Virus record (IMG/VR): IMGVR_UViG_3300000116_000011
Location: 1-55,095 of that record
Strand: one strand, 5' to 3'
DNA from: a virus
Length of the DNA: 55,095 bases
Positions within the stretch are counted from its first letter, which is position 1. Every line of letters begins with the position of its first letter. Under the pieces are notes generated by a model. The model had not been told where the DNA came from. It was given only the letters and a program-made list of their open reading frames with translations, and ran no database searches. The position numbers and the translations under genes were made by a program. Of this stretch, positions 1 to 55,095 are shown one piece after another.

Positions 1-2
1 TA

Positions 3-515
3 AGAAAAGACAACGGGCAAACTTTTGTTAATGCAATGGCAAGCGCAATCTTTAAAAAGTATTACAAGAAAGATGGTTCCCGCAAAACTCTTAAAAACAT
101 AGACACAAAACTTTTTCGCGTTCATGATAGTGGTGACTTGTTTAGTGTTGCATATATTAAAGCATGGAAACAAATTTGCCAAATCTTTCCTACAATTCGC
201 TTTTGGTTTCCTACTAGAGAATGGATTAGAGAAAGTCAATTGGAAGCGCTAAAAGATTTAGCTAGTTTATCCAACGTATCACTTAAACCAAGCGCATTAG
301 AGATTGATCAACCTGCGCCAAAAGTAGATGGATTAGATGCAGGAACTGCAGTTTATACTAGCAAGGAAAAAGCAGAACAAGATGGGCATTATGTTTGTCC
401 TGCAACCTATGTAAAAGGTAAAGACGGAAAAGTTTTAGCGCAATGCGCGGCTCATAACTGCAACCTATGCTTTATTAAAGGTTGCAAAAAACCTATAGCT
501 TACCTTGCCCACTAA
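3..515 (+). CDS. Gp88-family phage protein, 5' end cut by window edge
   Basis: The frame is open from base 3, so the gene probably begins outside the window; an internal ATG at 36 is possible but has no ribosome binding site. The protein has a histidine-aspartate-serine-glycine-aspartate stretch (RVHDSGDLFS) followed by an aromatic-rich region (IRFWFPTREW), then a C-terminal cysteine cluster of the form C-x15-C-x4-C-x2-C-x4-C. This pattern recalls the phage 'gene product 88' family, which I know only as a phage/plasmid family of uncharacterised function; the cysteines suggest a bound metal. The stop codon sits in the loop of a perfect hairpin. Confidence 0.6.
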   Translation, partial: RKDNGQTFVNAMASAIFKKYYKKDGSRKTLKNIDTKLFRVHDSGDLFSVAYIKAWKQICQIFPTIRFWFPTREWIRESQLEALKDLASLSNVSLKPSALEIDQPAPKVDGLDAGTAVYTSKEKAEQDGHYVCPATYVKGKDGKVLAQCAAHNCNLCFIKGCKKPIAYLAH

Positions 516-525
516 TGGGCAAGGT
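502..525 (+). terminator. Perfect hairpin with the stop codon in its loop
   Basis: ACCTTGCCC (502-510) pairs with GGGCAAGGT (517-525) around a 6-nt loop that contains the TAA stop (513-515) of the preceding gene. The following sequence is TTTAAAATAATTG rather than a clean T run, so it may work as a weak terminator or as an mRNA 3'-end stabiliser. Confidence 0.6.
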
Positions 526-584
526 TTAAAATAATTGTTTTAAATAAAAAGGTTTTTCTTTTAAATAAATAATAAATAATATAC

Positions 585-641
585 ATGGAATTAATTGTTT
601 TAATTGTTTTAGTTTTTTGGATAGGTAGTTGTTTACCTTAG
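585..641 (+). CDS. 18-residue hydrophobic micropeptide (family member 1)
   Basis: ATG to TAG encodes MELIVLIVLVFWIGSCLP. It is one hydrophobic helix ending in a short S-C-L-P tail and starting with the acidic residue Glu2. Length, Met-Glu-Leu start, single membrane-length helix and terminal Ser-x-x-Pro match two further 18-residue reading frames at 3329 and 5318. No Shine-Dalgarno is visible; upstream is an A/T-rich leader (AAATAAATAATAAATAATATAC). A terminator follows 24 bases later. Function unknown; insertion into the inner membrane is an inference. Confidence 0.45.
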   Translation: MELIVLIVLVFWIGSCLP

Positions 642-664
642 TTTATTGGTGATTGTGTTGTTAG

Positions 665-706
665 TCTCCTACCTGGGAAGTTTACCTGGGTAGGAGATTT
701 TTTTTT
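665..706 (+). terminator. Rho-independent terminator
   Basis: TCTCCTACC (665-673) pairs with GGTAGGAGA (689-697) across a 15-nt loop and is followed by nine T residues (698-706). It separates the Gp88 gene and micropeptide from the next promoter. Confidence 0.85.
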
Positions 707-714
707 AATTATTC

Positions 715-749
715 TTGACGTGGTTTTATTTGTGTGGTTTGTTGTTTGT
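715..749 (+). promoter_or_regulatory. Leaderless-type promoter P1
   Basis: TTGACG (715-720), 17 bp, TTTGTT (738-743), 6 bp, then ATG at 750. The same spacing occurs at 1456, 2460 and 2986, and P1 matches the 1456 promoter at most positions, including GTTTTATTT in the spacer and GTATGA at the start. If the hexamer is the -10 box, transcription starts at or next to the A of ATG. Confidence 0.6.
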
Positions 750-920
750 ATGACACAAGAACTTAAAGATTACATTAACGGATTAAACTTAAACTTCTTA
801 TTTTATTGCAACGGAGATTTTTGGTATGAAGATTGGCGCGGCAAGAAAATGTTTAGTTTAAAAGAATTAGAAAAAAACTTTGCACGAAACAAAGAAAGGA
901 GCATTCCTACGTCATCCTAA
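750..920 (+). CDS. Small hypothetical protein (56 aa)
   Basis: The frame can be extended to a GTG at 720, but that GTG lies inside the promoter, so ATG at 750 is the better start and gives MTQELKDYINGL... The protein is rich in aromatic residues in the middle (FLFYCNGDFWYEDW) and basic toward the end. I recognise no family. It is the first of five short genes packed almost end to end to 1424, with no Shine-Dalgarno of its own. Confidence 0.55.
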   Translation: MTQELKDYINGLNLNFLFYCNGDFWYEDWRGKKMFSLKELEKNFARNKERSIPTSS

Positions 921-939
921 AGTTGAGGAGCAGTATCTC

Positions 940-1017
940 ATGCATTACAGCGAGCGAGCAATCCACGAAGTACGTAGATGGGCAAAGCGCAATCTTGGAA
1001 TCGAAGTAAAATACTAA
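940..1017 (+). CDS. 25-residue basic peptide
   Basis: ATG 940 to TAA 1017 encodes a basic peptide starting MHYSERAIHEVRRWAKRN. A good ribosome binding site, GAGGAG (925-930), lies 9 nt upstream. Its stop shares one base with the next start (TAATG). Likely one amphipathic helix; function unknown. Confidence 0.45.
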   Translation: MHYSERAIHEVRRWAKRNLGIEVKY

Positions 1018-1121
1018 TGAAAGCGCTTGCAATTAGAAAGAAAGTATTTTTTATTAGTTCTATACCACACAAGAACAAAAAGAAAATAATTCCGAGAAAA
1101 GCTAAATACAAAAAGAAATGA
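1017..1121 (+). CDS. 34-residue basic peptide
   Basis: ATG 1017 to TGA 1121; very Lys/Arg-rich (MKALAIRKKVFFISS then a lysine-rich tail). Start overlaps the upstream TAA by one base and the stop overlaps the next ATG as ATGA, so translation is probably coupled. No family recognised; reality rests on the coupling pattern. Confidence 0.35.
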   Translation: MKALAIRKKVFFISSIPHKNKKKIIPRKAKYKKK

Positions 1122-1231
1122 AGATTGCCGAAATACTATATAAATATAAATTATATAATTTAGATATTACAAAACATTTAAATTTAATTAAAAAGAGTAA
1201 AGCTATAAATAAATTAAATAGAAGGAAATAA
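1118..1231 (+). CDS. 37-residue basic peptide
   Basis: ATG 1118 to TAA 1231; Lys/Ile/Leu-rich (MKIAEILYKYKLYNLDITKH then a basic tail). It overlaps its predecessor by ATGA and ends one base before the next start. It could be only a leader that couples translation of the 63-residue gene. Function unknown. Confidence 0.35.
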   Translation: MKIAEILYKYKLYNLDITKHLNLIKKSKAINKLNRRK

Positions 1232-1232
1232 T

Positions 1233-1424
1233 ATGACGGAAAGGGAAATGTTAAAAAAGGAATTAAATAGATTAGTTAAAGAAGAAGATTTTAATTCTCA
1301 GTATGCAGATGATATACTTTTATTATATGACGATGAAGTAGAAGACGGGCACAGCGACAACACAGCTTATGACAAAGCAATGCAAGACATCGACAATGTA
1401 AAAGCGGGAGAATGGGATTTATAA
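1233..1424 (+). CDS. Small acidic hypothetical protein (63 aa)
   Basis: Begins at ATG 1233 after a GAAGGAAA ribosome binding site that lies within the end of the preceding peptide gene. The protein is acidic and predicted helical (MTEREMLKKELNRLVKEEDF at the start, then an Asp-rich middle). No family recognised. Last gene of the packed series 750-1424. Confidence 0.6.
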   Translation: MTEREMLKKELNRLVKEEDFNSQYADDILLLYDDEVEDGHSDNTAYDKAMQDIDNVKAGEWDL

Positions 1425-1455
1425 TTTAATTAGAATAAAAAAAGTTAAAAAAAAT

Positions 1456-1490
1456 TTGACTTTGTTTTATTTATTTGATTTGTTAAGGGT
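1456..1490 (+). promoter_or_regulatory. Leaderless-type promoter P2
   Basis: TTGACT (1456-1461), 17 bp, TTTGTT (1479-1484), 6 bp, ATG at 1491. An A-tract (AAAAAAAGTTAAAAAAAA) precedes the first box, as in the promoters at 2460 and 2986, and could act as an UP element. Confidence 0.6.
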
Positions 1491-1658
1491 ATGAATAAAC
1501 AAGATAGAATACTTCAGGTAATGAAACGGGCAACTAAAAGGAAAAGCAAAAGTTCTTGGTTGATTGATCCTTTAATTGATTTGTTTGATATTGAGTTCAA
1601 AAAAAACTTAAAAAAAGATTTGCAATCCATATTGAAACGTGCGAATAGTATATTATGA
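1491..1658 (+). CDS. Small basic hypothetical protein (55 aa)
   Basis: ATG 1491 lies 6 bp after the promoter hexamer, so a leaderless mRNA is predicted. The protein is basic in its first 22 residues (MKRATKRKSKSS) and then amphipathic. It ends TGA 1656-1658, overlapping the next ATG at 1655 (ATGA). No family recognised. Confidence 0.55.
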   Translation: MNKQDRILQVMKRATKRKSKSSWLIDPLIDLFDIEFKKNLKKDLQSILKRANSIL

Positions 1659-1981
1659 ACGATACATTAAACATTCAAGTTGAGGAATTCGATGCAGAAG
1701 CATTTGAATTAAACGTTTTCTCTAATCATGAAGATTGCCTGTTCTTAAAGGGTTCAATTGAATTAGAAGAAGAAGAAGAACTTTGGGGGGATCAAGTGAG
1801 CAAGACTCACTTAGTCGCCAAGATTGATTCGATTGATTTAGTCGAGCAATACGATGAAGACGATGAACTTCGTCCGTATGTAGAACTAGAACTTGCAAGA
1901 TCAATCATGGAAAGAGTTCAAAAGCAAGATAAGGTACTCGATACAAAGTATCACTCAGTTAATTATAATGCTTGGTATTAA
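1655..1981 (+). CDS. Acidic hypothetical protein (108 aa)
   Basis: Starts in an ATGA overlap with the 55-residue gene and is presumably co-translated. Strongly acidic, with a run of glutamates near residues 37-42 (ELEEEEEL) and an Asp/Glu-rich segment near 66-71 (YDEDDE). Such acidic early phage proteins are sometimes DNA mimics or inhibitors, but nothing here proves that. No known motif. Confidence 0.65.
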   Translation: MNDTLNIQVEEFDAEAFELNVFSNHEDCLFLKGSIELEEEEELWGDQVSKTHLVAKIDSIDLVEQYDEDDELRPYVELELARSIMERVQKQDKVLDTKYHSVNYNAWY

Positions 1982-2034
1982 ACTATAACATCTAAAGAAG
2001 AAGAAAAAAAGATCTCAGTTTATCGCTTTCTGAT

Positions 2035-2063
2035 TTGACAAAAAAGCGAATATACTTTAAAAG
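2035..2063 (+). promoter_or_regulatory. Sigma70-like promoter
   Basis: TTGACA (2035-2040), 17 bp, TAAAAG (2058-2063). Unlike the leaderless set it is followed by a short leader containing the strong Shine-Dalgarno AAGGAGG at 2081-2087. Confidence 0.5.
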
Positions 2064-2095
2064 TAAATTATTTAAACAAAAAGGAGGAAATTAAA

Positions 2096-2230
2096 ATGTA
2101 TATATTAGAATCATGGTTTGTATTAAATAGTTTAATTTGTTTTTATCTAATTCATAAAGGATTAGAAGATGAATCAAAATATCAAATAGATTTGTTTGAA
2201 GATGTAAATAAACTAAATAGAACAAAATAA
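2096..2230 (+). CDS. Small membrane-type hypothetical protein (44 aa)
   Basis: ATG 2096 with a textbook ribosome binding site, AAGGAGG, 8 nt upstream; this is the strongest Shine-Dalgarno in the left part of the window. Residues 7-19 (WFVLNSLICFYLI) are hydrophobic and could form a single membrane helix; the remainder is charged. No family recognised. Confidence 0.6.
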   Translation: MYILESWFVLNSLICFYLIHKGLEDESKYQIDLFEDVNKLNRTK

Positions 2231-2281
2231 AAATAATTTAAATAAAATAATAAATAAACTAAATAAAATAAAAGGTTTAAA

Positions 2282-2440
2282 ATGAAGGAAAAACAATTAA
2301 AAGGAAAAGATTTAATTTCTTATCTGATGGTACGTTTCAATTATACTTTAAAGGAAGCGCTTGCAATCTGTATCGACAAAAGACAGATCTCAAAAGAGGA
2401 AGCCGAGGAAGTGGAAAGTTATTTCAATTTAAACAAGTAA
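2282..2440 (+). CDS. Small hypothetical protein (52 aa)
   Basis: ATG 2282 to TAA 2440. Predicted helical and charged (GKDLISYLMVRFNYTLKEAL in the first half, SKEEAEEVESYF in the second). The leader is A/T-rich with no clear Shine-Dalgarno. The stop runs into the A-tract of the next promoter. Function unknown. Confidence 0.55.
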   Translation: MKEKQLKGKDLISYLMVRFNYTLKEALAICIDKRQISKEEAEEVESYFNLNK

Positions 2441-2459
2441 AAAAAAAGTAAAAAAAAGT

Positions 2460-2494
2460 TTGCAATCGAATTCGACCTATGGGATAGTGTGGTT
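2460..2494 (+). promoter_or_regulatory. Leaderless-type promoter P3
   Basis: TTGCAA (2460-2465), 17 bp, GATAGT (2483-2488), 6 bp, ATG at 2495. The upstream A-tract interrupted by GT recurs at 2966-2985 before the matching P4 promoter. Confidence 0.6.
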
Positions 2495-2749
2495 ATGAGA
2501 AACAACACCACCACTTACCACGAGACACTTCACACCTTAGTTCAAGACGTACAGGCAAACTACTTGGATCTGAACGGCGCAACGAGTGAAGAGTTTGCAA
2601 ATCATTTTTGGCAACCCGTAGGGTACAACGAAACGGCGCACGTTTCTTTTAAGTTGGACACCTTAAGGGGAAAGAACACAAGACGCTATTTGCAAGTTGT
2701 GGTCTATCGATTTGAAACAGGACGTTACGAACTAGTTTGCTACTCCTAA
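2495..2749 (+). CDS. Hypothetical protein (84 aa)
   Basis: A GTG two codons upstream (2489) lies in the promoter gap, so ATG 2495 is preferred and gives MRNNTTTYHETLHTLVQ... The second half (HVSFKLDTLRGKNTRRYLQV) looks like a beta-rich fold. I do not recognise the family. The TAA stop forms the 3-nt loop of a 12-bp hairpin. Confidence 0.65.
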   Translation: MRNNTTTYHETLHTLVQDVQANYLDLNGATSEEFANHFWQPVGYNETAHVSFKLDTLRGKNTRRYLQVVVYRFETGRYELVCYS

Positions 2750-2761
2750 GGGGTAGCAAAC
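2735..2761 (+). terminator. Hairpin with the stop codon as its loop
   Basis: GTTTGCTACTCC (2735-2746) pairs with GGGGTAGCAAAC (2750-2761), one G-U pair, and the loop is exactly the TAA stop codon. Followed by GTTTAAAATAAAA, not by a clean T run. Same architecture as at 502-525. Confidence 0.6.
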
Positions 2762-2795
2762 GTTTAAAATAAAATAAAATAGGAGATAAAAGAAA

Positions 2796-2966
2796 ATGAC
2801 ACGTAAACACTTCACACTTGTAGCAAAAGAGTTAAACTTTTCACTGCGTAATGCGCCTAACAGCGCGCCGATCATTCGAGATCTTGCCACAGCGCTAGCA
2901 AACGAGTTCGAAAAAGTAAATCCAAACTTTAACAGGTCAAAATTTCTAGCAGTTGCGCTAGGATAA
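2796..2966 (+). CDS. Small phage/plasmid-type hypothetical protein (56 aa)
   Basis: ATG 2796 with AGGAG 10 nt upstream. The sequence (MTRKHFTLVAKELNF; then IRDLATALANEFEKVNP; ending NRSKFLAVALG) resembles a very common short phage protein with 'ala-asp-ala-leu-ala' helices and a terminal NP-F-R-F pattern; I recall this family but not a function. Helical, probably a small regulatory or binding protein. Confidence 0.6.
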   Translation: MTRKHFTLVAKELNFSLRNAPNSAPIIRDLATALANEFEKVNPNFNRSKFLAVALG

Positions 2967-2985
2967 AAAAAAGTAAAAAAAAGAT

Positions 2986-3020
2986 TTGCAATTTAAACAA
3001 AACAATGAGATCTTAATTTT
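2986..3020 (+). promoter_or_regulatory. Leaderless-type promoter P4
   Basis: TTGCAA (2986-2991), 17 bp, GATCTT (3009-3014), 6 bp, ATG at 3021. Box identity, spacing, A-tract and the ATGAG start match P3 at 2460. Confidence 0.6.
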
Positions 3021-3182
3021 ATGAGTAAGAACGTCGACCTCACACCAACTTGGGAATTCGCTGTAAAGATTTACATCGAAGTCCTTGAAAACGAAAAAGC
3101 CTCACATGAGGGAAAACAAGCCGCGCGGGAGGAGCTTCTCAAACTCGCGCAACTTGTAGACAGGCAAAGGAAGGAAGCCTAA
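3021..3182 (+). CDS. Small helical hypothetical protein (53 aa)
   Basis: ATG 3021 directly after P4. The sequence (LTPTWEFAVKIYIEVLENEK, then AAREELLKLAQLVD) matches a small phage/plasmid protein type with a W-x-x-A-x-x-I-Y-I core and a 'REELL-x-x-A-x-x-x-D' helix; function unknown to me. A strong terminator follows five bases after the stop. Confidence 0.65.
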   Translation: MSKNVDLTPTWEFAVKIYIEVLENEKASHEGKQAAREELLKLAQLVDRQRKEA

Positions 3183-3187
3183 TTTCA

Positions 3188-3214
3188 AAGCCCCCTAGAA
3201 ATAGGGGGCTTTTT
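3188..3214 (+). terminator. Rho-independent terminator (copy A)
   Basis: AAGCCCCCTA (3188-3197), GAAA loop, TAGGGGGCTT (3202-3211), then T residues. The 24-nt hairpin is identical to the one at 4050. Confidence 0.9.
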
Positions 3215-3328
3215 CAAACTCTTTCAAATAAAAAGCAAATAAAATAAAATAAATAAATAAATAGAAATAAATAGAATAAAAGAAAACAAACAAAGAAACA
3301 CAAAAGAAAACAAAAGAAACAAAACAAA

Positions 3329-3385
3329 ATGGAATTATTAGCACTTATCATAATGGGTATTATCTTATCTTATCAAATGCCTTGA
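3329..3385 (+). CDS. 18-residue hydrophobic micropeptide (family member 2)
   Basis: ATG to TGA encodes MELLALIIMGIILSYQMP. It shares length, hydrophobic core and the Ser-x-Gln-Met-Pro ending with the peptide at 5318, and the Met-Glu-Leu start with the one at 585. The leader (about 3225-3328) is A-rich and nearly T-free toward its end, with no clear Shine-Dalgarno. Between a terminator and a promoter, so transcription would need read-through or an unseen promoter. Confidence 0.4.
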   Translation: MELLALIIMGIILSYQMP

Positions 3386-3392
3386 ATTGCAT

Positions 3393-3422
3393 TGTGAATA
3401 ACTTTTTTAAAAATGTGAATAA
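3393..3422 (-). other. Pair of DnaA-box matches, possible origin
   Basis: TGTGAATAA occurs at 3393-3401 and 3414-3422; on the minus strand each is TTATTCACA, matching the DnaA box TTATNCACA. They have the same orientation, are 21 bp apart (two helical turns) and sit next to a long A/T-rich stretch (about 3228-3300). This could be a replication origin or a DnaA-controlled promoter, since a promoter begins at 3429. Confidence 0.4.
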
Positions 3423-3428
3423 CTAGGC

Positions 3429-3458
3429 TTGACTTTTACCGATATTTTTTTTTAGAAT
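3429..3458 (+). promoter_or_regulatory. Sigma70-like promoter
   Basis: TTGACT (3429-3434), 18 bp, TAGAAT (3453-3458). It drives the gene at 3503 with a leader of about 38 nt and an AAAGGAAAA ribosome binding site. The DnaA-box pair is immediately upstream. Confidence 0.6.
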
Positions 3459-3502
3459 GTAATCTCACAATTAAATTATTAATTCTAACAAAAGGAAAAC
3501 AA

Positions 3503-4033
3503 ATGAACCAACTAGTACAATCTAAGCCAAGTATTGAAGCACTTCGGGATTTCTTAATCAATTATAGGGGGCATTCTTTTGTGGGGCTTACCACATTGAC
3601 CAATGCAAAGGCTTACAAGCGCAACAATCCAATCGGTACAATCCTAAAGCTTGCAACATTGACCGCAAACATTGGCTTCCACTATAAGAATAGCTTGAAA
3701 AGCCAAGCCAAGCGCGAAGGTAAAGACATTGACTTCCAAGTACAGCCTAGAGTGTGGGGGGTAAGAATGCCCCATACTCCACTTGTAAAGCTTGTAAACA
3801 AGGAAACAGGGGAAGAAAAGCTTTACCTAGAATACAAAGGTGAAAAGGTTCATTCTGTGCAATACTTTACTGAAGAGGGGGAAGAATTGGCTTATGATGA
3901 TATTAAGCACTTATTGCCTAAGAAAAGTCATTCTTCCACACAAGCCCCACTTGAGAAGAAAATCATTCTTAGAGACGTTGCACTTGGCAACATTCTAAGG
4001 CTTACGATAGGGGGGAAGAATTTCCTTGGTTAG
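3503..4033 (+). CDS. Hypothetical protein (176 aa)
   Basis: ATG 3503 is preceded by AAAGGAAAA and a sigma70-like promoter, and is followed by a strong terminator, so this is a one-gene transcript. The protein is basic and soluble. The middle (QPRVWGVRMPHTPLVKL, then KLYLEYKGEKVHSVQYF) looks beta-rich, and the Lys/Ser-rich segment near 138-150 may be a linker. I do not recognise a family. Its own transcription unit next to a possible DnaA-box pair would fit a replication or regulatory role, which is inference only. Confidence 0.7.
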   Translation: MNQLVQSKPSIEALRDFLINYRGHSFVGLTTLTNAKAYKRNNPIGTILKLATLTANIGFHYKNSLKSQAKREGKDIDFQVQPRVWGVRMPHTPLVKLVNKETGEEKLYLEYKGEKVHSVQYFTEEGEELAYDDIKHLLPKKSHSSTQAPLEKKIILRDVALGNILRLTIGGKNFLG

Positions 4034-4049
4034 AGTTAGATTGTGATAC

Positions 4050-4077
4050 AAGCCCCCTAGAAATAGGGGGCTTTTTT
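4050..4077 (+). terminator. Rho-independent terminator (copy B)
   Basis: AAGCCCCCTA (4050-4059), GAAA loop, TAGGGGGCTT (4064-4073), T run to 4077. Same 24-nt hairpin as at 3188. Confidence 0.9.
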
Positions 4078-4080
4078 ATT

Positions 4081-4248
4081 GCAAGCAAATAGAGTAAAAA
4101 CAAATAGAATGAAAAGAAAACAAACTAAACAAAAGAAAACAAATGCTTTGCCTTGGCTTGGGCTTGGGCTTTGCCTTGGGCTTGGCTCGGCTTTGCCCTT
4201 GGCTTGGGCTTGGCTTGGCTTGCCTTGGTCTTGGGCTTGGGCTTGTTT
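4081..4248 (+). repeat. Strand-asymmetric low-complexity tract with no adenine in 4144-4248
   Basis: 4081-4143 is almost T-free and A-rich (GCAAGCAAATAGAG and onward). From 4144 to 4248 there are 105 bases with no A, built from degenerate TTGGGC/TTGGCT units, which contrasts sharply with the AT-rich surroundings. A 62-residue reading frame crosses it but gives a Leu/Gly/Trp/Ala low-complexity peptide and is unlikely to be a gene. Possible roles: structured or G-rich RNA, protein binding, or replication-related element. Between 4034 and 4403 I see only the terminator, this tract and a weak promoter. Confidence 0.6.
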
Positions 4249-4330
4249 AAGGTTGCTATTAGCTTAACTTATCAAGGTTATTAGCTGAAGAGGTATTTTA
4301 AACTAAACAAAAGAAAAGTTGCCTATGCAC

Positions 4331-4359
4331 TTGACTCAACTCAAGACTTACCCTACTTT
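4331..4359 (+). promoter_or_regulatory. Possible promoter for the DUF932 gene
   Basis: TTGACT (4331-4336), 17 bp, TACTTT (4354-4359; weak -10). It would give a leader of about 38 nt with AAAGGA before the ATG at 4404. Confidence 0.35.
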
Positions 4360-4403
4360 GAGGTTTCACAATTCAATGTTAATCTAAACTAAAGGATACT
4401 AAA

Positions 4404-5321
4404 ATGATCATGATACCTAACACCACAACCGCAATCGAAGCCCCCAAAAAGACTCTTGAGATGTACGACATTAGCGAATGCGCCAATGCCAATGAAGTCT
4501 TGGAAGTCATGAACGTAGGGCGGTACACCGAGACTCGCATCCCTCACATTTGTGACGGCTATAAAGTCATCAAGAATCACAACGGCTCGCCCTTATCTAT
4601 CGTAAAAAACACCTATGAAATGGTGCAACCTATCGAAGCCCTTGCCTACTTTGATACTCTTAGGGAACACATGGGATTCACTTACGACAAAGCGGGCTTT
4701 CTCAAAGGTGGGCGCCGTATGTACATAAATGCACGTCTTGATAACTTGGAAGTACCTCACAAGGATGTAAGAAAAGTGGGCGATGTACTAGAGAAAAGAA
4801 TCTCTTTTATGACTTCTTGGGATTATTCTTGCACAAGCAAGACCTTATTGGAATTGCTTCGCCAATGGTGTTCCAATGGGTGCGCTTCTTGGGTTCAAGA
4901 TTCTATCTTCAACGTGAAGCATACCAAGAATGCAGGCAACCGCATCAAGACCGCATTAAGGCAAGCTACGGGGCTTAAACAAGTCATTCAAGACTTAGAC
5001 AATGACATTGCCTTGCTTGCAAACACCGAAGCCAATGAAGAGCAATTTGATAAGGTTGCAAGACTTGTATTCCCTAGCGATACAACCGCATCAAGAAACA
5101 TCAGGGATTCACTCTCTAGCCAATTCACAAATGAAAGACTTGGCGCATTCGGGAACACCGCTTGGGATGTATTGAATGCTTTCACCGCTTATCAAACCCA
5201 TGAGAGAACGATACGTGAAACAAAAGGTTCGACACGTGAAGAGAATGCTTTCAATGCTCAAAGAGACTCTTCATTCGCTCGCCAAGTTAGAACCGCAATC
5301 GAAGAGGTGTTTGCGGTATGA
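4404..5321 (+). CDS. DUF932 phage/plasmid-like protein (305 aa)
   Basis: The GYKVIKNHNGSPLSIVKNTYEMVQ region near residues 52-75, the KAGFLKGGRRMYINARL segment near 96-112 and the C-terminal GNTAWDVLNAFTAYQTHERT (about 250-269) match the DUF932 family, common on phages and plasmids and of unknown biochemical role. Length is usual for the family. AAAGGA precedes the start; an alternative ATG lies two codons in. The TGA stop overlaps the ATG of an 18-residue peptide, and a terminator follows. Local G+C is higher than in the glycan cluster downstream. Confidence 0.85.
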   Translation: MIMIPNTTTAIEAPKKTLEMYDISECANANEVLEVMNVGRYTETRIPHICDGYKVIKNHNGSPLSIVKNTYEMVQPIEALAYFDTLREHMGFTYDKAGFLKGGRRMYINARLDNLEVPHKDVRKVGDVLEKRISFMTSWDYSCTSKTLLELLRQWCSNGCASWVQDSIFNVKHTKNAGNRIKTALRQATGLKQVIQDLDNDIALLANTEANEEQFDKVARLVFPSDTTASRNIRDSLSSQFTNERLGAFGNTAWDVLNAFTAYQTHERTIRETKGSTREENAFNAQRDSSFARQVRTAIEEVFAV

Positions 5322-5374
5322 TGCTCTTAATCTTAATCGGCATTGGCTTGTTAATGGCAAGTCAAATGCCCTAA
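5318..5374 (+). CDS. 18-residue hydrophobic micropeptide (family member 3)
   Basis: ATG 5318 overlaps the DUF932 stop (ATGA), and GAAGAGG just upstream can act as its ribosome binding site. It encodes MMLLILIGIGLLMASQMP. The Ser-Gln-Met-Pro ending and 18-residue length match the peptide at 3329 (Ser-Tyr-Gln-Met-Pro). Translational coupling to DUF932 makes this the best supported of the three. Confidence 0.5.
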   Translation: MMLLILIGIGLLMASQMP

Positions 5375-5378
5375 CCCT

Positions 5379-5406
5379 AAGCCCCCCAAGTGGGGGCTTT
5401 TTTTTT
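5379..5406 (+). terminator. Rho-independent terminator
   Basis: AAGCCCCC (5379-5386) pairs with GGGGGCTT (5392-5399) around a 5-nt loop, followed by a T run to 5406. It closes the left transcription block. Confidence 0.9.
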
Positions 5407-5658
5407 GCCTAGTACCCTACCCTATTTTCTAGAATTTTTGCACAATTCAATTTTTGAAAAACGTGCGCGGGGCCCTATTTTCAATATCAAAAATAAAAAA
5501 CACACTTTTCAACAAAGAAAGAAAAAGAAAAAGAAAAGAAAGAAAAAGAAAGAGCCTGTGGGGGCTTGTGCCCCCACCCCCCCCTATTAAAGAAAAAGAA
5601 AGAAAAACAAGAAGAAAACAAGAATTTGGAGATTCAAAAAAAATCAGAGGGATAAAAT
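5407..5658. repeat. Intergenic purine tract and hairpin, no gene
   Basis: No convincing gene in this stretch. About 5513-5554 and 5589-5625 consist of AAAG/AAAAAG repeats on the + strand. Between them a perfect 8-bp hairpin, GTGGGGGC (5558-5565) / GCCCCCAC (5570-5577) with a TTGT loop, is followed by a C run. On the minus strand the hairpin is followed by a T/C-rich tract and could act as a terminator. Reading frames here are Lys/Pro low complexity. Confidence 0.6.
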
Positions 5659-5692
5659 TTGAAACGCGCGATTTTTACCCTTATAATATATA
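5659..5692 (+). promoter_or_regulatory. Consensus sigma70-like promoter before rmlB
   Basis: TTGAAA (5659-5664), 17 bp, TATAAT (5682-5687), then 5 bp to GTG at 5693. The -10 box is a perfect consensus. The start codon lies at the predicted transcription start, so this mRNA is also predicted to be leaderless. Confidence 0.75.
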
Positions 5693-6625
5693 GTGAAAAA
5701 AATATTAATTACAGGTGGCCTAGGCTTTATAGGTAGTAATTTTATTAAGCATATATTTGATAAGTATGATTATAAAATATTCAATGTTGATGCTCTTACA
5801 TATGCTGCTAACCCTAAAAACATTAGTCATGAGATTGCAAAATCAGAAAGACATAATTTATTAATTTGTGACATAAATGATATACATGGTCTTCGCAGTT
5901 TAGTTCAAAATAATAACATTAATTATATCGTTAATTTTGCAGCTGAAAGTCATGTGGACAATAGCATAAATAATTCAAATCCTTTTATAGAAACCAACAT
6001 TAATGGAACACATTCGCTATTAAATTTACTTCATGACTGCCCAAGTATCGAAAAATACCTTCAAGTTTCTACCGATGAAGTATATGGCAGCTTAACTGAG
6101 GAAGATGCTCCTTTTACTGAAAACCACCCAATTCAGGCAAACAGTCCATATTCTGCAAGCAAAGCTAGTGCAGATTTATTGTGTCGTAGTTTTTATGAAA
6201 CTTTTAACTACCCAATTTTAATTACTCGCTGTTCAAACAATTACGGACCAAATCAAAATGAGGAAAAATTAATTCCACTAATGATTAAAAATGCTAAAGC
6301 AGGAAAAAAACTTCCTGTTTATGGTGACGGCAGAAATATTCGAGATTGGATTCATGTTTCCGATCATTGTTCAGCTATTGATGCAGTATTACATAAAGGA
6401 AAAACTGGAGAAGTTTATAATATTGGGGGAAAAAACGAAATTCGAAATATTGACATAGTAAAAACCATTTTAAAATTATTAGATAAAAGCGAAGATCAGA
6501 TAGAATTCGTGAAGGATCGGTTGGGTCATGATTGGCGTTATGCAATTGATAATAGTAAAATTCAAGACGAATTAAATTGGTTGCCTATTGAAAATTTCGA
6601 GAATGGACTAAAAGAATTGATATGA
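5693..6625 (+). CDS. rmlB: dTDP-glucose 4,6-dehydratase RmlB
   Basis: Converts dTDP-glucose to dTDP-4-keto-6-deoxyglucose, the branch-point for deoxysugars such as rhamnose. Short-chain dehydrogenase fold: NAD-binding TGGLGFIGS at residues 7-15, the RmlB signature STDEVYG at 126-132 with Thr-Asp-Glu catalytic residues, and YSASK (Tyr153, Lys157). It has 310 residues and ends at GLKELI, so the last ~20 residues usual in RmlB are missing; the stop overlaps the next gene (ATGA). Start is GTG, 5 bp after a consensus -10 box. No RmlA, RmlC or RmlD is in the window, so substrate must come from the host or from genes elsewhere. Confidence 0.92.
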   Translation: MKKILITGGLGFIGSNFIKHIFDKYDYKIFNVDALTYAANPKNISHEIAKSERHNLLICDINDIHGLRSLVQNNNINYIVNFAAESHVDNSINNSNPFIETNINGTHSLLNLLHDCPSIEKYLQVSTDEVYGSLTEEDAPFTENHPIQANSPYSASKASADLLCRSFYETFNYPILITRCSNNYGPNQNEEKLIPLMIKNAKAGKKLPVYGDGRNIRDWIHVSDHCSAIDAVLHKGKTGEVYNIGGKNEIRNIDIVKTILKLLDKSEDQIEFVKDRLGHDWRYAIDNSKIQDELNWLPIENFENGLKELI

Positions 6626-7314
6626 AATATGTAAACATGGGTCAGTCTTGCAGCATGTTGTCCCAGATGAAACAACATATGGGATACAACGATGGTTCTC
6701 ATATTTTTGATTGGATGATAACAGACTTTACAGGAGTGATACAGACTTTTAAGAAAAAGGAATTTAGTGTAAGTGATTTTACAACAGAAAGAGTGTTTTT
6801 TAATGAGTATACTCGATGGCCTCTTAGACTTAGAAAAAACCCAGTTTCTCCTCCCGAAAATAATGAGGACAGGGGCTGGGAGCAAAATAAGCTTTTAGTA
6901 GAATGTAATTCCTTTCCTTTTGTATCAGTACATTATATAGAAAAAAATAAAGATCGAGATGAGGAAATGAATAAATTTGTGGACATGATCAACAGAAGAC
7001 TTGAACGAATTAAAAAATATATTCTACATGAAAATGAAATAACTTTCATGTATTATGTAACCGATATGTTTTTAAGTCCATTCGCTCCAAACCAAAGTGA
7101 CATAGATTGCTTTGATGAAGTTTTGAGATCAATAAACCCACATGTTAACTATAAACTTGTGGTATTTATATCTGAACAAGATCTAGAACATTTAAAAATA
7201 AAACCTACTAAAGAATATCGTATATTAAAAAAGATTGATAATTCTGCCATGAGATCTGATTGGAGGGACGGCCATTTAGACTGGGGTTATTTTTTGAAAA
7301 ATGGTAAACCATAA
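6622..7314 (+). CDS. DUF1796-like (putative papain-like cysteine peptidase) protein
   Basis: The N-terminus MGQSCSMLSQMKQHMGYNDG followed by HIFDWMI matches the pattern G-x-x-C-x(n)-L-x(n)-FDW of the DUF1796 family, annotated as putative papain-like cysteine peptidase and often found in glycan clusters; real activity is not established. The Cys in GQSC is the candidate nucleophile, and HLDW near the end could supply a His. Starts inside the RmlB stop (ATGA) and overlaps the following sulfotransferase gene by 14 nt, so the three form one operon. Confidence 0.5.
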   Translation: MKYVNMGQSCSMLSQMKQHMGYNDGSHIFDWMITDFTGVIQTFKKKEFSVSDFTTERVFFNEYTRWPLRLRKNPVSPPENNEDRGWEQNKLLVECNSFPFVSVHYIEKNKDRDEEMNKFVDMINRRLERIKKYILHENEITFMYYVTDMFLSPFAPNQSDIDCFDEVLRSINPHVNYKLVVFISEQDLEHLKIKPTKEYRILKKIDNSAMRSDWRDGHLDWGYFLKNGKP

Positions 7315-7906
7315 AAAAAAATTTATTTTTGTTCATATACCAAAATGCGGAGGAAGTTCGATAGAAACATTTCTTGGATTTAATTTATGGTCAAAATTAA
7401 TAATTGAGGAGGATCGTGAAGATATTTTTATAGGGCGAGATTCAAAAACAGGAAAATGTTTACAACACTCTACTATATCTGAAATTTATTATAAATTTTA
7501 TATTCGTAAAAAAATTAATATAAGTAATTACTTTTCATTCTCATTCGTAAGGAACCCATATGACAAATGTATATCTAGTTATTTTTATACAAATCAATAT
7601 CAAAAAAAATCTTTTAAAGAATTCCTTTTAAAATATGAACACCACGACTCTTATCACAATATGAATCAATGTGATTTCGTCACCGACAAAAATGGTAAAA
7701 TTGCAGTAGATTTCATAGGAAGGTTTGAAAATCTTCAAGAAGATTTTGATCATGTATGTAAAAAAATAGGAGTTAAAACAGGGCAAATTCCCCATCAAAA
7801 CAAATCTCTCCACAATAACTACAGAGAGTATTATAATGAAGAAACGAAAGCTATTGTAGAAAAAAAATTTAAAAAAGATTTAGATTTATTTGAATACAAA
7901 TTCTAA
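7301..7906 (+). CDS. Sulfotransferase (PAPS-dependent, family 2-like)
   Basis: Transfers sulfate from PAPS to a carbohydrate acceptor in characterised relatives. The 5'-phosphosulfate loop is HIPKCGGSS at residues 12-20; the 3'-phosphate motif is FVRNPYDKCISSYFY around RNP 84-86. DFIGRFENLQEDF (near 148) and the ending YREYYNEETKAIVEKKF...DLDLFEYKF match the shared C-terminal pattern of the other sulfotransferases here. Its TAA directly abuts the TAA of the minus-strand gene, with no base between. Confidence 0.88.
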   Translation: MVNHKKKFIFVHIPKCGGSSIETFLGFNLWSKLIIEEDREDIFIGRDSKTGKCLQHSTISEIYYKFYIRKKINISNYFSFSFVRNPYDKCISSYFYTNQYQKKSFKEFLLKYEHHDSYHNMNQCDFVTDKNGKIAVDFIGRFENLQEDFDHVCKKIGVKTGQIPHQNKSLHNNYREYYNEETKAIVEKKFKKDLDLFEYKF

Positions 7907-8557
7907 TTAGTTTTTCCTATTAATTATTCTCTTAATTGAGCGTTTATTTATATCGTTGTTTGGGACCACAAACAAATACGGCCCTGGGATTATAGATTCA
8001 CGTTCTGCAGTTCTATACTGACTTTTGTGTAAATGTTTAGCTCTTATTTGATAAGCTGGATTTGTAACCATCATACCAGATTTACTAGCCAGGTAAGATA
8101 TCCTGTTATCACAACCCAGGATACCCATCCTGAAGTTTGCACTCTCAATTTTAACGGGGCTTTTAAATACCCAAACATCTTGAGAGTAGTGTCCACCGAC
8201 TACTGAATCAGAGTCGTCTCGACGACTCAGCGCGAGGAACTTGTTTTTCATATTGTCTTGATTTAAAACACCTAGTGTATTATCGAATATTATATCAGAA
8301 TTGGATATTATACATATTTGGTCGGGATATGTTTTATTACAAAAATAAAATAAATTCTGAAATGTAGGTCTTACGGACACTATATTGTAATTAATTTTAC
8401 TCGATTCGATAGGAGGCTTTGTGTCGGCTTCAATAAAAATTTCAATTTTTGAAATGTATTGATTTTTTATATTTTTTTTCAAACATTCTAAATATTCATC
8501 GTGCCTAGCCTTATTTTGAGGTACGTGGTATTCTATTAATAATATCAGATTATTCAT
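7907..8557 (-). CDS. Glycosyltransferase-like protein
   Basis: A Rossmann-like start (NLILLIEYHVP) leads to IISNSDIIFD near residue 83-92, where Asn-Ser-Asp resembles the DxD metal/nucleotide-sugar site of GT-A enzymes. Later SQDVWVFKSPVKI and FRMGILGCDNRISYL resemble the acceptor-side region of small viral and bacterial glycosyltransferases. The acceptor and sugar are unknown. Last gene of the minus-strand cluster, converging on the + strand sulfotransferase. Confidence 0.5.
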   Translation of the reverse strand: MNNLILLIEYHVPQNKARHDEYLECLKKNIKNQYISKIEIFIEADTKPPIESSKINYNIVSVRPTFQNLFYFCNKTYPDQICIISNSDIIFDNTLGVLNQDNMKNKFLALSRRDDSDSVVGGHYSQDVWVFKSPVKIESANFRMGILGCDNRISYLASKSGMMVTNPAYQIRAKHLHKSQYRTAERESIIPGPYLFVVPNNDINKRSIKRIINRKN

Positions 8558-8560
8558 AAT

Positions 8561-9220
8561 TCATTTCTCTAAAATTATTCTCATTAGAACGGGGTTGTCA
8601 TCTTTATAGATAGATAAATTGTCTTGTTCATTGAAATACTTAAGCTTGAAGCCCAATGTTAATACTTTCTTTAAAAATTGTTGTGAATCTATGAATCTAC
8701 GAGTGTGTCCATCATTAAAATATGATGTGTCACATATATGCTTACCAACTCCGAATTTTGGGTCCTTGGTTGTGCGAGCTTCAATACAAAATAACCCCTC
8801 TTCTCTTAGACATTGAAACACCTTTGTTAATAATTTGTTTTCATCTTGTAAAGTGATTGAGTGAATAGTGAATCGAGAATAAAACACGTCGATTGGCAAT
8901 AAGTCTGGGTGATATTCATTTGTTTCTATGTCATCTCGGTGATAAGATGGTCGCACAAAATCATCTTCCAGAAACTGTAATCTGTAATGGTTCTTGCTTT
9001 CTTTAATCGAAATATCTATAGATTGATCCACACCCAAAACTTCATGCCCCAACCGAGCAAAATAGAATGCATCTCTAGCATTCCCGCAACCTAGGTCCAC
9101 GATGGAAAGTTCTCGTTTAAAATAGTTTTCTTCACAAAATTTAGCAAAAGTACTGCATTCGGATATATCCTCTTTAAGCGAGTGGTCTTCGTAAAAATTT
9201 TTCCAGTATTGTTTGTCCAT
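8561..9220 (-). CDS. SAM-dependent methyltransferase (class I)
   Basis: The SAM-binding motif I, DLGCGNARDAFYFA, is at about residues 42-55, followed by HEVLGVDQS (motif II acidic residue). FYSRFTIHSI fits motif IV and LREEGLFCIEARTT motif V-VI. The fold resembles TPMT/UbiE-like small-molecule or sugar methyltransferases. Its start overlaps the stop of the LicD-like gene by one base. A role in O-methylating a surface sugar is inferred from context only. Confidence 0.8.
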   Translation of the reverse strand: MDKQYWKNFYEDHSLKEDISECSTFAKFCEENYFKRELSIVDLGCGNARDAFYFARLGHEVLGVDQSIDISIKESKNHYRLQFLEDDFVRPSYHRDDIETNEYHPDLLPIDVFYSRFTIHSITLQDENKLLTKVFQCLREEGLFCIEARTTKDPKFGVGKHICDTSYFNDGHTRRFIDSQQFLKKVLTLGFKLKYFNEQDNLSIYKDDNPVLMRIILEK

Positions 9221-9837
9221 TATCGTTTTCTGTGTCGAATATGTGCATGTTTGTCTTTTATTGGTACACGCCAGTCACTACCATAAAGTTTCTGAAAATA
9301 ACCTTCTGGATCATTTACACAAGTTAAATTTCTATTATGAAAGGTGATTGTATTACTATTATCAAAATCCATTTCTGTTAAGGTTCCAAAATAAGGGATG
9401 CAATGTAATACATTTGAGTTTTTTTCTTTTGTTCTATACATATAAAGATCTATAAAATCGCCTCCACGAGTAAATGACAAAATATTTTTGGTAAACCTTG
9501 TTAACATTAGTTGGCTGTCTTCTAAATTTTTGATAAATTCAATAATTTTATTTTCGTCTTGAAGCCACACAGCTAAATCGCTGTCTGTATCATGCTCAAT
9601 CAATTCACCATCTCTGTAAATTCCTAATAAAGTTCCAAATACAACAGAATATTTAATGTTGAGGTTTTCTAGAACATCAACTGTAGTAAATAGATTAGCT
9701 GTTGATTGAGGAATGTTAATTCTTGGCCATAGTTTACTTGGGGTCGAGAAAGGATTGTAATGGTGATTTGAGAAATTATTTTTTTTACCAGCAACGTGTG
9801 GATAGTTTTTGCGTAAGTACTGAAGTAATTTTTTCAT
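9220..9837 (-). CDS. LicD-family nucleotidyltransferase-fold protein
   Basis: VVFGTLLGIYRDGELIEHDTDSDLAV (about residues 65-90) is the LicD/fukutin-type signature: a G-T-x-L-G-x-x-R region followed by H-D-x-D-x-D. FIDLYMY supplies the second acidic site, and YGSDWRVP near the end is the usual LicD terminal motif. Family members transfer phosphocholine, phospho-sugars or ribitol phosphate to glycans. This protein could add a phospho-substituent to the glycan made by its neighbours. Confidence 0.75.
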   Translation of the reverse strand: MKKLLQYLRKNYPHVAGKKNNFSNHHYNPFSTPSKLWPRINIPQSTANLFTTVDVLENLNIKYSVVFGTLLGIYRDGELIEHDTDSDLAVWLQDENKIIEFIKNLEDSQLMLTRFTKNILSFTRGGDFIDLYMYRTKEKNSNVLHCIPYFGTLTEMDFDNSNTITFHNRNLTCVNDPEGYFQKLYGSDWRVPIKDKHAHIRHRKR

Positions 9838-9877
9838 TTTCTAATATTTAATATTTCTGATATGTCGTTTACTATTT

Positions 9878-10423
9878 TTATTCGCCAAACTTGTATCCAA
9901 AATGCTCAATGTCTCTTGCGTATTTTTCCGCAACGATTTCACGAGTTTCATCATCGTAGTATTCGGTGTAGTGTTTGTGTGTGTTTTTTTTATGATGTGG
10001 AAGTTGTTGGTGTGGAATTCCAATTTTGTCGCAGACGATATTGAAGTCTTGTTGGAGGTTTTCAAAACGAATAATGAATAAATCTTTCGCTCCAGCGAAG
10101 AAATTTAAGTAATGATTCTCAGGTCTGGATAAGAGGAATCTTTTTAGGGGAATGCTGCGTTGTTGACTCCATTTCCACCAAGAAACCCAGCGATCCCAAG
10201 GGTTTCTGACCGTACCAAAAAGTATTGCATTTTCGAGTTTTTCAGCTCCAAGTATATCGAGATATTGAGAATATTTTAAATGGTGTTTGATATCTTTATG
10301 GTACCCAGTAATGAAAAATCCCTTGGAATTATTGAGTTGCGTGTATGGTAATAATGCTCGGGTTATTGAGCTGCTAGCCGTTTTTTGGGGTTTAATTAAT
10401 AAAAAGTCTTTATGTTTGTTCAT
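9878..10423 (-). CDS. Sulfotransferase-like protein
   Basis: IKPQKTASSSI at residues 10-20 is the PAPS 5'-loop with Thr-Ala in place of the usual Gly-Gly; FGTVRNPWDRWVSWW around RNP 73-75 is the 3'-phosphate motif. IIRFENLQQDF and the ending HYTEYYDDETREIVAEKYAR...FGYKFG match the protein at 11161 closely. The last ~90 bases are one of three related copies in this region. The start overlaps the SGNH-like gene stop (ATGA). Confidence 0.82.
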   Translation of the reverse strand: MNKHKDFLLIKPQKTASSSITRALLPYTQLNNSKGFFITGYHKDIKHHLKYSQYLDILGAEKLENAILFGTVRNPWDRWVSWWKWSQQRSIPLKRFLLSRPENHYLNFFAGAKDLFIIRFENLQQDFNIVCDKIGIPHQQLPHHKKNTHKHYTEYYDDETREIVAEKYARDIEHFGYKFGE

Positions 10424-11157
10424 AATTTATTCTCCAAATTTGTACCCAAAATTCTCAATGTCTCGTGGTTTCGTCGTCGTAGTATTCGGTGTAGTGTTTG
10501 TGATATAATTCCACCAATATATTCTGATGCAATATCTTCACCTTTTCTGGTATAATGTTCCCGATTTTTAGTAGTTTGTAGATTGGGCATTATGGAGGGG
10601 TCAATCAAGAAAACATTTTTGTACTCTGTGGAAATTTTCTTTAAATAATCCCAAATTACTTCCCTGTAAGGTTTGCTTTTTCGATCAAAGTGGCTAACAA
10701 AAAATATTGGCTTTTCACTATACTCTACAAAATTCTTTGTTGTTACCTCAAATTCTTCAGATGACATATCTTTAATTATGGAAGAATTCTTATTATTGTG
10801 CATTATGTTGTGAATCAATTTATTATCTTTGTTTTTATAATACCTAAGTGAAGAAACCTCCACGACAATAGCATCAATTTGATTAAACTTTCGCCCTAAA
10901 AAAAGTAAGTTATCTTTAATATTTTCAATATCTGGATACTCACAGCCAGCATATTCAGCAAACGGCTTATCACCTTTGATTAATTTTAGCAGTTCTAATT
11001 GCTCGTTGATACTCCAACTTCTACCAATTATGCATTTTGGGTTTAAATGTCTACTCCCTGTCTCCCCCCATGTGTTGTATGTATTTTGATAATTATTTAA
11101 AGCAGCGCAAATTCGACAGCTACCCATAGCTAGTAAATTATATTTACTGTTGTTCAT
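10420..11157 (-). CDS. SGNH-hydrolase-like protein with an aberrant C-terminal tail
   Basis: LLAMGSCRICAAL near residues 8-20 resembles the GxS nucleophile block of SGNH/GSCFA-type proteins, and HYTRKGEDIASEY (about 201-213) resembles the D-x-x-H block with its C-terminal helix. Deacetylase or acyltransferase roles on glycans are typical of such proteins; here it is inference. The final ~25 residues (HETLRILGTNLENKL end) are not native: they are translated, in the wrong frame, from a decayed sulfotransferase 3' end. Confidence 0.45.
   Translation of the reverse strand: MNNSKYNLLAMGSCRICAALNNYQNTYNTWGETGSRHLNPKCIIGRSWSINEQLELLKLIKGDKPFAEYAGCEYPDIENIKDNLLFLGRKFNQIDAIVVEVSSLRYYKNKDNKLIHNIMHNNKNSSIIKDMSSEEFEVTTKNFVEYSEKPIFFVSHFDRKSKPYREVIWDYLKKISTEYKNVFLIDPSIMPNLQTTKNREHYTRKGEDIASEYIGGIISQTLHRILRRRNHETLRILGTNLENKL
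10427..10502 (-). pseudogene. Remnant of a sulfotransferase 3' end
   Basis: On the minus strand these bases encode, in a different frame from the overlapping gene, HYTEYYDDET and then, after a shift, RDIENFGYKFGE. That is the C-terminus of the sulfotransferases at 9878 and 11161. Compared with the 11161 copy, 26 bases are missing between two CTCG repeats, which shifts the frame. A 33-nt block is identical to the 11161 copy, so the event looks recent. Confidence 0.75.
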
Positions 11158-11160
11158 ATT

Positions 11161-11739
11161 TTATTTTCCGAATTTATAACCAAAATACTCAATGTCTCGT
11201 GCGTACTTTTGTGCCACAATCTCGAGGGTTTCGTCGTCGTAGTATTCGGTGTAGTGTTTTTTGTTTTTGTCTCGCATTTGAATTTTTCGCTGATGAATTT
11301 TACTGTTAATAGTTGCACCAATTTTCTGTGATATGTATTGTAGATCATTTTCACGATTTTCGAAACGACCAATAAAATCTATTTGTTCTGGATCGAAATA
11401 ATCGTGGAAAGTTTCACCTTTTTCATGCGATGGATTTTTATAATGTTTAAGAAAATATTTCAGAGATTTGCCTGCTCGTTCTCCAATTGGTCCTCCTGGA
11501 TGTTTGCTTGTGAACCAAATATCCTTGTATTTTGATATCATAAAATCCCAAGGATTTCTAACAAAACTAAACTTAAAATATTCATCAAAAATCTCAGGAT
11601 CTAATGTTTTTTTCCAGTTATTTAAAGTCCAGTGTTTGTTTTTTTCTTTGTTTTCTTTGTAGTTGAATTGCGATTCAATGCTGGAACCTCCCGTGCGAGG
11701 GATGTGTATGAATAAGAATTTGTGTTTGTGGTTTATCAT
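11161..11739 (-). CDS. Sulfotransferase (PAPS-dependent)
   Basis: FIHIPRTGGSSIE at residues 10-22 is the 5'-PAPS loop and FVRNPWDFMISKY around RNP 61-63 the 3'-phosphate site. DFIGRFENRENDL and the ending KHYTEYYDDETLEIVAQKYA...FGYKFGK are shared with the neighbours. The frame extends upstream to 11832, but ATG at 11739 makes the usual ATGA overlap with the upstream stop and starts MINHKHKFLFIHIP, as in the homologues. Confidence 0.88.
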   Translation of the reverse strand: MINHKHKFLFIHIPRTGGSSIESQFNYKENKEKNKHWTLNNWKKTLDPEIFDEYFKFSFVRNPWDFMISKYKDIWFTSKHPGGPIGERAGKSLKYFLKHYKNPSHEKGETFHDYFDPEQIDFIGRFENRENDLQYISQKIGATINSKIHQRKIQMRDKNKKHYTEYYDDETLEIVAQKYARDIEYFGYKFGK

Positions 11740-12431
11740 TTTAAGTTCCATTGGGTAAAATTGCCCTGCATTGTGCCTTTCGCATTGATTCTTAGATTGT
11801 AGTTTTTGGAATAGCCTTTGTCGAGCATCCATTTTCTGCCATTGTCTTTACAGACAACACCACCTAAGGAGGTCACATTATAGTCAACTAGTTGTTTTGG
11901 GGCTTTGAGTTCCCATAGCCATCTTTCAGGGTTTTCGTTTTCTGGTATAGGATGTTGTGTTAATATTGATTGAATAATTGAGGTTTGAAATAAGCCAGGA
12001 AAAAAATGAATTCGATTTTGTACAGCTGCAACTCGTTTTTTACCAGCAATGCATTGTAGTATGTTATTACGATTATCTGATTTTATTTTATTGATGTAAT
12101 TGTCGACACAAATTTCGCCATCAAATAACCAATCATCTTCCACATTAAAAAAATATTCGCCTTTGGGTTGAGATAATACCCAGCTAGCTGCACAAGAAAA
12201 ATTTCCTCCAGGTTCGCCAATTCGATAATGTACTTCACCGAAATAAGATCTAGCTACTTTAAGCTCTTCATTGATAGCTTGATCAGAGCTATCTGGTACT
12301 GGATCAATATTAATATATAAAACACCCTCTGTCTTCAAGTCAACATCAACCAATGTATTACTCAGACTTCTGTATGTTTGGTCTAATAGCTCTGGGCGAA
12401 CACAGGCGGTTGTTGTGAACTCAAGATGCAT
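11736..12431 (-). CDS. GT-A-type glycosyltransferase
   Basis: Begins MHLEFTTTACVRPELLDQTY, a typical GT2-like start with an R-P-x-L-L-x-x-T-Y segment. EYFFNVEDDWLFDGE (about residues 92-106) carries the acidic DxD-type site (Glu98-Asp-Asp100). GNFSCAASWVLSQPKG and WLWELKAPKQ are compatible with the acceptor side. The frame is open to 12536, but ATG 12431 lies one base after the upstream stop and gives the expected N-terminus. Donor and acceptor unknown. Confidence 0.68.
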   Translation of the reverse strand: MHLEFTTTACVRPELLDQTYRSLSNTLVDVDLKTEGVLYINIDPVPDSSDQAINEELKVARSYFGEVHYRIGEPGGNFSCAASWVLSQPKGEYFFNVEDDWLFDGEICVDNYINKIKSDNRNNILQCIAGKKRVAAVQNRIHFFPGLFQTSIIQSILTQHPIPENENPERWLWELKAPKQLVDYNVTSLGGVVCKDNGRKWMLDKGYSKNYNLRINAKGTMQGNFTQWNLK

Positions 12432-12432
12432 A

Positions 12433-13191
12433 TTATAAATTATGAGAAAGAAGAAAGTCTTGATACTTTTTAACCATTGGAAAATCATTTTCAAAAATTT
12501 CGATTTCTTCGGTTGAGAACTTCTTCTTCCACTCATTAATATCAGTAGTACGTTTGTGGATTTTTAGACCTTTTTTAATAATTTCGTCAGTTCGATCTCT
12601 AATAGGTCTGAACGATTTATTATGTTTCTCGTAAATAGATTGGTGTAAAGAAGGTAAGTTTATATGATTTAAAAATAGATGTAAAAATTGAGAGAAGTTT
12701 GAGATCATTAATTCATATGGAAGAATAAGTTTATTTTGAAATTCGTTGTCATCAAAAACCTTGTTTAAATTTTTACACAAACCATTCATTCTACGACCAG
12801 CAAATTTATTTAAGCCAATTTTTCGTATTAAAAGTTGTTTCTCGAGATGATCTTTTTCGCTAAATCCAGAATCAAGCGGAGAATGAGTATAGGCAAAAGA
12901 ATAAAACATGGAAATAGCAATAGATAAAGGATTTCGTACAACAAAAATAAATTTATCGTTCCCTGAATAAGGTGGAAGCCAATCTAGCCTTTTGACCATA
13001 TCGATATCAACGGCAACATCTTTATCGGATAAAGTTAAGCTTATCGGAGTAAAGATCCTAGGCTTTACTAAAGTTCTATCTTGAGAGATAAAAGATGCAG
13101 AATTAGAAAGAATACGTTCTATTATAGTAGACCCGCATTTATGAAAACACACTAAATTATATTTACTGGAGGATTTAGTTGGTGAATGCAT
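12433..13191 (-). CDS. Sulfotransferase-like protein
   Basis: LVCFHKCGSTIIERIL near residues 13-28 is a PAPS 5'-loop with His-Lys-Cys-Gly-Ser-Thr; FIFVVRNPLSIAISMFYS around RNP 86-88 is the 3'-phosphate motif. PYELMISNFSQFL corresponds to the 'YE-x-L' segment, and the end (EWKKKFSTEEIEIFENDF) matches classical sulfotransferases with W-K-x-x-F-T-x-E. It is more divergent from the HYTEYYDDET group and may have a separate origin. Confidence 0.8.
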   Translation of the reverse strand: MHSPTKSSSKYNLVCFHKCGSTIIERILSNSASFISQDRTLVKPRIFTPISLTLSDKDVAVDIDMVKRLDWLPPYSGNDKFIFVVRNPLSIAISMFYSFAYTHSPLDSGFSEKDHLEKQLLIRKIGLNKFAGRRMNGLCKNLNKVFDDNEFQNKLILPYELMISNFSQFLHLFLNHINLPSLHQSIYEKHNKSFRPIRDRTDEIIKKGLKIHKRTTDINEWKKKFSTEEIEIFENDFPMVKKYQDFLLSHNL

Positions 13192-13204
13192 AGTTAATAT
13201 TATA

Positions 13205-13990
13205 TTAATCTAAAGAGGTAAACTCAGTATTATTTACACATTGATTTTCCAAGTATCGATAAATATTACTGCTTTTTGTACCTATAAATTGTTTAGCGTT
13301 TTTAGAAATTTCGATTGGGCTTAAAAATTTTAATAAATCATTTTCTGTATAAATTTTATTGTTATCAAGATCCTTATCGGTTGAATGCCCCTGATCTTCA
13401 GGATTAGTTAAGGTAACAATACGGCGCTTGATATTGTTTTTGCGCAAATACTCTTTGCCTTCGAGAATACATTTGTAGTCGTCTGTAAAAATAAATATTG
13501 TCTCTACAGAATTATTGATTTTATTGAAATAGTGTTCAAACTCAAATCTTTTAGATTCTGCTCTACCTCTGCTCTCAGCCCATCTATAAAGTGCTTCACC
13601 AACTTTGTCTCCTCTTCGAATATGTAAACAATTATATTGTTCGTTCAAAGAAAGTTTTTTGATTTTTGAATTTAATTTATTCTGAAAGTTGTCGGTATAT
13701 GAAAAGAAGCTAGAACATGTTTGTTGGTCGATTGAAAATTTATAATGTTTTCTTGAAGCTTTTCTCCACGGTCTTGGGGGAACTAACCGCGATCCATCAA
13801 TGGGTTCACTAACGAAGAAATCTGGAAACTTAAAAACATCATATATAGATACTTTTTTAAAATATTGAGATTTGCTTGCGTCTATAAAAACTTTACAGTC
13901 TTCGCGTATCACACTCTCGTAAAAGCCTAATAAGGAATTAAGTTCTGCACATAACCCGCGTCTGGTTAATTGATATATATATTTTTTCAC
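13205..13990 (-). CDS. Fucosyltransferase-like protein (HxRRGDK motif)
   Basis: CLHIRRGDKVGEA at residues 121-133 is the GDP-fucose-binding motif of alpha-1,2/alpha-1,6 and protein O-fucosyltransferases (GT11/23/65 type). IFIFTDDYKCILEGKEYL is the usual following strand ('TDD'), and KQFIGTKSSNIYRYLE near residue 238-251 is the conserved G-T-x-x-S-N block. About 260 residues, a compact form. Predicts fucosylation, or a related GDP-sugar transfer, within the cluster's glycan. Confidence 0.72.
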   Translation of the reverse strand: MKKYIYQLTRRGLCAELNSLLGFYESVIREDCKVFIDASKSQYFKKVSIYDVFKFPDFFVSEPIDGSRLVPPRPWRKASRKHYKFSIDQQTCSSFFSYTDNFQNKLNSKIKKLSLNEQYNCLHIRRGDKVGEALYRWAESRGRAESKRFEFEHYFNKINNSVETIFIFTDDYKCILEGKEYLRKNNIKRRIVTLTNPEDQGHSTDKDLDNNKIYTENDLLKFLSPIEISKNAKQFIGTKSSNIYRYLENQCVNNTEFTSLD

Positions 13991-13993
13991 GTA

Positions 13994-15001
13994 TCAAATT
14001 TTAGAATCTAGACCTTTTAGCTTAAGAAACTCATCACAAATTAATTTATTGTCAATTTTTGAGACATCAAAATCATTTTTATAAATTTCAATGCATTTAG
14101 CTAATCTAAATTCATCCCAAGGGAAATTAGAAGGAGTATCTCTAAAAAAAGTTTCAAACAAATGAATACAATTTTTTTTCATTTCTAAAACCTTTTCTTT
14201 GTCTGATAATACTTCAAGTATTTTTGCTTGAATTTCCTTGACAGTTTGTTTGCTTAAGTCAAATAAAAGCATATAATCCTCTACATTTTCCATAATATTC
14301 TCCCATCCGATATTCATTGCATTAACACATATTGGTATACATCCACATTGTATAACGTCAAAAAAACTATGAGTTGATGGTCTATCGCCCCGAAGAACAA
14401 AAGACATATCTGAATTAGATAATTCTTTTAGGTAATTATCATGCTCGCTTGCGGGGCATGGTTCTACATAAATACGATGTTTAAATTCTTCTATGCAAAA
14501 ATTAGGATTAGGTTTTTTTTGAAAAAAATCAAAAATTTTCTTACGAGTGCGATGATTACCAACATTGCCTTTCCAGTAGACTCTATTGTAATAGCTCACT
14601 CGATCAACCCTATCTTTTAGTCTCCAGTAAAGCGGGGGCTTAGATATAGTTCTTGCTATATTCCAGTCCACAGGAACATGAATAAGATATGGGTTTTTGC
14701 AAAAATCATTACGAGTAAAACAAAAATTCTTAGCCTCAGGCACTTCTATTTTATCATCGACACAAAAGCCTGATCGACAGCCCTTCCTCCTGTAAAGACC
14801 TTTGTTATTAGCAGCGATATATTTCATGCGGTATATTGCTCTTGAGTTTTCTTTAAATACGGGCGAGTCTGAGTTCCAGTCGGACGGAAGAATCATTAAG
14901 TCGGCATTTTTTTTCTCTTTTACAAATTCAATATCAGGGTATTTAGCTTTAGTACAGATAAAACCTGTTCTACTTAAATAATTGTCTACATAAATCTTCA
15001 T
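13994..15001 (-). CDS. Exostosin-like (GT47-type) glycosyltransferase
   Basis: The C-terminal half has YLKELSNSDMSFVLRGDRPST, then FFDVIQCGCIPICV (about residues 190-226), the exostosin signature for UDP-sugar binding. The N-terminal half (VEPCPASEH and earlier) corresponds to the rest of the GT-B fold. Eukaryotic GT47 enzymes build heparan sulfate or add arabinose/galactose to plant cell-wall polymers. The stop overlaps the next start. Confidence 0.78.
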   Translation of the reverse strand: MKIYVDNYLSRTGFICTKAKYPDIEFVKEKKNADLMILPSDWNSDSPVFKENSRAIYRMKYIAANNKGLYRRKGCRSGFCVDDKIEVPEAKNFCFTRNDFCKNPYLIHVPVDWNIARTISKPPLYWRLKDRVDRVSYYNRVYWKGNVGNHRTRKKIFDFFQKKPNPNFCIEEFKHRIYVEPCPASEHDNYLKELSNSDMSFVLRGDRPSTHSFFDVIQCGCIPICVNAMNIGWENIMENVEDYMLLFDLSKQTVKEIQAKILEVLSDKEKVLEMKKNCIHLFETFFRDTPSNFPWDEFRLAKCIEIYKNDFDVSKIDNKLICDEFLKLKGLDSKI

Positions 15002-15693
15002 TTTAAATAATTATAATTTTTGTAATCAATAGAAAGTTTTTTTGTTAAAATATCAGGGTATATAAATTCGCTGCGAGCAACTTCTTTATGTTTACCTAAT
15101 TTAGCATTTATTCCACTAATAAATAAAGCTTCAGACCAAAGATAATGGTCTTTTTTTGAAAAAGGAATTGAGTTTAGATATTGATTTCTTGCCCACCAAA
15201 AATTTCCAGAATAATGCCATGTATTCGAGACTCCAAAGGGTTGGCCGTTAGTGTTAGCTTTATTGCACCCACACGTGTCATATTCTTTCAATAAATTTAA
15301 ACACAACTGATAACTCTCGATGAGATGATATTCCATAAAATCAACCCAAGCATCTATACACTCTTTTTTTTGAGATAAAGATCCTTTTGACCATTTATTA
15401 GTAGCACCTTTAGAGTGAAGATACAAAGTGTTGCCCGATGAATTTTTAGAAGCTAAATCTTTAGCCAGATTAACGGTTGTAACTTCACTTTTATCGTATT
15501 CATTTTGATGAACTCTAACTTTTGTTAAGCACGATATTTTGTCACTCCATTCTTTTTTATAAAGCCCAACGCAATTAACATGCAATGAATTTATGGCTCT
15601 TAATAGATTACTGTTTTTAATTTTGTTGTATGTTTTATAAAAACGGTCCAGACCGTCATTTTTGCAAAATAGATGGTAAACAACGGTATTCAT
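14998..15693 (-). CDS. Viral/bacterial glycosyltransferase-like protein (HYSGNFWWA type)
   Basis: TLYLHSKGATNKW near residues 89-101, followed by a helical region and TWHYSGNFWWARNQYL (about 158-173), is a pattern I recall from glycosyltransferase-like proteins of phages, giant viruses and bacterial glycan clusters. WSEALFISG near 186-194 would provide the late acidic residue. Sugar specificity cannot be told. Overlaps its upstream neighbour by ATGA. Confidence 0.62.
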   Translation of the reverse strand: MNTVVYHLFCKNDGLDRFYKTYNKIKNSNLLRAINSLHVNCVGLYKKEWSDKISCLTKVRVHQNEYDKSEVTTVNLAKDLASKNSSGNTLYLHSKGATNKWSKGSLSQKKECIDAWVDFMEYHLIESYQLCLNLLKEYDTCGCNKANTNGQPFGVSNTWHYSGNFWWARNQYLNSIPFSKKDHYLWSEALFISGINAKLGKHKEVARSEFIYPDILTKKLSIDYKNYNYLK

Positions 15694-15694
15694 T

Positions 15695-16381
15695 TTAGGT
15701 ATTAATTAATTCATATATTGTCTCCATAGTCTCAGGGAGAACGTAGTGTGTTGTGATTTTATTTTTTTTAATTATTTCATCAATGCAGACTGATTGATTT
15801 TCTTTTACTACAGCAGGGGGAGGCCCCCAGCTTAGGGAAAATGTGGGTGTTAAATTTATTTCTTGCTCTTTTAAGGCGAGACCAACATAATAATCTTCCG
15901 CAGCCTGTTTTATGCCATATATTCCTTCAATTTTAGATCTATTTCTATAAAAATGTTTCAATGACTCAATACACTTTTTAACTGCACTTCTTGTCAAAAC
16001 ATATCCCGCTCCACCTTGAGCATACCCTTTTTGTCCTAGCTGCTTCCCTATGTACAAATCTTGAGATGGATCATAAGTTTTTAAAAATTCAATTAATCTA
16101 TCAAAGCAAACATAGGTATCGTCGTCGCATTTAAACAAAAAATCCCATTCATAATCTAATGATTTTACTAGCATTTTATATGTTTTTTCTGTTAATCCAT
16201 TCCTGCATTCCCCTTTATCTGGTTCACAATTCCATGTTTTAGGCATTTTCTCTGATTGAGTTTTGTTTCCGTAAAAAAAATAATCATGTGGTGATTTTAT
16301 GTCTTTAATCCATGTCGCAAGACAAGCATCGGCCCGTGTTTGAGTTGATGAGCAGGTTAATATTGCTACAAGTATTTTCAT
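15695..16381 (-). CDS. GT31-like galactosyltransferase (fringe/beta-1,3 type)
   Basis: FLFKCDDDTYVCFDRLIEFL (residues 81-100) is the GT31 DDD metal site with the typical 'K-x-DDD-x-Y-V' context. YAQGGAGYVLTRSAV (120-134) and AAEDYYVGLAL (160-170) are the other two diagnostic blocks (G-G-A-G-x-x-L-S and E-D-V). In plants GT31 enzymes galactosylate hydroxyproline; in animals they extend O-glycans. It sits beside a prolyl 4-hydroxylase gene, which makes hydroxyproline a plausible acceptor. Confidence 0.85.
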   Translation of the reverse strand: MKILVAILTCSSTQTRADACLATWIKDIKSPHDYFFYGNKTQSEKMPKTWNCEPDKGECRNGLTEKTYKMLVKSLDYEWDFLFKCDDDTYVCFDRLIEFLKTYDPSQDLYIGKQLGQKGYAQGGAGYVLTRSAVKKCIESLKHFYRNRSKIEGIYGIKQAAEDYYVGLALKEQEINLTPTFSLSWGPPPAVVKENQSVCIDEIIKKNKITTHYVLPETMETIYELINT

Positions 16382-16420
16382 TGCCCTGCCTTTGGGACAT
16401 GTATGAATAATGGTTTTTTT

Positions 16421-17506
16421 TTACTCACTATCTCTGGGAGTAGAAATAGTTCTTGGACCGTAAGCATTAATAACTTCTCGGTCTTCGCTAGCTTCCCTAA
16501 TCCATATAGTTAATATATATTTTAATCCTTTTTTTATCGTTGTTCCTTCATGATGACTAGACTCTAATGGGAATCCATTTTCATCTATATTTTTCCAGAA
16601 AACTGCCGTGCCAATTTTTGGTTTAATTTTTAAAATTTTACCTTTTTCGTCTTTCACATTCCAGAATTTAGTAGACCCTCCCTTTTTAGGTTCATTTAAA
16701 TACACCATAAAAGAATATACCCTATTACCTCCTTCTTCTGGAGAAGCAAATTCTTGACCTCCACGCTCTCTAGTATCCCAGCCATCAAAATGACAATAAA
16801 AGTAATCACCTTTAGAGTATTTTTGCATTTGAATGCCTTCGCACCTATCTGGATGAACGCCTAACGCAAGACATGCTTTGTTCTCTATAGACATTAGAAA
16901 AAGCATCTCATCTTTACTGAAATTTAAATTAGGCTGTCTTGTTATGAATGCAGTTTCGGACCTTCGATCATCTTCATCAATAACATTACCCTCTCCATAA
17001 GCAGTTACTGGAGATGGTTCTAAATGACGCTCTCCTAAAGTTATCGCATCTTTGCATTGAGCTTCCGTCATAAAATTATCAATCATAAAAATATCAAGAG
17101 CATCATCTTGAACTTGAATCTTCTTAGCAAATCTAGTAAAAAAAGGATAACCTTTAATGCCATTTAAATTTCCTGGATCTCTATACAAATTTTCTTTTTT
17201 AGATTTTTTAGATTTTTTCATTTTATTTTTAGAATTAGAATTTACAGAGTTATCTTTAGTTTCCACTTTTGAGGCTGGATTTTCTTCGGGTTTTTGTTTT
17301 TTAGAATCAGGTAATCTTTTGTGAGCTTCTCGAATGATCTCAACACACTCCTGTTGAGTCAAATCAAAACTTTTTAAAGTTTGAAGAACATATGAGGAAG
17401 GAGCTTTCGTCTCTATATTTTCTACGGTCCAATCAATCAAGTCGCATTTTTTCCAGTTAGCGCAGCCCTGCGGAGGGCATCCATTTTTAGAGCATTTATT
17501 TTCCAT
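16421..17506 (-). CDS. Prolyl 4-hydroxylase-like 2OG-Fe(II) dioxygenase
   Basis: The C-terminal ~240 residues form a P4H catalytic domain: HFD (His239, Asp241) in QKYSKGDYFYCHFDGWD, distal His319 in HEGTTIKKGLKY, and Lys329 for 2-oxoglutarate, with the exact P4H spacing H-x-G-x(5)-G-x-K. FMVYLNEPKKGGSTKFW is the usual strand. The N-terminus has four cysteines (5, 10, 15, 21) in C-x4-C-x4-C-x5-C, then a Lys/Asn/Ser-rich linker around 70-105. Target may be a proline-containing phage or host protein. Confidence 0.88.
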   Translation of the reverse strand: MENKCSKNGCPPQGCANWKKCDLIDWTVENIETKAPSSYVLQTLKSFDLTQQECVEIIREAHKRLPDSKKQKPEENPASKVETKDNSVNSNSKNKMKKSKKSKKENLYRDPGNLNGIKGYPFFTRFAKKIQVQDDALDIFMIDNFMTEAQCKDAITLGERHLEPSPVTAYGEGNVIDEDDRRSETAFITRQPNLNFSKDEMLFLMSIENKACLALGVHPDRCEGIQMQKYSKGDYFYCHFDGWDTRERGGQEFASPEEGGNRVYSFMVYLNEPKKGGSTKFWNVKDEKGKILKIKPKIGTAVFWKNIDENGFPLESSHHEGTTIKKGLKYILTIWIREASEDREVINAYGPRTISTPRDSE

Positions 17507-17537
17507 TTATATATAATAAGTTATTTTGTTAAAATTG

Positions 17538-18140
17538 TCAAATAAATTGAGAAAAAGAATAGTGAACAAAAAAGTTTTTGAAAGAATTACCTTTAAACTT
17601 AAATAGTCTTCCGTGTAAGCATTTAGCCGATTCATAAAAAACCATTTCACCTATATTAGCATAAACTTTCCTCCACTTTCCGTCATTTCCTTTTATATCA
17701 AAATGCCAATCTTCATTATTATTTGAACCTAAATCTTTATCTACGATTATTATTGAAGAAACATGGTGAGTTGCAAGATGATCGTAATGAGGCTTACAAA
17801 TAGCTCCTTTTTTATATACCCTGATTCCATAACAATTGTTGGAACTTAAGGGGTTTTTAGATCCAGCCCATTTTTGATGAATTCCTCCTAAAGAATTTAA
17901 AACATCAAACTCAAGCTTGTAAAAATTCTCAATATCATTAGTTGATGCTATATAAGAAAGTTCATCTTGTGGGATTAAACCGTTATGCTGATCAATGGAG
18001 ACACGACCACACTTTTTGTAATAATCACTAATTATTTTCCAAACTTTTTTAGGTACTTTACGGACCTTAAAACCTTTTTTACTTATAGATGGAAGGATTT
18101 CTCTGCTAAGTTTGATTTGAGAATTTTTCGTAAAGTTCAT
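17538..18140 (-). CDS. 2OG-Fe(II) oxygenase (P4H-related family)
   Basis: Counting from the alternative ATG at 18170, IRVYKKGAICKPHYDHLATHHV places HYD at 128-130, and GEMVFYESAKCLHGRLFKF gives the distal His186, with FFVHY near the end. This 'PH-x-D ... VDKDL...EDW... GEMVFYES...HGR ... FVHY' layout recalls hydroxylase-like proteins of algae, viruses and phages. ATG at 18140 leaves a shorter overlap with the upstream oxygenase gene, so I prefer it. Two oxygenase genes overlap in tandem, suggesting joint function. Confidence 0.75.
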   Translation of the reverse strand: MNFTKNSQIKLSREILPSISKKGFKVRKVPKKVWKIISDYYKKCGRVSIDQHNGLIPQDELSYIASTNDIENFYKLEFDVLNSLGGIHQKWAGSKNPLSSNNCYGIRVYKKGAICKPHYDHLATHHVSSIIIVDKDLGSNNNEDWHFDIKGNDGKWRKVYANIGEMVFYESAKCLHGRLFKFKGNSFKNFFVHYSFSQFI

Positions 18141-18702
18141 ATATATGATCAGCTTTATGTGTTTCGTCAAACGATAAAAAACTTGCTAGTGTATATCTTA
18201 TTCCTCCTCTTGCTGCAATCACTTCATGCAAATACTCACTTGTACCAGGAAAGATAACAGTTTTTCCAGTTTCTGGTTTTATTCTCATTTTTTGGTTCGG
18301 TAGATTTAAAAATCCATCTGCAAAATTATCATTAAGAAATGTTACTGAACCAAATTGCCTCCAGAAGTAATCATGATGACCTCCGTCATTCGCTTGTCCA
18401 TCTGCATGCAATGGCATACCTAATCCATCTGGCCATTTTACTATATGAAGAGTGTCTGAGAAAGCTGGGTTTTTGGGGAAAATTTTTCCAATTGCTTCAA
18501 TTATTTGCAACCCATGCAATGTTAGCTCTCTTTGAATTTCTTCATCGTTTATAAGTTCTACTCCCAAAACTCTACCCTTCCAGTAATCTTCATCTTTATT
18601 ATGCATCCCGAAATCTGAATCATGATGATTCAAATAAGAAAGAAGCCTTGACTCTATTTTAACTAAGTTTGTGTTTTTAAAAATTATAGGGAATCCATTC
18701 AT
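18106..18702 (-). CDS. 2OG-Fe(II) oxygenase
   Basis: LHIVKWPDGLGMPLHADGQ gives the His99-x-Asp101 iron site; GKTVIFPGTSEYLHEVIAARGGIRYTLASF gives distal His159 and Arg169 for 2-oxoglutarate. This is the standard P4H/PKHD-type double-stranded beta-helix layout. ATG 18702 lies one base after the upstream stop. Third oxygenase in a row after the two at 16421 and 17538; substrate unknown, a protein side chain or the glycan. Confidence 0.82.
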   Translation of the reverse strand: MNGFPIIFKNTNLVKIESRLLSYLNHHDSDFGMHNKDEDYWKGRVLGVELINDEEIQRELTLHGLQIIEAIGKIFPKNPAFSDTLHIVKWPDGLGMPLHADGQANDGGHHDYFWRQFGSVTFLNDNFADGFLNLPNQKMRIKPETGKTVIFPGTSEYLHEVIAARGGIRYTLASFLSFDETHKADHIYELYEKFSNQT

Positions 18703-18703
18703 A

Positions 18704-21163
18704 TTAATATATTATTTCGTTGTAAAATTTTGTATTCCATTTTATATTTGCAGTAATAGCTCTGGAAAATTTTTGTTCAAGTTTACTTAATTTAGGGTTG
18801 CTATTTAAATTGCTTTTTTTGAAAATTTTAGGCGGAACTTCTAGACCATAACATTCAAAAAGAATTTGTCCGAGAGCTTCTTTCGCAAAGGATAGATCCC
18901 TGACATATATATTTTCTTCTATAAAAAAATCTACAACATCTTTCACATATTCTATATTATTTTTAATGCCAGATAAACTTTCATCATACAATGCCCTTAA
19001 GGGCCAAGCATCTTTTAACTTTTCTATTTGATTACCTGAAGAATAAAGTAATGAACTCATTTGAGCTCTTGGGTCTCTCAGGAAACTAAAGGGGGATAGC
19101 ATAACCCCAGAATCGTTGGCAATTTTTTTAACAAATTCATATGAAATTTTTGGGTATCCGCTTAGAGACGTACTTGCTGCAAAAATTAGAAACGATGAAT
19201 GATCAAAATATCTTAAAAAAGTTTTTTCTGAGCATTGAGCGAAGAAAGGGTTTTTTTTAGATCCTGAAACATCTGGATCGGAAAAGAAATTTTCTTCATA
19301 TACATAGCAATAAAATATAGCTATTGAGTTTTTATCTAAATTAACGTTAATTCTCCTGTAGGCTCTATTTGAAAGTTCTGGAGAATCATTAACGAAACTT
19401 TCAAAATAATAAGTAAATACACTATTAACAAAAGAGCCTCCACACTTAGGTTGGTGAATAAAAAATGGAACTTTTTCTTCTGCTATGTTTTTAACTAAGA
19501 TTTTATTATAAATCTCTAAATCTTGTTTGTATTTATTTTCAATTTGGATCTCTATGTCCTTATCCACTGACCCTTGGTAAAAGTTAATTTTATTAACTGT
19601 ATGATTGATGGGGATTGATTTCAATTCAACTCTGCCAGCATCTATCTTTTTATTTTTCTGAAAAATAGATTTTAAAACAGTTTCAATCAATCTAACATCA
19701 TAAAAAGAAAAATTCCATAAAATAGAATATAAAAAATCTAACTCCTTTGCATTCAACGATTCTTTCCCGATTAAATTTTTAGATAAAAAACCTTTGGGAG
19801 AATAGTTAACCAAGAAGTCGTGAAATTTTAATTTGAATTCTGGACTTCTTACAGAAATTCTATTAGCATTGGCATATGGAATGTAAAGAGAACTTGCAAT
19901 ATCCAAAGGGTTTTTAAGAAAGGAAAAAATAGAAGGGCTTAATTTTAATGAATAACATATCTGATGAAATTCCATAAAAAAGAGGTAATCATAGTCAGTT
20001 GAATATCTTTGATCTAATACTATAGAAAAAGGTTCAAGAAAATCTGACTCCGAAATTTTTTGGAAATCTTCCTGTGCAATACTATAAAAATTACCAACTT
20101 TAGATTGGAACATTTTTCTATCAAAAGGCTCGGGATTTTCCAGAGAGGATAGCAAATAAAAACGAGAATTTTTTTCAGTGGCAAAGCTTATTATGAACGG
20201 AAATCTTCCAGTTTTATTGCAGTGATTAATTAAATACTTTTCTTGAGCTTTTATGCAAAATTCTGAGCCAGATTTAGGCATTGCATAAAAAACCATAATT
20301 TCTTTAAAATTCTTGTTTTTATTGAAAAAATTTAAATTTAACTGTCTATATGGGCTCACTTCTTTTTGGTGAATAATCATGGCATTAGGATATGCCTTTA
20401 TCACACTTTTGGTAGTTATGAATTTATCTCTTGGGTCGCTTATATTTATAATAAAATCAGTATCAATAAGACTGTATTCTGATTTTTCTTTATTGTAATC
20501 ATTGATAGCTATGTCAAAATTATAGTAGCCTGTATCTGGCATATTTTTTTTGATGAATCTTTCAACATTCTTAGACAATTTTTTCATTTTCGGGCTGTTT
20601 TTATAAACGGCCACTCCATTTAGATGTTCTTTATAAAAAGAAAGGTAATGACTTTCGGTCATGCCCTTATATCTACTGCCAGCTATATCAAAATCGTGAG
20701 ATTCGGAAAAACTTAAAATCCTATCAAACCACAAATGCTGACAAGGAAAAGTATCAGACTCTAACATTAAATTATATTCATATCCCTCCTTAAACATTAA
20801 ATCGAGAGATCTAAAAAATAAATTATTGGCCCCAGCAGTATAGCCTAGTTTAGGCATTGAAAAAGGCTTTGGACTGCTAAGCCATGGATACCAAAAAGTA
20901 TCTTCTTCAAATGTTAAATTTAAATCTACTATTTTAACATCATTTATATTTATATGTTTTTTTATTGATTGGTGAAATTTTTCTATCCTCGTTGAAAGCA
21001 CTAATTTATTAAAATATATATATAAATCTATGGAGTAAGTTTGAGAAGGAAAACTGTTTAAATAATGGTATATTGATTGTTCTAATTCTCCGCTTGTAAA
21101 CTCTCTGATTGTTGCAACATAAAAAACACAAAGTTTTTCACATCTTTTTAATTTATTAATCAT
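18704..21163 (-). CDS. Three-domain fusion: glycosyltransferase + two sulfotransferases
   Basis: 819 residues. Residues 1-275 look like a GT-A glycosyltransferase (NLMLESDTFP at 131-140, FDIAGSRYKG at 158-167). Residues ~286-555 form a first sulfotransferase: 5'-loop YAMPKSGSEF (293-302) and 3'-site FLKNPLDIASSLY (415-427), ending ENKYKQDLEIYN. Residues ~560-819 form a second: IHQPKCGGSF (569-578) and FLRDPRAQMSSLL (694-706), ending LEQKFSRAITANI. Both sulfotransferase domains keep their motifs. First gene of the minus-strand operon, next to a divergent promoter. Confidence 0.75.
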   Translation of the reverse strand: MINKLKRCEKLCVFYVATIREFTSGELEQSIYHYLNSFPSQTYSIDLYIYFNKLVLSTRIEKFHQSIKKHININDVKIVDLNLTFEEDTFWYPWLSSPKPFSMPKLGYTAGANNLFFRSLDLMFKEGYEYNLMLESDTFPCQHLWFDRILSFSESHDFDIAGSRYKGMTESHYLSFYKEHLNGVAVYKNSPKMKKLSKNVERFIKKNMPDTGYYNFDIAINDYNKEKSEYSLIDTDFIINISDPRDKFITTKSVIKAYPNAMIIHQKEVSPYRQLNLNFFNKNKNFKEIMVFYAMPKSGSEFCIKAQEKYLINHCNKTGRFPFIISFATEKNSRFYLLSSLENPEPFDRKMFQSKVGNFYSIAQEDFQKISESDFLEPFSIVLDQRYSTDYDYLFFMEFHQICYSLKLSPSIFSFLKNPLDIASSLYIPYANANRISVRSPEFKLKFHDFLVNYSPKGFLSKNLIGKESLNAKELDFLYSILWNFSFYDVRLIETVLKSIFQKNKKIDAGRVELKSIPINHTVNKINFYQGSVDKDIEIQIENKYKQDLEIYNKILVKNIAEEKVPFFIHQPKCGGSFVNSVFTYYFESFVNDSPELSNRAYRRINVNLDKNSIAIFYCYVYEENFFSDPDVSGSKKNPFFAQCSEKTFLRYFDHSSFLIFAASTSLSGYPKISYEFVKKIANDSGVMLSPFSFLRDPRAQMSSLLYSSGNQIEKLKDAWPLRALYDESLSGIKNNIEYVKDVVDFFIEENIYVRDLSFAKEALGQILFECYGLEVPPKIFKKSNLNSNPKLSKLEQKFSRAITANIKWNTKFYNEIIY

Positions 21164-21191
21164 TATAAGTGTATATTAGTATTATACTAAC
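21164..21191. promoter_or_regulatory. Divergent promoter region with AAGTGTATAT motif and palindrome
   Basis: Only 28 bp separate the divergent genes. AAGTGTATAT begins at 21167 (+), and TTAGTAT-T-ATACTAA (21176-21190) is a perfect odd palindrome that supplies a TATACT box on + and TATAAT on minus. Leaders of both transcripts would be nearly absent. Confidence 0.5.
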
Positions 21192-21416
21192 TTGAGAACT
21201 TTATTTTTATATTTTATTTTATTTTTTTTACTCGGGTGCAAGACAATACCTCTGAAAAAAGTTATTGAACCTGCAAATAATACAATAAAAGAAGAAATAA
21301 GTCAATCGAAAAATGAAACCGAAAAACCGTTTAAGGAGTTTTTATTAATAATATTTATTGTATTTAGTTTTTGCTTTATAGCTAATAGATTTAAAGCAAA
21401 ACAGCAGAAGCTTTGA
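21192..21416 (+). CDS. Small lipoprotein with C-terminal membrane segment (u-spanin-like)
   Basis: Start is TTG at 21192. Residues 1-16 form a lipoprotein signal with lipobox LLGC (Cys16). A polar, charged segment (17-49) follows, then a hydrophobic helix at about 50-64 (FLLIIFIVFSFCFIA) and a basic tail. N-terminal lipid plus C-terminal membrane helix is the topology of unimolecular spanins, which fuse inner and outer membranes at lysis. At 74 residues it is much shorter than the best known ones, so this is a tentative call. Confidence 0.4.
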   Translation: MRTLFLYFILFFLLGCKTIPLKKVIEPANNTIKEEISQSKNETEKPFKEFLLIIFIVFSFCFIANRFKAKQQKL

Positions 21417-21594
21417 TCAAAATCATAAAACTTCTCTTCCTCCTTACTTCTACTTTCCATCCATGAGCTCGAATTCTTCGATTAACATCTCCAAGATATT
21501 TCTTATGAATTAATGCATAAACATCTTCACCTTCTAATTCTACATTATCAGAAAATTCATCCAAAATATCTTTGATATAAAAAGCACCTTTCAC
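21391..21594 (-). CDS. Small hypothetical protein (67 aa)
   Basis: Starts with GTG at 21594, right behind an AAGTGTATTATTAATATAA motif. The C-terminal half (VNRRIRAHGWKVEVRRKRSF) is basic and could bind nucleic acid; residues 20-45 look helical. Its 3' end overlaps the convergent spanin-like gene by 26 bases. No family recognised. Confidence 0.45.
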   Translation of the reverse strand: MKGAFYIKDILDEFSDNVELEGEDVYALIHKKYLGDVNRRIRAHGWKVEVRRKRSFMILIKASAVLL

Positions 21595-21617
21595 TTATAT
21601 TAATAATACACTTAACA
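21595..21617. promoter_or_regulatory. Divergent promoter between 21594 (-) and 21618 (+)
   Basis: On the minus strand the sequence reads AAGTGTATTATTAATATAA just before GTG at 21594. The 23-bp gap must hold signals for both genes; the motif resembles the AAGTGTATAT elements at 21167, 38067, 41133 and 44599. Confidence 0.4.
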
Positions 21618-22142
21618 ATGCTTAAAAAACAATTTAATAAATTAAGGTTTGAGTGGAGAAGCTTAAATAAAGAGTTGCAATCTATTAAAAAAATTCAAGA
21701 ATTAGCTCTACCTTTATTTACAGAAGAAATTTCAAAACATATAGATTTAAATAAACTGAAAGATAAAGAGCCTGAAAGAAAAAAAGAATCCAAAAATATA
21801 TTCGAAGAGCCTGAGTTGAAGATTATATTTAGAGAATTAGCTAAGGAAACTCACCCAGACAAAGGCCAAGGTAAAGAAGAAAATTTTTCAAAAATATCAA
21901 AAGCAAAAAGAGATAATAAATTAAACATTTTTCTTGAAGAAGCTAGAAAATTGAATAAAAATAATATTGAGATTACTTATGATGTATTAGAAAAAATAGA
22001 AAAAGAAATAATTATTATAAAAAAAGATATACATGAAATTACGAATTCGTTTTATTGGGTTTGGTACTTTGAGACAGCAGAAAAGAGAGAAGAAATTATA
22101 AAAACTTTCATAAAAAATAATGAGACAGAAAAAACAAAATAA
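21618..22142 (+). CDS. J-domain-like protein
   Basis: FRELAKETHPDKGQGKEENFSKISKAKRD (about residues 71-99) contains the HPDK tetrapeptide (79-82) after a helix, followed by F-x-x-I-x-x-A, which is helix II to III of a DnaJ J-domain. No Gly/Phe or zinc region is present. The flanks are Lys/Glu-rich and coiled-coil-like. J-domains recruit host DnaK, so it may assist assembly or replication. Overlaps phoH by 23 bases. Confidence 0.65.
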   Translation: MLKKQFNKLRFEWRSLNKELQSIKKIQELALPLFTEEISKHIDLNKLKDKEPERKKESKNIFEEPELKIIFRELAKETHPDKGQGKEENFSKISKAKRDNKLNIFLEEARKLNKNNIEITYDVLEKIEKEIIIIKKDIHEITNSFYWVWYFETAEKREEIIKTFIKNNETEKTK

Positions 22143-22830
22143 AAAAAATGATTTAACGTCTAGTTCTTTAGATAAGTTTCAAATTAAATCTTGTGACTTA
22201 ACTGAGAAGCAGAAGACCTTCCTGAAAATAGCCTTAAATAAAGATACGAAAATTATTTTTGTTTCTGGCCCTGCAGGAAGTTCTAAAACTTACATATCTG
22301 TTTATGCAGCATTAAGGCAATTATGCTCAAGCAAGGATTTAGACTTGCTTTACATAAGAACTATAATAGAAAGTGCGGAAAAAGGTTTAGGTGCCTTACC
22401 TGGAGATTTAAGCGAAAAATTTAATCCATATATCATACCATTAAAAGAAAAATTAGATGAATTAATTCCAGATAACACTACTGCAAAAACAGATTTAATG
22501 GAGAGCGGAAGAATCGATGCAATGCCAATAAATTTCTTGAGAGGCTTATCTTTTAAGGATAAGATTGTGATTATGGATGAAGCTCAAAATGCTACATTCA
22601 AAGAATTGACTACATTAATAACCAGAATAGGTGAAAATTCTAAAATATTTATATGCGGAGATCTAATGCAAAGCGACATTAATGGGAAAAGCGGATTTGG
22701 AGATATAATCAAAAAATTTGATGATGAAGAAAGCTCCGAAAAAGGAATTCATATATTTAAGTTCAATGCTTCAGATATTAAAAGAAGTGAAATTCTAAAA
22801 TTCATAATTAAAAAAATATCATCAAGATAA
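22120..22830 (+). CDS. phoH: PhoH-like P-loop ATPase
   Basis: Walker A GPAGSSKT at residues 50-57 and Walker B IVIMDEAQN at about 149-157 with the PhoH-specific DEAQN; the intervening LLYIRTIIESAEKGLGALPG and the FICGDLMQSD segment are diagnostic. PhoH genes are very common in marine and other large phages; a role in RNA metabolism or phosphate stress is discussed, not settled. Its start is embedded in the J-domain gene, so the two are coupled. Confidence 0.92.
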   Translation: MRQKKQNKKNDLTSSSLDKFQIKSCDLTEKQKTFLKIALNKDTKIIFVSGPAGSSKTYISVYAALRQLCSSKDLDLLYIRTIIESAEKGLGALPGDLSEKFNPYIIPLKEKLDELIPDNTTAKTDLMESGRIDAMPINFLRGLSFKDKIVIMDEAQNATFKELTTLITRIGENSKIFICGDLMQSDINGKSGFGDIIKKFDDEESSEKGIHIFKFNASDIKRSEILKFIIKKISSR

Positions 22831-22932
22831 AGAGCAAAAGTTTAAATTACCTCCATTAAAAGTAGAAGGTGATTTTATTACACAAAATTTAAAAAAAATA
22901 GAAAAATTTAATATATTATTTTAATATTTAAA

Positions 22933-23274
22933 ATGAATGAAATTATAGTTGCAGCGATATCGTCCCTCACCACTTTTAGTATTTTTTTATTAAGAAATTT
23001 ATTTTTGTCAAAAAAAGAAAAAAAATCTAAAGAAAATTTTTGGAATTTTCTAGACAGAAATGATTTGAAAGAATTCAAAATAATTGTTAAAACTGGCGAT
23101 AAAGAAATTATCGGAGACAAAAAAATAAATTTTAAAATAAATGGATCTACAGAAAATAGAGAAAGGAATTTATTTATTGAATTGCCAGAAAAAACAATAA
23201 TTAATATGTTTCCAGAAGAGAAGATATTTATAAATCAAATCTCTTGTAAAGTTAAAGGAGTCAAAAATGGGTAA
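22933..23274 (+). CDS. Membrane-anchored hypothetical protein (113 aa)
   Basis: Residues ~3-24 form one hydrophobic N-terminal helix (IIVAAISSLTTFSIFLL), followed by a Lys-rich stretch, then a soluble, probably beta-rich domain (DLKEFKIIVKTGDKEIIGDK, later KTIINMFPEEKIFINQI). No Shine-Dalgarno. Ends overlapping the zinc-ribbon gene by 8 bases. No family recognised. Confidence 0.6.
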   Translation: MNEIIVAAISSLTTFSIFLLRNLFLSKKEKKSKENFWNFLDRNDLKEFKIIVKTGDKEIIGDKKINFKINGSTENRERNLFIELPEKTIINMFPEEKIFINQISCKVKGVKNG

Positions 23275-23569
23275 ATTATTTTGCAGTGAATGTGGCTTCA
23301 AGAACGAATATGCTTTAACCAGGCCAAAATTTTGCTCAAATTGCGGAAATAACTTGTCCAAAGAAGGCAATAACAATAAGCCAACCAAAAAGAATATAAG
23401 CAATTTAAATGATAGCGACGAAGATGAGGTTGATGTAAAGGAAGTTCCTAGGATTAAAAAATTAGAATACGATCTTGATTTATCAGAAGCCAATAATTTT
23501 TATGAATTTAAAAGGCTGCCTAGGCAAAAGCCCGAGATACAACCTTTGAGAAAAAAAAGTGACACATAA
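23267..23569 (+). CDS. Zinc-ribbon protein
   Basis: N-terminal zinc ribbon: FCSECGFKNEYALTRPKFC with C-x2-C (Cys6, Cys9) and C-x2-C (Cys23, Cys26). The rest is an acidic, probably disordered linker (SDEDEVDVKEV) and a basic C-terminus. Such proteins often bind RNA polymerase or nucleic acids. It lies directly upstream of, and overlaps, the sigma-factor gene, so a partner role in late transcription is plausible but inferred. Confidence 0.7.
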   Translation: MGKLFCSECGFKNEYALTRPKFCSNCGNNLSKEGNNNKPTKKNISNLNDSDEDEVDVKEVPRIKKLEYDLDLSEANNFYEFKRLPRQKPEIQPLRKKSDT

Positions 23570-24269
23570 AAATAATTTTGAAGATTACATAGATGTAATC
23601 GATAACGAAATCAGAAAGCGCCGAAGTAAATGGAGACTTGATTCGATTACGTGGATGGATTACGATGACGTATCACAAATATTGAGAAGTCACATTTTTG
23701 CAAAATGGGGGCAATGGGATCCAGATAGACCACTTATTCCTTGGGTAAATAAAATTATAACTAATCAATTAAAAAATTTAATTAGAAATCATTACCATAG
23801 CTTTGCTAAACCTTGTCATAATTGTCCATTTAATGCCGATATACATGAAGAGGGAAATGATACTTGCTCATTTACTAAATCAAGATTGCAAGATGAAAAT
23901 TGCCCTTTATACAAAAAATGGTCAAAAACAAAAAAACATGCATTTGAAATAAAAATGGCAAGCTCATTAGAGAATATAAAATACGAACCAAGTCATTTAT
24001 TCTCGGAAATTTCCTCCTCTCATTTTAATTTAGAATTTTATATAGAAAAGGCTCACAAACTAATGGAGGGAAGTTTAAATAAAAAGCAATATGATATATA
24101 TAAAATGCTTTTTATTGATAATTTAGAAGAAGAAGAGGTGGCTATAATATTAGGTTATAAAACAAACGAAAAAGGAAGGAAGGCTGGTTATAAGCAAATA
24201 AAAAACCTGAAATTAAAATACAAAAAAATATTTTACAAAATATTAGAATCTCAAAAGATTTTTGAATAA
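23559..24269 (+). CDS. Phage late sigma factor (gp55-like) with cysteine cluster
   Basis: Residues ~35-80 (YDDVSQILRSHIFAKWGQWD, then IPWVNKIITNQLKNLIRNHY) match sigma region 2 as in T4 gp55-type factors; residues ~172-205 (LNKKQYDIYKMLFIDNLEEE, then VAIILGYK) look like region 4. Between them are Cys86, Cys89, Cys103 and Cys115, a likely zinc site. The factor probably directs host RNA polymerase to late promoters, perhaps the AAGTGTATAT elements. Coding follows the zinc-ribbon gene with a short overlap. Confidence 0.75.
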   Translation: MTHKNNFEDYIDVIDNEIRKRRSKWRLDSITWMDYDDVSQILRSHIFAKWGQWDPDRPLIPWVNKIITNQLKNLIRNHYHSFAKPCHNCPFNADIHEEGNDTCSFTKSRLQDENCPLYKKWSKTKKHAFEIKMASSLENIKYEPSHLFSEISSSHFNLEFYIEKAHKLMEGSLNKKQYDIYKMLFIDNLEEEEVAIILGYKTNEKGRKAGYKQIKNLKLKYKKIFYKILESQKIFE

Positions 24270-25324
24270 TGAAAGAATTAACAGGAGATCAAAAAAAATT
24301 CATAGACAACAATTATATACAAATACCTGATATAGATCAGCTAACTAGAGAGTTGTTTCAAGACCAATCTTTAGACGGAAGAAATAAAGAAGGAAAACTT
24401 GTCGCTGAATACATGATAGAGAGGGGTTACGGGTATAAAACAAAAGTCCATAAGAAAAGCAAAAAAATAACACTCAATGAGTTTCAGAAAGATTTAATAA
24501 AAGAATACTCAAGGGACAAGTTGAGCAGCCTTCAAATAGCTCAGTTAATATTTCAAGACAAAGAGGTTAAAAATTTAAGTATGGAACAGAGGGTTGTTGC
24601 TGATTTTTTAAAAACAAATTCTAGTGATTTCATTAAAGCTGAAACCAATGAAAACCTAAAACCTTATATCGCACCGAATGATAACATTGAAATCCTTAAT
24701 AAAATTAGGAATTGTACTCTTGAGGATCTGAATTTAGAATTTAAAAAATTAAAAAGACATGAACAAGAGTGCGTTAATTCTTTAAGGAAATATTTATCAT
24801 CGCCCAGGTTTTCTCAAATCGCAAATTCTTACAGAAACGAAGATAGGCAACTATTTGAATCTGAATTCATTAGGGCTGCATGGGACAAGCAAGACTTGAC
24901 TGCGGACGAAGTAAACCTTTACATAAATGTTTGCGTTGATTATGTAAATTTAAAAACAATTCAAAGAAACATGGAGAAATTGAATAAAATGTTTGACGAA
25001 TGCGAAGATCAAACAGAGATGTCTGTAAAACTTGCTGAAATATTAAAAGCAAAATCAGCAGAGTACCATCAGTGCGAACAAAGACAGGAATCTTTGATAA
25101 AAAAATTAAATGGAGACAGATCGGCCAGAATTAAAAACAAGCAAGATAAATATGGATCTATATTAAGTTTAGTTCAATCATTTCAAGAGGAAGAGGAGAG
25201 AAGCAGAATGATAGACATCGCAGAAAAACAAAAAATGCTAGTTGAGGAAGAGGCTGACAGGCTTGAAAGTATGGATTCATGGAAAGCTAGAATTATGGGG
25301 CTAAGGAAGGAAGATGTTATATAA
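24269..25324 (+). CDS. Helix-turn-helix repeat protein, possible terminase small subunit
   Basis: Two similar N-terminal repeats: residues ~3-52 (LTGDQKKFIDNNY ... QDQSLDGRNKEGKLVAEYM) and ~68-113 (LNEFQKDLIKEYS ... QDKEVKNLSMEQRVVADFL). Each looks like a DNA-binding helical unit. The remainder is coiled-coil rich (EEEERSRMIDIAEKQKMLVE). Position upstream of the nuclease genes and large terminase suits a DNA-recognition subunit, but no direct signature is seen. Starts on the last base of the sigma-factor gene. Confidence 0.4.
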   Translation: MKELTGDQKKFIDNNYIQIPDIDQLTRELFQDQSLDGRNKEGKLVAEYMIERGYGYKTKVHKKSKKITLNEFQKDLIKEYSRDKLSSLQIAQLIFQDKEVKNLSMEQRVVADFLKTNSSDFIKAETNENLKPYIAPNDNIEILNKIRNCTLEDLNLEFKKLKRHEQECVNSLRKYLSSPRFSQIANSYRNEDRQLFESEFIRAAWDKQDLTADEVNLYINVCVDYVNLKTIQRNMEKLNKMFDECEDQTEMSVKLAEILKAKSAEYHQCEQRQESLIKKLNGDRSARIKNKQDKYGSILSLVQSFQEEEERSRMIDIAEKQKMLVEEEADRLESMDSWKARIMGLRKEDVI

Positions 25325-25325
25325 A

Positions 25326-25667
25326 ATGTATACTTACAAAATTAAAGGAATTATTAAAATAATTGATGGAGACACAATTGATGCACTGATAGATTTAGGC
25401 TTTGAGATATATGTGCAAAAAAGAATTAGATTGTATGGTATAAACACCCCAGAAGTTAGAACTAAAAATTTAAAAGAAAAACAAAAGGGTCTAGCTGCTA
25501 AAGATAGACTTGAAGAATTATGCGAAACTGATGGTGAAGATTATTTACTTTTAAAATCTTATGGAGTTGGAAAGTATGGAAGAGTTTTGGGTGAGATTAT
25601 AAAAAATGAAGATGTGATAAACAATATACTACTAGCAGAAGGTCATGCCAAAAAATATGATAAATAA
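25326..25667 (+). CDS. Staphylococcal-nuclease-like (SNase) protein
   Basis: IIDGDTIDALIDL (near residues 11-23), RIRLYGINTPEVR (near 32-44), the helix EKQKGLAAKDRLEEL and YGVGKYGRVLGEI carry the expected SNase residues: Asp of DGDT, Arg of RLYGI, Glu of TPE and the K-Y-G-R arginine. Length ~113 residues, near-minimal for the fold. An ATG at 25314 exists but lies inside the previous gene; 25326 begins one base after its stop. Confidence 0.85.
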   Translation: MYTYKIKGIIKIIDGDTIDALIDLGFEIYVQKRIRLYGINTPEVRTKNLKEKQKGLAAKDRLEELCETDGEDYLLLKSYGVGKYGRVLGEIIKNEDVINNILLAEGHAKKYDK

Positions 25668-26637
25668 AAACTCAAAGTGTAAATTGTGCGGGGAAGAATT
25701 CAAATCAGACAGAGGTCTTCATTTGCATATATCAAAGAAGCATAAAAAAACAATAAAAGAATATTACGAAACTCATTTTCCAAGAAAAAGTATTTTCTTA
25801 AAGAAGAATATAAAATTTAAAAATTTAGATCAATATTTCAATCAATATTTTATTAATAGCGATGAAATGAATGAGTGGATTATTAGCGCAGAGAGAGCGC
25901 AAGTCAAGGATATGTTAGAAAAAATCTTTCTTGATAGGGTACAAAGAAAAAATATTAAAAAATCATTAAGCTCGGTGGAGTTAGAATTATCAGAATTACC
26001 AAGCATAGACATATATAATAAATTTTTTAACAATTATTATGATTTCTGCAAAGATAATGGGTTATTGGTATCGCTAAATAAAAGTGGCCCCGAAGGTTTC
26101 TTAGAAGATAAGAACAATCCTCATTTAAATTATAACGAAATGCATATTTTTATAGATACACGAGAGCAAAAACCTATTAATTTTATAAATTCTGATTTCA
26201 TGAAATTAGATTTTGGAGACTATACTGCATCAGGCAAATACTACGACTATACTTTTATAGACAGGAAAAGTGAGTCGGATTTCAAAAGTAGTTTTTCTGG
26301 CAAAAACTTTGAAAGATTAAAAAGGGAGATTGATAGAGCAAAAAAATTCAACTCTTATGTTTTTATAGTTGTAGAAAGTTCTATAAAAAAAATTAATAAA
26401 AATAATATTTTCTCTCCCCATAAATCAAAAATGCCTTATATTTGGCATAATGTTAAAAGTTTTTTGCAGGAATACAAAGAAAACTCTCAAGTCGTTTTTG
26501 CACATAATAGAGCTGGATTAAAAAAAATAATACCTGAAATTTTATTATTTGGTAGAAAAATTTGGAATGTAGACGTACAATATTTATTAGATAACAAAAT
26601 TAATGAAACAACAAAAAAAAGAAATATGGTCTCTTGA
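25645..26637 (+). CDS. C2H2 zinc finger plus ERCC4-type nuclease
   Basis: Residues 12-33 form a C2H2 finger (Cys12, Cys15, His28, His33). After a long middle region, residues 168-240 match the ERCC4/XPF nuclease: IFIDTREQKP (DTRE at 171-174), LDFGDY (GDY 191-193), FIDRKSESDF (DRKS 206-209) and FERLKREIDRA, followed by FIVVESS. ERCC4 enzymes cut branched DNA; in a phage this could resolve recombination or packaging intermediates. It overlaps both neighbours. Confidence 0.8.
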   Translation: MPKNMINKNSKCKLCGEEFKSDRGLHLHISKKHKKTIKEYYETHFPRKSIFLKKNIKFKNLDQYFNQYFINSDEMNEWIISAERAQVKDMLEKIFLDRVQRKNIKKSLSSVELELSELPSIDIYNKFFNNYYDFCKDNGLLVSLNKSGPEGFLEDKNNPHLNYNEMHIFIDTREQKPINFINSDFMKLDFGDYTASGKYYDYTFIDRKSESDFKSSFSGKNFERLKREIDRAKKFNSYVFIVVESSIKKINKNNIFSPHKSKMPYIWHNVKSFLQEYKENSQVVFAHNRAGLKKIIPEILLFGRKIWNVDVQYLLDNKINETTKKRNMVS

Positions 26638-26989
26638 TTTAGCTATAAATTTATATGATTGCGATAAATCAAAATTCACAAATGCTAAAATTAAAAAATT
26701 TGCTGACACAATATCAGAAATAATTGATGAAGAGGGAGCTAATATTGTTGGGATCATAAATGACTTTGGCCAGGGGAATGAAGAAATGGAAGGTTATAGA
26801 CTTATACATGAAAATCAAAACTCAATGATTACAGCTCATTTCGTAAAACATCAAAGCAAGGCTTTCATTAATGTGCATTCATGCCAGGGGTATAGTGTTT
26901 ACAATGTAATAGAAGCTTGCAAAAAATATTTTGAAACAGAATCTTATTGGTGTCAGAAAATATTCAGAGAGTACGAAGATAAGAAATGA
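26603..26989 (+). CDS. SpeD-like (AdoMet decarboxylase fold) protein, catalytic site altered
   Basis: DLAINLYDCDKSKFTNAKIK near residues 12-31, then GANIVGIINDFG and FINVHSCQGYSVYNVIEACKKYF (about 88-110) follow the bacterial S-adenosylmethionine decarboxylase pattern ('lygCd', 'vDvftCg...'). The usual self-cleavage motif ESH is not visible; ENQNSMITAH lies there instead. It may be inactive, altered in specificity, or a mis-assignment. Four-base overlap with the terminase gene. Confidence 0.45.
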   Translation: MKQQKKEIWSLDLAINLYDCDKSKFTNAKIKKFADTISEIIDEEGANIVGIINDFGQGNEEMEGYRLIHENQNSMITAHFVKHQSKAFINVHSCQGYSVYNVIEACKKYFETESYWCQKIFREYEDKK

Positions 26990-28854
26990 GCTGGGAGACA
27001 GGAGACCAAAAAAGGGTCAATGCAGAAAATTTCAATCAAAAACTTAAGGAAAAAATAGGTCATTTGGAAGAGGGGGAAGCTCAGATATTACTTTATAAAT
27101 TTTTAAGAGAAAATATTACTTTTACTACAAGTTTGATATCTGGGGTGGAATTATTTCCGTTCCAACATATGGCAATTAAGGCCATGTTTGAAACAGATTA
27201 TACCCTTGGTGTTTGGTCAAGAGGTATGTCAAAATCTTTTACAACTGGCATATATGCATTTTTAGATGCAATCTTAAATCAAGGTGTCGAAATAGGTATT
27301 TTGTCAAAGTCTTTCAGGCAATCAAAAATGATTTTTAAAAAAATCGAAGACATTGCAGCAAAGCCAGAAGCTCATTTATTGGCGAAATGCATAACACACA
27401 AATCTAAAAGTAATGATGAATGGTTGATGGAAATTGGTAGAAGTAGAATTAGAGCTTTACCCTTAGGGGATGGATCGAAACTTCGAGGGTTCAGATTTCA
27501 TAGGATTATTATTGATGAATTTTTATTGATGCCTGAAAGAATTTATAACGAAGTTATTGTTCCATTCTTATCTGTTGTTGAGAATCCAGTAGAAAGAGAG
27601 AGAATGTATCAAGTTGAATCTAGTTTAATAGCTCAAGGAAAAATGAAAGAAGAGGATAGATATAAGTGGCCAAACAATAAACTCATAGCATTATCTTCAG
27701 CCTCATATAAGTTTGAATACCTTTATAAGCTTTATGAACAGTTCGAGGCATTGATTAATGGAAGCATAAAGGAAGATGGTGATGCGACAAGATGCATAAT
27801 GCAATTTAGCTATGATTGCGCTCCAAAAAAACTTTACGATGAAAACTTAATTCTACAATCAAAAGCCACCATGAGTCAGTCTCAGTTCGACAGAGAGTTT
27901 GGTGCAATATTTACTGATGATAGTTCTGGTTACTTTAAAACTTCAAGGATGGCGGCTTGCACAATACCAGATGGAGAGGATCCTTCTGTTGAAGTAAAAG
28001 GAAACCCAGCTGATAAATATATACTTTCCTTTGACCCTAGTTGGGCAGAATCTGAAAGTTCGGATGATTTTGCGATGCAAATATATAAATTAAATGAAAG
28101 CTCAAAAACAAGCACTCTGGTTCATGCATATGCCCTTCCAGGAACTAACTTAAAGCACCATATTGTATATTTTAATTATCTATTAAAAAACTTTAATATA
28201 GTTGCAATAGTCGGGGATTACAATGGAGGTGTCCAGTTCATAAATGCGGTAAATGAAAGCGCTTTATTTAAAAAAGAAAATATAAAAATTAAAATGATTA
28301 GTTCTGCATTTGACAAACCAGAAGAATATCAAGAAGATTTATCGAATGCAAAAAAAGAATACGATCCAAAATCTTATAGATATTGTATTTTAAGAAAACC
28401 AACTTCCCAATGGATAAGAACTGCAAACGAACTCCTCCAGTCTAGCTTTGACCATAAGAAAATTTGGTTTGCGGCAAGAGCTGTTGATGACTCATATCAC
28501 AAGCAAATTAAACAAAAAATCCCCATAAAAAATTTAAGATTTAATAATGTTGCAGAAATAGAAGAAAAACAAAATGATGGAGCTAAAATGATTGATTTCG
28601 TAGAACATCAGCATGACATGATAAATGCAACAAAAAGCCAGTGCGCATTAATACAAATAAAAAGCACCCCACAAGGCAATCAAACCTTTGATTTACCAGA
28701 TACATTAAAAAGAACTACTGGCCCAAACAAAGCTCGAAAAGATAGCTATTCGGCTATCGTATTGGGCAATTGGATGACTAAAATATATTTTGATTTTGTA
28801 GATTTAAAACAAAAACCTATTAATAATAGCTTTATGCCCTTATTTATAAAATGA
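26986..28854 (+). CDS. terL: Terminase large subunit (TerL)
   Basis: Packages DNA into proheads. The ATPase half has a Walker A-like VWSRGMSKSFTTG (about residues 76-88) and Walker B FHRIIIDEF (171-179). The nuclease half has ILSFDPSWAES (Asp350), VAIVGDYNGG (Asp411) and KMIDFVEHQHDMINA late in the protein. 622 residues is a usual length. Ends in an ATGA overlap with a sulfotransferase gene, which is unusual after terL. Confidence 0.9.
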   Translation: MSWETGDQKRVNAENFNQKLKEKIGHLEEGEAQILLYKFLRENITFTTSLISGVELFPFQHMAIKAMFETDYTLGVWSRGMSKSFTTGIYAFLDAILNQGVEIGILSKSFRQSKMIFKKIEDIAAKPEAHLLAKCITHKSKSNDEWLMEIGRSRIRALPLGDGSKLRGFRFHRIIIDEFLLMPERIYNEVIVPFLSVVENPVERERMYQVESSLIAQGKMKEEDRYKWPNNKLIALSSASYKFEYLYKLYEQFEALINGSIKEDGDATRCIMQFSYDCAPKKLYDENLILQSKATMSQSQFDREFGAIFTDDSSGYFKTSRMAACTIPDGEDPSVEVKGNPADKYILSFDPSWAESESSDDFAMQIYKLNESSKTSTLVHAYALPGTNLKHHIVYFNYLLKNFNIVAIVGDYNGGVQFINAVNESALFKKENIKIKMISSAFDKPEEYQEDLSNAKKEYDPKSYRYCILRKPTSQWIRTANELLQSSFDHKKIWFAARAVDDSYHKQIKQKIPIKNLRFNNVAEIEEKQNDGAKMIDFVEHQHDMINATKSQCALIQIKSTPQGNQTFDLPDTLKRTTGPNKARKDSYSAIVLGNWMTKIYFDFVDLKQKPINNSFMPLFIK

Positions 28855-29465
28855 AGAAAAAAGATGCAGATTACATAAACTACTTAAAAAATAAATACCC
28901 AGCAAATGTCTGCAATGACTATATGATTGCTTTTATTCATGTACCCAAAACGGGCGGAAATTTAATTAAAAAAAGCATAGGAACATTAACTGGAGACTCT
29001 CATTTATCTTGTGGTTCCTTGCCCCCTGGATTATTTAAAAATTTATGGTCATTTGCATTTGTTAGAAATCCATATGATAGGTGCGCTAGTGCATTTAATT
29101 ATTTATTGAAAGGTGGGAAAGGGAATAAGAGCGACTTATTTGATCAAGGAAAGTTTATATCAAAATATAAAAGTTTTGAGGATTTTATTTTAAATGGTGG
29201 TATTGATGCAGCAATCCTGAGGCAAACTCATTTTTTCCAACAAAGCAAATTTATTGATGATCGTATCGACTTTATCGGGAAATATGAAAATATAAAAATG
29301 GATTGGTTTAAAATTTGCAAACTCAATAAAATTTATAAAAGACTTTTATTCAAAGAAGAACTATTTTCAACATATGATAATTTATATACATCGGAAATGA
29401 GGAAAAAAGTATATAACATATATATGGAAGATTTTGAAAAATTTAAATATTCATCATTTTATTAA
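28851..29465 (+). CDS. Sulfotransferase (PAPS-dependent)
   Basis: IAFIHVPKTGGNLIKKSIG (5'-loop 31-37) and FAFVRNPYDRCASAFNYL (RNP 72-74). DFIGKYENIKMDW matches the conserved 'DFIG-x-x-E-N' segment. Its C-terminus lacks the HYTEYYDDET type ending but keeps TSEMRKKVYNIYMEDFEKF. Translationally coupled to terL (ATGA), placing modification genes inside the packaging operon. Confidence 0.86.
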   Translation: MKKKDADYINYLKNKYPANVCNDYMIAFIHVPKTGGNLIKKSIGTLTGDSHLSCGSLPPGLFKNLWSFAFVRNPYDRCASAFNYLLKGGKGNKSDLFDQGKFISKYKSFEDFILNGGIDAAILRQTHFFQQSKFIDDRIDFIGKYENIKMDWFKICKLNKIYKRLLFKEELFSTYDNLYTSEMRKKVYNIYMEDFEKFKYSSFY

Positions 29466-29470
29466 AAAAA

Positions 29471-30346
29471 ATGGAAACCTTAAATCAACATTTTAAGCAA
29501 GAAAAAATCCCTGTTTTCTATCATGTCCCCAAAAATGCAGGGACATACTTTATTAGTGTTATGATTTTATTTTTAAGACTGTTTAGGAGGGAGAAGACGA
29601 ATTGGTTAATGTTCAAACATGAAACTATTAAAAATATTGAAGTCTTTAATGGCGGGAAAAGTGTGGCTAGAATTTTATTAGGCGATCCAGAAAATTTAAT
29701 ATCAAGAAGATATAGAACCAAAGACCCTGCAAAAGTATACCATAAAGTTGAATTTAAAAAATTAGATATGCAAATTATAAGCAAGTGTTTTGTTTGGGGA
29801 ATAATAATTGAACCTGATGGATTTATAGATGATCAATATTTTCTTGATTTATTCGATCAATTTAATTTTGATTTTAAAAAGTCCATCATCCTAAGAGAGC
29901 CTTATGCAAGAGCAAGATCTTTTTATAATTATATAGTGGACGACATGTCAAAACATGAATGGACTCACGGTTTAATTACTGGAAATAATTTTGAAGAATA
30001 TTTAGAAAGTGGTTATGTAGAAGATAGCTGGGTAATTAGAAATATATGCGGAATTGGAAATTCAACAGAAATAGAAGATTATCATTATGATAAAACAAAA
30101 GCCAAACTTATGCAATTTTTTGTCGTAGATATTTCTAAGACAAATAAATTACTATCTAAGATTTTTTCAATTTGTTACAATTACAATTTTGAAGATTTAC
30201 CCCCAGAATGGAGTATTAATTTCACCAAGAATTCTAGCTCCAAGAAATATATGACAAATTTTGAAGATTTACCTGAGCATATACAGATAAAATTTTCAGA
30301 AAGAGTGAAGTTCGATAGAAGGTTATATTTAGATCATGTATCTTGA
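29471..30346 (+). CDS. Sulfotransferase-like protein
   Basis: VFYHVPKNAGTYFISVM near residues 15-31 gives the 5'-loop (VPKNAGT 19-25), and IILREPYARARSFYNYI (REP 142-144) the 3'-phosphate site with Glu in place of Asn. LPEHIQIKFSERVKFDRRLY near the end matches the typical C-terminal helix. At 291 residues it is the longest single-domain member here; a ~100-residue insertion lies between the motifs. Substrate unknown. Confidence 0.75.
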   Translation: METLNQHFKQEKIPVFYHVPKNAGTYFISVMILFLRLFRREKTNWLMFKHETIKNIEVFNGGKSVARILLGDPENLISRRYRTKDPAKVYHKVEFKKLDMQIISKCFVWGIIIEPDGFIDDQYFLDLFDQFNFDFKKSIILREPYARARSFYNYIVDDMSKHEWTHGLITGNNFEEYLESGYVEDSWVIRNICGIGNSTEIEDYHYDKTKAKLMQFFVVDISKTNKLLSKIFSICYNYNFEDLPPEWSINFTKNSSSKKYMTNFEDLPEHIQIKFSERVKFDRRLYLDHVS

Positions 30347-31286
30347 AAAATTCATAAATAAATTAAATCCGCCTAGTTATCTATTGGGCGAAAAATCATT
30401 AAATCTAAATGTTCGCATATTCGAATTTGAAAAATTTTTCTTACTTAACCTTTCTTCGGCTCAATTTTCTCGAAAAGTATCCAGGGCGAATTTAAATGAT
30501 TATATAAATAAATTAAGTATAGAGTTGGGCCTTCCAGTGTTTGCGATTTGTTCAAATAAAAAATTTTCAGATAACAATAAGATATGGTATTATAATTCAG
30601 CATGGGGCATTTATGAGGATATGAATCTTGATTTAAATATTCAAGATTTTATAGAAATTTATCTAGAAAAAAATTTCAATAAAAAAATAACATTAGAATA
30701 TATTTTTGATGAGCAAAGTTTTTCAGATTTATCATTTATAAGCGGACTTTATTCAAATTTTAAATCAAACAATATTAACAATATAGATTTATCTATTTAT
30801 GGAGATCAGCAATTAATAAAAAAAAATTCTGAAAAATATAATCTTGTTATGCCTCGAGAATCTATCAAGGAAAGTAAAAAGATTCAAGAAATAAATTTAG
30901 AAAAATATTTTAATTCCAAAGTCTTAATTATTCATTCTGATTGCGTGGACAAAATAAATCAATATTCTATCCAAGAAATGAAAGCTATATTATGTGGAGT
31001 TCCGTATATATTTACAACAAAGTCCAACACTATTGAGCAATTAAGGGAGGATGGATTCAAAGTTCAAGACTTACTTCAATTGGAATACAAGAGAAGTGAA
31101 TATCAAGATGAAGATTTTTTTGGCATATTAAAAGATAAAATTTCAGAAATCAATTCATTCCAAGAAGTTGATTTTACTGATTTAAGTCAATCATTTAAAA
31201 AACTAAGTTTAGAAAATATTTTGTTAGCAAAAAAATTATCTAGTAATATACATAATATATATAAAGAAATAGAATCAAAATGTTAA
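30336..31286 (+). CDS. Hypothetical protein (316 aa), possibly glycosyltransferase-related
   Basis: I do not recognise a family with confidence. Residues ~195-250 (KVLIIHSDCVDKINQYSIQE, then MKAILCGVPYIFTTKSNTIE) resemble the C-terminal nucleotide-sugar region of GT-B enzymes, where a Glu is followed by 'x-x-x-G-x-P-x-I'. No DxD or other catalytic site is obvious. It lies in the middle of four sulfotransferase genes and overlaps both neighbours, so a glycan role is likely from context. Confidence 0.4.
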   Translation: MYLEKFINKLNPPSYLLGEKSLNLNVRIFEFEKFFLLNLSSAQFSRKVSRANLNDYINKLSIELGLPVFAICSNKKFSDNNKIWYYNSAWGIYEDMNLDLNIQDFIEIYLEKNFNKKITLEYIFDEQSFSDLSFISGLYSNFKSNNINNIDLSIYGDQQLIKKNSEKYNLVMPRESIKESKKIQEINLEKYFNSKVLIIHSDCVDKINQYSIQEMKAILCGVPYIFTTKSNTIEQLREDGFKVQDLLQLEYKRSEYQDEDFFGILKDKISEINSFQEVDFTDLSQSFKKLSLENILLAKKLSSNIHNIYKEIESKC

Positions 31287-31936
31287 TATCTCATTCAAAA
31301 AAATTTATCACAATTGACATTCCGAAAACTGGGACTAGATCTTTAAGGGAAACACTTCAACCTCTTAAGGTTATAGATTTAGTTGGGAGCCCAAACCCTA
31401 ATGCTGATATTTATCAACATGCTAAATGTCGTGAAATATTAAAATACTGCAATAAAGAAGAAATAGATTATAAAGAATATTTTTTCTTTTCTATTGTAAG
31501 AAATCCATGGGATAGATTTTTTAGTCATTTTTATTATTTATTTAAATGGAAAAATAAATATGAAACCGAAGATTTATCCAAGTGGGATTCAAATGAAAAA
31601 AGTCAGGGCCATCAAGCTAAAGTTTTATTTGACACTCACAAGAAAGATGAAAAAATTTTGCAAGTTTTAACCAATGTACACGGCTCTCAATTTGATTATC
31701 TTATAGATAATAATGGAAAATACATGCCTGATTTTTGCGCTAAAACTGAAAGTTTACAAAAAGATTTTATTAAATTTTGCTCGCATGTAAACATTAATCC
31801 TGTTCCAAAAATAGAACATTCAAATAAAAACAAAAGAGAAGATTATACATATAAAGATTTTTACAAAAAACAAATGAAGGATATTGTTTTCAAAAAAGAA
31901 GAAAAAATAATAGAATTATTTAACTATAACTTTTAA
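31280..31936 (+). CDS. Sulfotransferase (PAPS-dependent)
   Basis: FITIDIPKTGTRSLRETL gives the 5'-loop (IPKTGTRS 14-21), and FFSIVRNPWDRFFSHFYYL the 3'-site (RNP 74-76). DFCAKTESLQKDF and the ending YTYKDFYKKQMKDIVFKKEE then IELFNYNF parallel the ending of the 7301 protein. The gene overlaps the preceding one by 7 bases. Confidence 0.86.
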   Translation: MLISHSKKFITIDIPKTGTRSLRETLQPLKVIDLVGSPNPNADIYQHAKCREILKYCNKEEIDYKEYFFFSIVRNPWDRFFSHFYYLFKWKNKYETEDLSKWDSNEKSQGHQAKVLFDTHKKDEKILQVLTNVHGSQFDYLIDNNGKYMPDFCAKTESLQKDFIKFCSHVNINPVPKIEHSNKNKREDYTYKDFYKKQMKDIVFKKEEKIIELFNYNF

Positions 31937-31945
31937 TATTAAAAA

Positions 31946-32536
31946 ATGATTAAACGAAATAAATTATTATTCTTTCCTGTTCCAAGATGTGCATCCGCAA
32001 CAATATTAACGCACCTGGGTCTAGCTCCAGGCAAATGCGAATATAGACCAGTCTCTACGGTTGAAGCTAAAGAAACTCATTTTTCATACACAGCAGCGTT
32101 CGTAAGAAACCCTTGGGATAGATTGTTGAGTGCGTATTCTTTTCTATCTATTCCAGGTCAAGAAAAAAGATTAAGAATAAAAATTCCTAGTTCATTTAAA
32201 GGTTTTGTTCAATTGTTATGTAGCGATGTAGAAAAATGTTTCTCTGGGTCTAAATTTGAAATTAATGCGAATCCACTTATGAAAGATTTCTACTTAAGAC
32301 CTCAAGCATTTCTATTGAACGAAGAAATAGATTTTGTAGGTAAATACTCCAACTTGCAGCAAGATGTTAATATACTATCGAGAAAAGTGCAAAAACCAGT
32401 TTCCGAGCTGTCTTTACACCTAAGAAAGACTAACCATAAAAATTATTCCAGTTACTACGATACAAAAACAAAAAAGTCTGTAGAAAAACTATATGCTTAC
32501 GATATAGACAAATGGAATTTTACTTTTGAAAGTTAA
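31946..32536 (+). CDS. Sulfotransferase-like protein
   Basis: LLFFPVPRCASATILTHLG gives a 5'-loop with Arg-Cys-Ala-Ser (VPRCASAT 12-19), and TAAFVRNPWDRLLSAYSFL the 3'-site (RNP 54-56). DFVGKYSNLQQDV and the ending HKNYSSYYDTKTKKSVEKLY then DKWNFTFES follow the family pattern. Its stop lies within the first copy of a 15-bp repeat that precedes the portal promoter. Confidence 0.83.
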   Translation: MIKRNKLLFFPVPRCASATILTHLGLAPGKCEYRPVSTVEAKETHFSYTAAFVRNPWDRLLSAYSFLSIPGQEKRLRIKIPSSFKGFVQLLCSDVEKCFSGSKFEINANPLMKDFYLRPQAFLLNEEIDFVGKYSNLQQDVNILSRKVQKPVSELSLHLRKTNHKNYSSYYDTKTKKSVEKLYAYDIDKWNFTFES

Positions 32537-32561
32537 CTTTTAAAAGTTGAAAGTTAACTTT
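32526..32561 (+). promoter_or_regulatory. Two tandem palindromic repeats, possible operator
   Basis: TTGAAAGTTAACTTT occurs at 32526-32540 and 32547-32561, 21 bp apart. Each copy contains the perfect 12-bp palindrome AAAGTTAACTTT. They lie just upstream of the GTGTA motif and the portal start, the arrangement expected for a dimeric regulator binding one face of the helix. Confidence 0.5.
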
Positions 32562-32566
32562 GTTAT

Positions 32567-32587
32567 GTGTACAATAGTACTGTACGC
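32567..32587 (+). promoter_or_regulatory. Candidate late promoter for the portal gene
   Basis: GTGTACAATAGTACTGTAC leads directly to ATG 32588. GTGTA is shared with the elements at 21169, 38069, 41135 and 44601, although the downstream TATA-like part is weak here. Little or no leader is left before the ATG. Confidence 0.35.
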
Positions 32588-34615
32588 ATGAAAAAAAGAA
32601 AATATAATAAAAAAGCCGACTATTGGAAAAAATTTGAAGCTAACGGAGCTTCTGATAATAAAAAATCCAATTTAAATGAAATAACAGCCCCGCAATCCGC
32701 TGGAGAAAGTTATTATATTTCTCACGCATCTAGAGAGGTTACTTACAAACAAAATGGATCAAGAAGAAACAGAATAACCTCTAAGGCGAAACTTTTAAAA
32801 TACCAAAATATTATAAATGGAATGCTTCCTTACACGGTGTCTGCGGACGGTGTAGATGTAAGAGAGTCTATAGAGCTTTGTCAAAAAGCTTATGCAAATG
32901 TACCTATATTTAGAAATGCAATTGACATAATGGCTGAGTTGGCAAATTCACCAATATATGTAGATGGAGGAAATGAAGCATCTAGATCATTTATAGAAAA
33001 ATGGTTTGCAAAAATTAATTTATGGTCTATTAAAGATCAATATTTCAGGGAATATTATAGAAGTGGAAATGTATTTTTATATAGATTAGATGGAAAATTT
33101 ACAACAGATGATGTAATTAAACTAAATAAAGTTTATGGTTCTGGTACATACCTAGATAAAGGACATATACCCATTAAATATGTATTATTAAATCCATATG
33201 ACATAATTGCAACAAGAAGTACTTCTTTTAAAACTAATTCTTATAAAAAAATATTATCCGAATATGAGTTAGAAAGATTACAAAATCCGAAAACAGAAGA
33301 AGATAAGGAAATTTTTGAAACTTTGCCAGAAGATGTAAAAAAGAAAATAAGGCAAGGGGCTTGGACTCAGGAAGGCATAAGTATAGATTTAGATCCTACT
33401 AAATTATTAGCATCTTTTTATAAAAAGCAAGATTACGAACCCTTTGCTATACCTTTTGGTTTTCCTGTATTGGACGATATAAATTGGAAAATAGAATTAA
33501 AGAAAGTTGATCAAGCTGTAAGTAGAACGATAGAAAACGTAATACTTTTAATTACAATGGGTGCTGAACCAGACAAAGGTGGAATAAATCCACAAAACTT
33601 GCATGCAATGCAATCTTTGTTTCAGAATGAAAGTGTTGGTAGAGTTTTAGTTGCAGATTATACTACAAAAGCAGAATTCGTCCTTCCCGACATAAGCAAA
33701 ATCATAGGTCCAGATAAATATCAAATTGTGAATGAAGATATTAGACAAGGTCTTCAAAATGTCATTGTTGGGGATGAGAAATATAAAAACACTCAAGTTA
33801 AAGCAGAAATATTTTTAGAAAGACTAAAGGAAGCTAGACAGTCTTTTGTTCATAATTTCCTTCAGCCTCAAATCAAAATGGTTTGTAAAGCTTTAGGGTT
33901 CAAGCAATACCCTACTGCAAAATTTGAAGAGATTGACATTAAGGATGAAGTTCAGTTGCAAAGAGTAGTAACTAGGTTAATTGAAATGGGTATACTTACT
34001 CCTGAGCAAGGCATTAGTGCTATCAAGACAGGTATCTATCCAAATGCGGAAGATATAGAACCAGCTCAAGAAAGATATATAGAGAAAAGAAAAGAAGGAA
34101 TGTATAATCCTTTGGTCGGTGGTTTACCTATGGTTGATGTAGATGGAGACGGAAATGTAGACACTGTTCCTGTACAAAAAGAAGAATCTGAAAACAGTAA
34201 ACCCACTTCAAATAAAACACCCACGCCAAAAGGATCTGGAAGGCCCGTAGGTAGACCTAGAGGTACAACTGGAATACCTAGGTCAGTTAATGCTGCTGAA
34301 GAATTATATTCAAGAAAAGAGATTCAAGGTGTTATTTATAAAATAGAAGAATTAAAATCTCATATAGAAGACAAAATGATCCAAAAGATAAAAGCTAAAG
34401 AATTGAGTGATGACTATAAAAATTTATCTATGGAGCTTTGCACTTCTATTGTTATGGGTGTTGAGAAAACAAAATGGAAAAGAACCGCAACTTCTTGTAT
34501 TAAAAACCACGAAAAGATTGCTGATATATCAATTATACCTGATATTGTAAAAATCTCAGAGGAACACAATCTAGAAAGTTATCCTTCAGCATTATTATAT
34601 CACAGCAAAAGTTAG
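32588..34615 (+). CDS. Portal protein
   Basis: A large protein right after the packaging region; the N-terminal half (RESIELCQKAYANVPIFRNA near residues 98-117, DIMAELANSPIYVDGG, then YFREYYRSGNVFLYRLDG) is the typical portal layout, with HIPIKYVLLNPYDI, later VDQAVSRTIENVILLITMG. It forms the dodecameric DNA channel. The C-terminal ~130 residues carry a Lys/Pro/Gly-rich linker (PTPKGSGRPVGRPRG, AT-hook-like) and a helical tail. The frame extends to a GTG at 32567 that falls in the promoter motif; ATG 32588 is preferred. Confidence 0.85.
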   Translation: MKKRKYNKKADYWKKFEANGASDNKKSNLNEITAPQSAGESYYISHASREVTYKQNGSRRNRITSKAKLLKYQNIINGMLPYTVSADGVDVRESIELCQKAYANVPIFRNAIDIMAELANSPIYVDGGNEASRSFIEKWFAKINLWSIKDQYFREYYRSGNVFLYRLDGKFTTDDVIKLNKVYGSGTYLDKGHIPIKYVLLNPYDIIATRSTSFKTNSYKKILSEYELERLQNPKTEEDKEIFETLPEDVKKKIRQGAWTQEGISIDLDPTKLLASFYKKQDYEPFAIPFGFPVLDDINWKIELKKVDQAVSRTIENVILLITMGAEPDKGGINPQNLHAMQSLFQNESVGRVLVADYTTKAEFVLPDISKIIGPDKYQIVNEDIRQGLQNVIVGDEKYKNTQVKAEIFLERLKEARQSFVHNFLQPQIKMVCKALGFKQYPTAKFEEIDIKDEVQLQRVVTRLIEMGILTPEQGISAIKTGIYPNAEDIEPAQERYIEKRKEGMYNPLVGGLPMVDVDGDGNVDTVPVQKEESENSKPTSNKTPTPKGSGRPVGRPRGTTGIPRSVNAAEELYSRKEIQGVIYKIEELKSHIEDKMIQKIKAKELSDDYKNLSMELCTSIVMGVEKTKWKRTATSCIKNHEKIADISIIPDIVKISEEHNLESYPSALLYHSKS

Positions 34616-34637
34616 CTTTTGTGTGTAACATATTGTT

Positions 34638-36254
34638 ATGCACCAAAAGTTTAAGTATAGAGCGGCTTTCTCTAGTGAGATATCCGCGTCAAGTAGTGAT
34701 GGAAATTTAAATCTAGATTTATCGCAAGCATCTTTAGATTCTCTAAAAACTCTACTACCTAAGGATGTTGATTTAGAAACTAATATTGATTTACTTGGTG
34801 TAGCATTTAATGCTGCTGTAGTAAATGTATTTAATAAAAATCACGATGGCATTAATACAGATGTAGCAAAAGCTGTATATAAATACTTTATTCATAAACC
34901 TACTAATATTGAGCACAAAAAAGAAAAAATTGTAGGGCATGTTATTAATTCTGCATTTTCAAGCTTCGGGGATAATCAAATTATTTCAGAAGATGAAATA
35001 GATGAATCATTAAATCCATTTAATATTGCATTGTCGGCTGTAGTGTACAAAACTACAAATAAAGATTTCGCATCTTTACTAGAACAATCAATAGATCCTG
35101 ATTCTGGAATGTTCAATACTATATCAGCAAGTTGGGAAATCGGATTCAATGATTACATGATTGCTGTAGGTAGTAAAAATTTAAAAGAGGCAGAGATTGT
35201 ATCGAATGAAAAACAAATCGATGAATTGAAACATTATCTTAAGGCTTTTGATGGGGAAGGCTTGATGGATGATGGAACTGAAATTTATAGATTAGTTGCA
35301 GGAGATGTTTATCCCTTGGGAATTGGTTTCACAACGAATCCAGCCGCTAATGTAAAGGGCGTAATTGAATTAGATAATAAAAAAAAAGACGAAGAAGCTG
35401 AAGCTCAAGAACAAGAATTTAACGAAAAAATTGAAATCAATACAGAAGAATTTTTAAAAAAAATAGAAAAAAATAAAAAAAATTTTTCACATAATGAAAA
35501 AGATACTGTAATTTCTAACAAAGATAAATTTAATCCAGAAACAAATATCATGGAAATGAAAGACATAATCAACGAACTGAAAGAAACCATTCAGGCCTCT
35601 AACTCTGAAAAGTTTTCTGATGAAGCTGTTGCTAATGTTGTAAAGGTAGTCTCTGACGCTATTAGAGAAAAGAGCGACACCTTTGCACAAGAGAAAGCTG
35701 AAATCGAAAAACAAAATGCAGAAGTTGCTAAGGCTAAGGATGAAGCACTTGAAAAAGTAAAAGCACTTGAAGAGCAACTCGCTTCAACTCAAGAGTCTTT
35801 AACCAAAATTGAAGCCGAGCAAAAAGCTGCCGCTGCCTCTCAGTTGTTTAATGACCGAATGGATTCATTGGATAAGAGCTATGACTTGACCGATGAAGAT
35901 CGTCAAATTCTCGCTTCTGATCTTAAGGGTCTTGATGAAGCTGAAGAAAGCTTTGCCAAATATCAAGAAAGAATGGCAATTATTTATAAGCACAAGAGCA
36001 AAGAGTTTTTAGCAGAACAAGAAAAAGCTTTCGCTGAGAAAGTTGAAGCTGCTGTTGCTGAAAAACTTAAAGGTTCGGAAAAAACAGAAACTGCTGAAGC
36101 ATCCAGCGAAGAAGATGTCGAAGAAGTTCTCGAAAATGTAGAAGCTTCCGAATCTGTCAGCTCAAACAACGGAGAATCAACCGAAAAAGAACTTACTCTT
36201 GCTGAAAAGTTTCAGCAAGCTCTGAACAAAGAATCTATAACAATTAAATATTAA
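34638..36254 (+). CDS. Prohead protease-scaffold fusion
   Basis: The first ~240 residues look like a capsid maturation protease: YFIHKPTNIEHKKEKIVGHV with His93 and FNTISASWEIGF with the candidate nucleophile in SASWE (163-167). From about residue 300 the protein is a long coiled coil (AEIEKQNAEVAKAKDEALEK and onward) with an acidic tail, the usual scaffold form. Composition changes near an in-frame ATG at 35550, from which a separate scaffold of 234 residues could be made. Directly precedes the decoration and capsid genes. Confidence 0.78.
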   Translation: MHQKFKYRAAFSSEISASSSDGNLNLDLSQASLDSLKTLLPKDVDLETNIDLLGVAFNAAVVNVFNKNHDGINTDVAKAVYKYFIHKPTNIEHKKEKIVGHVINSAFSSFGDNQIISEDEIDESLNPFNIALSAVVYKTTNKDFASLLEQSIDPDSGMFNTISASWEIGFNDYMIAVGSKNLKEAEIVSNEKQIDELKHYLKAFDGEGLMDDGTEIYRLVAGDVYPLGIGFTTNPAANVKGVIELDNKKKDEEAEAQEQEFNEKIEINTEEFLKKIEKNKKNFSHNEKDTVISNKDKFNPETNIMEMKDIINELKETIQASNSEKFSDEAVANVVKVVSDAIREKSDTFAQEKAEIEKQNAEVAKAKDEALEKVKALEEQLASTQESLTKIEAEQKAAAASQLFNDRMDSLDKSYDLTDEDRQILASDLKGLDEAEESFAKYQERMAIIYKHKSKEFLAEQEKAFAEKVEAAVAEKLKGSEKTETAEASSEEDVEEVLENVEASESVSSNNGESTEKELTLAEKFQQALNKESITIKY

Positions 36255-36259
36255 TAACC

Positions 36260-36895
36260 ATGGCACATAGACTATTACCATTTAGACAATATGACGAAAA
36301 TGATGTCGTTAACTTGTTCTCTGTAGACGTTAGCAGCATCAGCAACTTCATATCACAAGTTCCCGCTACTGACGGGATTAACGCAGACGGAGTACTTGTA
36401 AAAGTAAAAGCTGGAAAACATGACGGAGACGTTAATGATTATACCACTGAGAGCACCGACATGTTCGCAAGTTACAGTTCTCCAGTTGGACGCAATCCTT
36501 ATCCAACCAACCCGCTTAAAGTTGAAGCAACTTCTGCAGTTGGTGATACTCCTCTTGGGTTCACTCTTTATCAAACACTTAATGTTGATGAGAACGGAGA
36601 GAAGCTTCTCTTTAATCCCGTAAAGAAGGACGAACTTCAAGCAGTACTTTCTGGCCAAACAGTTCCTGTTCTTACCAAGGGTATCATCACCTTGAGTACA
36701 AAGGCATTTGCAGGTGGAGACAGTGACATTCCTGCACCTGGTGAAGGTCTTTATGTTGCTGCAGGTGGTAAGGTTTCCAAGACCGCTACTAATGCCACTA
36801 AGATTGGTAAAGTATTAACAACTGGAGCTAGAGAAGCACAAACAAATTCAGATCCTCTTGAAGGACGCTACGCTGTTTGTAAGATCGAACTCTAA
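36260..36895 (+). CDS. Probable capsid decoration/head protein
   Basis: Beta-rich, with GINADGVLVKVKAGKHDGD near the start and VLTKGIITLSTKAFAGGDSD, then GEGLYVAAGGKVSKTATN and IGKVLTTG in the second half. This 'G-x-V ... GK-x-G-K-V-L' order resembles DUF2190-like and decoration proteins found between protease and capsid genes. More GC-rich codons than in the glycan cluster suggest high expression. Starts 5 bases after the scaffold stop. Confidence 0.55.
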   Translation: MAHRLLPFRQYDENDVVNLFSVDVSSISNFISQVPATDGINADGVLVKVKAGKHDGDVNDYTTESTDMFASYSSPVGRNPYPTNPLKVEATSAVGDTPLGFTLYQTLNVDENGEKLLFNPVKKDELQAVLSGQTVPVLTKGIITLSTKAFAGGDSDIPAPGEGLYVAAGGKVSKTATNATKIGKVLTTGAREAQTNSDPLEGRYAVCKIEL

Positions 36896-36925
36896 TTTAA
36901 TTTAAACAATAAAGGTTAAAAGACA

Positions 36926-38002
36926 ATGAATATTACACTTAAAAGAACCGAAGAGCAACTAGAACTAGTGAAAGCTATGGCCTCTCGTGACAGAGATGTA
37001 GCTTACGAAGCTCAACAAGCACTGGCAGCCTTTATTGGCCCAGTTTTGGCTGAAGTTATCGACACAGTTCCAACAATTAGTAACCTGTTTAGCCCATTTA
37101 GCTTTGCAGCTGACGACAACCCCAGCATTCCATTGGATCTATACTATGATGTTACCGACGACGAGTACATCAAGGTATACACCACCAATGCTCCTGGCGG
37201 ATTGCCCTCCAGTCATGTGACTCCCACACATAGCGAAATGAAAATCTCCACTTACCGTTTGGAAAGTGCTGTTGATTTTGATAAACGCTATGCTGCTCGT
37301 TCACGAGTTGATGTGGTAAGTAAAACCATGACTCGCTTGGCTCAAGAAATCTTGATTCAACAAGAGAATGCATCTGCTGGTTTGTTGTTCGGTACTATCG
37401 CAGACAATGCCAGCAAGCTTTACGTCCAATCAAACAAAGCCGATACTCTTACCCTTGACGACTTTAATAGAATGTTGACCAAGGCAAAACGTAACAATCC
37501 AGCATGGAATGGCGGAACTCCTGAGCGTTCACGTGGTCTTACCGACTTGGTCGTTTCTCCAGAAGTTATCCAAAATCTTCGTGAGATTGCTTACAACCCA
37601 GTGAATACTAAAGGTCCTAACAGCGTGACCCCTGGTGCTGGCGCAGGAACTGTTGCAGCTACCGATTCTATGCGTGAAGCTCTTTTCTCTCAAGCTGGAA
37701 TGCCCGAGTTCTACGGAGTATCCCTCATGGAAATCTATGAGCTTGGCGAAGGTCAAAAGTATCAAAAAGTCGCTAACACTCTTATTGGTGGACATGATCG
37801 TAAAGACATTGTTATCGGTCTTGACAGAACTCGTGAAGCTATGCTTCGTGCAGTTGCAGTTGATGCTGAATCTGGAACTTCCCTCACCGTATCTGCTGAC
37901 GATCAATATGTCACCAGACAAAAGAAGATCGGATACTATGCCGAGCTTGAAGAAGGTCGCACCGTTATTAATGACGGAGCTATTCTCTCTATGGGAGTTT
38001 AA
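36926..38002 (+). CDS. Major capsid protein
   Basis: 358 residues in the right position. The start (LKRTEEQLELVKAMASRDRD, then AYEAQQALAAFIGPVLAEVI) is a helical N-arm; SEMKISTYRLESAVDFDKRY is the strand-turn region of HK97-fold capsids, and LTDLVVSPEVIQNLREIAYN the P-domain region. KKIGYYAELEEGRTVIND near the end fits the C-terminal strand. AAAGG lies 10-15 bases upstream. Codon choice is markedly more GC-rich than neighbours, as for a highly made protein, and a strong terminator follows. Confidence 0.85.
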   Translation: MNITLKRTEEQLELVKAMASRDRDVAYEAQQALAAFIGPVLAEVIDTVPTISNLFSPFSFAADDNPSIPLDLYYDVTDDEYIKVYTTNAPGGLPSSHVTPTHSEMKISTYRLESAVDFDKRYAARSRVDVVSKTMTRLAQEILIQQENASAGLLFGTIADNASKLYVQSNKADTLTLDDFNRMLTKAKRNNPAWNGGTPERSRGLTDLVVSPEVIQNLREIAYNPVNTKGPNSVTPGAGAGTVAATDSMREALFSQAGMPEFYGVSLMEIYELGEGQKYQKVANTLIGGHDRKDIVIGLDRTREAMLRAVAVDAESGTSLTVSADDQYVTRQKKIGYYAELEEGRTVINDGAILSMGV

Positions 38003-38023
38003 TTCAAAAAACATCTTCTTTTC

Positions 38024-38053
38024 AAAAAAATCCACCTTTCGGTGGATTTTTTT
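38024..38053. terminator. Bidirectional-type terminator after the capsid gene
   Basis: AAAAAAATCCACC (38024-38036), TTTC loop, GGTGGATTTTTTT (38041-38053). The A-run and T-run pair with each other, so it can act on both strands. Confidence 0.92.
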
Positions 38054-38066
38054 GTATCTAGAGACT

Positions 38067-38092
38067 ATTATAAGTGTACATACATATTATAT
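38067..38092 (+). promoter_or_regulatory. Candidate late promoter
   Basis: AAGTGTACATACATATTATATTAA: the GTGTA element followed after 9 bp by TATATTA. A new transcript would start just before the gene at 38110, directly after the capsid terminator. Confidence 0.5.
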
Positions 38093-38109
38093 TAACCTAA
38101 AAATTTGCC

Positions 38110-38502
38110 ATGCCAAGAAAAAAATCAACATCATCAAAAAATAAAAAAGGTAACTTAGATATGGAATATATTGATGGAGCAATCCACGATGAAAGCCATG
38201 AAAAATCAAAAAGTATAGAAGAAATTTTAGTAAAAAAGAAAAATCCTTTTGGAACAAATTCAATTGATACTCTGGAAGAAATGCTTGAAGGAATGAACCT
38301 TAGGCAAGTTCAAGAACTTGCTGTAAAAGCTAGTGTTTTTCCGTCTGGAAATAAAACCAGTCTTAAAAACAAAATTCGAAAAGAATTTAAAACTAAATAC
38401 GGAACTAAAGAAGGTGGGGCAAGGTATACATCAACCACAGAATCTCCTGTAGCAGAAGAAGCTATAGCTGAAAAAGTTCGAAATATATTAAATTCTAGAT
38501 GA
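38110..38502 (+). CDS. SAP-like domain protein (130 aa)
   Basis: Basic N-terminus (MPRKKSTSSKNKKG), then residues ~58-95 (LEEMLEGMNLRQVQELAVKA, then PSGNKTSLKNKIRKEF), which resemble a SAP helix-turn-helix with the 'S-G-N-K-T-x-L' turn, known to bind DNA. Such short proteins occur near capsid and connector genes of large phages. No ribosome binding site is evident. Stop overlaps the next start (ATGA). Confidence 0.5.
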   Translation: MPRKKSTSSKNKKGNLDMEYIDGAIHDESHEKSKSIEEILVKKKNPFGTNSIDTLEEMLEGMNLRQVQELAVKASVFPSGNKTSLKNKIRKEFKTKYGTKEGGARYTSTTESPVAEEAIAEKVRNILNSR

Positions 38503-39026
38503 GTTACGATTTCGATTCCTCTGTTAATGAAATAGGGAATCTGGCTTCTGGCATATACAAGTACGACTTTGATCAAGATTCTTCTTTGGCCAGCCCAGAT
38601 TATATTTCTGGTTGGCTTCAGCACAATATGGGAGAGCTAAATGTTTTAATTCACACTTCTTACAGCGGAGAGTATCCTAAAATGGGTGATGAAGAACAAG
38701 CTATATATCGACAAATATTTTTAAAAGATTATTATAAGAAGCTTGGTAGAAAAATATTGATAGGGGCTATGGATAGCTCGAATTCAAGCACTACAGATTC
38801 AACTTCTTCAGGTAGCTCAACTGTTATAACATCTGATTGGACAGAGTTAAGAGACGGTGATAGTGTTATAAGAAGACAGGCAATGCTGGCTAATCCTGCA
38901 ACTAAGGTTACAGCTTCAAAACAATATGCTCAATTTTCTGCTGATGCAGATTTTAATATAAAAGAGTTATTGTATAAATATAATTCAACAAACGGTGGTC
39001 CAAGGCAAGTTTACGGAGTAGATTAA
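38499..39026 (+). CDS. Probable neck/head-tail connector protein
   Basis: 175 residues; DYISGWLQHNMGELNVLIHT in the first part and DEEQAIYRQIFLKDYYKKLG next are helical and recall small head-tail completion proteins. A Ser/Thr-rich linker (about 92-108) precedes DWTELRDGDSVIRRQ. The family is not recognised with certainty; position between capsid and tail genes supports a neck role. Its stop overlaps the convergent gene's stop within TTAA. Confidence 0.4.
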   Translation: MSYDFDSSVNEIGNLASGIYKYDFDQDSSLASPDYISGWLQHNMGELNVLIHTSYSGEYPKMGDEEQAIYRQIFLKDYYKKLGRKILIGAMDSSNSSTTDSTSSGSSTVITSDWTELRDGDSVIRRQAMLANPATKVTASKQYAQFSADADFNIKELLYKYNSTNGGPRQVYGVD

Positions 39027-40012
39027 TCTATTCCGCTTAGTTTCATTAGATCTTGCATATTTAAGGTTCCTCCTTTTTTCTTTGCAGCCTCTGTGAGACT
39101 CGTAGACCCCTTTACTTCGCCAGTATCTACTCCAAGGTGCTTATAGTCATCTTTATTAGCTCCAAAGACGGTTGTAGCCCCATCCATGGACAAATGCCTA
39201 TCTAAGTGTTCTTTATTTTTTGAAGTGTTTGAATATTGCATGAGTGCTTCTGGGTCTTTCTTGATTTCTTCTGGGATGTTTTCATTATTATCAAATATGT
39301 TTTTAAATATCCTAGAATACAAAACAACAGAAACTTGATAATTAGTTAACTCACACATTGATTTTCCAAATAGATCAAAGGGCTTTTCAGCTAAAAACAT
39401 ATAAGGAAAAAAGAAATCCTGAAGAACCATATGCTGTATAGTGTCTTCTCCTATCAACGACTTAAAATCATTATTAATTAATATTAACTTAGATAAATCT
39501 GAGTATGTCAATTCGTCATATTCTTCTTGAGAATATAAAGCATTTAAACAATCTTTATCTTTATAAAAAGTTAATCTAATATAGAAATCATTAATTTGCT
39601 GTTTAGCATATTTTTCTGCAGTGGCTCCCATCAAATCATTCTTTAAAGCTAATTTTTCATTCAACTTTCGAGATTCTTCATCAATCATTTCTTGATGTTT
39701 TTTTTGAGCACTTTTTAGTAAAATCGAGGAGCTAGATTTTCTTAAGTTATCCACAAAAGATTGTTGAGAACCGATGAAATCTTCATCCTCTTTTGTCCAA
39801 GATCCATCCTCGATACACCTCTTGTAGGCAGTTTCTTCGCTAGGTATTCCTCTTTTTAAAGCTTTATTCTTTATTCGATCTTCTTCTTCTTCAATATCTA
39901 TATAAACACTTGGGTGTAAATGCTTTATATAAACATAATCATTTTCGTATGGAAATTTAGAGCACCCAAAAGATATGTCTCGAAAAGCTTTTTTATATTT
40001 ACCGTTTTCCAT
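39023..40012 (-). CDS. Hypothetical protein (329 aa), possible tail assembly factor
   Basis: Helical protein with a coiled-coil region (about 95-135) and a Gly/Lys-rich end (AAKKKGGTLNMQDLMKLSGI). FPYENDYVYIKHLHPSVYID near residue 20-39 and YKRCIEDGSWTKEDEDFIGS are distinctive but not recognised. It lies 9 bases after the 40022 gene in the same frame, separated by two stops, so read-through is not suggested. Its minus-strand place before the tape measure fits the tail chaperone position. Confidence 0.35.
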   Translation of the reverse strand: MENGKYKKAFRDISFGCSKFPYENDYVYIKHLHPSVYIDIEEEEDRIKNKALKRGIPSEETAYKRCIEDGSWTKEDEDFIGSQQSFVDNLRKSSSSILLKSAQKKHQEMIDEESRKLNEKLALKNDLMGATAEKYAKQQINDFYIRLTFYKDKDCLNALYSQEEYDELTYSDLSKLILINNDFKSLIGEDTIQHMVLQDFFFPYMFLAEKPFDLFGKSMCELTNYQVSVVLYSRIFKNIFDNNENIPEEIKKDPEALMQYSNTSKNKEHLDRHLSMDGATTVFGANKDDYKHLGVDTGEVKGSTSLTEAAKKKGGTLNMQDLMKLSGID

Positions 40013-40021
40013 TCATGAAGA

Positions 40022-40783
40022 TCATACAGTACCCGCGTCAAAATCTTCACTCAAACTATCAAAATCTTCCTTCGTTGCATTTGCACTGTAGTACCAAAAA
40101 CTAAGTACGGTTGCGATTTTATCTTTAGCTAAATCAAAAAGCTCGTTACCATTTTCATCCATTTCATAATATTGATCTATTTTACCTTCGCTATCTTCAG
40201 CATTAAAAAATGGTTTAATTTCGTCAGACTCATTTTCTTGATAATGAGATAAATGAACCATATACCATAGAAGAACTTTATTTTGAGCTTTACTATCTGC
40301 AGTATGGTTGAATAAAGAAGAATAGCTAGTTTCCATATCAACAATTTCTCTTCTAACTTCAGCCATTTCACCCAAAAGCTCCCCCATTCTTTTCTCTTCT
40401 GCTGGAGTTTTTTTGGGTTTCGAGGATGTTCTGGAATATTTGTTTTGCAACTCTCCAAGTTGGGCATAGCGTTTAGTTAAGGTTGTAGCATCTTCTTCAG
40501 AAAGTAATCCTCCAGAATCACTATATTTTTTTGCCAACATAGCTTTTGTAAGGATTCCCCTTTTAATGCATTTACTCATTTCAATGCTGTACTCAATGTC
40601 AGCTTCTTCAAGTTGCCTTCTATTCGGATCTTTTAATATAATTTTAATAGGAACCTCTTTCTTTACGGTTTCAGTAACCGTATACTCTTCCATCTTACCA
40701 GTTTCTTTGTTTTTACGCTTCTTGGTTACATCTTCTTGTACCTCGCGTTCTACATCAATTGAAAAGCTATATATTTCTTTCAT
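40022..40783 (-). CDS. Probable tail assembly chaperone
   Basis: The beginning (EIYSFSIDVEREVQEDVTKK, then VPIKIILKDPNRRQLEEADI) and EYSIEMSKCIKRGILTKAML, AKKYSDSGG recall tail chaperone proteins of large phages ('R-R-x-L-E-E-A-D ... S-x-C-I-x-x-G-I-L-T'). Acidic, helical, no membrane segment. Usually such genes sit just before the tape measure and are made in large amounts; here they are on the opposite strand. No slippery sequence was found at its 3' end. Confidence 0.45.
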   Translation of the reverse strand: MKEIYSFSIDVEREVQEDVTKKRKNKETGKMEEYTVTETVKKEVPIKIILKDPNRRQLEEADIEYSIEMSKCIKRGILTKAMLAKKYSDSGGLLSEEDATTLTKRYAQLGELQNKYSRTSSKPKKTPAEEKRMGELLGEMAEVRREIVDMETSYSSLFNHTADSKAQNKVLLWYMVHLSHYQENESDEIKPFFNAEDSEGKIDQYYEMDENGNELFDLAKDKIATVLSFWYYSANATKEDFDSLSEDFDAGTV

Positions 40784-40789
40784 ACATTA

Positions 40790-41083
40790 TTATATTTGTT
40801 TAAAATTAAAAATTACAGTAAATTTTTCTAAATCTTCATTTTGATTTCTTAAAGAGTCATTCCCGAAATCTAAAATTTTTTTTCTTAGATATTTCATTTT
40901 ATCTTCATCTAGATAATTAGCTTGTTCAATTAATGAATGATATTCACTGGGAAGATTTTTTTTAAGCTTAGAGAAATGTATTTGATGATCTGATTGAAGG
41001 TCTTCAATTAGGCACAAAAAAGATTTAAAAAGACTTTTTGTGTGCCTTTCATACCTTTCCTGTAAAATTTCCTTGCTATCCAT
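40790..41083 (-). CDS. Small helical hypothetical protein (97 aa)
   Basis: MDSKEILQERYERHTKSLFK followed by a mostly helical, charged sequence (LIEQANYLDEDKMKYLRKKI). First gene of the minus-strand block, six bases before the chaperone-like gene. No family recognised; a small assembly factor is plausible from context. Confidence 0.5.
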   Translation of the reverse strand: MDSKEILQERYERHTKSLFKSFLCLIEDLQSDHQIHFSKLKKNLPSEYHSLIEQANYLDEDKMKYLRKKILDFGNDSLRNQNEDLEKFTVIFNFKQI

Positions 41084-41156
41084 GCTCTTTAAGCAATATA
41101 TAATATGATTGTTATATTAAAATTTCTAAATTAAGTGTATATATTTTATATAAAAT
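41084..41156. promoter_or_regulatory. Divergent promoter region with AAGTGTATAT motif
   Basis: AAGTGTATATATTTTATATAAAAT (41133-41156) leads directly into ATG 41157 on +. Toward minus, TATATAATATGATTG-like A/T boxes lie at about 41096-41112. Serves both the tail genes and the minus-strand block. Confidence 0.5.
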
Positions 41157-41810
41157 ATGGCAAAACTACCTATAGATGTAACAAAAGCAATAAATAATCA
41201 ACTAGATAAAAATATCGGAATTAAGGTTAAAGAAATGGTTGAGAGAGAATTTGAGGCTATTAAACAAAGGATGATAGATGAATTTGAGAATCATCCAGTA
41301 ACAATAGAAATTGATGCTGGAGAGAATGCTAGTAATAGTAGTGGAACTTTAGGTGGATATGGAAATTTGTTTAGCTTTATAGGGTTTCAGGATGGTGATG
41401 ATCCGCTTAAAGAAGTTAGAGCAAAACTAAATCAAACTAATATTACTAGATTAAAATATAAAAATGGGGTTTGGAATTTCTTAACAAATGAACCTACGAA
41501 AGAAGAGTTGTTTGCATTAACTCCAATTCCTTGGGCATCAGGTCGAAGTTGGATGGACGGCATAGAGACAGGTTTATCTGGACTAGGTTTTTATTTATAC
41601 AGAGAAGGCAAGGATTTCGGAGCTTCAAGATCTGGCCCAGCAATACAGCTAAAAGGCGGAAAAACATCAGAGAAAGCTATGGGCGGAGGCTCAACTGGTG
41701 GAGCTATTTCAATGCAAAGATCTAGATATACTAGAACTTCTTACATGTCTTCAATACTCGGAAACTTTACAAAATCAATAGAAAGGTTGAGGGCCAAGAA
41801 TTTAAAATGA
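41157..41810 (+). CDS. Probable tail completion/neck protein (217 aa)
   Basis: MAKLPIDVTKAINNQLDKNI and the following helix, then a Ser/Gly linker and GYGNLFSFIGFQDGDDPLKE; SGRSWMDGIETGLSGLGFYL (about 130-149) and a basic C-terminus (RYTRTSYMSSILGNFTKSIE). I recall this type from phages next to tail genes but no function is established. Overlaps the next gene by four bases. Confidence 0.4.
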   Translation: MAKLPIDVTKAINNQLDKNIGIKVKEMVEREFEAIKQRMIDEFENHPVTIEIDAGENASNSSGTLGGYGNLFSFIGFQDGDDPLKEVRAKLNQTNITRLKYKNGVWNFLTNEPTKEELFALTPIPWASGRSWMDGIETGLSGLGFYLYREGKDFGASRSGPAIQLKGGKTSEKAMGGGSTGGAISMQRSRYTRTSYMSSILGNFTKSIERLRAKNLK

Positions 41811-42667
41811 AAGTAAATTTCGGACATCAGGCTACAACCAGCTTTACATTGTGGTTCGAGCACCACATGCTAAAGTACGGAGAGGCTTATCAAAATATTA
41901 CAGGAAGATTGTATTATGTAGAAGATGAAAGATTACCTGATGGATTCTATAGATATAGCAGTCCTTACAAACAATGGGTAACTGAAGATGGTGTTGGTGG
42001 AGCCAAGGTTCCAACTTATGTATCTGGAGATGGTGCAGTTTTAGATAAAAAAGACGAAGATCTGGGTTATTTTTTTGATTTTCAAAATGGTGGAATAGTA
42101 ATGACTGGAAATGCCGCCAACCAAAATATTAAAATCAGCGGAAGCTTTTCCATAAAAGAATTTAATGTATACAATACAAATGAAACCGAAGAAAGTTTAA
42201 TTGTAGAATCCAAATTCACAAACAATAGTAGATTTTTTGTTCCAGAAAGCGGGATAGAGCCATATGACATGGTTACCCCAGCAGTATTTATAAACAATGA
42301 ATATATTGAAAACGAACCTTTTGCATTTGGGGGAGAAGATAAAACGAAAATGAACTTTAAATCTGTAGTTTTCGCAGAAAATTTATATCAACTAGATGGA
42401 ATGTTATCGTTGTTTGCTGATACTATGAATAGATCAATAGCATTTGTTGATTTCCCAGATCATCCAATTAATGAGTATGGAGATTTAAAGAATGATAAAT
42501 ATTCCTATATTGATACCATAACACCTAATAAAAACAATGTTTTTAATGTAGAAAGAGTTGTAACTTCAAAAATTAGCGAGAATATAAGGCAAGCTATATC
42601 ACCTTCGCTCTATGTAGGATTTATAGATTTTGAGGTATCTAAGCCAAGGTTTCCTAGGTTAAATTAA
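41807..42667 (+). CDS. Probable tail/neck structural protein (286 aa)
   Basis: Beta-rich with many aromatic residues (TTSFTLWFEHHMLKYGEAYQ; GYFFDFQNGGIVMTGNAANQ; VVFAENLYQLDGMLSLFADT). The last residues SPSLYVGFIDFEVSKPRF resemble the final strand of tail terminator or tube-end proteins. Position just before the tail tube gene supports that. Family not recognised. Confidence 0.4.
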   Translation: MKVNFGHQATTSFTLWFEHHMLKYGEAYQNITGRLYYVEDERLPDGFYRYSSPYKQWVTEDGVGGAKVPTYVSGDGAVLDKKDEDLGYFFDFQNGGIVMTGNAANQNIKISGSFSIKEFNVYNTNETEESLIVESKFTNNSRFFVPESGIEPYDMVTPAVFINNEYIENEPFAFGGEDKTKMNFKSVVFAENLYQLDGMLSLFADTMNRSIAFVDFPDHPINEYGDLKNDKYSYIDTITPNKNNVFNVERVVTSKISENIRQAISPSLYVGFIDFEVSKPRFPRLN

Positions 42668-42754
42668 TTTTATAAAAAAAATAAAAAATTTCACATTAAT
42701 TATGTTTAGCTGTAATTTATTGTAATTCCACATTAATTTAAACTTTCAAATATC
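42668..42754 (+). repeat. Intergenic direct repeat before the tail tube gene
   Basis: CACATTAATT occurs at 42692-42701 and 42729-42738, 37 bp apart, in an A/T-rich leader with TGTAATTTATTGTAATTCC between. No Shine-Dalgarno precedes ATG 42755. Possible promoter or regulator sites; no clear GTGTA element. Confidence 0.35.
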
Positions 42755-44533
42755 ATGTCAAAAAATCATCGCAATCGAGTAATTTATCAAAGTGAAGCTC
42801 TATTTGTAAGCCCTAATGCTAGCGGAGCTCACTTTACATGTAGCGCACTTCTCACTGGACTTGGGGCAACTGGAGATGCGTCAGCAACCTCACAAGTCAG
42901 AAGTAAACCGAGCCCAACAGCAAGCTTTAATGGAGGAACTTATTCAGGCAACAAAGTTGGTTATATGAGTTTGGTTAATCCAATTGGTTTAAATCAAGAC
43001 CCCTATATTACTAATGGAGAGTCTCCTTCAGATTTAGAATTGAATACTGCTGCGCAAGGCGTTGAAAAAGGCAAGAATTATGCAATTAGAGATCTGGCAG
43101 TTCTTAGTGGGAAAGCTGTGGAAGCTAGAAACAGCTATGCTAAGGCAGGAACACTTTATAATATTCCTAATCTAAATAGTGTCACGACAGATAAAATAAA
43201 TCGAGTGTTGTTTGAACCAACTATTAATGCTACCACGAGAGGAAAAGGTCTAAGTGGATGTTTAGCAGTTTACGCCACTAAAGAAAAATTTGATGCGGCT
43301 CTGAGTGGATATTATGATGATAGGAATGCCACTGCAATTTTCAATAAAAATAATGCACCTCTGGGTGTTTGCATTCAGCCATTCCACGGCAGTTACGAGA
43401 ACTTAGTTCAACAATTGCATCGTGTACAAAGTGCTAATTATAGTTTTACGATTAACCGTACAGACATTAATACTTTCGGGCAACTTGCTCGTATCGATGC
43501 TATCGCTCTTGAGCCACCCACGGTTAATTTAGATTTTTCTTATCTTCCAACAGACGGATTCAACGAGAGAAATCTTGGATTTCAGCTGCAAGGAAGTGAT
43601 GATGTCGGATTAAATATGTCATCCATAGATTATAATGCTTCAACTCACCATATTCGTCAGGAAGATGCTGGTAAGAATTTCTTTATCTTAACCACTCCCG
43701 AGCAAACCGATGCATTTCACGAGCAAAACAATTGGCCCGATGAAACTTCTAGAACAGTTCTTGGTTTGGGTAATGGATACATTACCGACTATAGTTTTGA
43801 AGCCTCTGTTGGTTCGTTACCTACAACTTCCACAACTGTTGAGCTTTATAATGCTGTATCTATCGTAGGAAGCAGTGGACAAAGTGTACCATCTGTAAAT
43901 CTAGAAGAAGGAACTGCACTAAAAGGAATTCATTATACTTTGGCTCATCCGAAAGAATATCGGGGAGACGACGGTGGAGCTTCACCCTCTACAGGAGAAT
44001 TTGGAGGAACTTCAATCTCAGCTCTTCGACCTGGTGATATTACATTATCATTACCACAAAAGCTAGCATTGATTCCTGATGTTGAGGGTGATGGATCTTT
44101 CCATATTCAAAGTTTTAACTTATCAATGCCTCTTTCTAGGAGCCCAATTGATAGACTTGGTTCAAGGTTCTCTTTTGCACGTGTGGTCGATACCCCAGTT
44201 GTCGCAACATTGAGTATATCAGCCCTTCTTTCAGAAGTAGGTACTGGAAATCTTGCTAACTTGATTGATGATTGTGATGAGCATGATATTCAAATCAAAG
44301 TTAAAGCAAATCAAGCTTGTGATGTAAACAATAAATTCGATAGTTTAATTATTGATTTTCGAGGAGCTAGAATCGAAAGTGAGTCGATCAGTTCTGATAT
44401 TGGAAGTAACAAAAGTATCGATCTTTCATTCACTGCACAAATTGGTGGTCCAGACGATAAGTTGCATGGAGTATTTATATCTGGCGCTAATCGCAGTATC
44501 ATTCCTCAACATTATCAAATACCTGGTCGTTGA
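42755..44533 (+). CDS. Major tail tube protein (592 aa)
   Basis: YENLVQQLHRVQSANYSFTI, then NRTDINTFGQLARIDAIALE, PPTVNLDFSYLPTDGFNERN (about residues 210-270) match the tube-protein pattern 'x-V-Q-S-x-x-x-x-x-x-x-R-x-D-x-x-x-x-G', where the inner strand follows. It is longer than common tube proteins, so extra surface domains are likely. GC-richer codons suggest high expression. A terminator follows and the tape measure is next. Confidence 0.65.
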   Translation: MSKNHRNRVIYQSEALFVSPNASGAHFTCSALLTGLGATGDASATSQVRSKPSPTASFNGGTYSGNKVGYMSLVNPIGLNQDPYITNGESPSDLELNTAAQGVEKGKNYAIRDLAVLSGKAVEARNSYAKAGTLYNIPNLNSVTTDKINRVLFEPTINATTRGKGLSGCLAVYATKEKFDAALSGYYDDRNATAIFNKNNAPLGVCIQPFHGSYENLVQQLHRVQSANYSFTINRTDINTFGQLARIDAIALEPPTVNLDFSYLPTDGFNERNLGFQLQGSDDVGLNMSSIDYNASTHHIRQEDAGKNFFILTTPEQTDAFHEQNNWPDETSRTVLGLGNGYITDYSFEASVGSLPTTSTTVELYNAVSIVGSSGQSVPSVNLEEGTALKGIHYTLAHPKEYRGDDGGASPSTGEFGGTSISALRPGDITLSLPQKLALIPDVEGDGSFHIQSFNLSMPLSRSPIDRLGSRFSFARVVDTPVVATLSISALLSEVGTGNLANLIDDCDEHDIQIKVKANQACDVNNKFDSLIIDFRGARIESESISSDIGSNKSIDLSFTAQIGGPDDKLHGVFISGANRSIIPQHYQIPGR

Positions 44534-44564
44534 TCGAGTTTTCCAAAGAGAAAAACATCAAACT

Positions 44565-44590
44565 AAAAACCCCCGAATAGGGGGTTTTTT
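44565..44590 (+). terminator. Rho-independent terminator after the tail tube gene
   Basis: AAAAACCCCC (44565-44574), 5-nt loop GAATA, GGGGG and TTTTTT (44580-44590). Confidence 0.88.
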
Positions 44591-44598
44591 GTTGTTTT

Positions 44599-44616
44599 GA
44601 GTGTATATATTTATTA
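44599..44616 (+). promoter_or_regulatory. Candidate late promoter before the tape measure
   Basis: GAGTGTATATATTTATTA: same GTGTATATAT element as at 41133, followed by AAGGA and AAGGAAA ribosome-binding sequences and ATG 44630. Confidence 0.5.
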
Positions 44617-44629
44617 AGGAATAAGGAAA

Positions 44630-47600
44630 ATGCCGATTAAAATACCAACAGTTCAGACTGGACTCGAGGAGTCTATTCGTAAAGCCATTAAAAATGTTAA
44701 CACTCGTGGCGGTCTTAACATTGCAATTAATGACAAAAATTTTACTAGACCATTAGGTAAAATTACTGGTTCAGTTAGTGAATTTAATAAATCACTAGAA
44801 GCTTCTAATGCTCGTGTTATTGCATTTGGAGCATCAGTAGGAATTATTCAGGGGGTTCAGAAAGCTTTTGCTTCTCTAGTTCAGACCACAATTGAAGTAG
44901 AGAGAAAAATGACTGAAATTAATGTGGTCATGGGCTTGACGAACAAGCAGCTAGATGAATTCAGTAGCAACTTATTTAAAGTAGCAAAAAATACTGCTCA
45001 GAGTTTTAATACGGTAGCTACTGCGGCAACTGAACTCGCTCGACAAGGTCTCACAATGGAAGAGACTTTAAAAAGAACAAATGATGCTCTTATATTAACA
45101 AGACTAACAGGGCTAGATGCTGCAGCTGCGGTTAACGGTTTGACGGCAGCATTAAATACTTTCAACAAAGCGGGTCTTGATTCAACCAAAATATTAAGTA
45201 AAATGGCTGCTGTAGATGTTCAGTTTGCGGTTAGCACTGAAGACTTGATAGATGCGGTGTCTAGAGCAGGTGCTGTAGCTCAAGATGCTGGCGTAAGCTT
45301 TGACGAACTATTAGGTGCAGTAACGGCAGCTCAACAAACCACGGCTAGAGGCGGTAAAGTCATTGGTAATAGTTTTAAGACAATCTTTACCAGAGTTCAA
45401 AGATCTAGTACGCTAAATAGATTAGAAGAATTAGGCATAGCAGTCAGGGATGTTGAAGGAAACACATTGCCAGCAATTAGAGTTTTGGAAAATTTATCTA
45501 GTACATATGAAAGATTGGCTGATACTACAAAAGCTGCAGTAGCCGAACAAGTAGGTGGAGTTTTTCAAATCAACATTCTAAAGGCAGCCATCAAGGATTT
45601 GTCGAGTCAAAATAGTATTTTAGCAAGAGCTACAAAAATAGCCAGTACAGCAACAGATGAAGCCTACAAGAAAAATGAAATTTTAAATAGATCTTTATCT
45701 GCATTAACAGCTCAAACCGCAACAAGTATACAAGAATTGTCTGAAGTAATAGGTAATTTAGCTTTTTCAGATAGCATAAGAGATTACTTAACTTTCATTA
45801 GAGATCAAATATCTGGAATTAGTGATTTCTTGGGTAAAGAAGAAGGTGAAAGTATGGGCTCAGACCTTGCGCAAGGTCTCGTTCGAGGTTTCGGCAAAGT
45901 ATTATCTGGACCAGGTTTAGTTGTTGCATTTGCTGTTTTAAGTAAACTTTTTCTAAAAACTGTAAAGTTCTTAGGAGGAAGTGTTAAAGAATTGCTTGGT
46001 GTAGTTTCCGCAGCTGAAAAACAACGTCAAATTCAAAAGTCTATTGTAGCAGTTCTTGGTGAGAATAGTGCAATTCAAAAAAGAATACTATCACAAGAGG
46101 GAAATAGAGCAGCTCAAGAAAGAACTATTTTATCCATACTTCAAGCTCAATCAAGAGAACAGGCGAAAATTGCCGCTGCAGCAGCGGCAGTATCACCAGG
46201 ATTAGCGAGGGCTGGGTTTGGAGCTAATTTGAGGAAAACGAAAAGTGAGGGGCATGTTCCTAATTATGTATCCAATAAAGAAAAAGAAGCTGAAAAAAAG
46301 GGTGCATTAGAAGGGGGTTACAAGCCAGGAGCCGTCAAATCAATGAATATGCCTGGAGAGGGTAGGGTAGTTTACAACACAGCAGAAACTGTAAAAAAAT
46401 TCGTTGGATCATCCCAGCCAGCTATCATGCCACCACAAAAAAGTGATGCTGGAAAAAAATACAAAAAAGATTTTGCAAAAGCTCACGGATTTGATCCATA
46501 TATGCACCAAGGTTCAATTCCTAATTATGCACTAAAAATCAATGCAGGAAAAATAGCTTCGGCAAATAAAAATCCAAATGCAGCTAAACTTGCAAGTACG
46601 GTCAATGAACAGAGATCTTTTGACGGCAAAATAGGCTTATCAGCACTAGATAATATTCTCACCAGTGGTCTTTTTAAATCTATAGATTATACCACAAAGA
46701 AAGGCCAGATGATGACATATCAAAAAGCCAGATGGGGGGTCAATAAATACAAAAAAGGAGCTCCCGCTCCAGGTAATTATGTTAGTTATGGAGAAATGGA
46801 TAAAGCTACTGGAACTCGAGCTCTCTGGGTGGGATCTGAGGGTGAAGGTGCAGACGCATATAGAAGATTAATTTTATCAAATGTAAGCAGTGTAGTTTCT
46901 CAAGGAAAGAAGTATAAAGTTGATCCATCAATTGCAGCACAAGGATATATACCAAATTTTGCTGGATTTCAAGTTAAAAAACAAACTTTTGGAGGAGATC
47001 AAGGAGAGTTTGGTCCCCCAAAACAAGTTCAGTTTTCATCTTTTGTTGGAGACAAACAATTTGTTCAGTCTCAAGCTGTTGAAATTGATGATCCAATGAA
47101 ACCTGGCAAGAAGGCTCTGCAAGTTGTTTTCACTGGAGAAGCAGATAAAACTTTACGCGGAAAGGGTTACGGAAGAAAGCTATATGAATACATGGCGTCT
47201 TTTGCAAGAAAAAGAGGTTATAGTGGGCTTTATGGAGATATGTCTACTTCTCTATCTGCAATGAGAGTAATAGATAGTATCGCAAAGCAAGGAAGCTTTA
47301 ATGTACTAAAAAATAAAAATTCAAAATTTAGTAAAGATACTCTTGAGCCAGAGGGAATGTGGGGAGCGGACGATTGGACATATAAACTTTCAAACAGAGG
47401 ATATGTCCCGAATTTTGCTTTACCCCAAACTCCATATGGACAAGATTATATAGATCAATTATACAGTAGTAAAAATACTCCTCAGATAATGTCTCTTGGT
47501 AGAAGAGAAAAGCTAGAGGGGTCAGTGGAAAGCGGATTAAACGCAAAGACCAAAAGAGGAATTGGTACAGAAGAAGCGATGGCCGCAAACAGTAAATATA

Positions 47601-50600
47601 TTAAAAGTGTAGATAGATTAATTGAGTATGAGGGTAGACCCAGTCAAGCTATAAATGCTTTAAAGTTTTTAGATAATAAGGGGCTTACGGCTGTTAAAAA
47701 TGCGATTCTGCAAGACCCAGGAATTGCTGCTGATTTTGATTATTACAGCAGTAAAGGATCTTCTGGTAAAATTAATGTAAGGAAAGGCCTTCCTAATGCA
47801 GCAGCAAATATAGCTCACGACTTGAGAAGCGCAACTCCAAGAGAATTTTTCGCGTACTTAACTGGAAAAACAGACAGAATACAGGGGACTGTGCCTGGTC
47901 AATTTATTCAATTTAGAGATGCAGCTGGAACAAAGGGGGGTGAAAAAACGGGTATTTTAAATACATTCTTCAAAGATATAATCAGCGATAATGAACTTGT
48001 AACCTCTGAAATTAAAAAACAATTTACAGCAGTCAAGAAGAGCAAAAACAGGCAATCCATTGTGGGTAGTGAAGTAACCACAGATCTTGAGAAAAAATAC
48101 TCGAATATTGGAGAGAAGCCCAAAGAAACCATGGCTAGATTGGCATACGAACAGAACAGGAGTTCTAAATCAATACTTCGTTCTATGCATGGTGGTCAAT
48201 TCGCCCAGCAATGGAAAACTTCTCGAGAGAGGATGGGCTTAACTGGCCCAGGTTACTTTGGAGAATTTAGCGGAAGATTCAGGGGTCAAGACTTAACAAA
48301 TAGAATAGCTTTTGATCAAAGAATGGCGGATCAAACTTCAACAAATCAAAAATCAATGATTCCATCTGTTGGAAGAAGTTTCCTGAATTATGATGTGAGG
48401 CAATTATCAAAAATGGCTAGAACAAACATAATGCCTAAAAATATTTTTGCTGAATTTGAAAGTCTCTTGGATCCCGCACGAGAAGGAGGGGCTATGAGCC
48501 CCAAAAACGCTCTTTCTTCAATAGCCAGCGGTCAATCAAAATACATGACAGAAGTATTTGGTAAAAATAAAATTGTAGAAGATGTATTAGAAGAAAGAAA
48601 GGCAAGATACAAAAGAATGTTTGGAACAGCATTGGGCAGAAGAAGGGGAGTTCCAAACTTTGCATTCGGGAGAATGAAAACTCTCTCTCAAGCAGTAAAA
48701 TCTTTCAAGCAAGACAGTGGAATGTTTCATAGTAGGGCGGGAGGCAAAAACTTCTGGAGCACAAAAGAAAATAGTATAAAACTGAGCGAGAGAAATTATG
48801 AAGATATAAGACAATTTCTGAATAGCAAAAGCTTCAGGGGATTGAGTGAATCAGCTCAAGCTGAAATAAAAAAAGATTTAAGAGCTCAATCAGAAGCTTT
48901 AGGAAAACCAGATGTAACTAGGCCATACATGCAATTCAGTAATCCTGAATATGCAGGAAGAATAATGGCAAATCGAGGAAAGATTCCTAATTTTGCAAAA
49001 TTATTTTCTGATAAAGCTGAAAGTGTATTACAAGACAAACCCGAATTCTCTGGAGCTGTATCAGAAGCAATAGAGCGAGAGAAATCTATGGGATTCACTC
49101 CCAAAGTCGTTTCAGCTCCACAACTTAAGAGTGGGAAAAATCCAGGCCTAGCTGTTGTTAATCAAGAACAAGAAGGCGGCTCTTTAGAGAAAGCAAGAAA
49201 ATTACATGGAGGAAAATTAAATCCAAACCAAAAAACAGGGGAAGTTCCAAACTTCGCTAAGCAAGTTTCTGGTGGAGAATTATTAGATTTCATACAGACT
49301 GCAAAAAATGAAGTCAGGAAAGAGGGTTTAAATCAAATACAAAGATCATTTATGGAGTCAACCAGAGCGATAGATAAATTCACAGCCTCTACCGAAGAAG
49401 GCAGGAAATTCCTAGATCAATACAGTAAGTCTTACGCGGGTTCAGCAAGAAGCATTAAAGAATTTAACATCAGAGAATCTATGAGGCTTGGAACTCTTGG
49501 AGGCGAAAGTCTAGATAGACAGAATTTTGCAAGACAAGCTATCAGGGCAGATGGAGCTGCTGCGCTAGCAGGGCAAGGTGGTCCAATAGGAGAACTTGTA
49601 AAGAATTTACAAAGTAGTCAAGATGGATTTGAAAAAACTTTAGTTCAACAAATGTCTGTGGCACGTGCTAGTGGAGATACAGAAACTTTAAAAGTACTAA
49701 AAGATTTAGACAGGCAGTTGGATCAAAAATTTATGGCAGACAGAAACATGCCTGCAGCAACTGCAAAAGCGGTACGGTCTAGCATAAGATCAGAAAACTT
49801 GACGAACAAAAGAATAGAGAAATTCTCTAGCCAAGATGGTTTTAATAAAAAATCAATGGAAAGATTTTATGGGCAAGAATTTCTGAAAAAACAAAATGTT
49901 AAATTTCAGGATAAGCAAGAAGCTAATGCTATAATGGCTGCTTTAATGAAAAGCAAAGAAGGAAGAGGCTCATTTCAGGGGTTCTTAAGAGATCAGGGAG
50001 TGGCTTCTTCCAATAAATATTTAGCTAGAGCTGGATTAATGACTGGAGACTTTGGGAGAATGACTGAAGGCAGTAAAGGTGGAGGAGTCTTTCTTCGAGG
50101 TCTTGAAAAGATGACTAAAAAATTTGAATCCAATCAAGGCAAAAGTGCCTCAACAGCATTTGCTAGTTTAATGAAACAAGCTACAAAAATAGGATCAAGT
50201 CCAGCGAATGTCGCTGCGCTCCAAGGAGTTGTTCAAGCAACAAGAGAGCAAGCAAAGGCAACATCTCAGCAAACCGCTCAAACCGCAAGAGTTGCGGCAG
50301 CTCAATCAAAAATAGCAGGAGGCTCAGTTGTAGGAGGATCGTTTTCTTCTGGTTTAGCTGGCTCGAATGTGCGAGGTGCTGGATTCAGGGCGGCAGCTGC
50401 TAATAGTGCAGGCAGAATGTTTGGTGGTATTCGTCAAGGAGCTAAAGGATTCATGAAGTCAGGTATGACAGGATTTGGAGGTAATGTAGGATTAGGGCTT
50501 TCTTTTATTCTTCCAATGCTTTCTGGCATGATTCAAAACCCAAGATCCAGAGAAGATAGAGCTGTCATGAAAAACGGACAGTTTCAGGTTCAGGATAGAG

Positions 50601-53600
50601 GTAGGGATACGGCCTCAAATGTGCTCATGGGAGCTGGTATGGGTGCAATATTTGGGCCCACTGGAGCTTTAGTTGGAGCTGCGGCTGGATTTATACAATC
50701 AATGAAAAAGCAAACTTTATCTATCGAAGAGCAAGTTAGATTAAAAGAAAAAGAAATTTCATTGATAGGTCAAAACATATCTGCCTTAAGTGGTTTGCAA
50801 AATTTACAAAACGCAAGAGCTGAAGCATTTAGTGGTGGAAATCAAATGGATTTGAATAGATTGGATGCTCAAATCAATCAAACACTTGCATCTATTAACG
50901 ATAAACAAATTTTAAAACAGACCGTCAATGCGATGGGAGATCAAAATGCCATGAGCAAGGTTGAACAGCAACTAGCAGACAGAATGGCCATAGCTACATC
51001 TCAACAAAATTTCGCAATGGGAATTAGAAATAATGATGCTTCTGCATCTGGAGTAGCTCTAGGTTCAATGATGATGCAACGTGTTCAGTCTGGCGAAACC
51101 ACAATGGATAAAGTGGAAGATGCCCTTACTGGAATTAAAGCTACTGTAGCTCAAATGAAAACCAAGTCTGATTTTATGGACATTGGTGAATTAAATGCTT
51201 TAAGAAAAAAAGCTAATAGAGCTCAAGGTTTTACCAGTGGAGGCACAATGATAGGTGGTGGTGTTGGGGCTGCCATTGGCGGAATAGGAGCCAAAGTGGG
51301 GATGGGCATGATGGCTACAGGAGTGGGAGCCATTCCAGGAGCAATGATAATGGGATTATCAACAGCAGTTGGTGGAATTATTGGAACAACTCTTGGTAGA
51401 GAAATTGAAACAATGATGGCTTCAGATCAACTTAAGGATGCCACGACTATGGGTGTGGACGAATTAAAGGAGCTTCAAAAATTAGCAACCACAGGAGTGA
51501 TGGACCAAAATGTGGTTGATGCAATGATTGCCGCCTTCAGAGAAGGCGAAATATCTATGCTAGACATAGCCAATGAAGCCACGGAATCTTTAAAAATGTT
51601 TAAAGAAATGACTACTAATGCAGAAACCATGGCTAGTCAAATTTTTAATTTAAATAAAACATTTAAGGATGCGATAACAAAACTTACTGTAGATTTAGAG
51701 GTAAAGAAAATAGCTCAACAATCAGAACTAAATTATGAAAGATCCGTAGCAGATTATACAGCTCAGTTTATGGGAGGAAGAAAGTCTTCGGATTATATGG
51801 CAGATAAAAAAGAAACTTTATTCGAAAAAGAAGCAGGGTTTAGAAGAATCAACTTTCAGCAAGAAAGTGATATATCGTTGATACAAGGAATTAAAGCTAA
51901 TGAAAAAAACCTTAACTTTAATGCTACAGAAAGAGAACAGATAATAAAAGGAATTCAAGATAAGGGGATGTCTTTTGCAGAAACTATAGTAAATGATTTA
52001 GAGATTGGAGGTAGAGAGCTTCAAGAAGAAGAAGTAAAAGTAATAAAAGACCTTATAATACAAAGACAAACTCAAGGAAAAATATTAGAAGCTCAAATAC
52101 TTGCGGAAAGAAAAAGTTTGCAATTATCATTAAGACAGAACGCAATCACTGAGAAAATAAATCAAGAACTACAAGTTAATAATTTAAAACTAAACAATGC
52201 CGCTTTAGATAGAGGTGTTGCAATGACTAGGGCATCGGGAGATAAAGATGTAACTACATCAAGACTTCAATTCAAGTCTAATGAAATATTTAGAGGTTAT
52301 AAAAACGACGAACAAGAGGCATCCAGACAGCAAAAACTAAGAAAAGACCAGTTTGATGAAGAATTAAAATTTAGACAAGCGGAAGTTATAGAAAATGTCA
52401 GGGAGGAGGCATTGAGACTTGCATCAGAAAGAGATTTAATTAATTCTTTAAATAATCTCGGAGAAGTTATAGAAAAAACTCTTGGTAGTGGAAAAGAAAC
52501 TTCATCGGAAGTGAGCAGAGAAACTGCTCCAAGGGTTCCTGCAGCATCCCCTGTGGGAAGGCAAAATCCTGGAAGCGCGGTTACTTTAAATAGCCCAGAA
52601 CTCGATGCAAAAAGAACATTATTATCAAAACATATAGTTGAACAAAAAACTGAAGAAAAGGCTCTTAAAAACTCAGAAAACAATGTTAGTTTACAGGTAG
52701 AGAGATTAAATAAATTAAGAAAGCATAGGGGCTCATTAGATTATACAAGAGCTAAAAAAGTAACGAGCGATATGGCTGAAGAAGAACAAAAAAGATTTGA
52801 AAAAATTAATGCTGAATTAAGTGGGCTTTCTGGCCTCGGTCCTGTTGCTAACCCTAGTGTTACAGAAAGAAAACATCTCAAGTTTAACAGAGACGTAAAC
52901 ACAGCCAAGAAGGGCGGGCATAAAATTATGCAATATACAAGCGGGTCGAATAGGGGAACAAAATTTTACGAGATAACTAGAGAATCTAAGCAGACTCAAG
53001 AAAATATGAAGGCTGGTCTGGATGAAAGAATTAGACAGCAAGAAGCATTAGTTGCAAAGGCAAAATCAGCCAATGATGCTCAGAAGGCAAAGCTTGCACA
53101 AGTAACAAAAGAAAAGGAAAACATCAGGAAAGAAATGCAAATCCTTACAAATCAAAAAAGAACTACTAGTTCTGGCGAAGAGCCTGGAAAAGGACCAAGC
53201 ATTACACAGCAAGATCAAGCAAAGTCGAAACTTGATCCAAACAAGGATGTAAAGACTACAGAGTTTACAAAACAATCTGGCGATGTTTCCCTAGCTATAG
53301 CTAATGCAAGGAGTGTTGATGAAATAATGAATTTTTATTCGGAGGCACTTGAAAAAGCCAAGGGTAATGATGAATTATTTGCAGAGATAGCTGAACAAAG
53401 AAAGATTTCTTTAGAGAAATATATACTTGGACAAAATGCTATAACTGAAAATATGCAAAAGAAGTTCCAAGAACTTGAAGCTCAGGCGAGAGTTACAGAC
53501 TTTACAAAAACATTAAAATTTACTGATCTTTCTCAAGAGAGCGCTAGCAGGCAAGCCAATATGGATCGATATGATGTTCGTGCTGCAGCAGCCTCTTCAG

Positions 53601-55095
53601 CTCTTCAAATTGCAACAGATGATAGACAGGCAGATATTCAATCTCAGATGTTAGATATGAACCCTTTTGCCACTCGCTTAGAAAGAGCTGAAGCTAAACT
53701 TCAGTCAGAGCAAGTGCAATACAAGGGGGATCCTGGAATGATGGATAATTACTCAAAAAATCTTGAGTTAATGAGCCAACTGAAGAGCGATTTGCATGAC
53801 GAAGAAAGTGCTAAGACTAGAGATGTTGAAGAAATAAAAAGACTACAAACAGAACTGGCAAAACTTAATGAAACAAACCAGAACTTAATTTTGCAAATGG
53901 AAAGAACTACTCCAAGAGACAAAGGGTTCGCAAAGGAATTTACACAGCAATTTAGTTTGGGTTTAGAAGTTGGTTTTGCTGGCGTAGAGCAGCAGGCTGA
54001 AGGTATTTATGCAAGACTTGGCCAAGACATGCCAATGGTCCTAAAAGATGGACTGGCTGATGCAATGCAAACTGCAATTAGTGGAGCAGAAAGTTTTAGT
54101 GATGCCATGAAGGGAGTAGGAATACAGCTTCTTAATATGGTTCAGCAAGCATTTTTACAGAGCGCAGCAAGTAGAATAACGGGAGCTATTGGAAATATAA
54201 CTGGAGGTCTATTTGGAACAGGGGGAGAAAAGAAGTTTAATGTTGGAGGTGTGGTTACTGGAGGAAGTGGAGTAAGAGATGATGTACCAGCGATGCTGAC
54301 TGGAGGTGAATATGTAATAAAGAAAAGCTCTGTTGATAAGTATGGTGTAAACTTCATGAATCGTGTTAACAGTGGAATGGTCCAAGGGTTCAATGAAGGT
54401 GGAGGTGTTAATTTAAATATTGCAGGGCCAAAAGCTGCCAAAAGAGAGAGTTATCAAGACAAAAATGATTATGGTTCTGTAACTAGATACAAGGAAACTA
54501 GACCTGAAATAGGAATAAGTCGATCCCTATCTGCTAAAGCTATCAGTAATGACAGGCAAATACAAGAATTTTTCAGGGAACAAGAAAACCAATTTCAACA
54601 GGATCTAGAAACAAGAAGGCAAGAAGAGTATAGAGAAAAAGTTAAAAAATATAAAAAGAAACAAGAACGTAATGTCTGGAAAAGATTAGCCTTAACCGCT
54701 CTAGGAGGCTTTGCTATCAGCAAAGGAATGGATTGGTTGAATGGAACTGGATTCATGTCGAAACTAAATGACAAGAACCAAGCGAAAGCTCTAAATAGGC
54801 AACTTGATTCAAATCAAAGTTACACTTTTGATAGGGGCAGAACAGGCTATCAAATAGATCCAATTGAGAGAAAAGGAATTAGGTCAGATATAATGGCTTT
54901 CAAGAAAGAGGGGTGGACCGCTGCACAACAGTCTAAATATTTAAGACAACAAAACATCCAACATAAAATCACTGGAAGTCAGGACGATTATAGAATAAAT
55001 TTTAATACAGGAGGAAACGTCCCTTCAATACTTACAGGTGGTGAGTATGTGATGAGCAAAGAAGCTGTGCAGAGTTATGGCACAGGAGCTATGGA
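44630..55095 (+). CDS. Giant tail tape measure protein, 3' end beyond window
   Basis: ATG 44630 after AAGGAATAAGGAAA; open to the window end, at least 3,488 codons. The N-terminus (ITGSVSEFNKSLEASNARVI, MTEINVVMGLTNKQLDEFSS, TELARQGLTMEETLKRTNDA, TTARGGKVIGNSFKTIFTRV) is the conserved tape measure domain. Gly-rich hydrophobic segments lie near 50480-50700 and 51240-51400. Late DDVPAMLTGGEYVIKKSS (from about 54273) and VPSILTGGEYVMSKEAVQSY are typical C-terminal motifs. It sets tail length and guides DNA entry; at ~0.15 nm per residue the tail would exceed 520 nm. Middle part carries PNFA modules. Confidence 0.92.
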   Translation, partial: MPIKIPTVQTGLEESIRKAIKNVNTRGGLNIAINDKNFTRPLGKITGSVSEFNKSLEASNARVIAFGASVGIIQGVQKAFASLVQTTIEVERKMTEINVVMGLTNKQLDEFSSNLFKVAKNTAQSFNTVATAATELARQGLTMEETLKRTNDALILTRLTGLDAAAAVNGLTAALNTFNKAGLDSTKILSKMAAVDVQFAVSTEDLIDAVSRAGAVAQDAGVSFDELLGAVTAAQQTTARGGKVIGNSFKTIFTRVQRSSTLNRLEELGIAVRDVEGNTLPAIRVLENLSSTYERLADTTKAAVAEQVGGVFQINILKAAIKDLSSQNSILARATKIASTATDEAYKKNEILNRSLSALTAQTATSIQELSEVIGNLAFSDSIRDYLTFIRDQISGISDFLGKEEGESMGSDLAQGLVRGFGKVLSGPGLVVAFAVLSKLFLKTVKFLGGSVKELLGVVSAAEKQRQIQKSIVAVLGENSAIQKRILSQEGNRAAQERTILSILQAQSREQAKIAAAAAAVSPGLARAGFGANLRKTKSEGHVPNYVSNKEKEAEKKGALEGGYKPGAVKSMNMPGEGRVVYNTAETVKKFVGSSQPAIMPPQKSDAGKKYKKDFAKAHGFDPYMHQGSIPNYALKINAGKIASANKNPNAAKLASTVNEQRSFDGKIGLSALDNILTSGLFKSIDYTTKKGQMMTYQKARWGVNKYKKGAPAPGNYVSYGEMDKATGTRALWVGSEGEGADAYRRLILSNVSSVVSQGKKYKVDPSIAAQGYIPNFAGFQVKKQTFGGDQGEFGPPKQVQFSSFVGDKQFVQSQAVEIDDPMKPGKKALQVVFTGEADKTLRGKGYGRKLYEYMASFARKRGYSGLYGDMSTSLSAMRVIDSIAKQGSFNVLKNKNSKFSKDTLEPEGMWGADDWTYKLSNRGYVPNFALPQTPYGQDYIDQLYSSKNTPQIMSLGRREKLEGSVESGLNAKTKRGIGTEEAMAANSKYIKSVDRLIEYEGRPSQAINALKFLDNKGLTAVKNAILQDPGIAADFDYYSSKGSSGKINVRKGLPNAAANIAHDLRSATPREFFAYLTGKTDRIQGTVPGQFIQFRDAAGTKGGEKTGILNTFFKDIISDNELVTSEIKKQFTAVKKSKNRQSIVGSEVTTDLEKKYSNIGEKPKETMARLAYEQNRSSKSILRSMHGGQFAQQWKTSRERMGLTGPGYFGEFSGRFRGQDLTNRIAFDQRMADQTSTNQKSMIPSVGRSFLNYDVRQLSKMARTNIMPKNIFAEFESLLDPAREGGAMSPKNALSSIASGQSKYMTEVFGKNKIVEDVLEERKARYKRMFGTALGRRRGVPNFAFGRMKTLSQAVKSFKQDSGMFHSRAGGKNFWSTKENSIKLSERNYEDIRQFLNSKSFRGLSESAQAEIKKDLRAQSEALGKPDVTRPYMQFSNPEYAGRIMANRGKIPNFAKLFSDKAESVLQDKPEFSGAVSEAIEREKSMGFTPKVVSAPQLKSGKNPGLAVVNQEQEGGSLEKARKLHGGKLNPNQKTGEVPNFAKQVSGGELLDFIQTAKNEVRKEGLNQIQRSFMESTRAIDKFTASTEEGRKFLDQYSKSYAGSARSIKEFNIRESMRLGTLGGESLDRQNFARQAIRADGAAALAGQGGPIGELVKNLQSSQDGFEKTLVQQMSVARASGDTETLKVLKDLDRQLDQKFMADRNMPAATAKAVRSSIRSENLTNKRIEKFSSQDGFNKKSMERFYGQEFLKKQNVKFQDKQEANAIMAALMKSKEGRGSFQGFLRDQGVASSNKYLARAGLMTGDFGRMTEGSKGGGVFLRGLEKMTKKFESNQGKSASTAFASLMKQATKIGSSPANVAALQGVVQATREQAKATSQQTAQTARVAAAQSKIAGGSVVGGSFSSGLAGSNVRGAGFRAAAANSAGRMFGGIRQGAKGFMKSGMTGFGGNVGLGLSFILPMLSGMIQNPRSREDRAVMKNGQFQVQDRGRDTASNVLMGAGMGAIFGPTGALVGAAAGFIQSMKKQTLSIEEQVRLKEKEISLIGQNISALSGLQNLQNARAEAFSGGNQMDLNRLDAQINQTLASINDKQILKQTVNAMGDQNAMSKVEQQLADRMAIATSQQNFAMGIRNNDASASGVALGSMMMQRVQSGETTMDKVEDALTGIKATVAQMKTKSDFMDIGELNALRKKANRAQGFTSGGTMIGGGVGAAIGGIGAKVGMGMMATGVGAIPGAMIMGLSTAVGGIIGTTLGREIETMMASDQLKDATTMGVDELKELQKLATTGVMDQNVVDAMIAAFREGEISMLDIANEATESLKMFKEMTTNAETMASQIFNLNKTFKDAITKLTVDLEVKKIAQQSELNYERSVADYTAQFMGGRKSSDYMADKKETLFEKEAGFRRINFQQESDISLIQGIKANEKNLNFNATEREQIIKGIQDKGMSFAETIVNDLEIGGRELQEEEVKVIKDLIIQRQTQGKILEAQILAERKSLQLSLRQNAITEKINQELQVNNLKLNNAALDRGVAMTRASGDKDVTTSRLQFKSNEIFRGYKNDEQEASRQQKLRKDQFDEELKFRQAEVIENVREEALRLASERDLINSLNNLGEVIEKTLGSGKETSSEVSRETAPRVPAASPVGRQNPGSAVTLNSPELDAKRTLLSKHIVEQKTEEKALKNSENNVSLQVERLNKLRKHRGSLDYTRAKKVTSDMAEEEQKRFEKINAELSGLSGLGPVANPSVTERKHLKFNRDVNTAKKGGHKIMQYTSGSNRGTKFYEITRESKQTQENMKAGLDERIRQQEALVAKAKSANDAQKAKLAQVTKEKENIRKEMQILTNQKRTTSSGEEPGKGPSITQQDQAKSKLDPNKDVKTTEFTKQSGDVSLAIANARSVDEIMNFYSEALEKAKGNDELFAEIAEQRKISLEKYILGQNAITENMQKKFQELEAQARVTDFTKTLKFTDLSQESASRQANMDRYDVRAAAASSALQIATDDRQADIQSQMLDMNPFATRLERAEAKLQSEQVQYKGDPGMMDNYSKNLELMSQLKSDLHDEESAKTRDVEEIKRLQTELAKLNETNQNLILQMERTTPRDKGFAKEFTQQFSLGLEVGFAGVEQQAEGIYARLGQDMPMVLKDGLADAMQTAISGAESFSDAMKGVGIQLLNMVQQAFLQSAASRITGAIGNITGGLFGTGGEKKFNVGGVVTGGSGVRDDVPAMLTGGEYVIKKSSVDKYGVNFMNRVNSGMVQGFNEGGGVNLNIAGPKAAKRESYQDKNDYGSVTRYKETRPEIGISRSLSAKAISNDRQIQEFFREQENQFQQDLETRRQEEYREKVKKYKKKQERNVWKRLALTALGGFAISKGMDWLNGTGFMSKLNDKNQAKALNRQLDSNQSYTFDRGRTGYQIDPIERKGIRSDIMAFKKEGWTAAQQSKYLRQQNIQHKITGSQDDYRINFNTGGNVPSILTGGEYVMSKEAVQSYGTGAM
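46250..49258 (+). repeat. Seven G-x-[VI]-P-N-[FY]-A motifs inside the tape measure
   Basis: In frame at 46250 (GHVPNYV), 46511 (GSIPNYA), 46943 (GYIPNFA), 47399 (GYVPNFA), 48644 (RGVPNFA), 48977 (GKIPNFA) and 49238 (GEVPNFA). They separate segments of about 80-410 residues that do not resemble each other. From memory, PNFA-delimited blocks recur in tape measure and other structural proteins of large phages. Confidence 0.75.
46964..47398 (+). other. GNAT acetyltransferase-like module inside the tape measure
   Basis: The segment between two PNFA motifs contains LQVVFTGEADKTLRGKGYGR then KLYEYMASFARKRGYSGLYG (47117-47236). LRGKGYGRKLYEYM matches the acetyl-CoA motif A (Q/R-x-x-G-x-G/A) of GNAT enzymes, with the following helix and the next strand. 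About 145 residues, the usual domain size. Confidence 0.6.

Follow-up and report, generated by a model that had tools for sequence, protein, structure and literature searches.

Introduction

Small hydrophobic peptides in general are of a known kind. Arrest or leader peptides that end in Pro-stop are exemplified by TnaC, and the Ibs type I toxins of Escherichia coli are encoded in several copies per genome. According to the extract of PMC8309996, the 19-aa peptide IbsC can be trimmed to a 15-aa version that contains 10 hydrophobic residues. In the extract of a review of small phage proteins that affect processes of the host, the examples have 51–79 aa and are mostly soluble regulators (PMC11323111). 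A C-terminal proline is able to slow termination, as stated in the extract of PMC7246954.

The phage genes described here resemble Ibs toxins (IbsC, PF13956) in length, in their single hydrophobic segment, in the near absence of charge and in being multicopy, but differ by their coupling to phage genes, a small-xxx-small pattern and a final proline; moreover, the Ibs Pfam model does not match them, and no antisense RNA is known for them. With peptides of the TnaC type most copies share a final proline before the stop, whereas the copy found behind DUF932 genes is not an upstream leader of a regulated gene, and stop codon and final residues vary. Like the examples in the extract of PMC11323111 they are phage-encoded products of accessory regions, but with 17–19 aa they are much shorter, and they are hydrophobic. 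No description of the family was found in the literature searched. The comparison demonstrates that a multicopy phage family whose positions are conserved can consist of genes of 17–19 codons, far under the limits of gene finders.

Results

The window comprises bases 1–55,095 of an 80,288-base virus record. The original prediction of three frames with exactly 18 residues, beginning at 585, 3329 and 5318, agreed with our re-reading of the coordinates, each frame starting with ATG and closing with a stop codon (Table 1).

Table 1. Micropeptide genes of the window and neighbouring features; G numbers denote contigs
Feature	Coordinates	Strand	Remarks
Gp88-family gene, truncated at record start	3..515	+	PF17338, E 5e-17
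Micropeptide copy 1, MELIVLIVLVFWIGSCLP	585..641	+	After Gp88; same place in G002, G006, G048, G050, G051
Terminator-like hairpin and T run behind copy 1	665..705	+	
52-aa ORF	2282..2440	+	Related ORFs in G006, G050, G051
Micropeptide copy 2, MELLALIIMGIILSYQMP	3329..3385	+	Upstream of 176-aa gene; same place in G006, G048, G050, G051
176-aa gene downstream of copy 2	3503..4033	+	Homologs in G002–G004, G006, G048–G051
DUF932 gene, stop overlapping start of copy 3	4404..5321	+	PF06067, E 4.5e-29
Micropeptide copy 3, MMLLILIGIGLLMASQMP	5318..5374	+	ATGA-coupled to DUF932; site filled in 9/9 close relatives
Terminator-like hairpin and T run behind copy 3	5379..5407	+	

As had been predicted, one copy overlaps the DUF932 stop by ATGA and has a ribosome-binding sequence: copy 3 starts with the ATGA at 5318–5321, is preceded by GAGGT within the end of the DUF932 gene and is the sole copy of the three with such a sequence. 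Its stop codon is separated from the following hairpin by 4 nt, and that of copy 1 by 23 nt. Copy 2 lies in an A-rich leader; a hairpin that has a T run is located upstream of it, near 3186–3215, and downstream follows the 176-aa gene, for which no match was present in Pfam or PHROG. This copy has no ribosome-binding sequence or terminator of its own. All three copies fit the pattern of the clade, with a length of 17–19 codons, a small residue in alignment column 14 (Gly, Ser and Ala in copies 1, 2 and 3, respectively) and a Leu/Met-Pro end (LP, MP and MP). The distance from serine to proline, predicted to be one to two residues, is actually two to three (SCLP, SYQMP, SQMP). The predicted structure of the DUF932 protein was set aside as a clue to function given its low confidence (mean pLDDT 58.7).

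A terminase search yielded 80 loci from viral contigs, seven of them at 78–100% identity. DUF932 was searched in 47 of these contigs and found in five, each of which has an 18-codon hydrophobic ORF that overlaps the DUF932 stop by ATGA and is followed by a terminator. While a scan with the single DUF932 sequence retrieved no relative, an alignment-based scan gave 37 loci. A coupled ORF of 17 or 18 codons is present in all nine relatives with at least 45% DUF932 identity and absent from both relatives at 37–38% identity, from all 26 more distant loci and from the three DUF932 paralogs in G002, G048 and G051. When the DUF932 end was searched for with a degenerate DNA pattern, the same nine contigs and none beyond were recovered; a pattern for the LLLP-type copy recovered only the three contigs that were already known. 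In the phage collection there was no DNA match to window positions 1–5700; 34 records have a DUF932 gene of 22–31% identity, and in none of the eight cultured-phage genes examined among them did a coupled ORF occur at that place. One of these eight, from a crAssphage, has unrelated short hydrophobic frames near DUF932. Distant phages of the same terminase family were devoid of the pattern in the examined parts of five contigs, and the best hit among 7718 small ORFs from 112 loci had an E value of 0.12. Because of this absence the family looks restricted to one clade of uncultured phages.

Further copies were located from a listing of intergenic hydrophobic ATG frames, which brought the number tabulated to 26 in ten contigs; several contigs are incomplete, and copy numbers are lower bounds. 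Ten copies are at the DUF932 site, six after Gp88, five before the 176-aa gene, two after a 129-aa gene and three elsewhere. Twenty-four fit one pattern; the remaining two, G048 858–917 and G051 4922–4987, are outlying hydrophobic ORFs that were excluded from the alignment and from the comparison of peptide tails. The genes sit where unrelated genes end, and in many cases the two overlap by ATGA, which implies termination-reinitiation. ATGA coupling also occurs before the 176-aa gene in G006, G050 and G051, where the micropeptide copy is joined in this way to an ORF of 38–39 codons, a relative of the 52-aa ORF of the window. Terminator-like hairpins adjoin 12 copies and are missing at 14. At the DUF932 site the micropeptide gene always comes just before a terminator, whose hairpin begins 4–14 nt past the stop. 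TAA, TAG and TGA all occur as stop codons.

In the ten contigs, 29 intergenic frames with an ATG start, 17–19 residues, a hydropathy greater than 1.3 and no more than one charge were counted, compared with a mean of 4.2 and a maximum of 10 in 200 dinucleotide-preserving shuffles. Frames with proline in the last or next-to-last position numbered 21 versus 0.24 in the shuffles (maximum 3), a contrast that is partly post hoc because the proline criterion was picked after the peptides of the same contigs had been viewed. The unbiased test is the DUF932 site, for which relatives were picked by terminase and DUF932 homology alone. When a profile built solely from the DUF932-site peptides found in other contigs was run against the 1143 small ORFs of the window record, copy 3 ranked first (E 6.8e-6) and copy 2 second (E 2.7e-4). 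Copy 1 came fourth with an E value of 4.9 and is therefore unrecognised by sequence alone; the evidence for it is mainly its position, since five other contigs have a similar peptide after Gp88.

Base changes within the DUF932-site ORF are synonymous in five of five cases between G002 and G003 and in four of five between G050 and G051. Together, these two close pairs have nine synonymous changes out of ten versus an expected fraction of 0.27 (p 7e-5). Four synonymous and 19 non-synonymous changes distinguish the less close pair G005/G006, and 2 and 10, respectively, the G050 and G051 copies before the 176-aa gene. These data reveal a multicopy family of genuine 17–19-codon genes within one phage clade, as had been proposed, with a conserved frame, start, length class and C-terminal pattern and, in close pairs, mostly synonymous changes; the status of its members as genes is near certain. 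Frame and start codon, whose lack of conservation in related phages had been set beforehand as grounds for rejection, proved to be conserved.

All 24 aligned copies have 17, 18 or 19 codons, Leu or Ile in column 3 and Ser, Thr, Ala or Gly in column 14. Column 18 is Pro in 21 of the 24, and column 16 is occupied by Gln (12 copies), Leu (6), Thr (5) or Cys (1); 5 of all 26 copies lack proline at either of the last two places. Column 10 is Gly or Ala in 17 of 23 distinct rows, the G003 duplicate being excluded, which sets it apart from the rest of the core (permutation p 5e-5). Columns 10 and 14 form a small-xxx-small pattern, and spacing of this kind promotes the packing of helices in membranes. 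The core has a hydropathy of 2.6–3.4, and the segment is nearly uncharged. Ile or Met at codon 2 of ATGA-coupled copies is explained by the overlap, as this codon must begin with A, and several free copies have Glu there. Tails are more alike within than between genomes (permutation p 0.006, uncorrected for kinship), which is taken as a hint only; in G006 tail types are mixed among its three copies.

At the DUF932 site of G005, G006, G049 and G050 both flanks of the ORF are alike, but the ORF itself is not. Between G050 and G005, DUF932 is 96% identical at the amino acid level, and nucleotide identity is 97% over the 150 nt upstream and 93% over the 60 nt downstream, whereas the micropeptide ORF shares only 56% of its nucleotides and 17% of its amino acids. 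A comparison of 273 windows, each 54 nt long, places the ORF in a trough (0.54 versus a median of 0.96), and lower windows occur only where the alignment reaches its far end. Conversely, G050 and G051 have DUF932 proteins of 65% identity, yet their micropeptide ORFs agree in 91% of nucleotides and 94% of amino acids, the highest of 114 windows (median 0.67). Zero or very low values in the identity tables are an effect of gap settings and were disregarded. Trough and peak together cannot result from drift in place but are explained by replacement of the ORF along with part of its hairpin; at this site the micro-gene has been swapped as a unit between conserved flanks. No trough was seen at the other two sites in the identity comparison. 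The exchange need not mean selection, because the accessory region is mosaic in general.

Discussion

That the peptide keeps its form and yet is swapped whole at one place suggests an action on some component of the bacterial membrane. The original prediction had named the host membrane or a membrane enzyme as a possible target, with which the hydrophobic, nearly uncharged segment and its small-xxx-small pattern are consistent. We tentatively favour a model in which the peptide would insert as a single short helix into the host inner membrane, where its small-xxx-small face may pack against itself and/or a variable partner in the membrane that belongs to the host or to a competing phage. Swaps of whole peptide alleles would then follow differences in this partner, and during infection the peptide would likely modulate a function of the host membrane or exclude other phages. 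Conservation of the DUF932 site in nine of nine close relatives, the synonymous bias, the length, columns 10, 14 and 18, the hydropathy, the cassette exchange and the agreement of tails count for this model. Against it count the roughly 13 hydrophobic residues, which are short for a membrane span, an exchange pattern that is clear at the DUF932 site only, the mixed tails of G006 and the many non-synonymous changes between less close copies. In a more far-reaching version, which we consider unlikely, the 18-codon genes would be allele cassettes in a system of type-specific interactions at the membrane. Each phage would then have several peptides of matching type, swapped whole as the membrane target of host or rival changes.

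Alternatively, a short hydrophobic helix might permeabilise or depolarise the inner membrane with little sequence specificity, as Ibs toxins would, and thus shut down the host or block entry of phage DNA. Several copies per genome, and a sequence free to vary while hydrophobicity stays, would suit such an activity; IbsC, as described in the extract of PMC8309996, also shares the size class and near absence of charge. Membership in the Ibs family itself was rejected on the Pfam model, as PF13956 matched none of the ten contigs at E values up to 10 while the E. coli control scored over the cut-off. As to an antisense RNA antitoxin, at gathering score no Rfam family matched the window, a search that an undescribed RNA would escape. 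Ibs-like depolarisation is the less likely reading, and packing is preferred because the column pattern (columns 10, 14 and 18) and the synonymous bias exceed what bare hydrophobicity demands. It is improbable that the free peptide has no role and that the nascent chain acts in cis, by slowing the ribosome at Pro-stop and so affecting the adjacent terminator or the stability of the mRNA, or by tethering the polysome to the membrane. Proline is last in most copies and 12 of 26 adjoin a hairpin, but the other 14 do not, five have no proline in the last two places, and all three stops are in use, so that the fixed end residues and stop codon of Pro-stop arrest peptides are not found. For the terminator-adjoining copies a nascent-chain effect is possible, which would leave the remainder uncovered.

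A secreted signal or its precursor, with the C-terminal tail as message, would account for the tendency of tail types to agree within a genome; the N-terminus, however, is without the charge of usual export signals, and neither a receptor nor a lysogeny gene was identified in the vicinity of the copies, which makes this reading very unlikely. Even poorer prospects attach to the idea that the ORF is no separate gene and merely adds a tail to DUF932 by frameshifting at the ATGA. In all ten DUF932-site cases the ORF does begin at the stop itself and in a frame that overlaps, but copies at Gp88, at the 129-aa gene and at copy 2 of the window have their own ATG clear of overlapping genes. Short hydrophobic frames are common on both strands of the window, and chance frames in AT-rich DNA therefore had to be considered; the kept place, the synonymous bias and the excess over shuffles leave this explanation practically no credit, and it is refuted for the family, with copy 1 on its own resting mainly on position.

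If a function is confirmed, natural alleles at one fixed place would permit direct tests of peptide recognition. That one micro-gene has been swapped while its flanks are near-identical indicates that recombination, and perhaps also selection, acts on one very small peptide; were the allele-cassette version true, these genes would rank with the smallest specificity determinants that viruses exchange. The ATGA overlap provides a simple rule for finding further hidden genes.

As the terminase matches from a genome scan, four contigs, belong to MAGs of different groups, no host is claimed. Distant phages of the same terminase family have other short hydrophobic ORFs.

Putative leaderless promoters

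A TTGAC or TTGCAA element beginning exactly 35 nt upstream of an ATG recurs in the window and in related contigs. Among 1626 ORFs from 12 contigs, 68 carry it at this distance, the counts at other distances being mostly 1–11; a second set of 3034 ORFs from 112 other loci, some of them redundant, contained 118 cases. This arrangement is a predicted leaderless promoter layout: with the 35-nt spacing, transcription would begin at the ATG itself or immediately beside it.

Additional small ORFs and flanking regions

The A-rich leader of copy 2, the micropeptide gene at 3329–3385, recurs in front of a Leu/Gly-rich ORF that is perhaps a repeat-expanded relative. Two hydrophobic ORFs of the related contigs G048 and G051 are perhaps outlying members of the micropeptide family. 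Directly downstream of the copy at the Gp88 site, a second hydrophobic ORF of 24–25 codons is present in the related contigs G006 and G050, and also in G051. Other hydrophobic ORFs (19–23 codons, charged or polar ends) occur in the more distant phages G055 and G059.

On the reverse strand 3' of DUF932, G005 and G006 contain similar ORFs of 45–48 aa with hydrophobic stretches. Tandem repeats follow the DUF932 terminator in the loci of both phages (L086 and L085, respectively), where the repeat units differ and their position is identical.

Terminase neighbourhood and hosts

The terminase gene is adjoined by a sulfotransferase-like gene. Four terminase relatives (L204–L207; 60–67% identity) lie on contigs binned into MAGs labelled Halobacteriovorax, Flavobacteriaceae, Verrucomicrobiales and one further bacterium; the hosts thus suggested are mutually discordant.

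Coordinates of the features
Feature	Sequence	Position	Remarks
TTGAC/TTGCAA-to-ATG layout, examples	window	715–752, 1456–1493, 2459–2496, 2986–3023	
Leu/Gly-rich ORF	window	4143–4250	35 aa, low-complexity
Sulfotransferase-like gene	window	28851–29465	PHROG 3347, E 3.3e-19
Hydrophobic ORF	G048	858–917	19 codons, charged ends
Hydrophobic ORF	G051	4922–4987	21 codons, charged ends
Second hydrophobic ORF, Gp88 site	G051	16871–16945	
Hydrophobic ORFs	G055	7295–7366, 10795–10857, 16299–16364	
Hydrophobic ORF	G059	18829–18888

What the first reader, a model, noticed from the sequence alone, without database searches (positions are those of the whole stretch)
7301..21163. Phage gene cluster combining prolyl hydroxylase, GT31, GT47, fucosyltransferase-like and sulfotransferases
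A prolyl 4-hydroxylase with intact H-x-D, His319 and Lys329 stands next to a GT31-like galactosyltransferase, an exostosin-like GT47, a fucosyltransferase-like HIRRGDK protein, LicD, a methyltransferase, two other 2OG oxygenases and several sulfotransferases. In plants P4H, GT31 and GT47 act in order on hydroxyproline; in animals exostosins and sulfotransferases make sulfated proteoglycans. I know of no described phage system that joins all of these. Inference: the phage builds a sulfated glycan on hydroxylated protein of its virion, or rebuilds host surface glycans.
Basis: partly seen in the sequence, partly recalled or inferred. Interest (0 to 1): 0.85.

Follow-up and report, generated by a model that had tools for sequence, protein, structure and literature searches.

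The report
Phage hydroxylase and sulfated-glycan island
An uncultured phage from a widespread family carries a swappable block of sugar-building and sulfate-adding enzymes beside a proline-hydroxylating enzyme, and across phages this kind of enzyme tends to sit beside structural-module proteins with long proline-rich linkers, which suggests that phages hydroxylate (and perhaps sugar-coat) their own surface proteins.

Summary
The minus-strand block 7907-21163 encodes a P4H with intact H239/D241/H319/K329, two more 2OG oxygenases, a Fringe-type GT31, a GT47/exostosin-like domain, LicD, a methyltransferase and sulfotransferases (9 genes in the window). The fucosyltransferase call is weak. The virus (80-kb IMG/VR record) belongs to an uncultured tailed-phage family (at least 599 TerL hits). 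Sulfotransferase clusters recur in relatives; the five sulfotransferase-carrying relatives of 146 kb or more also encode an APS-kinase-like protein.

The plant-type order P4H-GT31-GT47 is not supported: GT31 is Fringe/C1GalT-like, and in a 99.9%-identical strain GT31 and its neighbour are replaced by a sulfotransferase while P4H and GT47 stay.

The main new result concerns the P4H substrate. Phage P4H genes sit beside ORFs with PPP/PTP linkers (12/14 P4H+ loci of one tail-marker lineage, 1/80 without P4H). The window virus has a 45-aa Cys-flanked polyproline stretch in a tail-region protein; its homologue in a P4H-less relative lacks it. Best reading: P4H hydroxylates phage surface-protein linkers, and a cassette-swapped glycan/sulfation island decorates probably the virion. 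The hydroxylation target rests on association; glycan placement is inference.

The parts
5693..6625 (+). Sugar-nucleotide 4,6-dehydratase (GDP_Man_Dehyd/Epimerase family; reads as dTDP-glucose type)
   Evidence: Pfam 3e-79; 84.5% identical copy in relative G005, which also has sulfotransferases
7301..7906 (+). Sulfotransferase a
   Evidence: Sulfotransfer_2 4e-15; PAPS motifs IPKCGGSS and RNPYDKCISS
7907..8557 (-). Glycosyltransferase-like ORF (reading only)
   Evidence: No Pfam or PHROG match; weak similarity to a relative's ORF
8561..9220 (-). SAM methyltransferase
   Evidence: Methyltransf_31 3e-9; 80% identical copy beside LicD and GT47 homologues in L129
9220..9837 (-). LicD-family protein (phosphocholine-transferase type)
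   Evidence: LicD 3e-7; 55% homologue in L129
9878..10423 (-). Sulfotransferase b
   Evidence: Sulfotransfer_2 7.5e-10; motifs
10420..11157 (-). Unknown ORF of the island
   Evidence: No family above cut-off
11161..11739 (-). Sulfotransferase c (start corrected from 11832)
   Evidence: Sulfotransfer_2 3e-15; start at Met32, as in strain L124
11736..12431 (-). Glycosyltransferase-like ORF (reading only; start corrected from 12536); a GDSL-like gene is inserted downstream of it in strain L124
   Evidence: No Pfam match; insertion
12433..13191 (-). Sulfotransferase d
   Evidence: Sulfotransfer_1 4e-5; 40% homologue in L129; motifs
13205..13990 (-). Weakly FUT8-like protein (HIRRGDK motif)
   Evidence: FUT8_N_cat 21 bits, below cut-off; predicted structure unusable
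13994..15001 (-). GT47/exostosin-like glycosyltransferase
   Evidence: Exostosin_GT47 34.6 bits vs cut-off 33.4; 40-43% homologues in three other phage contigs; exostosin matches in 10 of 16 records
14998..15693 (-). Glycosyltransferase-like ORF (reading only), part of the swapped cassette
   Evidence: No Pfam match; absent in strain L124
15695..16381 (-). Fringe/C1GalT-type GT31, part of the swapped cassette
   Evidence: Fringe 4e-17; nearest solved structures B3GLCT-type and C1GalT1; 71% and 52% homologues in G001 and G002
16421..17506 (-). Prolyl 4-hydroxylase, catalytic domain about residues 140-340
   Evidence: 2OG-FeII_Oxy_3 9e-14; PDB P4Hs; H239/D241/H319/K329
17538..18140 (-). 2OG oxygenase b, fused to P4H in other phages (start corrected from 18170)
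   Evidence: 42-44% to the C-terminal half of the L125/L126 P4H fusion; 29% to a 2OG oxygenase of cyanophage S-SCSM1
18106..18702 (-). 2OG oxygenase c
   Evidence: 2OG-FeII_Oxy_3 at its cut-off; H99-x-D101
18704..21163 (-). 819-aa protein: GT-like N-terminus (reading) plus two sulfotransferase-like motif pairs
   Evidence: No Pfam match; motifs at residues 296/417 and 572/696; homologues in five relatives
28851..29465 (+). Sulfotransferase e, in the structural module next to TerL
   Evidence: Sulfotransfer_2 1.4e-13
29471..30346 (+). Sulfotransferase-like f
   Evidence: No Pfam match; motifs VPKNAGT and REPYARARS; homologues in five relatives
31280..31936 (+). Sulfotransferase g
   Evidence: Sulfotransfer_2 1.4e-5, 25.8 bits over the cut-off of 22
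31946..32536 (+). Sulfotransferase h
   Evidence: Sulfotransfer_2 2e-9

Best explanation
This is a decoration island of a large uncultured tailed phage with two activities. (1) The P4H, probably together with 2OG oxygenase b, hydroxylates proline-rich linkers in the phage's own tail-region surface proteins; in this virus the candidate substrate is the CSVPPPSPPPPVPPPTPPP...PPPPPC stretch of the protein at record position 74446-76173, outside the window. (2) The glycosyltransferases, LicD, methyltransferase and many PAPS-using sulfotransferases make sulfated, otherwise modified glycans, most likely on virion proteins, possibly but not necessarily on such linkers. Cassettes of GT, sulfotransferase and acylhydrolase-like genes are exchanged between nearly identical strains, so surface chemistry can change quickly, affecting adsorption or recognition. 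Shown here: gene content, intact motifs, cassette swap, recurrence in relatives, and the P4H/Pro-rich gene association. Inferred: enzyme activities, the hydroxylation substrate, placement of the glycan on the virion, and the benefit.
For: P4H residues and PDB relatives. P4H and 2OG-b domains are fused in unrelated phages, directly downstream of an ORF with TPP/SPP linkers and in a gene run with two virion structural PHROGs. Among 80 phage P4H loci, Pro-rich ORFs are 24/413 within three genes of P4H, 3/335 farther away, and 11/1632 in loci fetched for other genes. Lineage control: 12/14 P4H+ loci with a given tail marker have a Pro-rich ORF, against 1/80 marker loci without P4H. Own virus: a 45-aa polyproline stretch in a tail-region protein, absent from the homologue in G003, which lacks PF13640. 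Sulfotransferase matches in 9 of 23 relatives, an APS-kinase-like gene in the five sulfotransferase-carrying relatives of 146 kb or more and in G009. Cassette swap between 99.9%-identical strains.
Against: No biochemical or mass-spectrometric data. Most P4H-like loci fetched (65 of 80) show no nearby Pro-rich ORF by this measure, so other substrates must exist; many of these are of the more distant T4-like type. Pro-rich P4H loci are partly related: 13 of the 17 non-window loci form one group, so the tests overstate independence, and controls differ phylogenetically from cases. The window polyproline gene is about 57 kb from P4H. The APS-kinase half covers only part of its profile. Nothing places the glycan on the virion rather than the host.
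Confidence: 0.45

Rival explanations
1. Host-surface remodelling: the GTs, LicD, methyltransferase and sulfotransferases modify the host's envelope polysaccharide during infection (serotype conversion or superinfection exclusion), and P4H is a separate function.
For: LicD, sugar-nucleotide dehydratase and GTs are typical of surface polysaccharide loci (general knowledge); rapid cassette exchange also fits envelope variation; P4H is absent from the 23 relatives that have the rest of the repertoire in part.
Against: No flippase, polymerase or lipid-linked initiating GT was recognised among the island ORFs; a terminase search of 84,980 species found only four, taxonomically discordant MAG contigs, so no sign of lysogeny in which conversion would pay; sulfotransferases also sit inside the structural module.
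Confidence: 0.27
2. One reading: P4H makes hydroxyproline, GT31 adds the first sugar and GT47 extends it.
For: All three genes are adjacent, the P4H is intact and a polyproline protein exists.
Against: GT31 is Fringe/C1GalT-like; GT31 is replaced by a sulfotransferase in a 99.9%-identical strain that keeps P4H and GT47; GT31 occurs in G001 and G002 without PF13640, and GT47 homologues occur in three contigs without P4H detected in the loci held.
Confidence: 0.06
3. DNA modification: the 2OG oxygenases hydroxylate a DNA base and the GTs glycosylate it, as in phages with glycosylated hydroxymethyl bases.
For: Oxygenase plus GT pairs make hypermodified DNA in some biological systems (general knowledge); some PHROGs of this fold carry nucleic-acid annotations.
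Against: Best solved relatives are prolyl 4-hydroxylases with the P4H-type lysine; sulfotransferases have no known role in DNA modification; the Pro-rich association is left unexplained.
Confidence: 0.04
4. Unconnected auxiliary genes: P4H, GTs and sulfotransferases act on unrelated host metabolites or proteins and share an island only because it is a hotspot for cargo genes.
For: Strain-level swapping; P4H is rare in the family; the gene mix varies between relatives.
Against: GT47, LicD, methyltransferase and sulfotransferase d travel together in L129; P4H and 2OG-b are fused elsewhere; sulfotransferases recur with an APS-kinase-like gene.
Confidence: 0.18

Closest known systems
Kyanoviridae (T4-like cyanophage) 2OG-oxygenase and sugar clusters, e.g. 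Synechococcus phage S-SCSM1 (MK867354, about 100-114 kb)
   Same: Several 2OG oxygenases beside an annotated protein O-fucosyltransferase, sugar-nucleotide enzymes, carbamoyl- and glycosyltransferases; its 2OG oxygenase is homologous to window 2OG b (29%, 1e-20)
   Different: No sulfotransferase, GT31 or GT47 is annotated in the stretch viewed; the window's FUT-like protein is not detectably related to its O-fucosyltransferase
Chlorovirus PBCV-1 prolyl 4-hydroxylase (Eriksson 1999, as cited in PMC9301287)
   Same: A virus-encoded P4H with viral Pro-rich proteins as proposed substrates
   Different: Eukaryotic algal virus; substrate shown by biochemistry there, only by genomic association here
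Phage sulfotransferases of OM43 phages and cyanophage S-SRM01 (PMC10580990)
   Same: Phage-encoded sulfotransferase-family proteins; that paper calls their function in phage genomes unclear
   Different: Sulfotransfer_3 genes in two genomes there; here up to nine Sulfotransfer_2 matches per record
Plant hydroxyproline O-glycosylation (P4H, GT31, GT47)
   Same: The three enzyme superfamilies are present
   Different: GT31 is Fringe/C1GalT-like, and GT31 is swapped out while P4H and GT47 stay
Animal heparan or chondroitin sulfate synthesis (exostosins, sulfotransferases)
   Same: An exostosin-type domain and sulfotransferases together
   Different: Only a C-terminal exostosin-type domain at threshold; PDB exostosins match at E 0.06; no polymerase pair recognised

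Membership tests
Prolyl 4-hydroxylase (P4H) | H-x-D...H iron triad and 2OG-binding Lys ten residues after the distal His | tested here: met
   H239, D241, H319, K329; conserved in the alignment of seven phage P4Hs
Prolyl 4-hydroxylase (P4H) | Sequence similarity to characterised P4Hs over the catalytic domain | tested here: met
   5c5t 6e-10, Chlamydomonas P4H 2jig 6e-9
Prolyl 4-hydroxylase (P4H) | Hydroxylates peptidyl proline | not testable with these tools
   Only a genomic association with Pro-rich ORFs
GT31 (Fringe/C1GalT type) | Fringe domain over cut-off with acidic metal-binding motif | tested here: met
   62.9 bits vs cut-off 21; CDDDTYV in the sequence
GT31 of plant hydroxyproline-galactosyltransferase type | Galactosyl_T (PF01762) as the best domain | tested here: not met
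   Fringe 4e-17 against Galactosyl_T 7e-5; nearest structures B3GLCT and C1GalT1
GT47 exostosin | Exostosin_GT47 domain over the curated cut-off | tested here: met
   34.6 vs 33.4 bits, positions 176-257 of 293 only; homologue in L129 34.5 bits
GT47 exostosin | GT-B fold | tested here: inconclusive
   Model pLDDT 41
Fucosyltransferase (FUT8-like) | FUT8_N_cat over the curated cut-off | tested here: not met
   21 bits vs 27.6; structure model unusable
PAPS sulfotransferase | 5'-phosphosulfate loop and 3'-phosphate motif | tested here: met
   Present in all nine genes, degenerate in places in 18704-21163
APS kinase (protein of relatives) | Complete APS_kinase domain | tested here: inconclusive
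   47.8 bits over cut-off, but profile positions 5-90 of 152 only; second half weakly nucleotidyltransferase-like
Plant-like P4H-GT31-GT47 pathway | The three enzymes maintained together | tested here: not met
   GT31 replaced in strain L124 while P4H and GT47 are kept

The most novel reading that the evidence does not exclude
Tailed phages make hydroxyproline-containing, sulfated glycoproteins: a phage P4H (in some phages fused to a second 2OG oxygenase) hydroxylates polyproline linkers of virion surface proteins, and a strain-variable GT/sulfotransferase island, fed by a phage PAPS-forming kinase, hangs sulfated glycans on the particle that resemble the polysaccharides which sulfatase-rich bacterial hosts bind and digest.
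Probability: 0.15. Interest if true: 0.9.

Novelty: new variant of a known kind. Interest (0 to 1): 0.62.

Why it matters
[quoted passage not shown] The association of phage P4H with Pro-rich structural-module proteins names specific candidate substrate peptides, so the first question can be tested with one purified enzyme and one peptide. If true, the 'auxiliary metabolic gene' label for some of these oxygenases would be misleading, because they would modify the phage's own particle.

Tried and rejected
Megablast of the structural region against cultured phages: no match. GT31 and GT47 protein searches against cultured phages: no match. Predicted structures of the FUT-like (pLDDT 43.5) and GT47-like (41.2) proteins were unusable, so no fold search was run. 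Window FUT-like protein against the S-SCSM1 O-fucosyltransferase: not significant. Collagen-like G-X-Y repeats as P4H substrate: a scan of ORFs of this record and relatives reported none. PF13640 in 23 relatives: none, so P4H is not a family core gene. Host: terminase hits fell in four MAG contigs of discordant taxonomy (Halobacteriovorax, Flavobacteriaceae, Verrucomicrobiales, unnamed), so they are probably mis-binned; a DUF1501 gene of relatives is 50% identical to Verrucomicrobiota proteins and at most 36% in the other phylum sampled, which is suggestive only. One marker-lineage locus without P4H (L238) has a Pro-rich ORF; its locus ends 6.6 kb downstream, so a P4H there could be cut off. 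One control locus (L277) has a marginal P4H hit at 7e-4, not counted. Literature searches found no description of this combination in the library held. A motif script read the wrong record and was redone; two Pfam calls failed on bad coordinates.
Full report
What is there. The window is bases 1-55095 of an 80,288-base linear virus record. It is a tailed phage: PhoH at 22120-22830, TerL at 26986-28854 (PHROG large terminase), a tape measure from 44630 (PhageMin_Tail 1.9e-26) and, beyond the window, genes that read as a lambda-like tail tip with a 3214-aa gpJ-like protein and fibre-like genes (role by position and reading). The minus-strand island runs from 21163 down to 7907, with plus-strand genes at 5693-7906 that include a sugar-nucleotide dehydratase and a sulfotransferase. 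Pfam confirms a P4H-type 2OG oxygenase, a Fringe/GT31 protein, an Exostosin_GT47 domain (just over its cut-off, C-terminal part), LicD, a methyltransferase and four sulfotransferases. The FUT8-like match is below its cut-off. Three ORFs (7907, 11736, 14998) read as glycosyltransferase-like but match no family. Five more genes with sulfotransferase-type motifs (18704 with two motif pairs; 28851, 29471, 31280, 31946) bring the window to nine.

A phage family rich in sulfotransferases. Of 23 records searched, 9 have Sulfotransfer_2 matches (8 over the cut-off), up to nine in G001 and in G009; none has PF13640. Two of those records, G001 and G002, were reached through GT31 rather than TerL. Exostosin matches occur in 10 of 16 records. 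Fringe-type GT31 occurs in this virus and in G001 and G002, there too among sulfotransferases. An APS-kinase-like protein of about 270 aa, whose second half is weakly nucleotidyltransferase-like, is present in the sulfotransferase-carrying records of 146 kb or more (G001, G002, G003, G005, G024) and in the 52-kb G009; G006 (126 kb) has sulfotransferases without it. It could supply PAPS, but its kinase half covers only part of the APS-kinase profile and a role in nucleotide metabolism is possible. It was not found in the 80 kb held of the window virus.

Strain-level cassette exchange. Contig IMGVR_UViG_3300007539_010204 (loci L008, L124, L127) is 99.9% identical to the window over 11.1 kb up to base 16379, the start of GT31. 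From there to 15014 the window carries GT31 and a GT-like gene; the other strain has a sulfotransferase instead (PF03567 4e-15), and identity resumes at 98.5%. A second difference, a weakly GDSL-like ORF, is inserted at window 11741-11746. P4H, both other 2OG genes, the GT47-like and FUT-like genes and sulfotransferase d are kept. So GT31 is expendable relative to P4H and GT47, which argues against a fixed plant-like pathway and for a variable surface chemistry.

What P4H may act on. In unrelated phage contigs L125 and L126 the P4H domain (35% identical) is fused to a homologue of window 2OG oxygenase b (42-44%), which links two neighbouring genes of the window. Directly upstream lies an ORF with long TPP/SPP linkers (PPTPPPTPPTPPPTPPTPPPSPPTPTPTPS), in a run of genes that includes two virion structural PHROGs. 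Among the 80 fetched, Pro-rich ORFs (at least 12 P in 30 aa; FFPP repeats excluded) lie within three genes of P4H in 15 loci: 24 of 413 near ORFs, 3 of 335 far ORFs, and 11 of 1632 ORFs in loci fetched for other genes, most of those 11 being charged KPEP-type repeats. As a lineage control, 80 loci were fetched with a tail-gene marker of the L125 lineage irrespective of P4H: none has a confident P4H and 1 has a Pro-rich ORF, against 12 of 14 P4H+ loci bearing the marker. The P4H HMM recovers all 80 P4H loci. By two or more shared flanking proteins, the Pro-rich P4H loci fall into five groups counting the window virus; with one shared protein most merge, so the number of independent lineages is uncertain and the Fisher p-values (2e-12 for the lineage test) overstate the evidence. 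The window virus fits the pattern at a distance: among its ORFs the one matching stretch in a plausible gene is CSVPPPSPPPPVPPPTPPPNVPPPNVPPPAPPPPNPPPNPPPPPC in a 575-aa protein at record 74446-76173, in the fibre region. The homologue in G003, where no PF13640 match was found, aligns to the body of the protein and ends before the polyproline. The association does not prove hydroxylation, and most of the more distant P4H loci do not show it.

Glycan placement. No result here separates virion from host-surface glycans. I favour the virion because no sign of lysogeny was found, sulfotransferases also sit inside the structural module, and P4H associates with structural-module ORFs. A possible ecological setting: DUF1501 proteins of relatives are closest to Verrucomicrobiota of the two phyla sampled, and the four Verrucomicrobiota genomes with the best matches carry 21 to 103 sulfatase matches. 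Virions wearing sulfated glycans could resemble such hosts' food; this is speculation and the host is not established.

Verdict. The cluster is a new variant of known phage 2OG/GT clusters (Kyanoviridae) with an unusual load of sulfotransferases. The result of most value is the association of phage P4H with Pro-rich structural-module ORFs, a testable proposal for a question that the literature calls cryptic (PMC9301287).

Noticed in passing
G000:C1:74446-76173 (L004:4447-6174, minus strand; outside the window): 575-aa tail-region protein with a 45-aa Cys-flanked polyproline stretch; its homologue in G003 lacks it. Candidate P4H substrate.
   Followed up: yes
G001:23230-24033, G002:98165-98974, G009:43130-43957, L129:4855-5682: APS-kinase-like protein with a second, weakly nucleotidyltransferase-like half, recurrent in sulfotransferase-rich relatives; possible PAPS or NAD role.
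   Followed up: partly
G006:118690-119991, G002:99808-101088, L129:311-1612: DUF1501 gene in relatives, up to 50% identical to Verrucomicrobiota proteins; a weak host clue and an unexplained phage gene.
   Followed up: partly
L195-L221 (distant, T4-like P4H loci): An ORF with FFPPFFPPFFPF repeats lies 6-8 genes upstream of P4H in many of these loci; a different Pro-rich repeat whose meaning was not examined.
   Followed up: no
G008:30062-31285, G003:15249-16457, G009:41901-43109: Relatives without P4H encode a roughly 400-aa protein with a charged KPEPKPDP (or PEEPKPEE) linker before a hydrophobic, membrane-like segment.
   Followed up: no
window 44630-55093: The tape measure protein carries seven copies of a (V/I)PN(F/Y)(A/V) motif spaced along its first half.
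   Followed up: no
L137 and L138 (Salmonella phage Sen-NF, Erwinia phage Y3): A P4H-like oxygenase gene lies next to (Sen-NF) or one small ORF from (Y3) a gene annotated asparagine synthase, a different and unexplained pairing.
   Followed up: no
PHROGs phrog_2954 and phrog_3531: Families labelled 'ferrochelatase' match the 2OG oxygenase b domain; the label looks like a misannotation.
   Followed up: no
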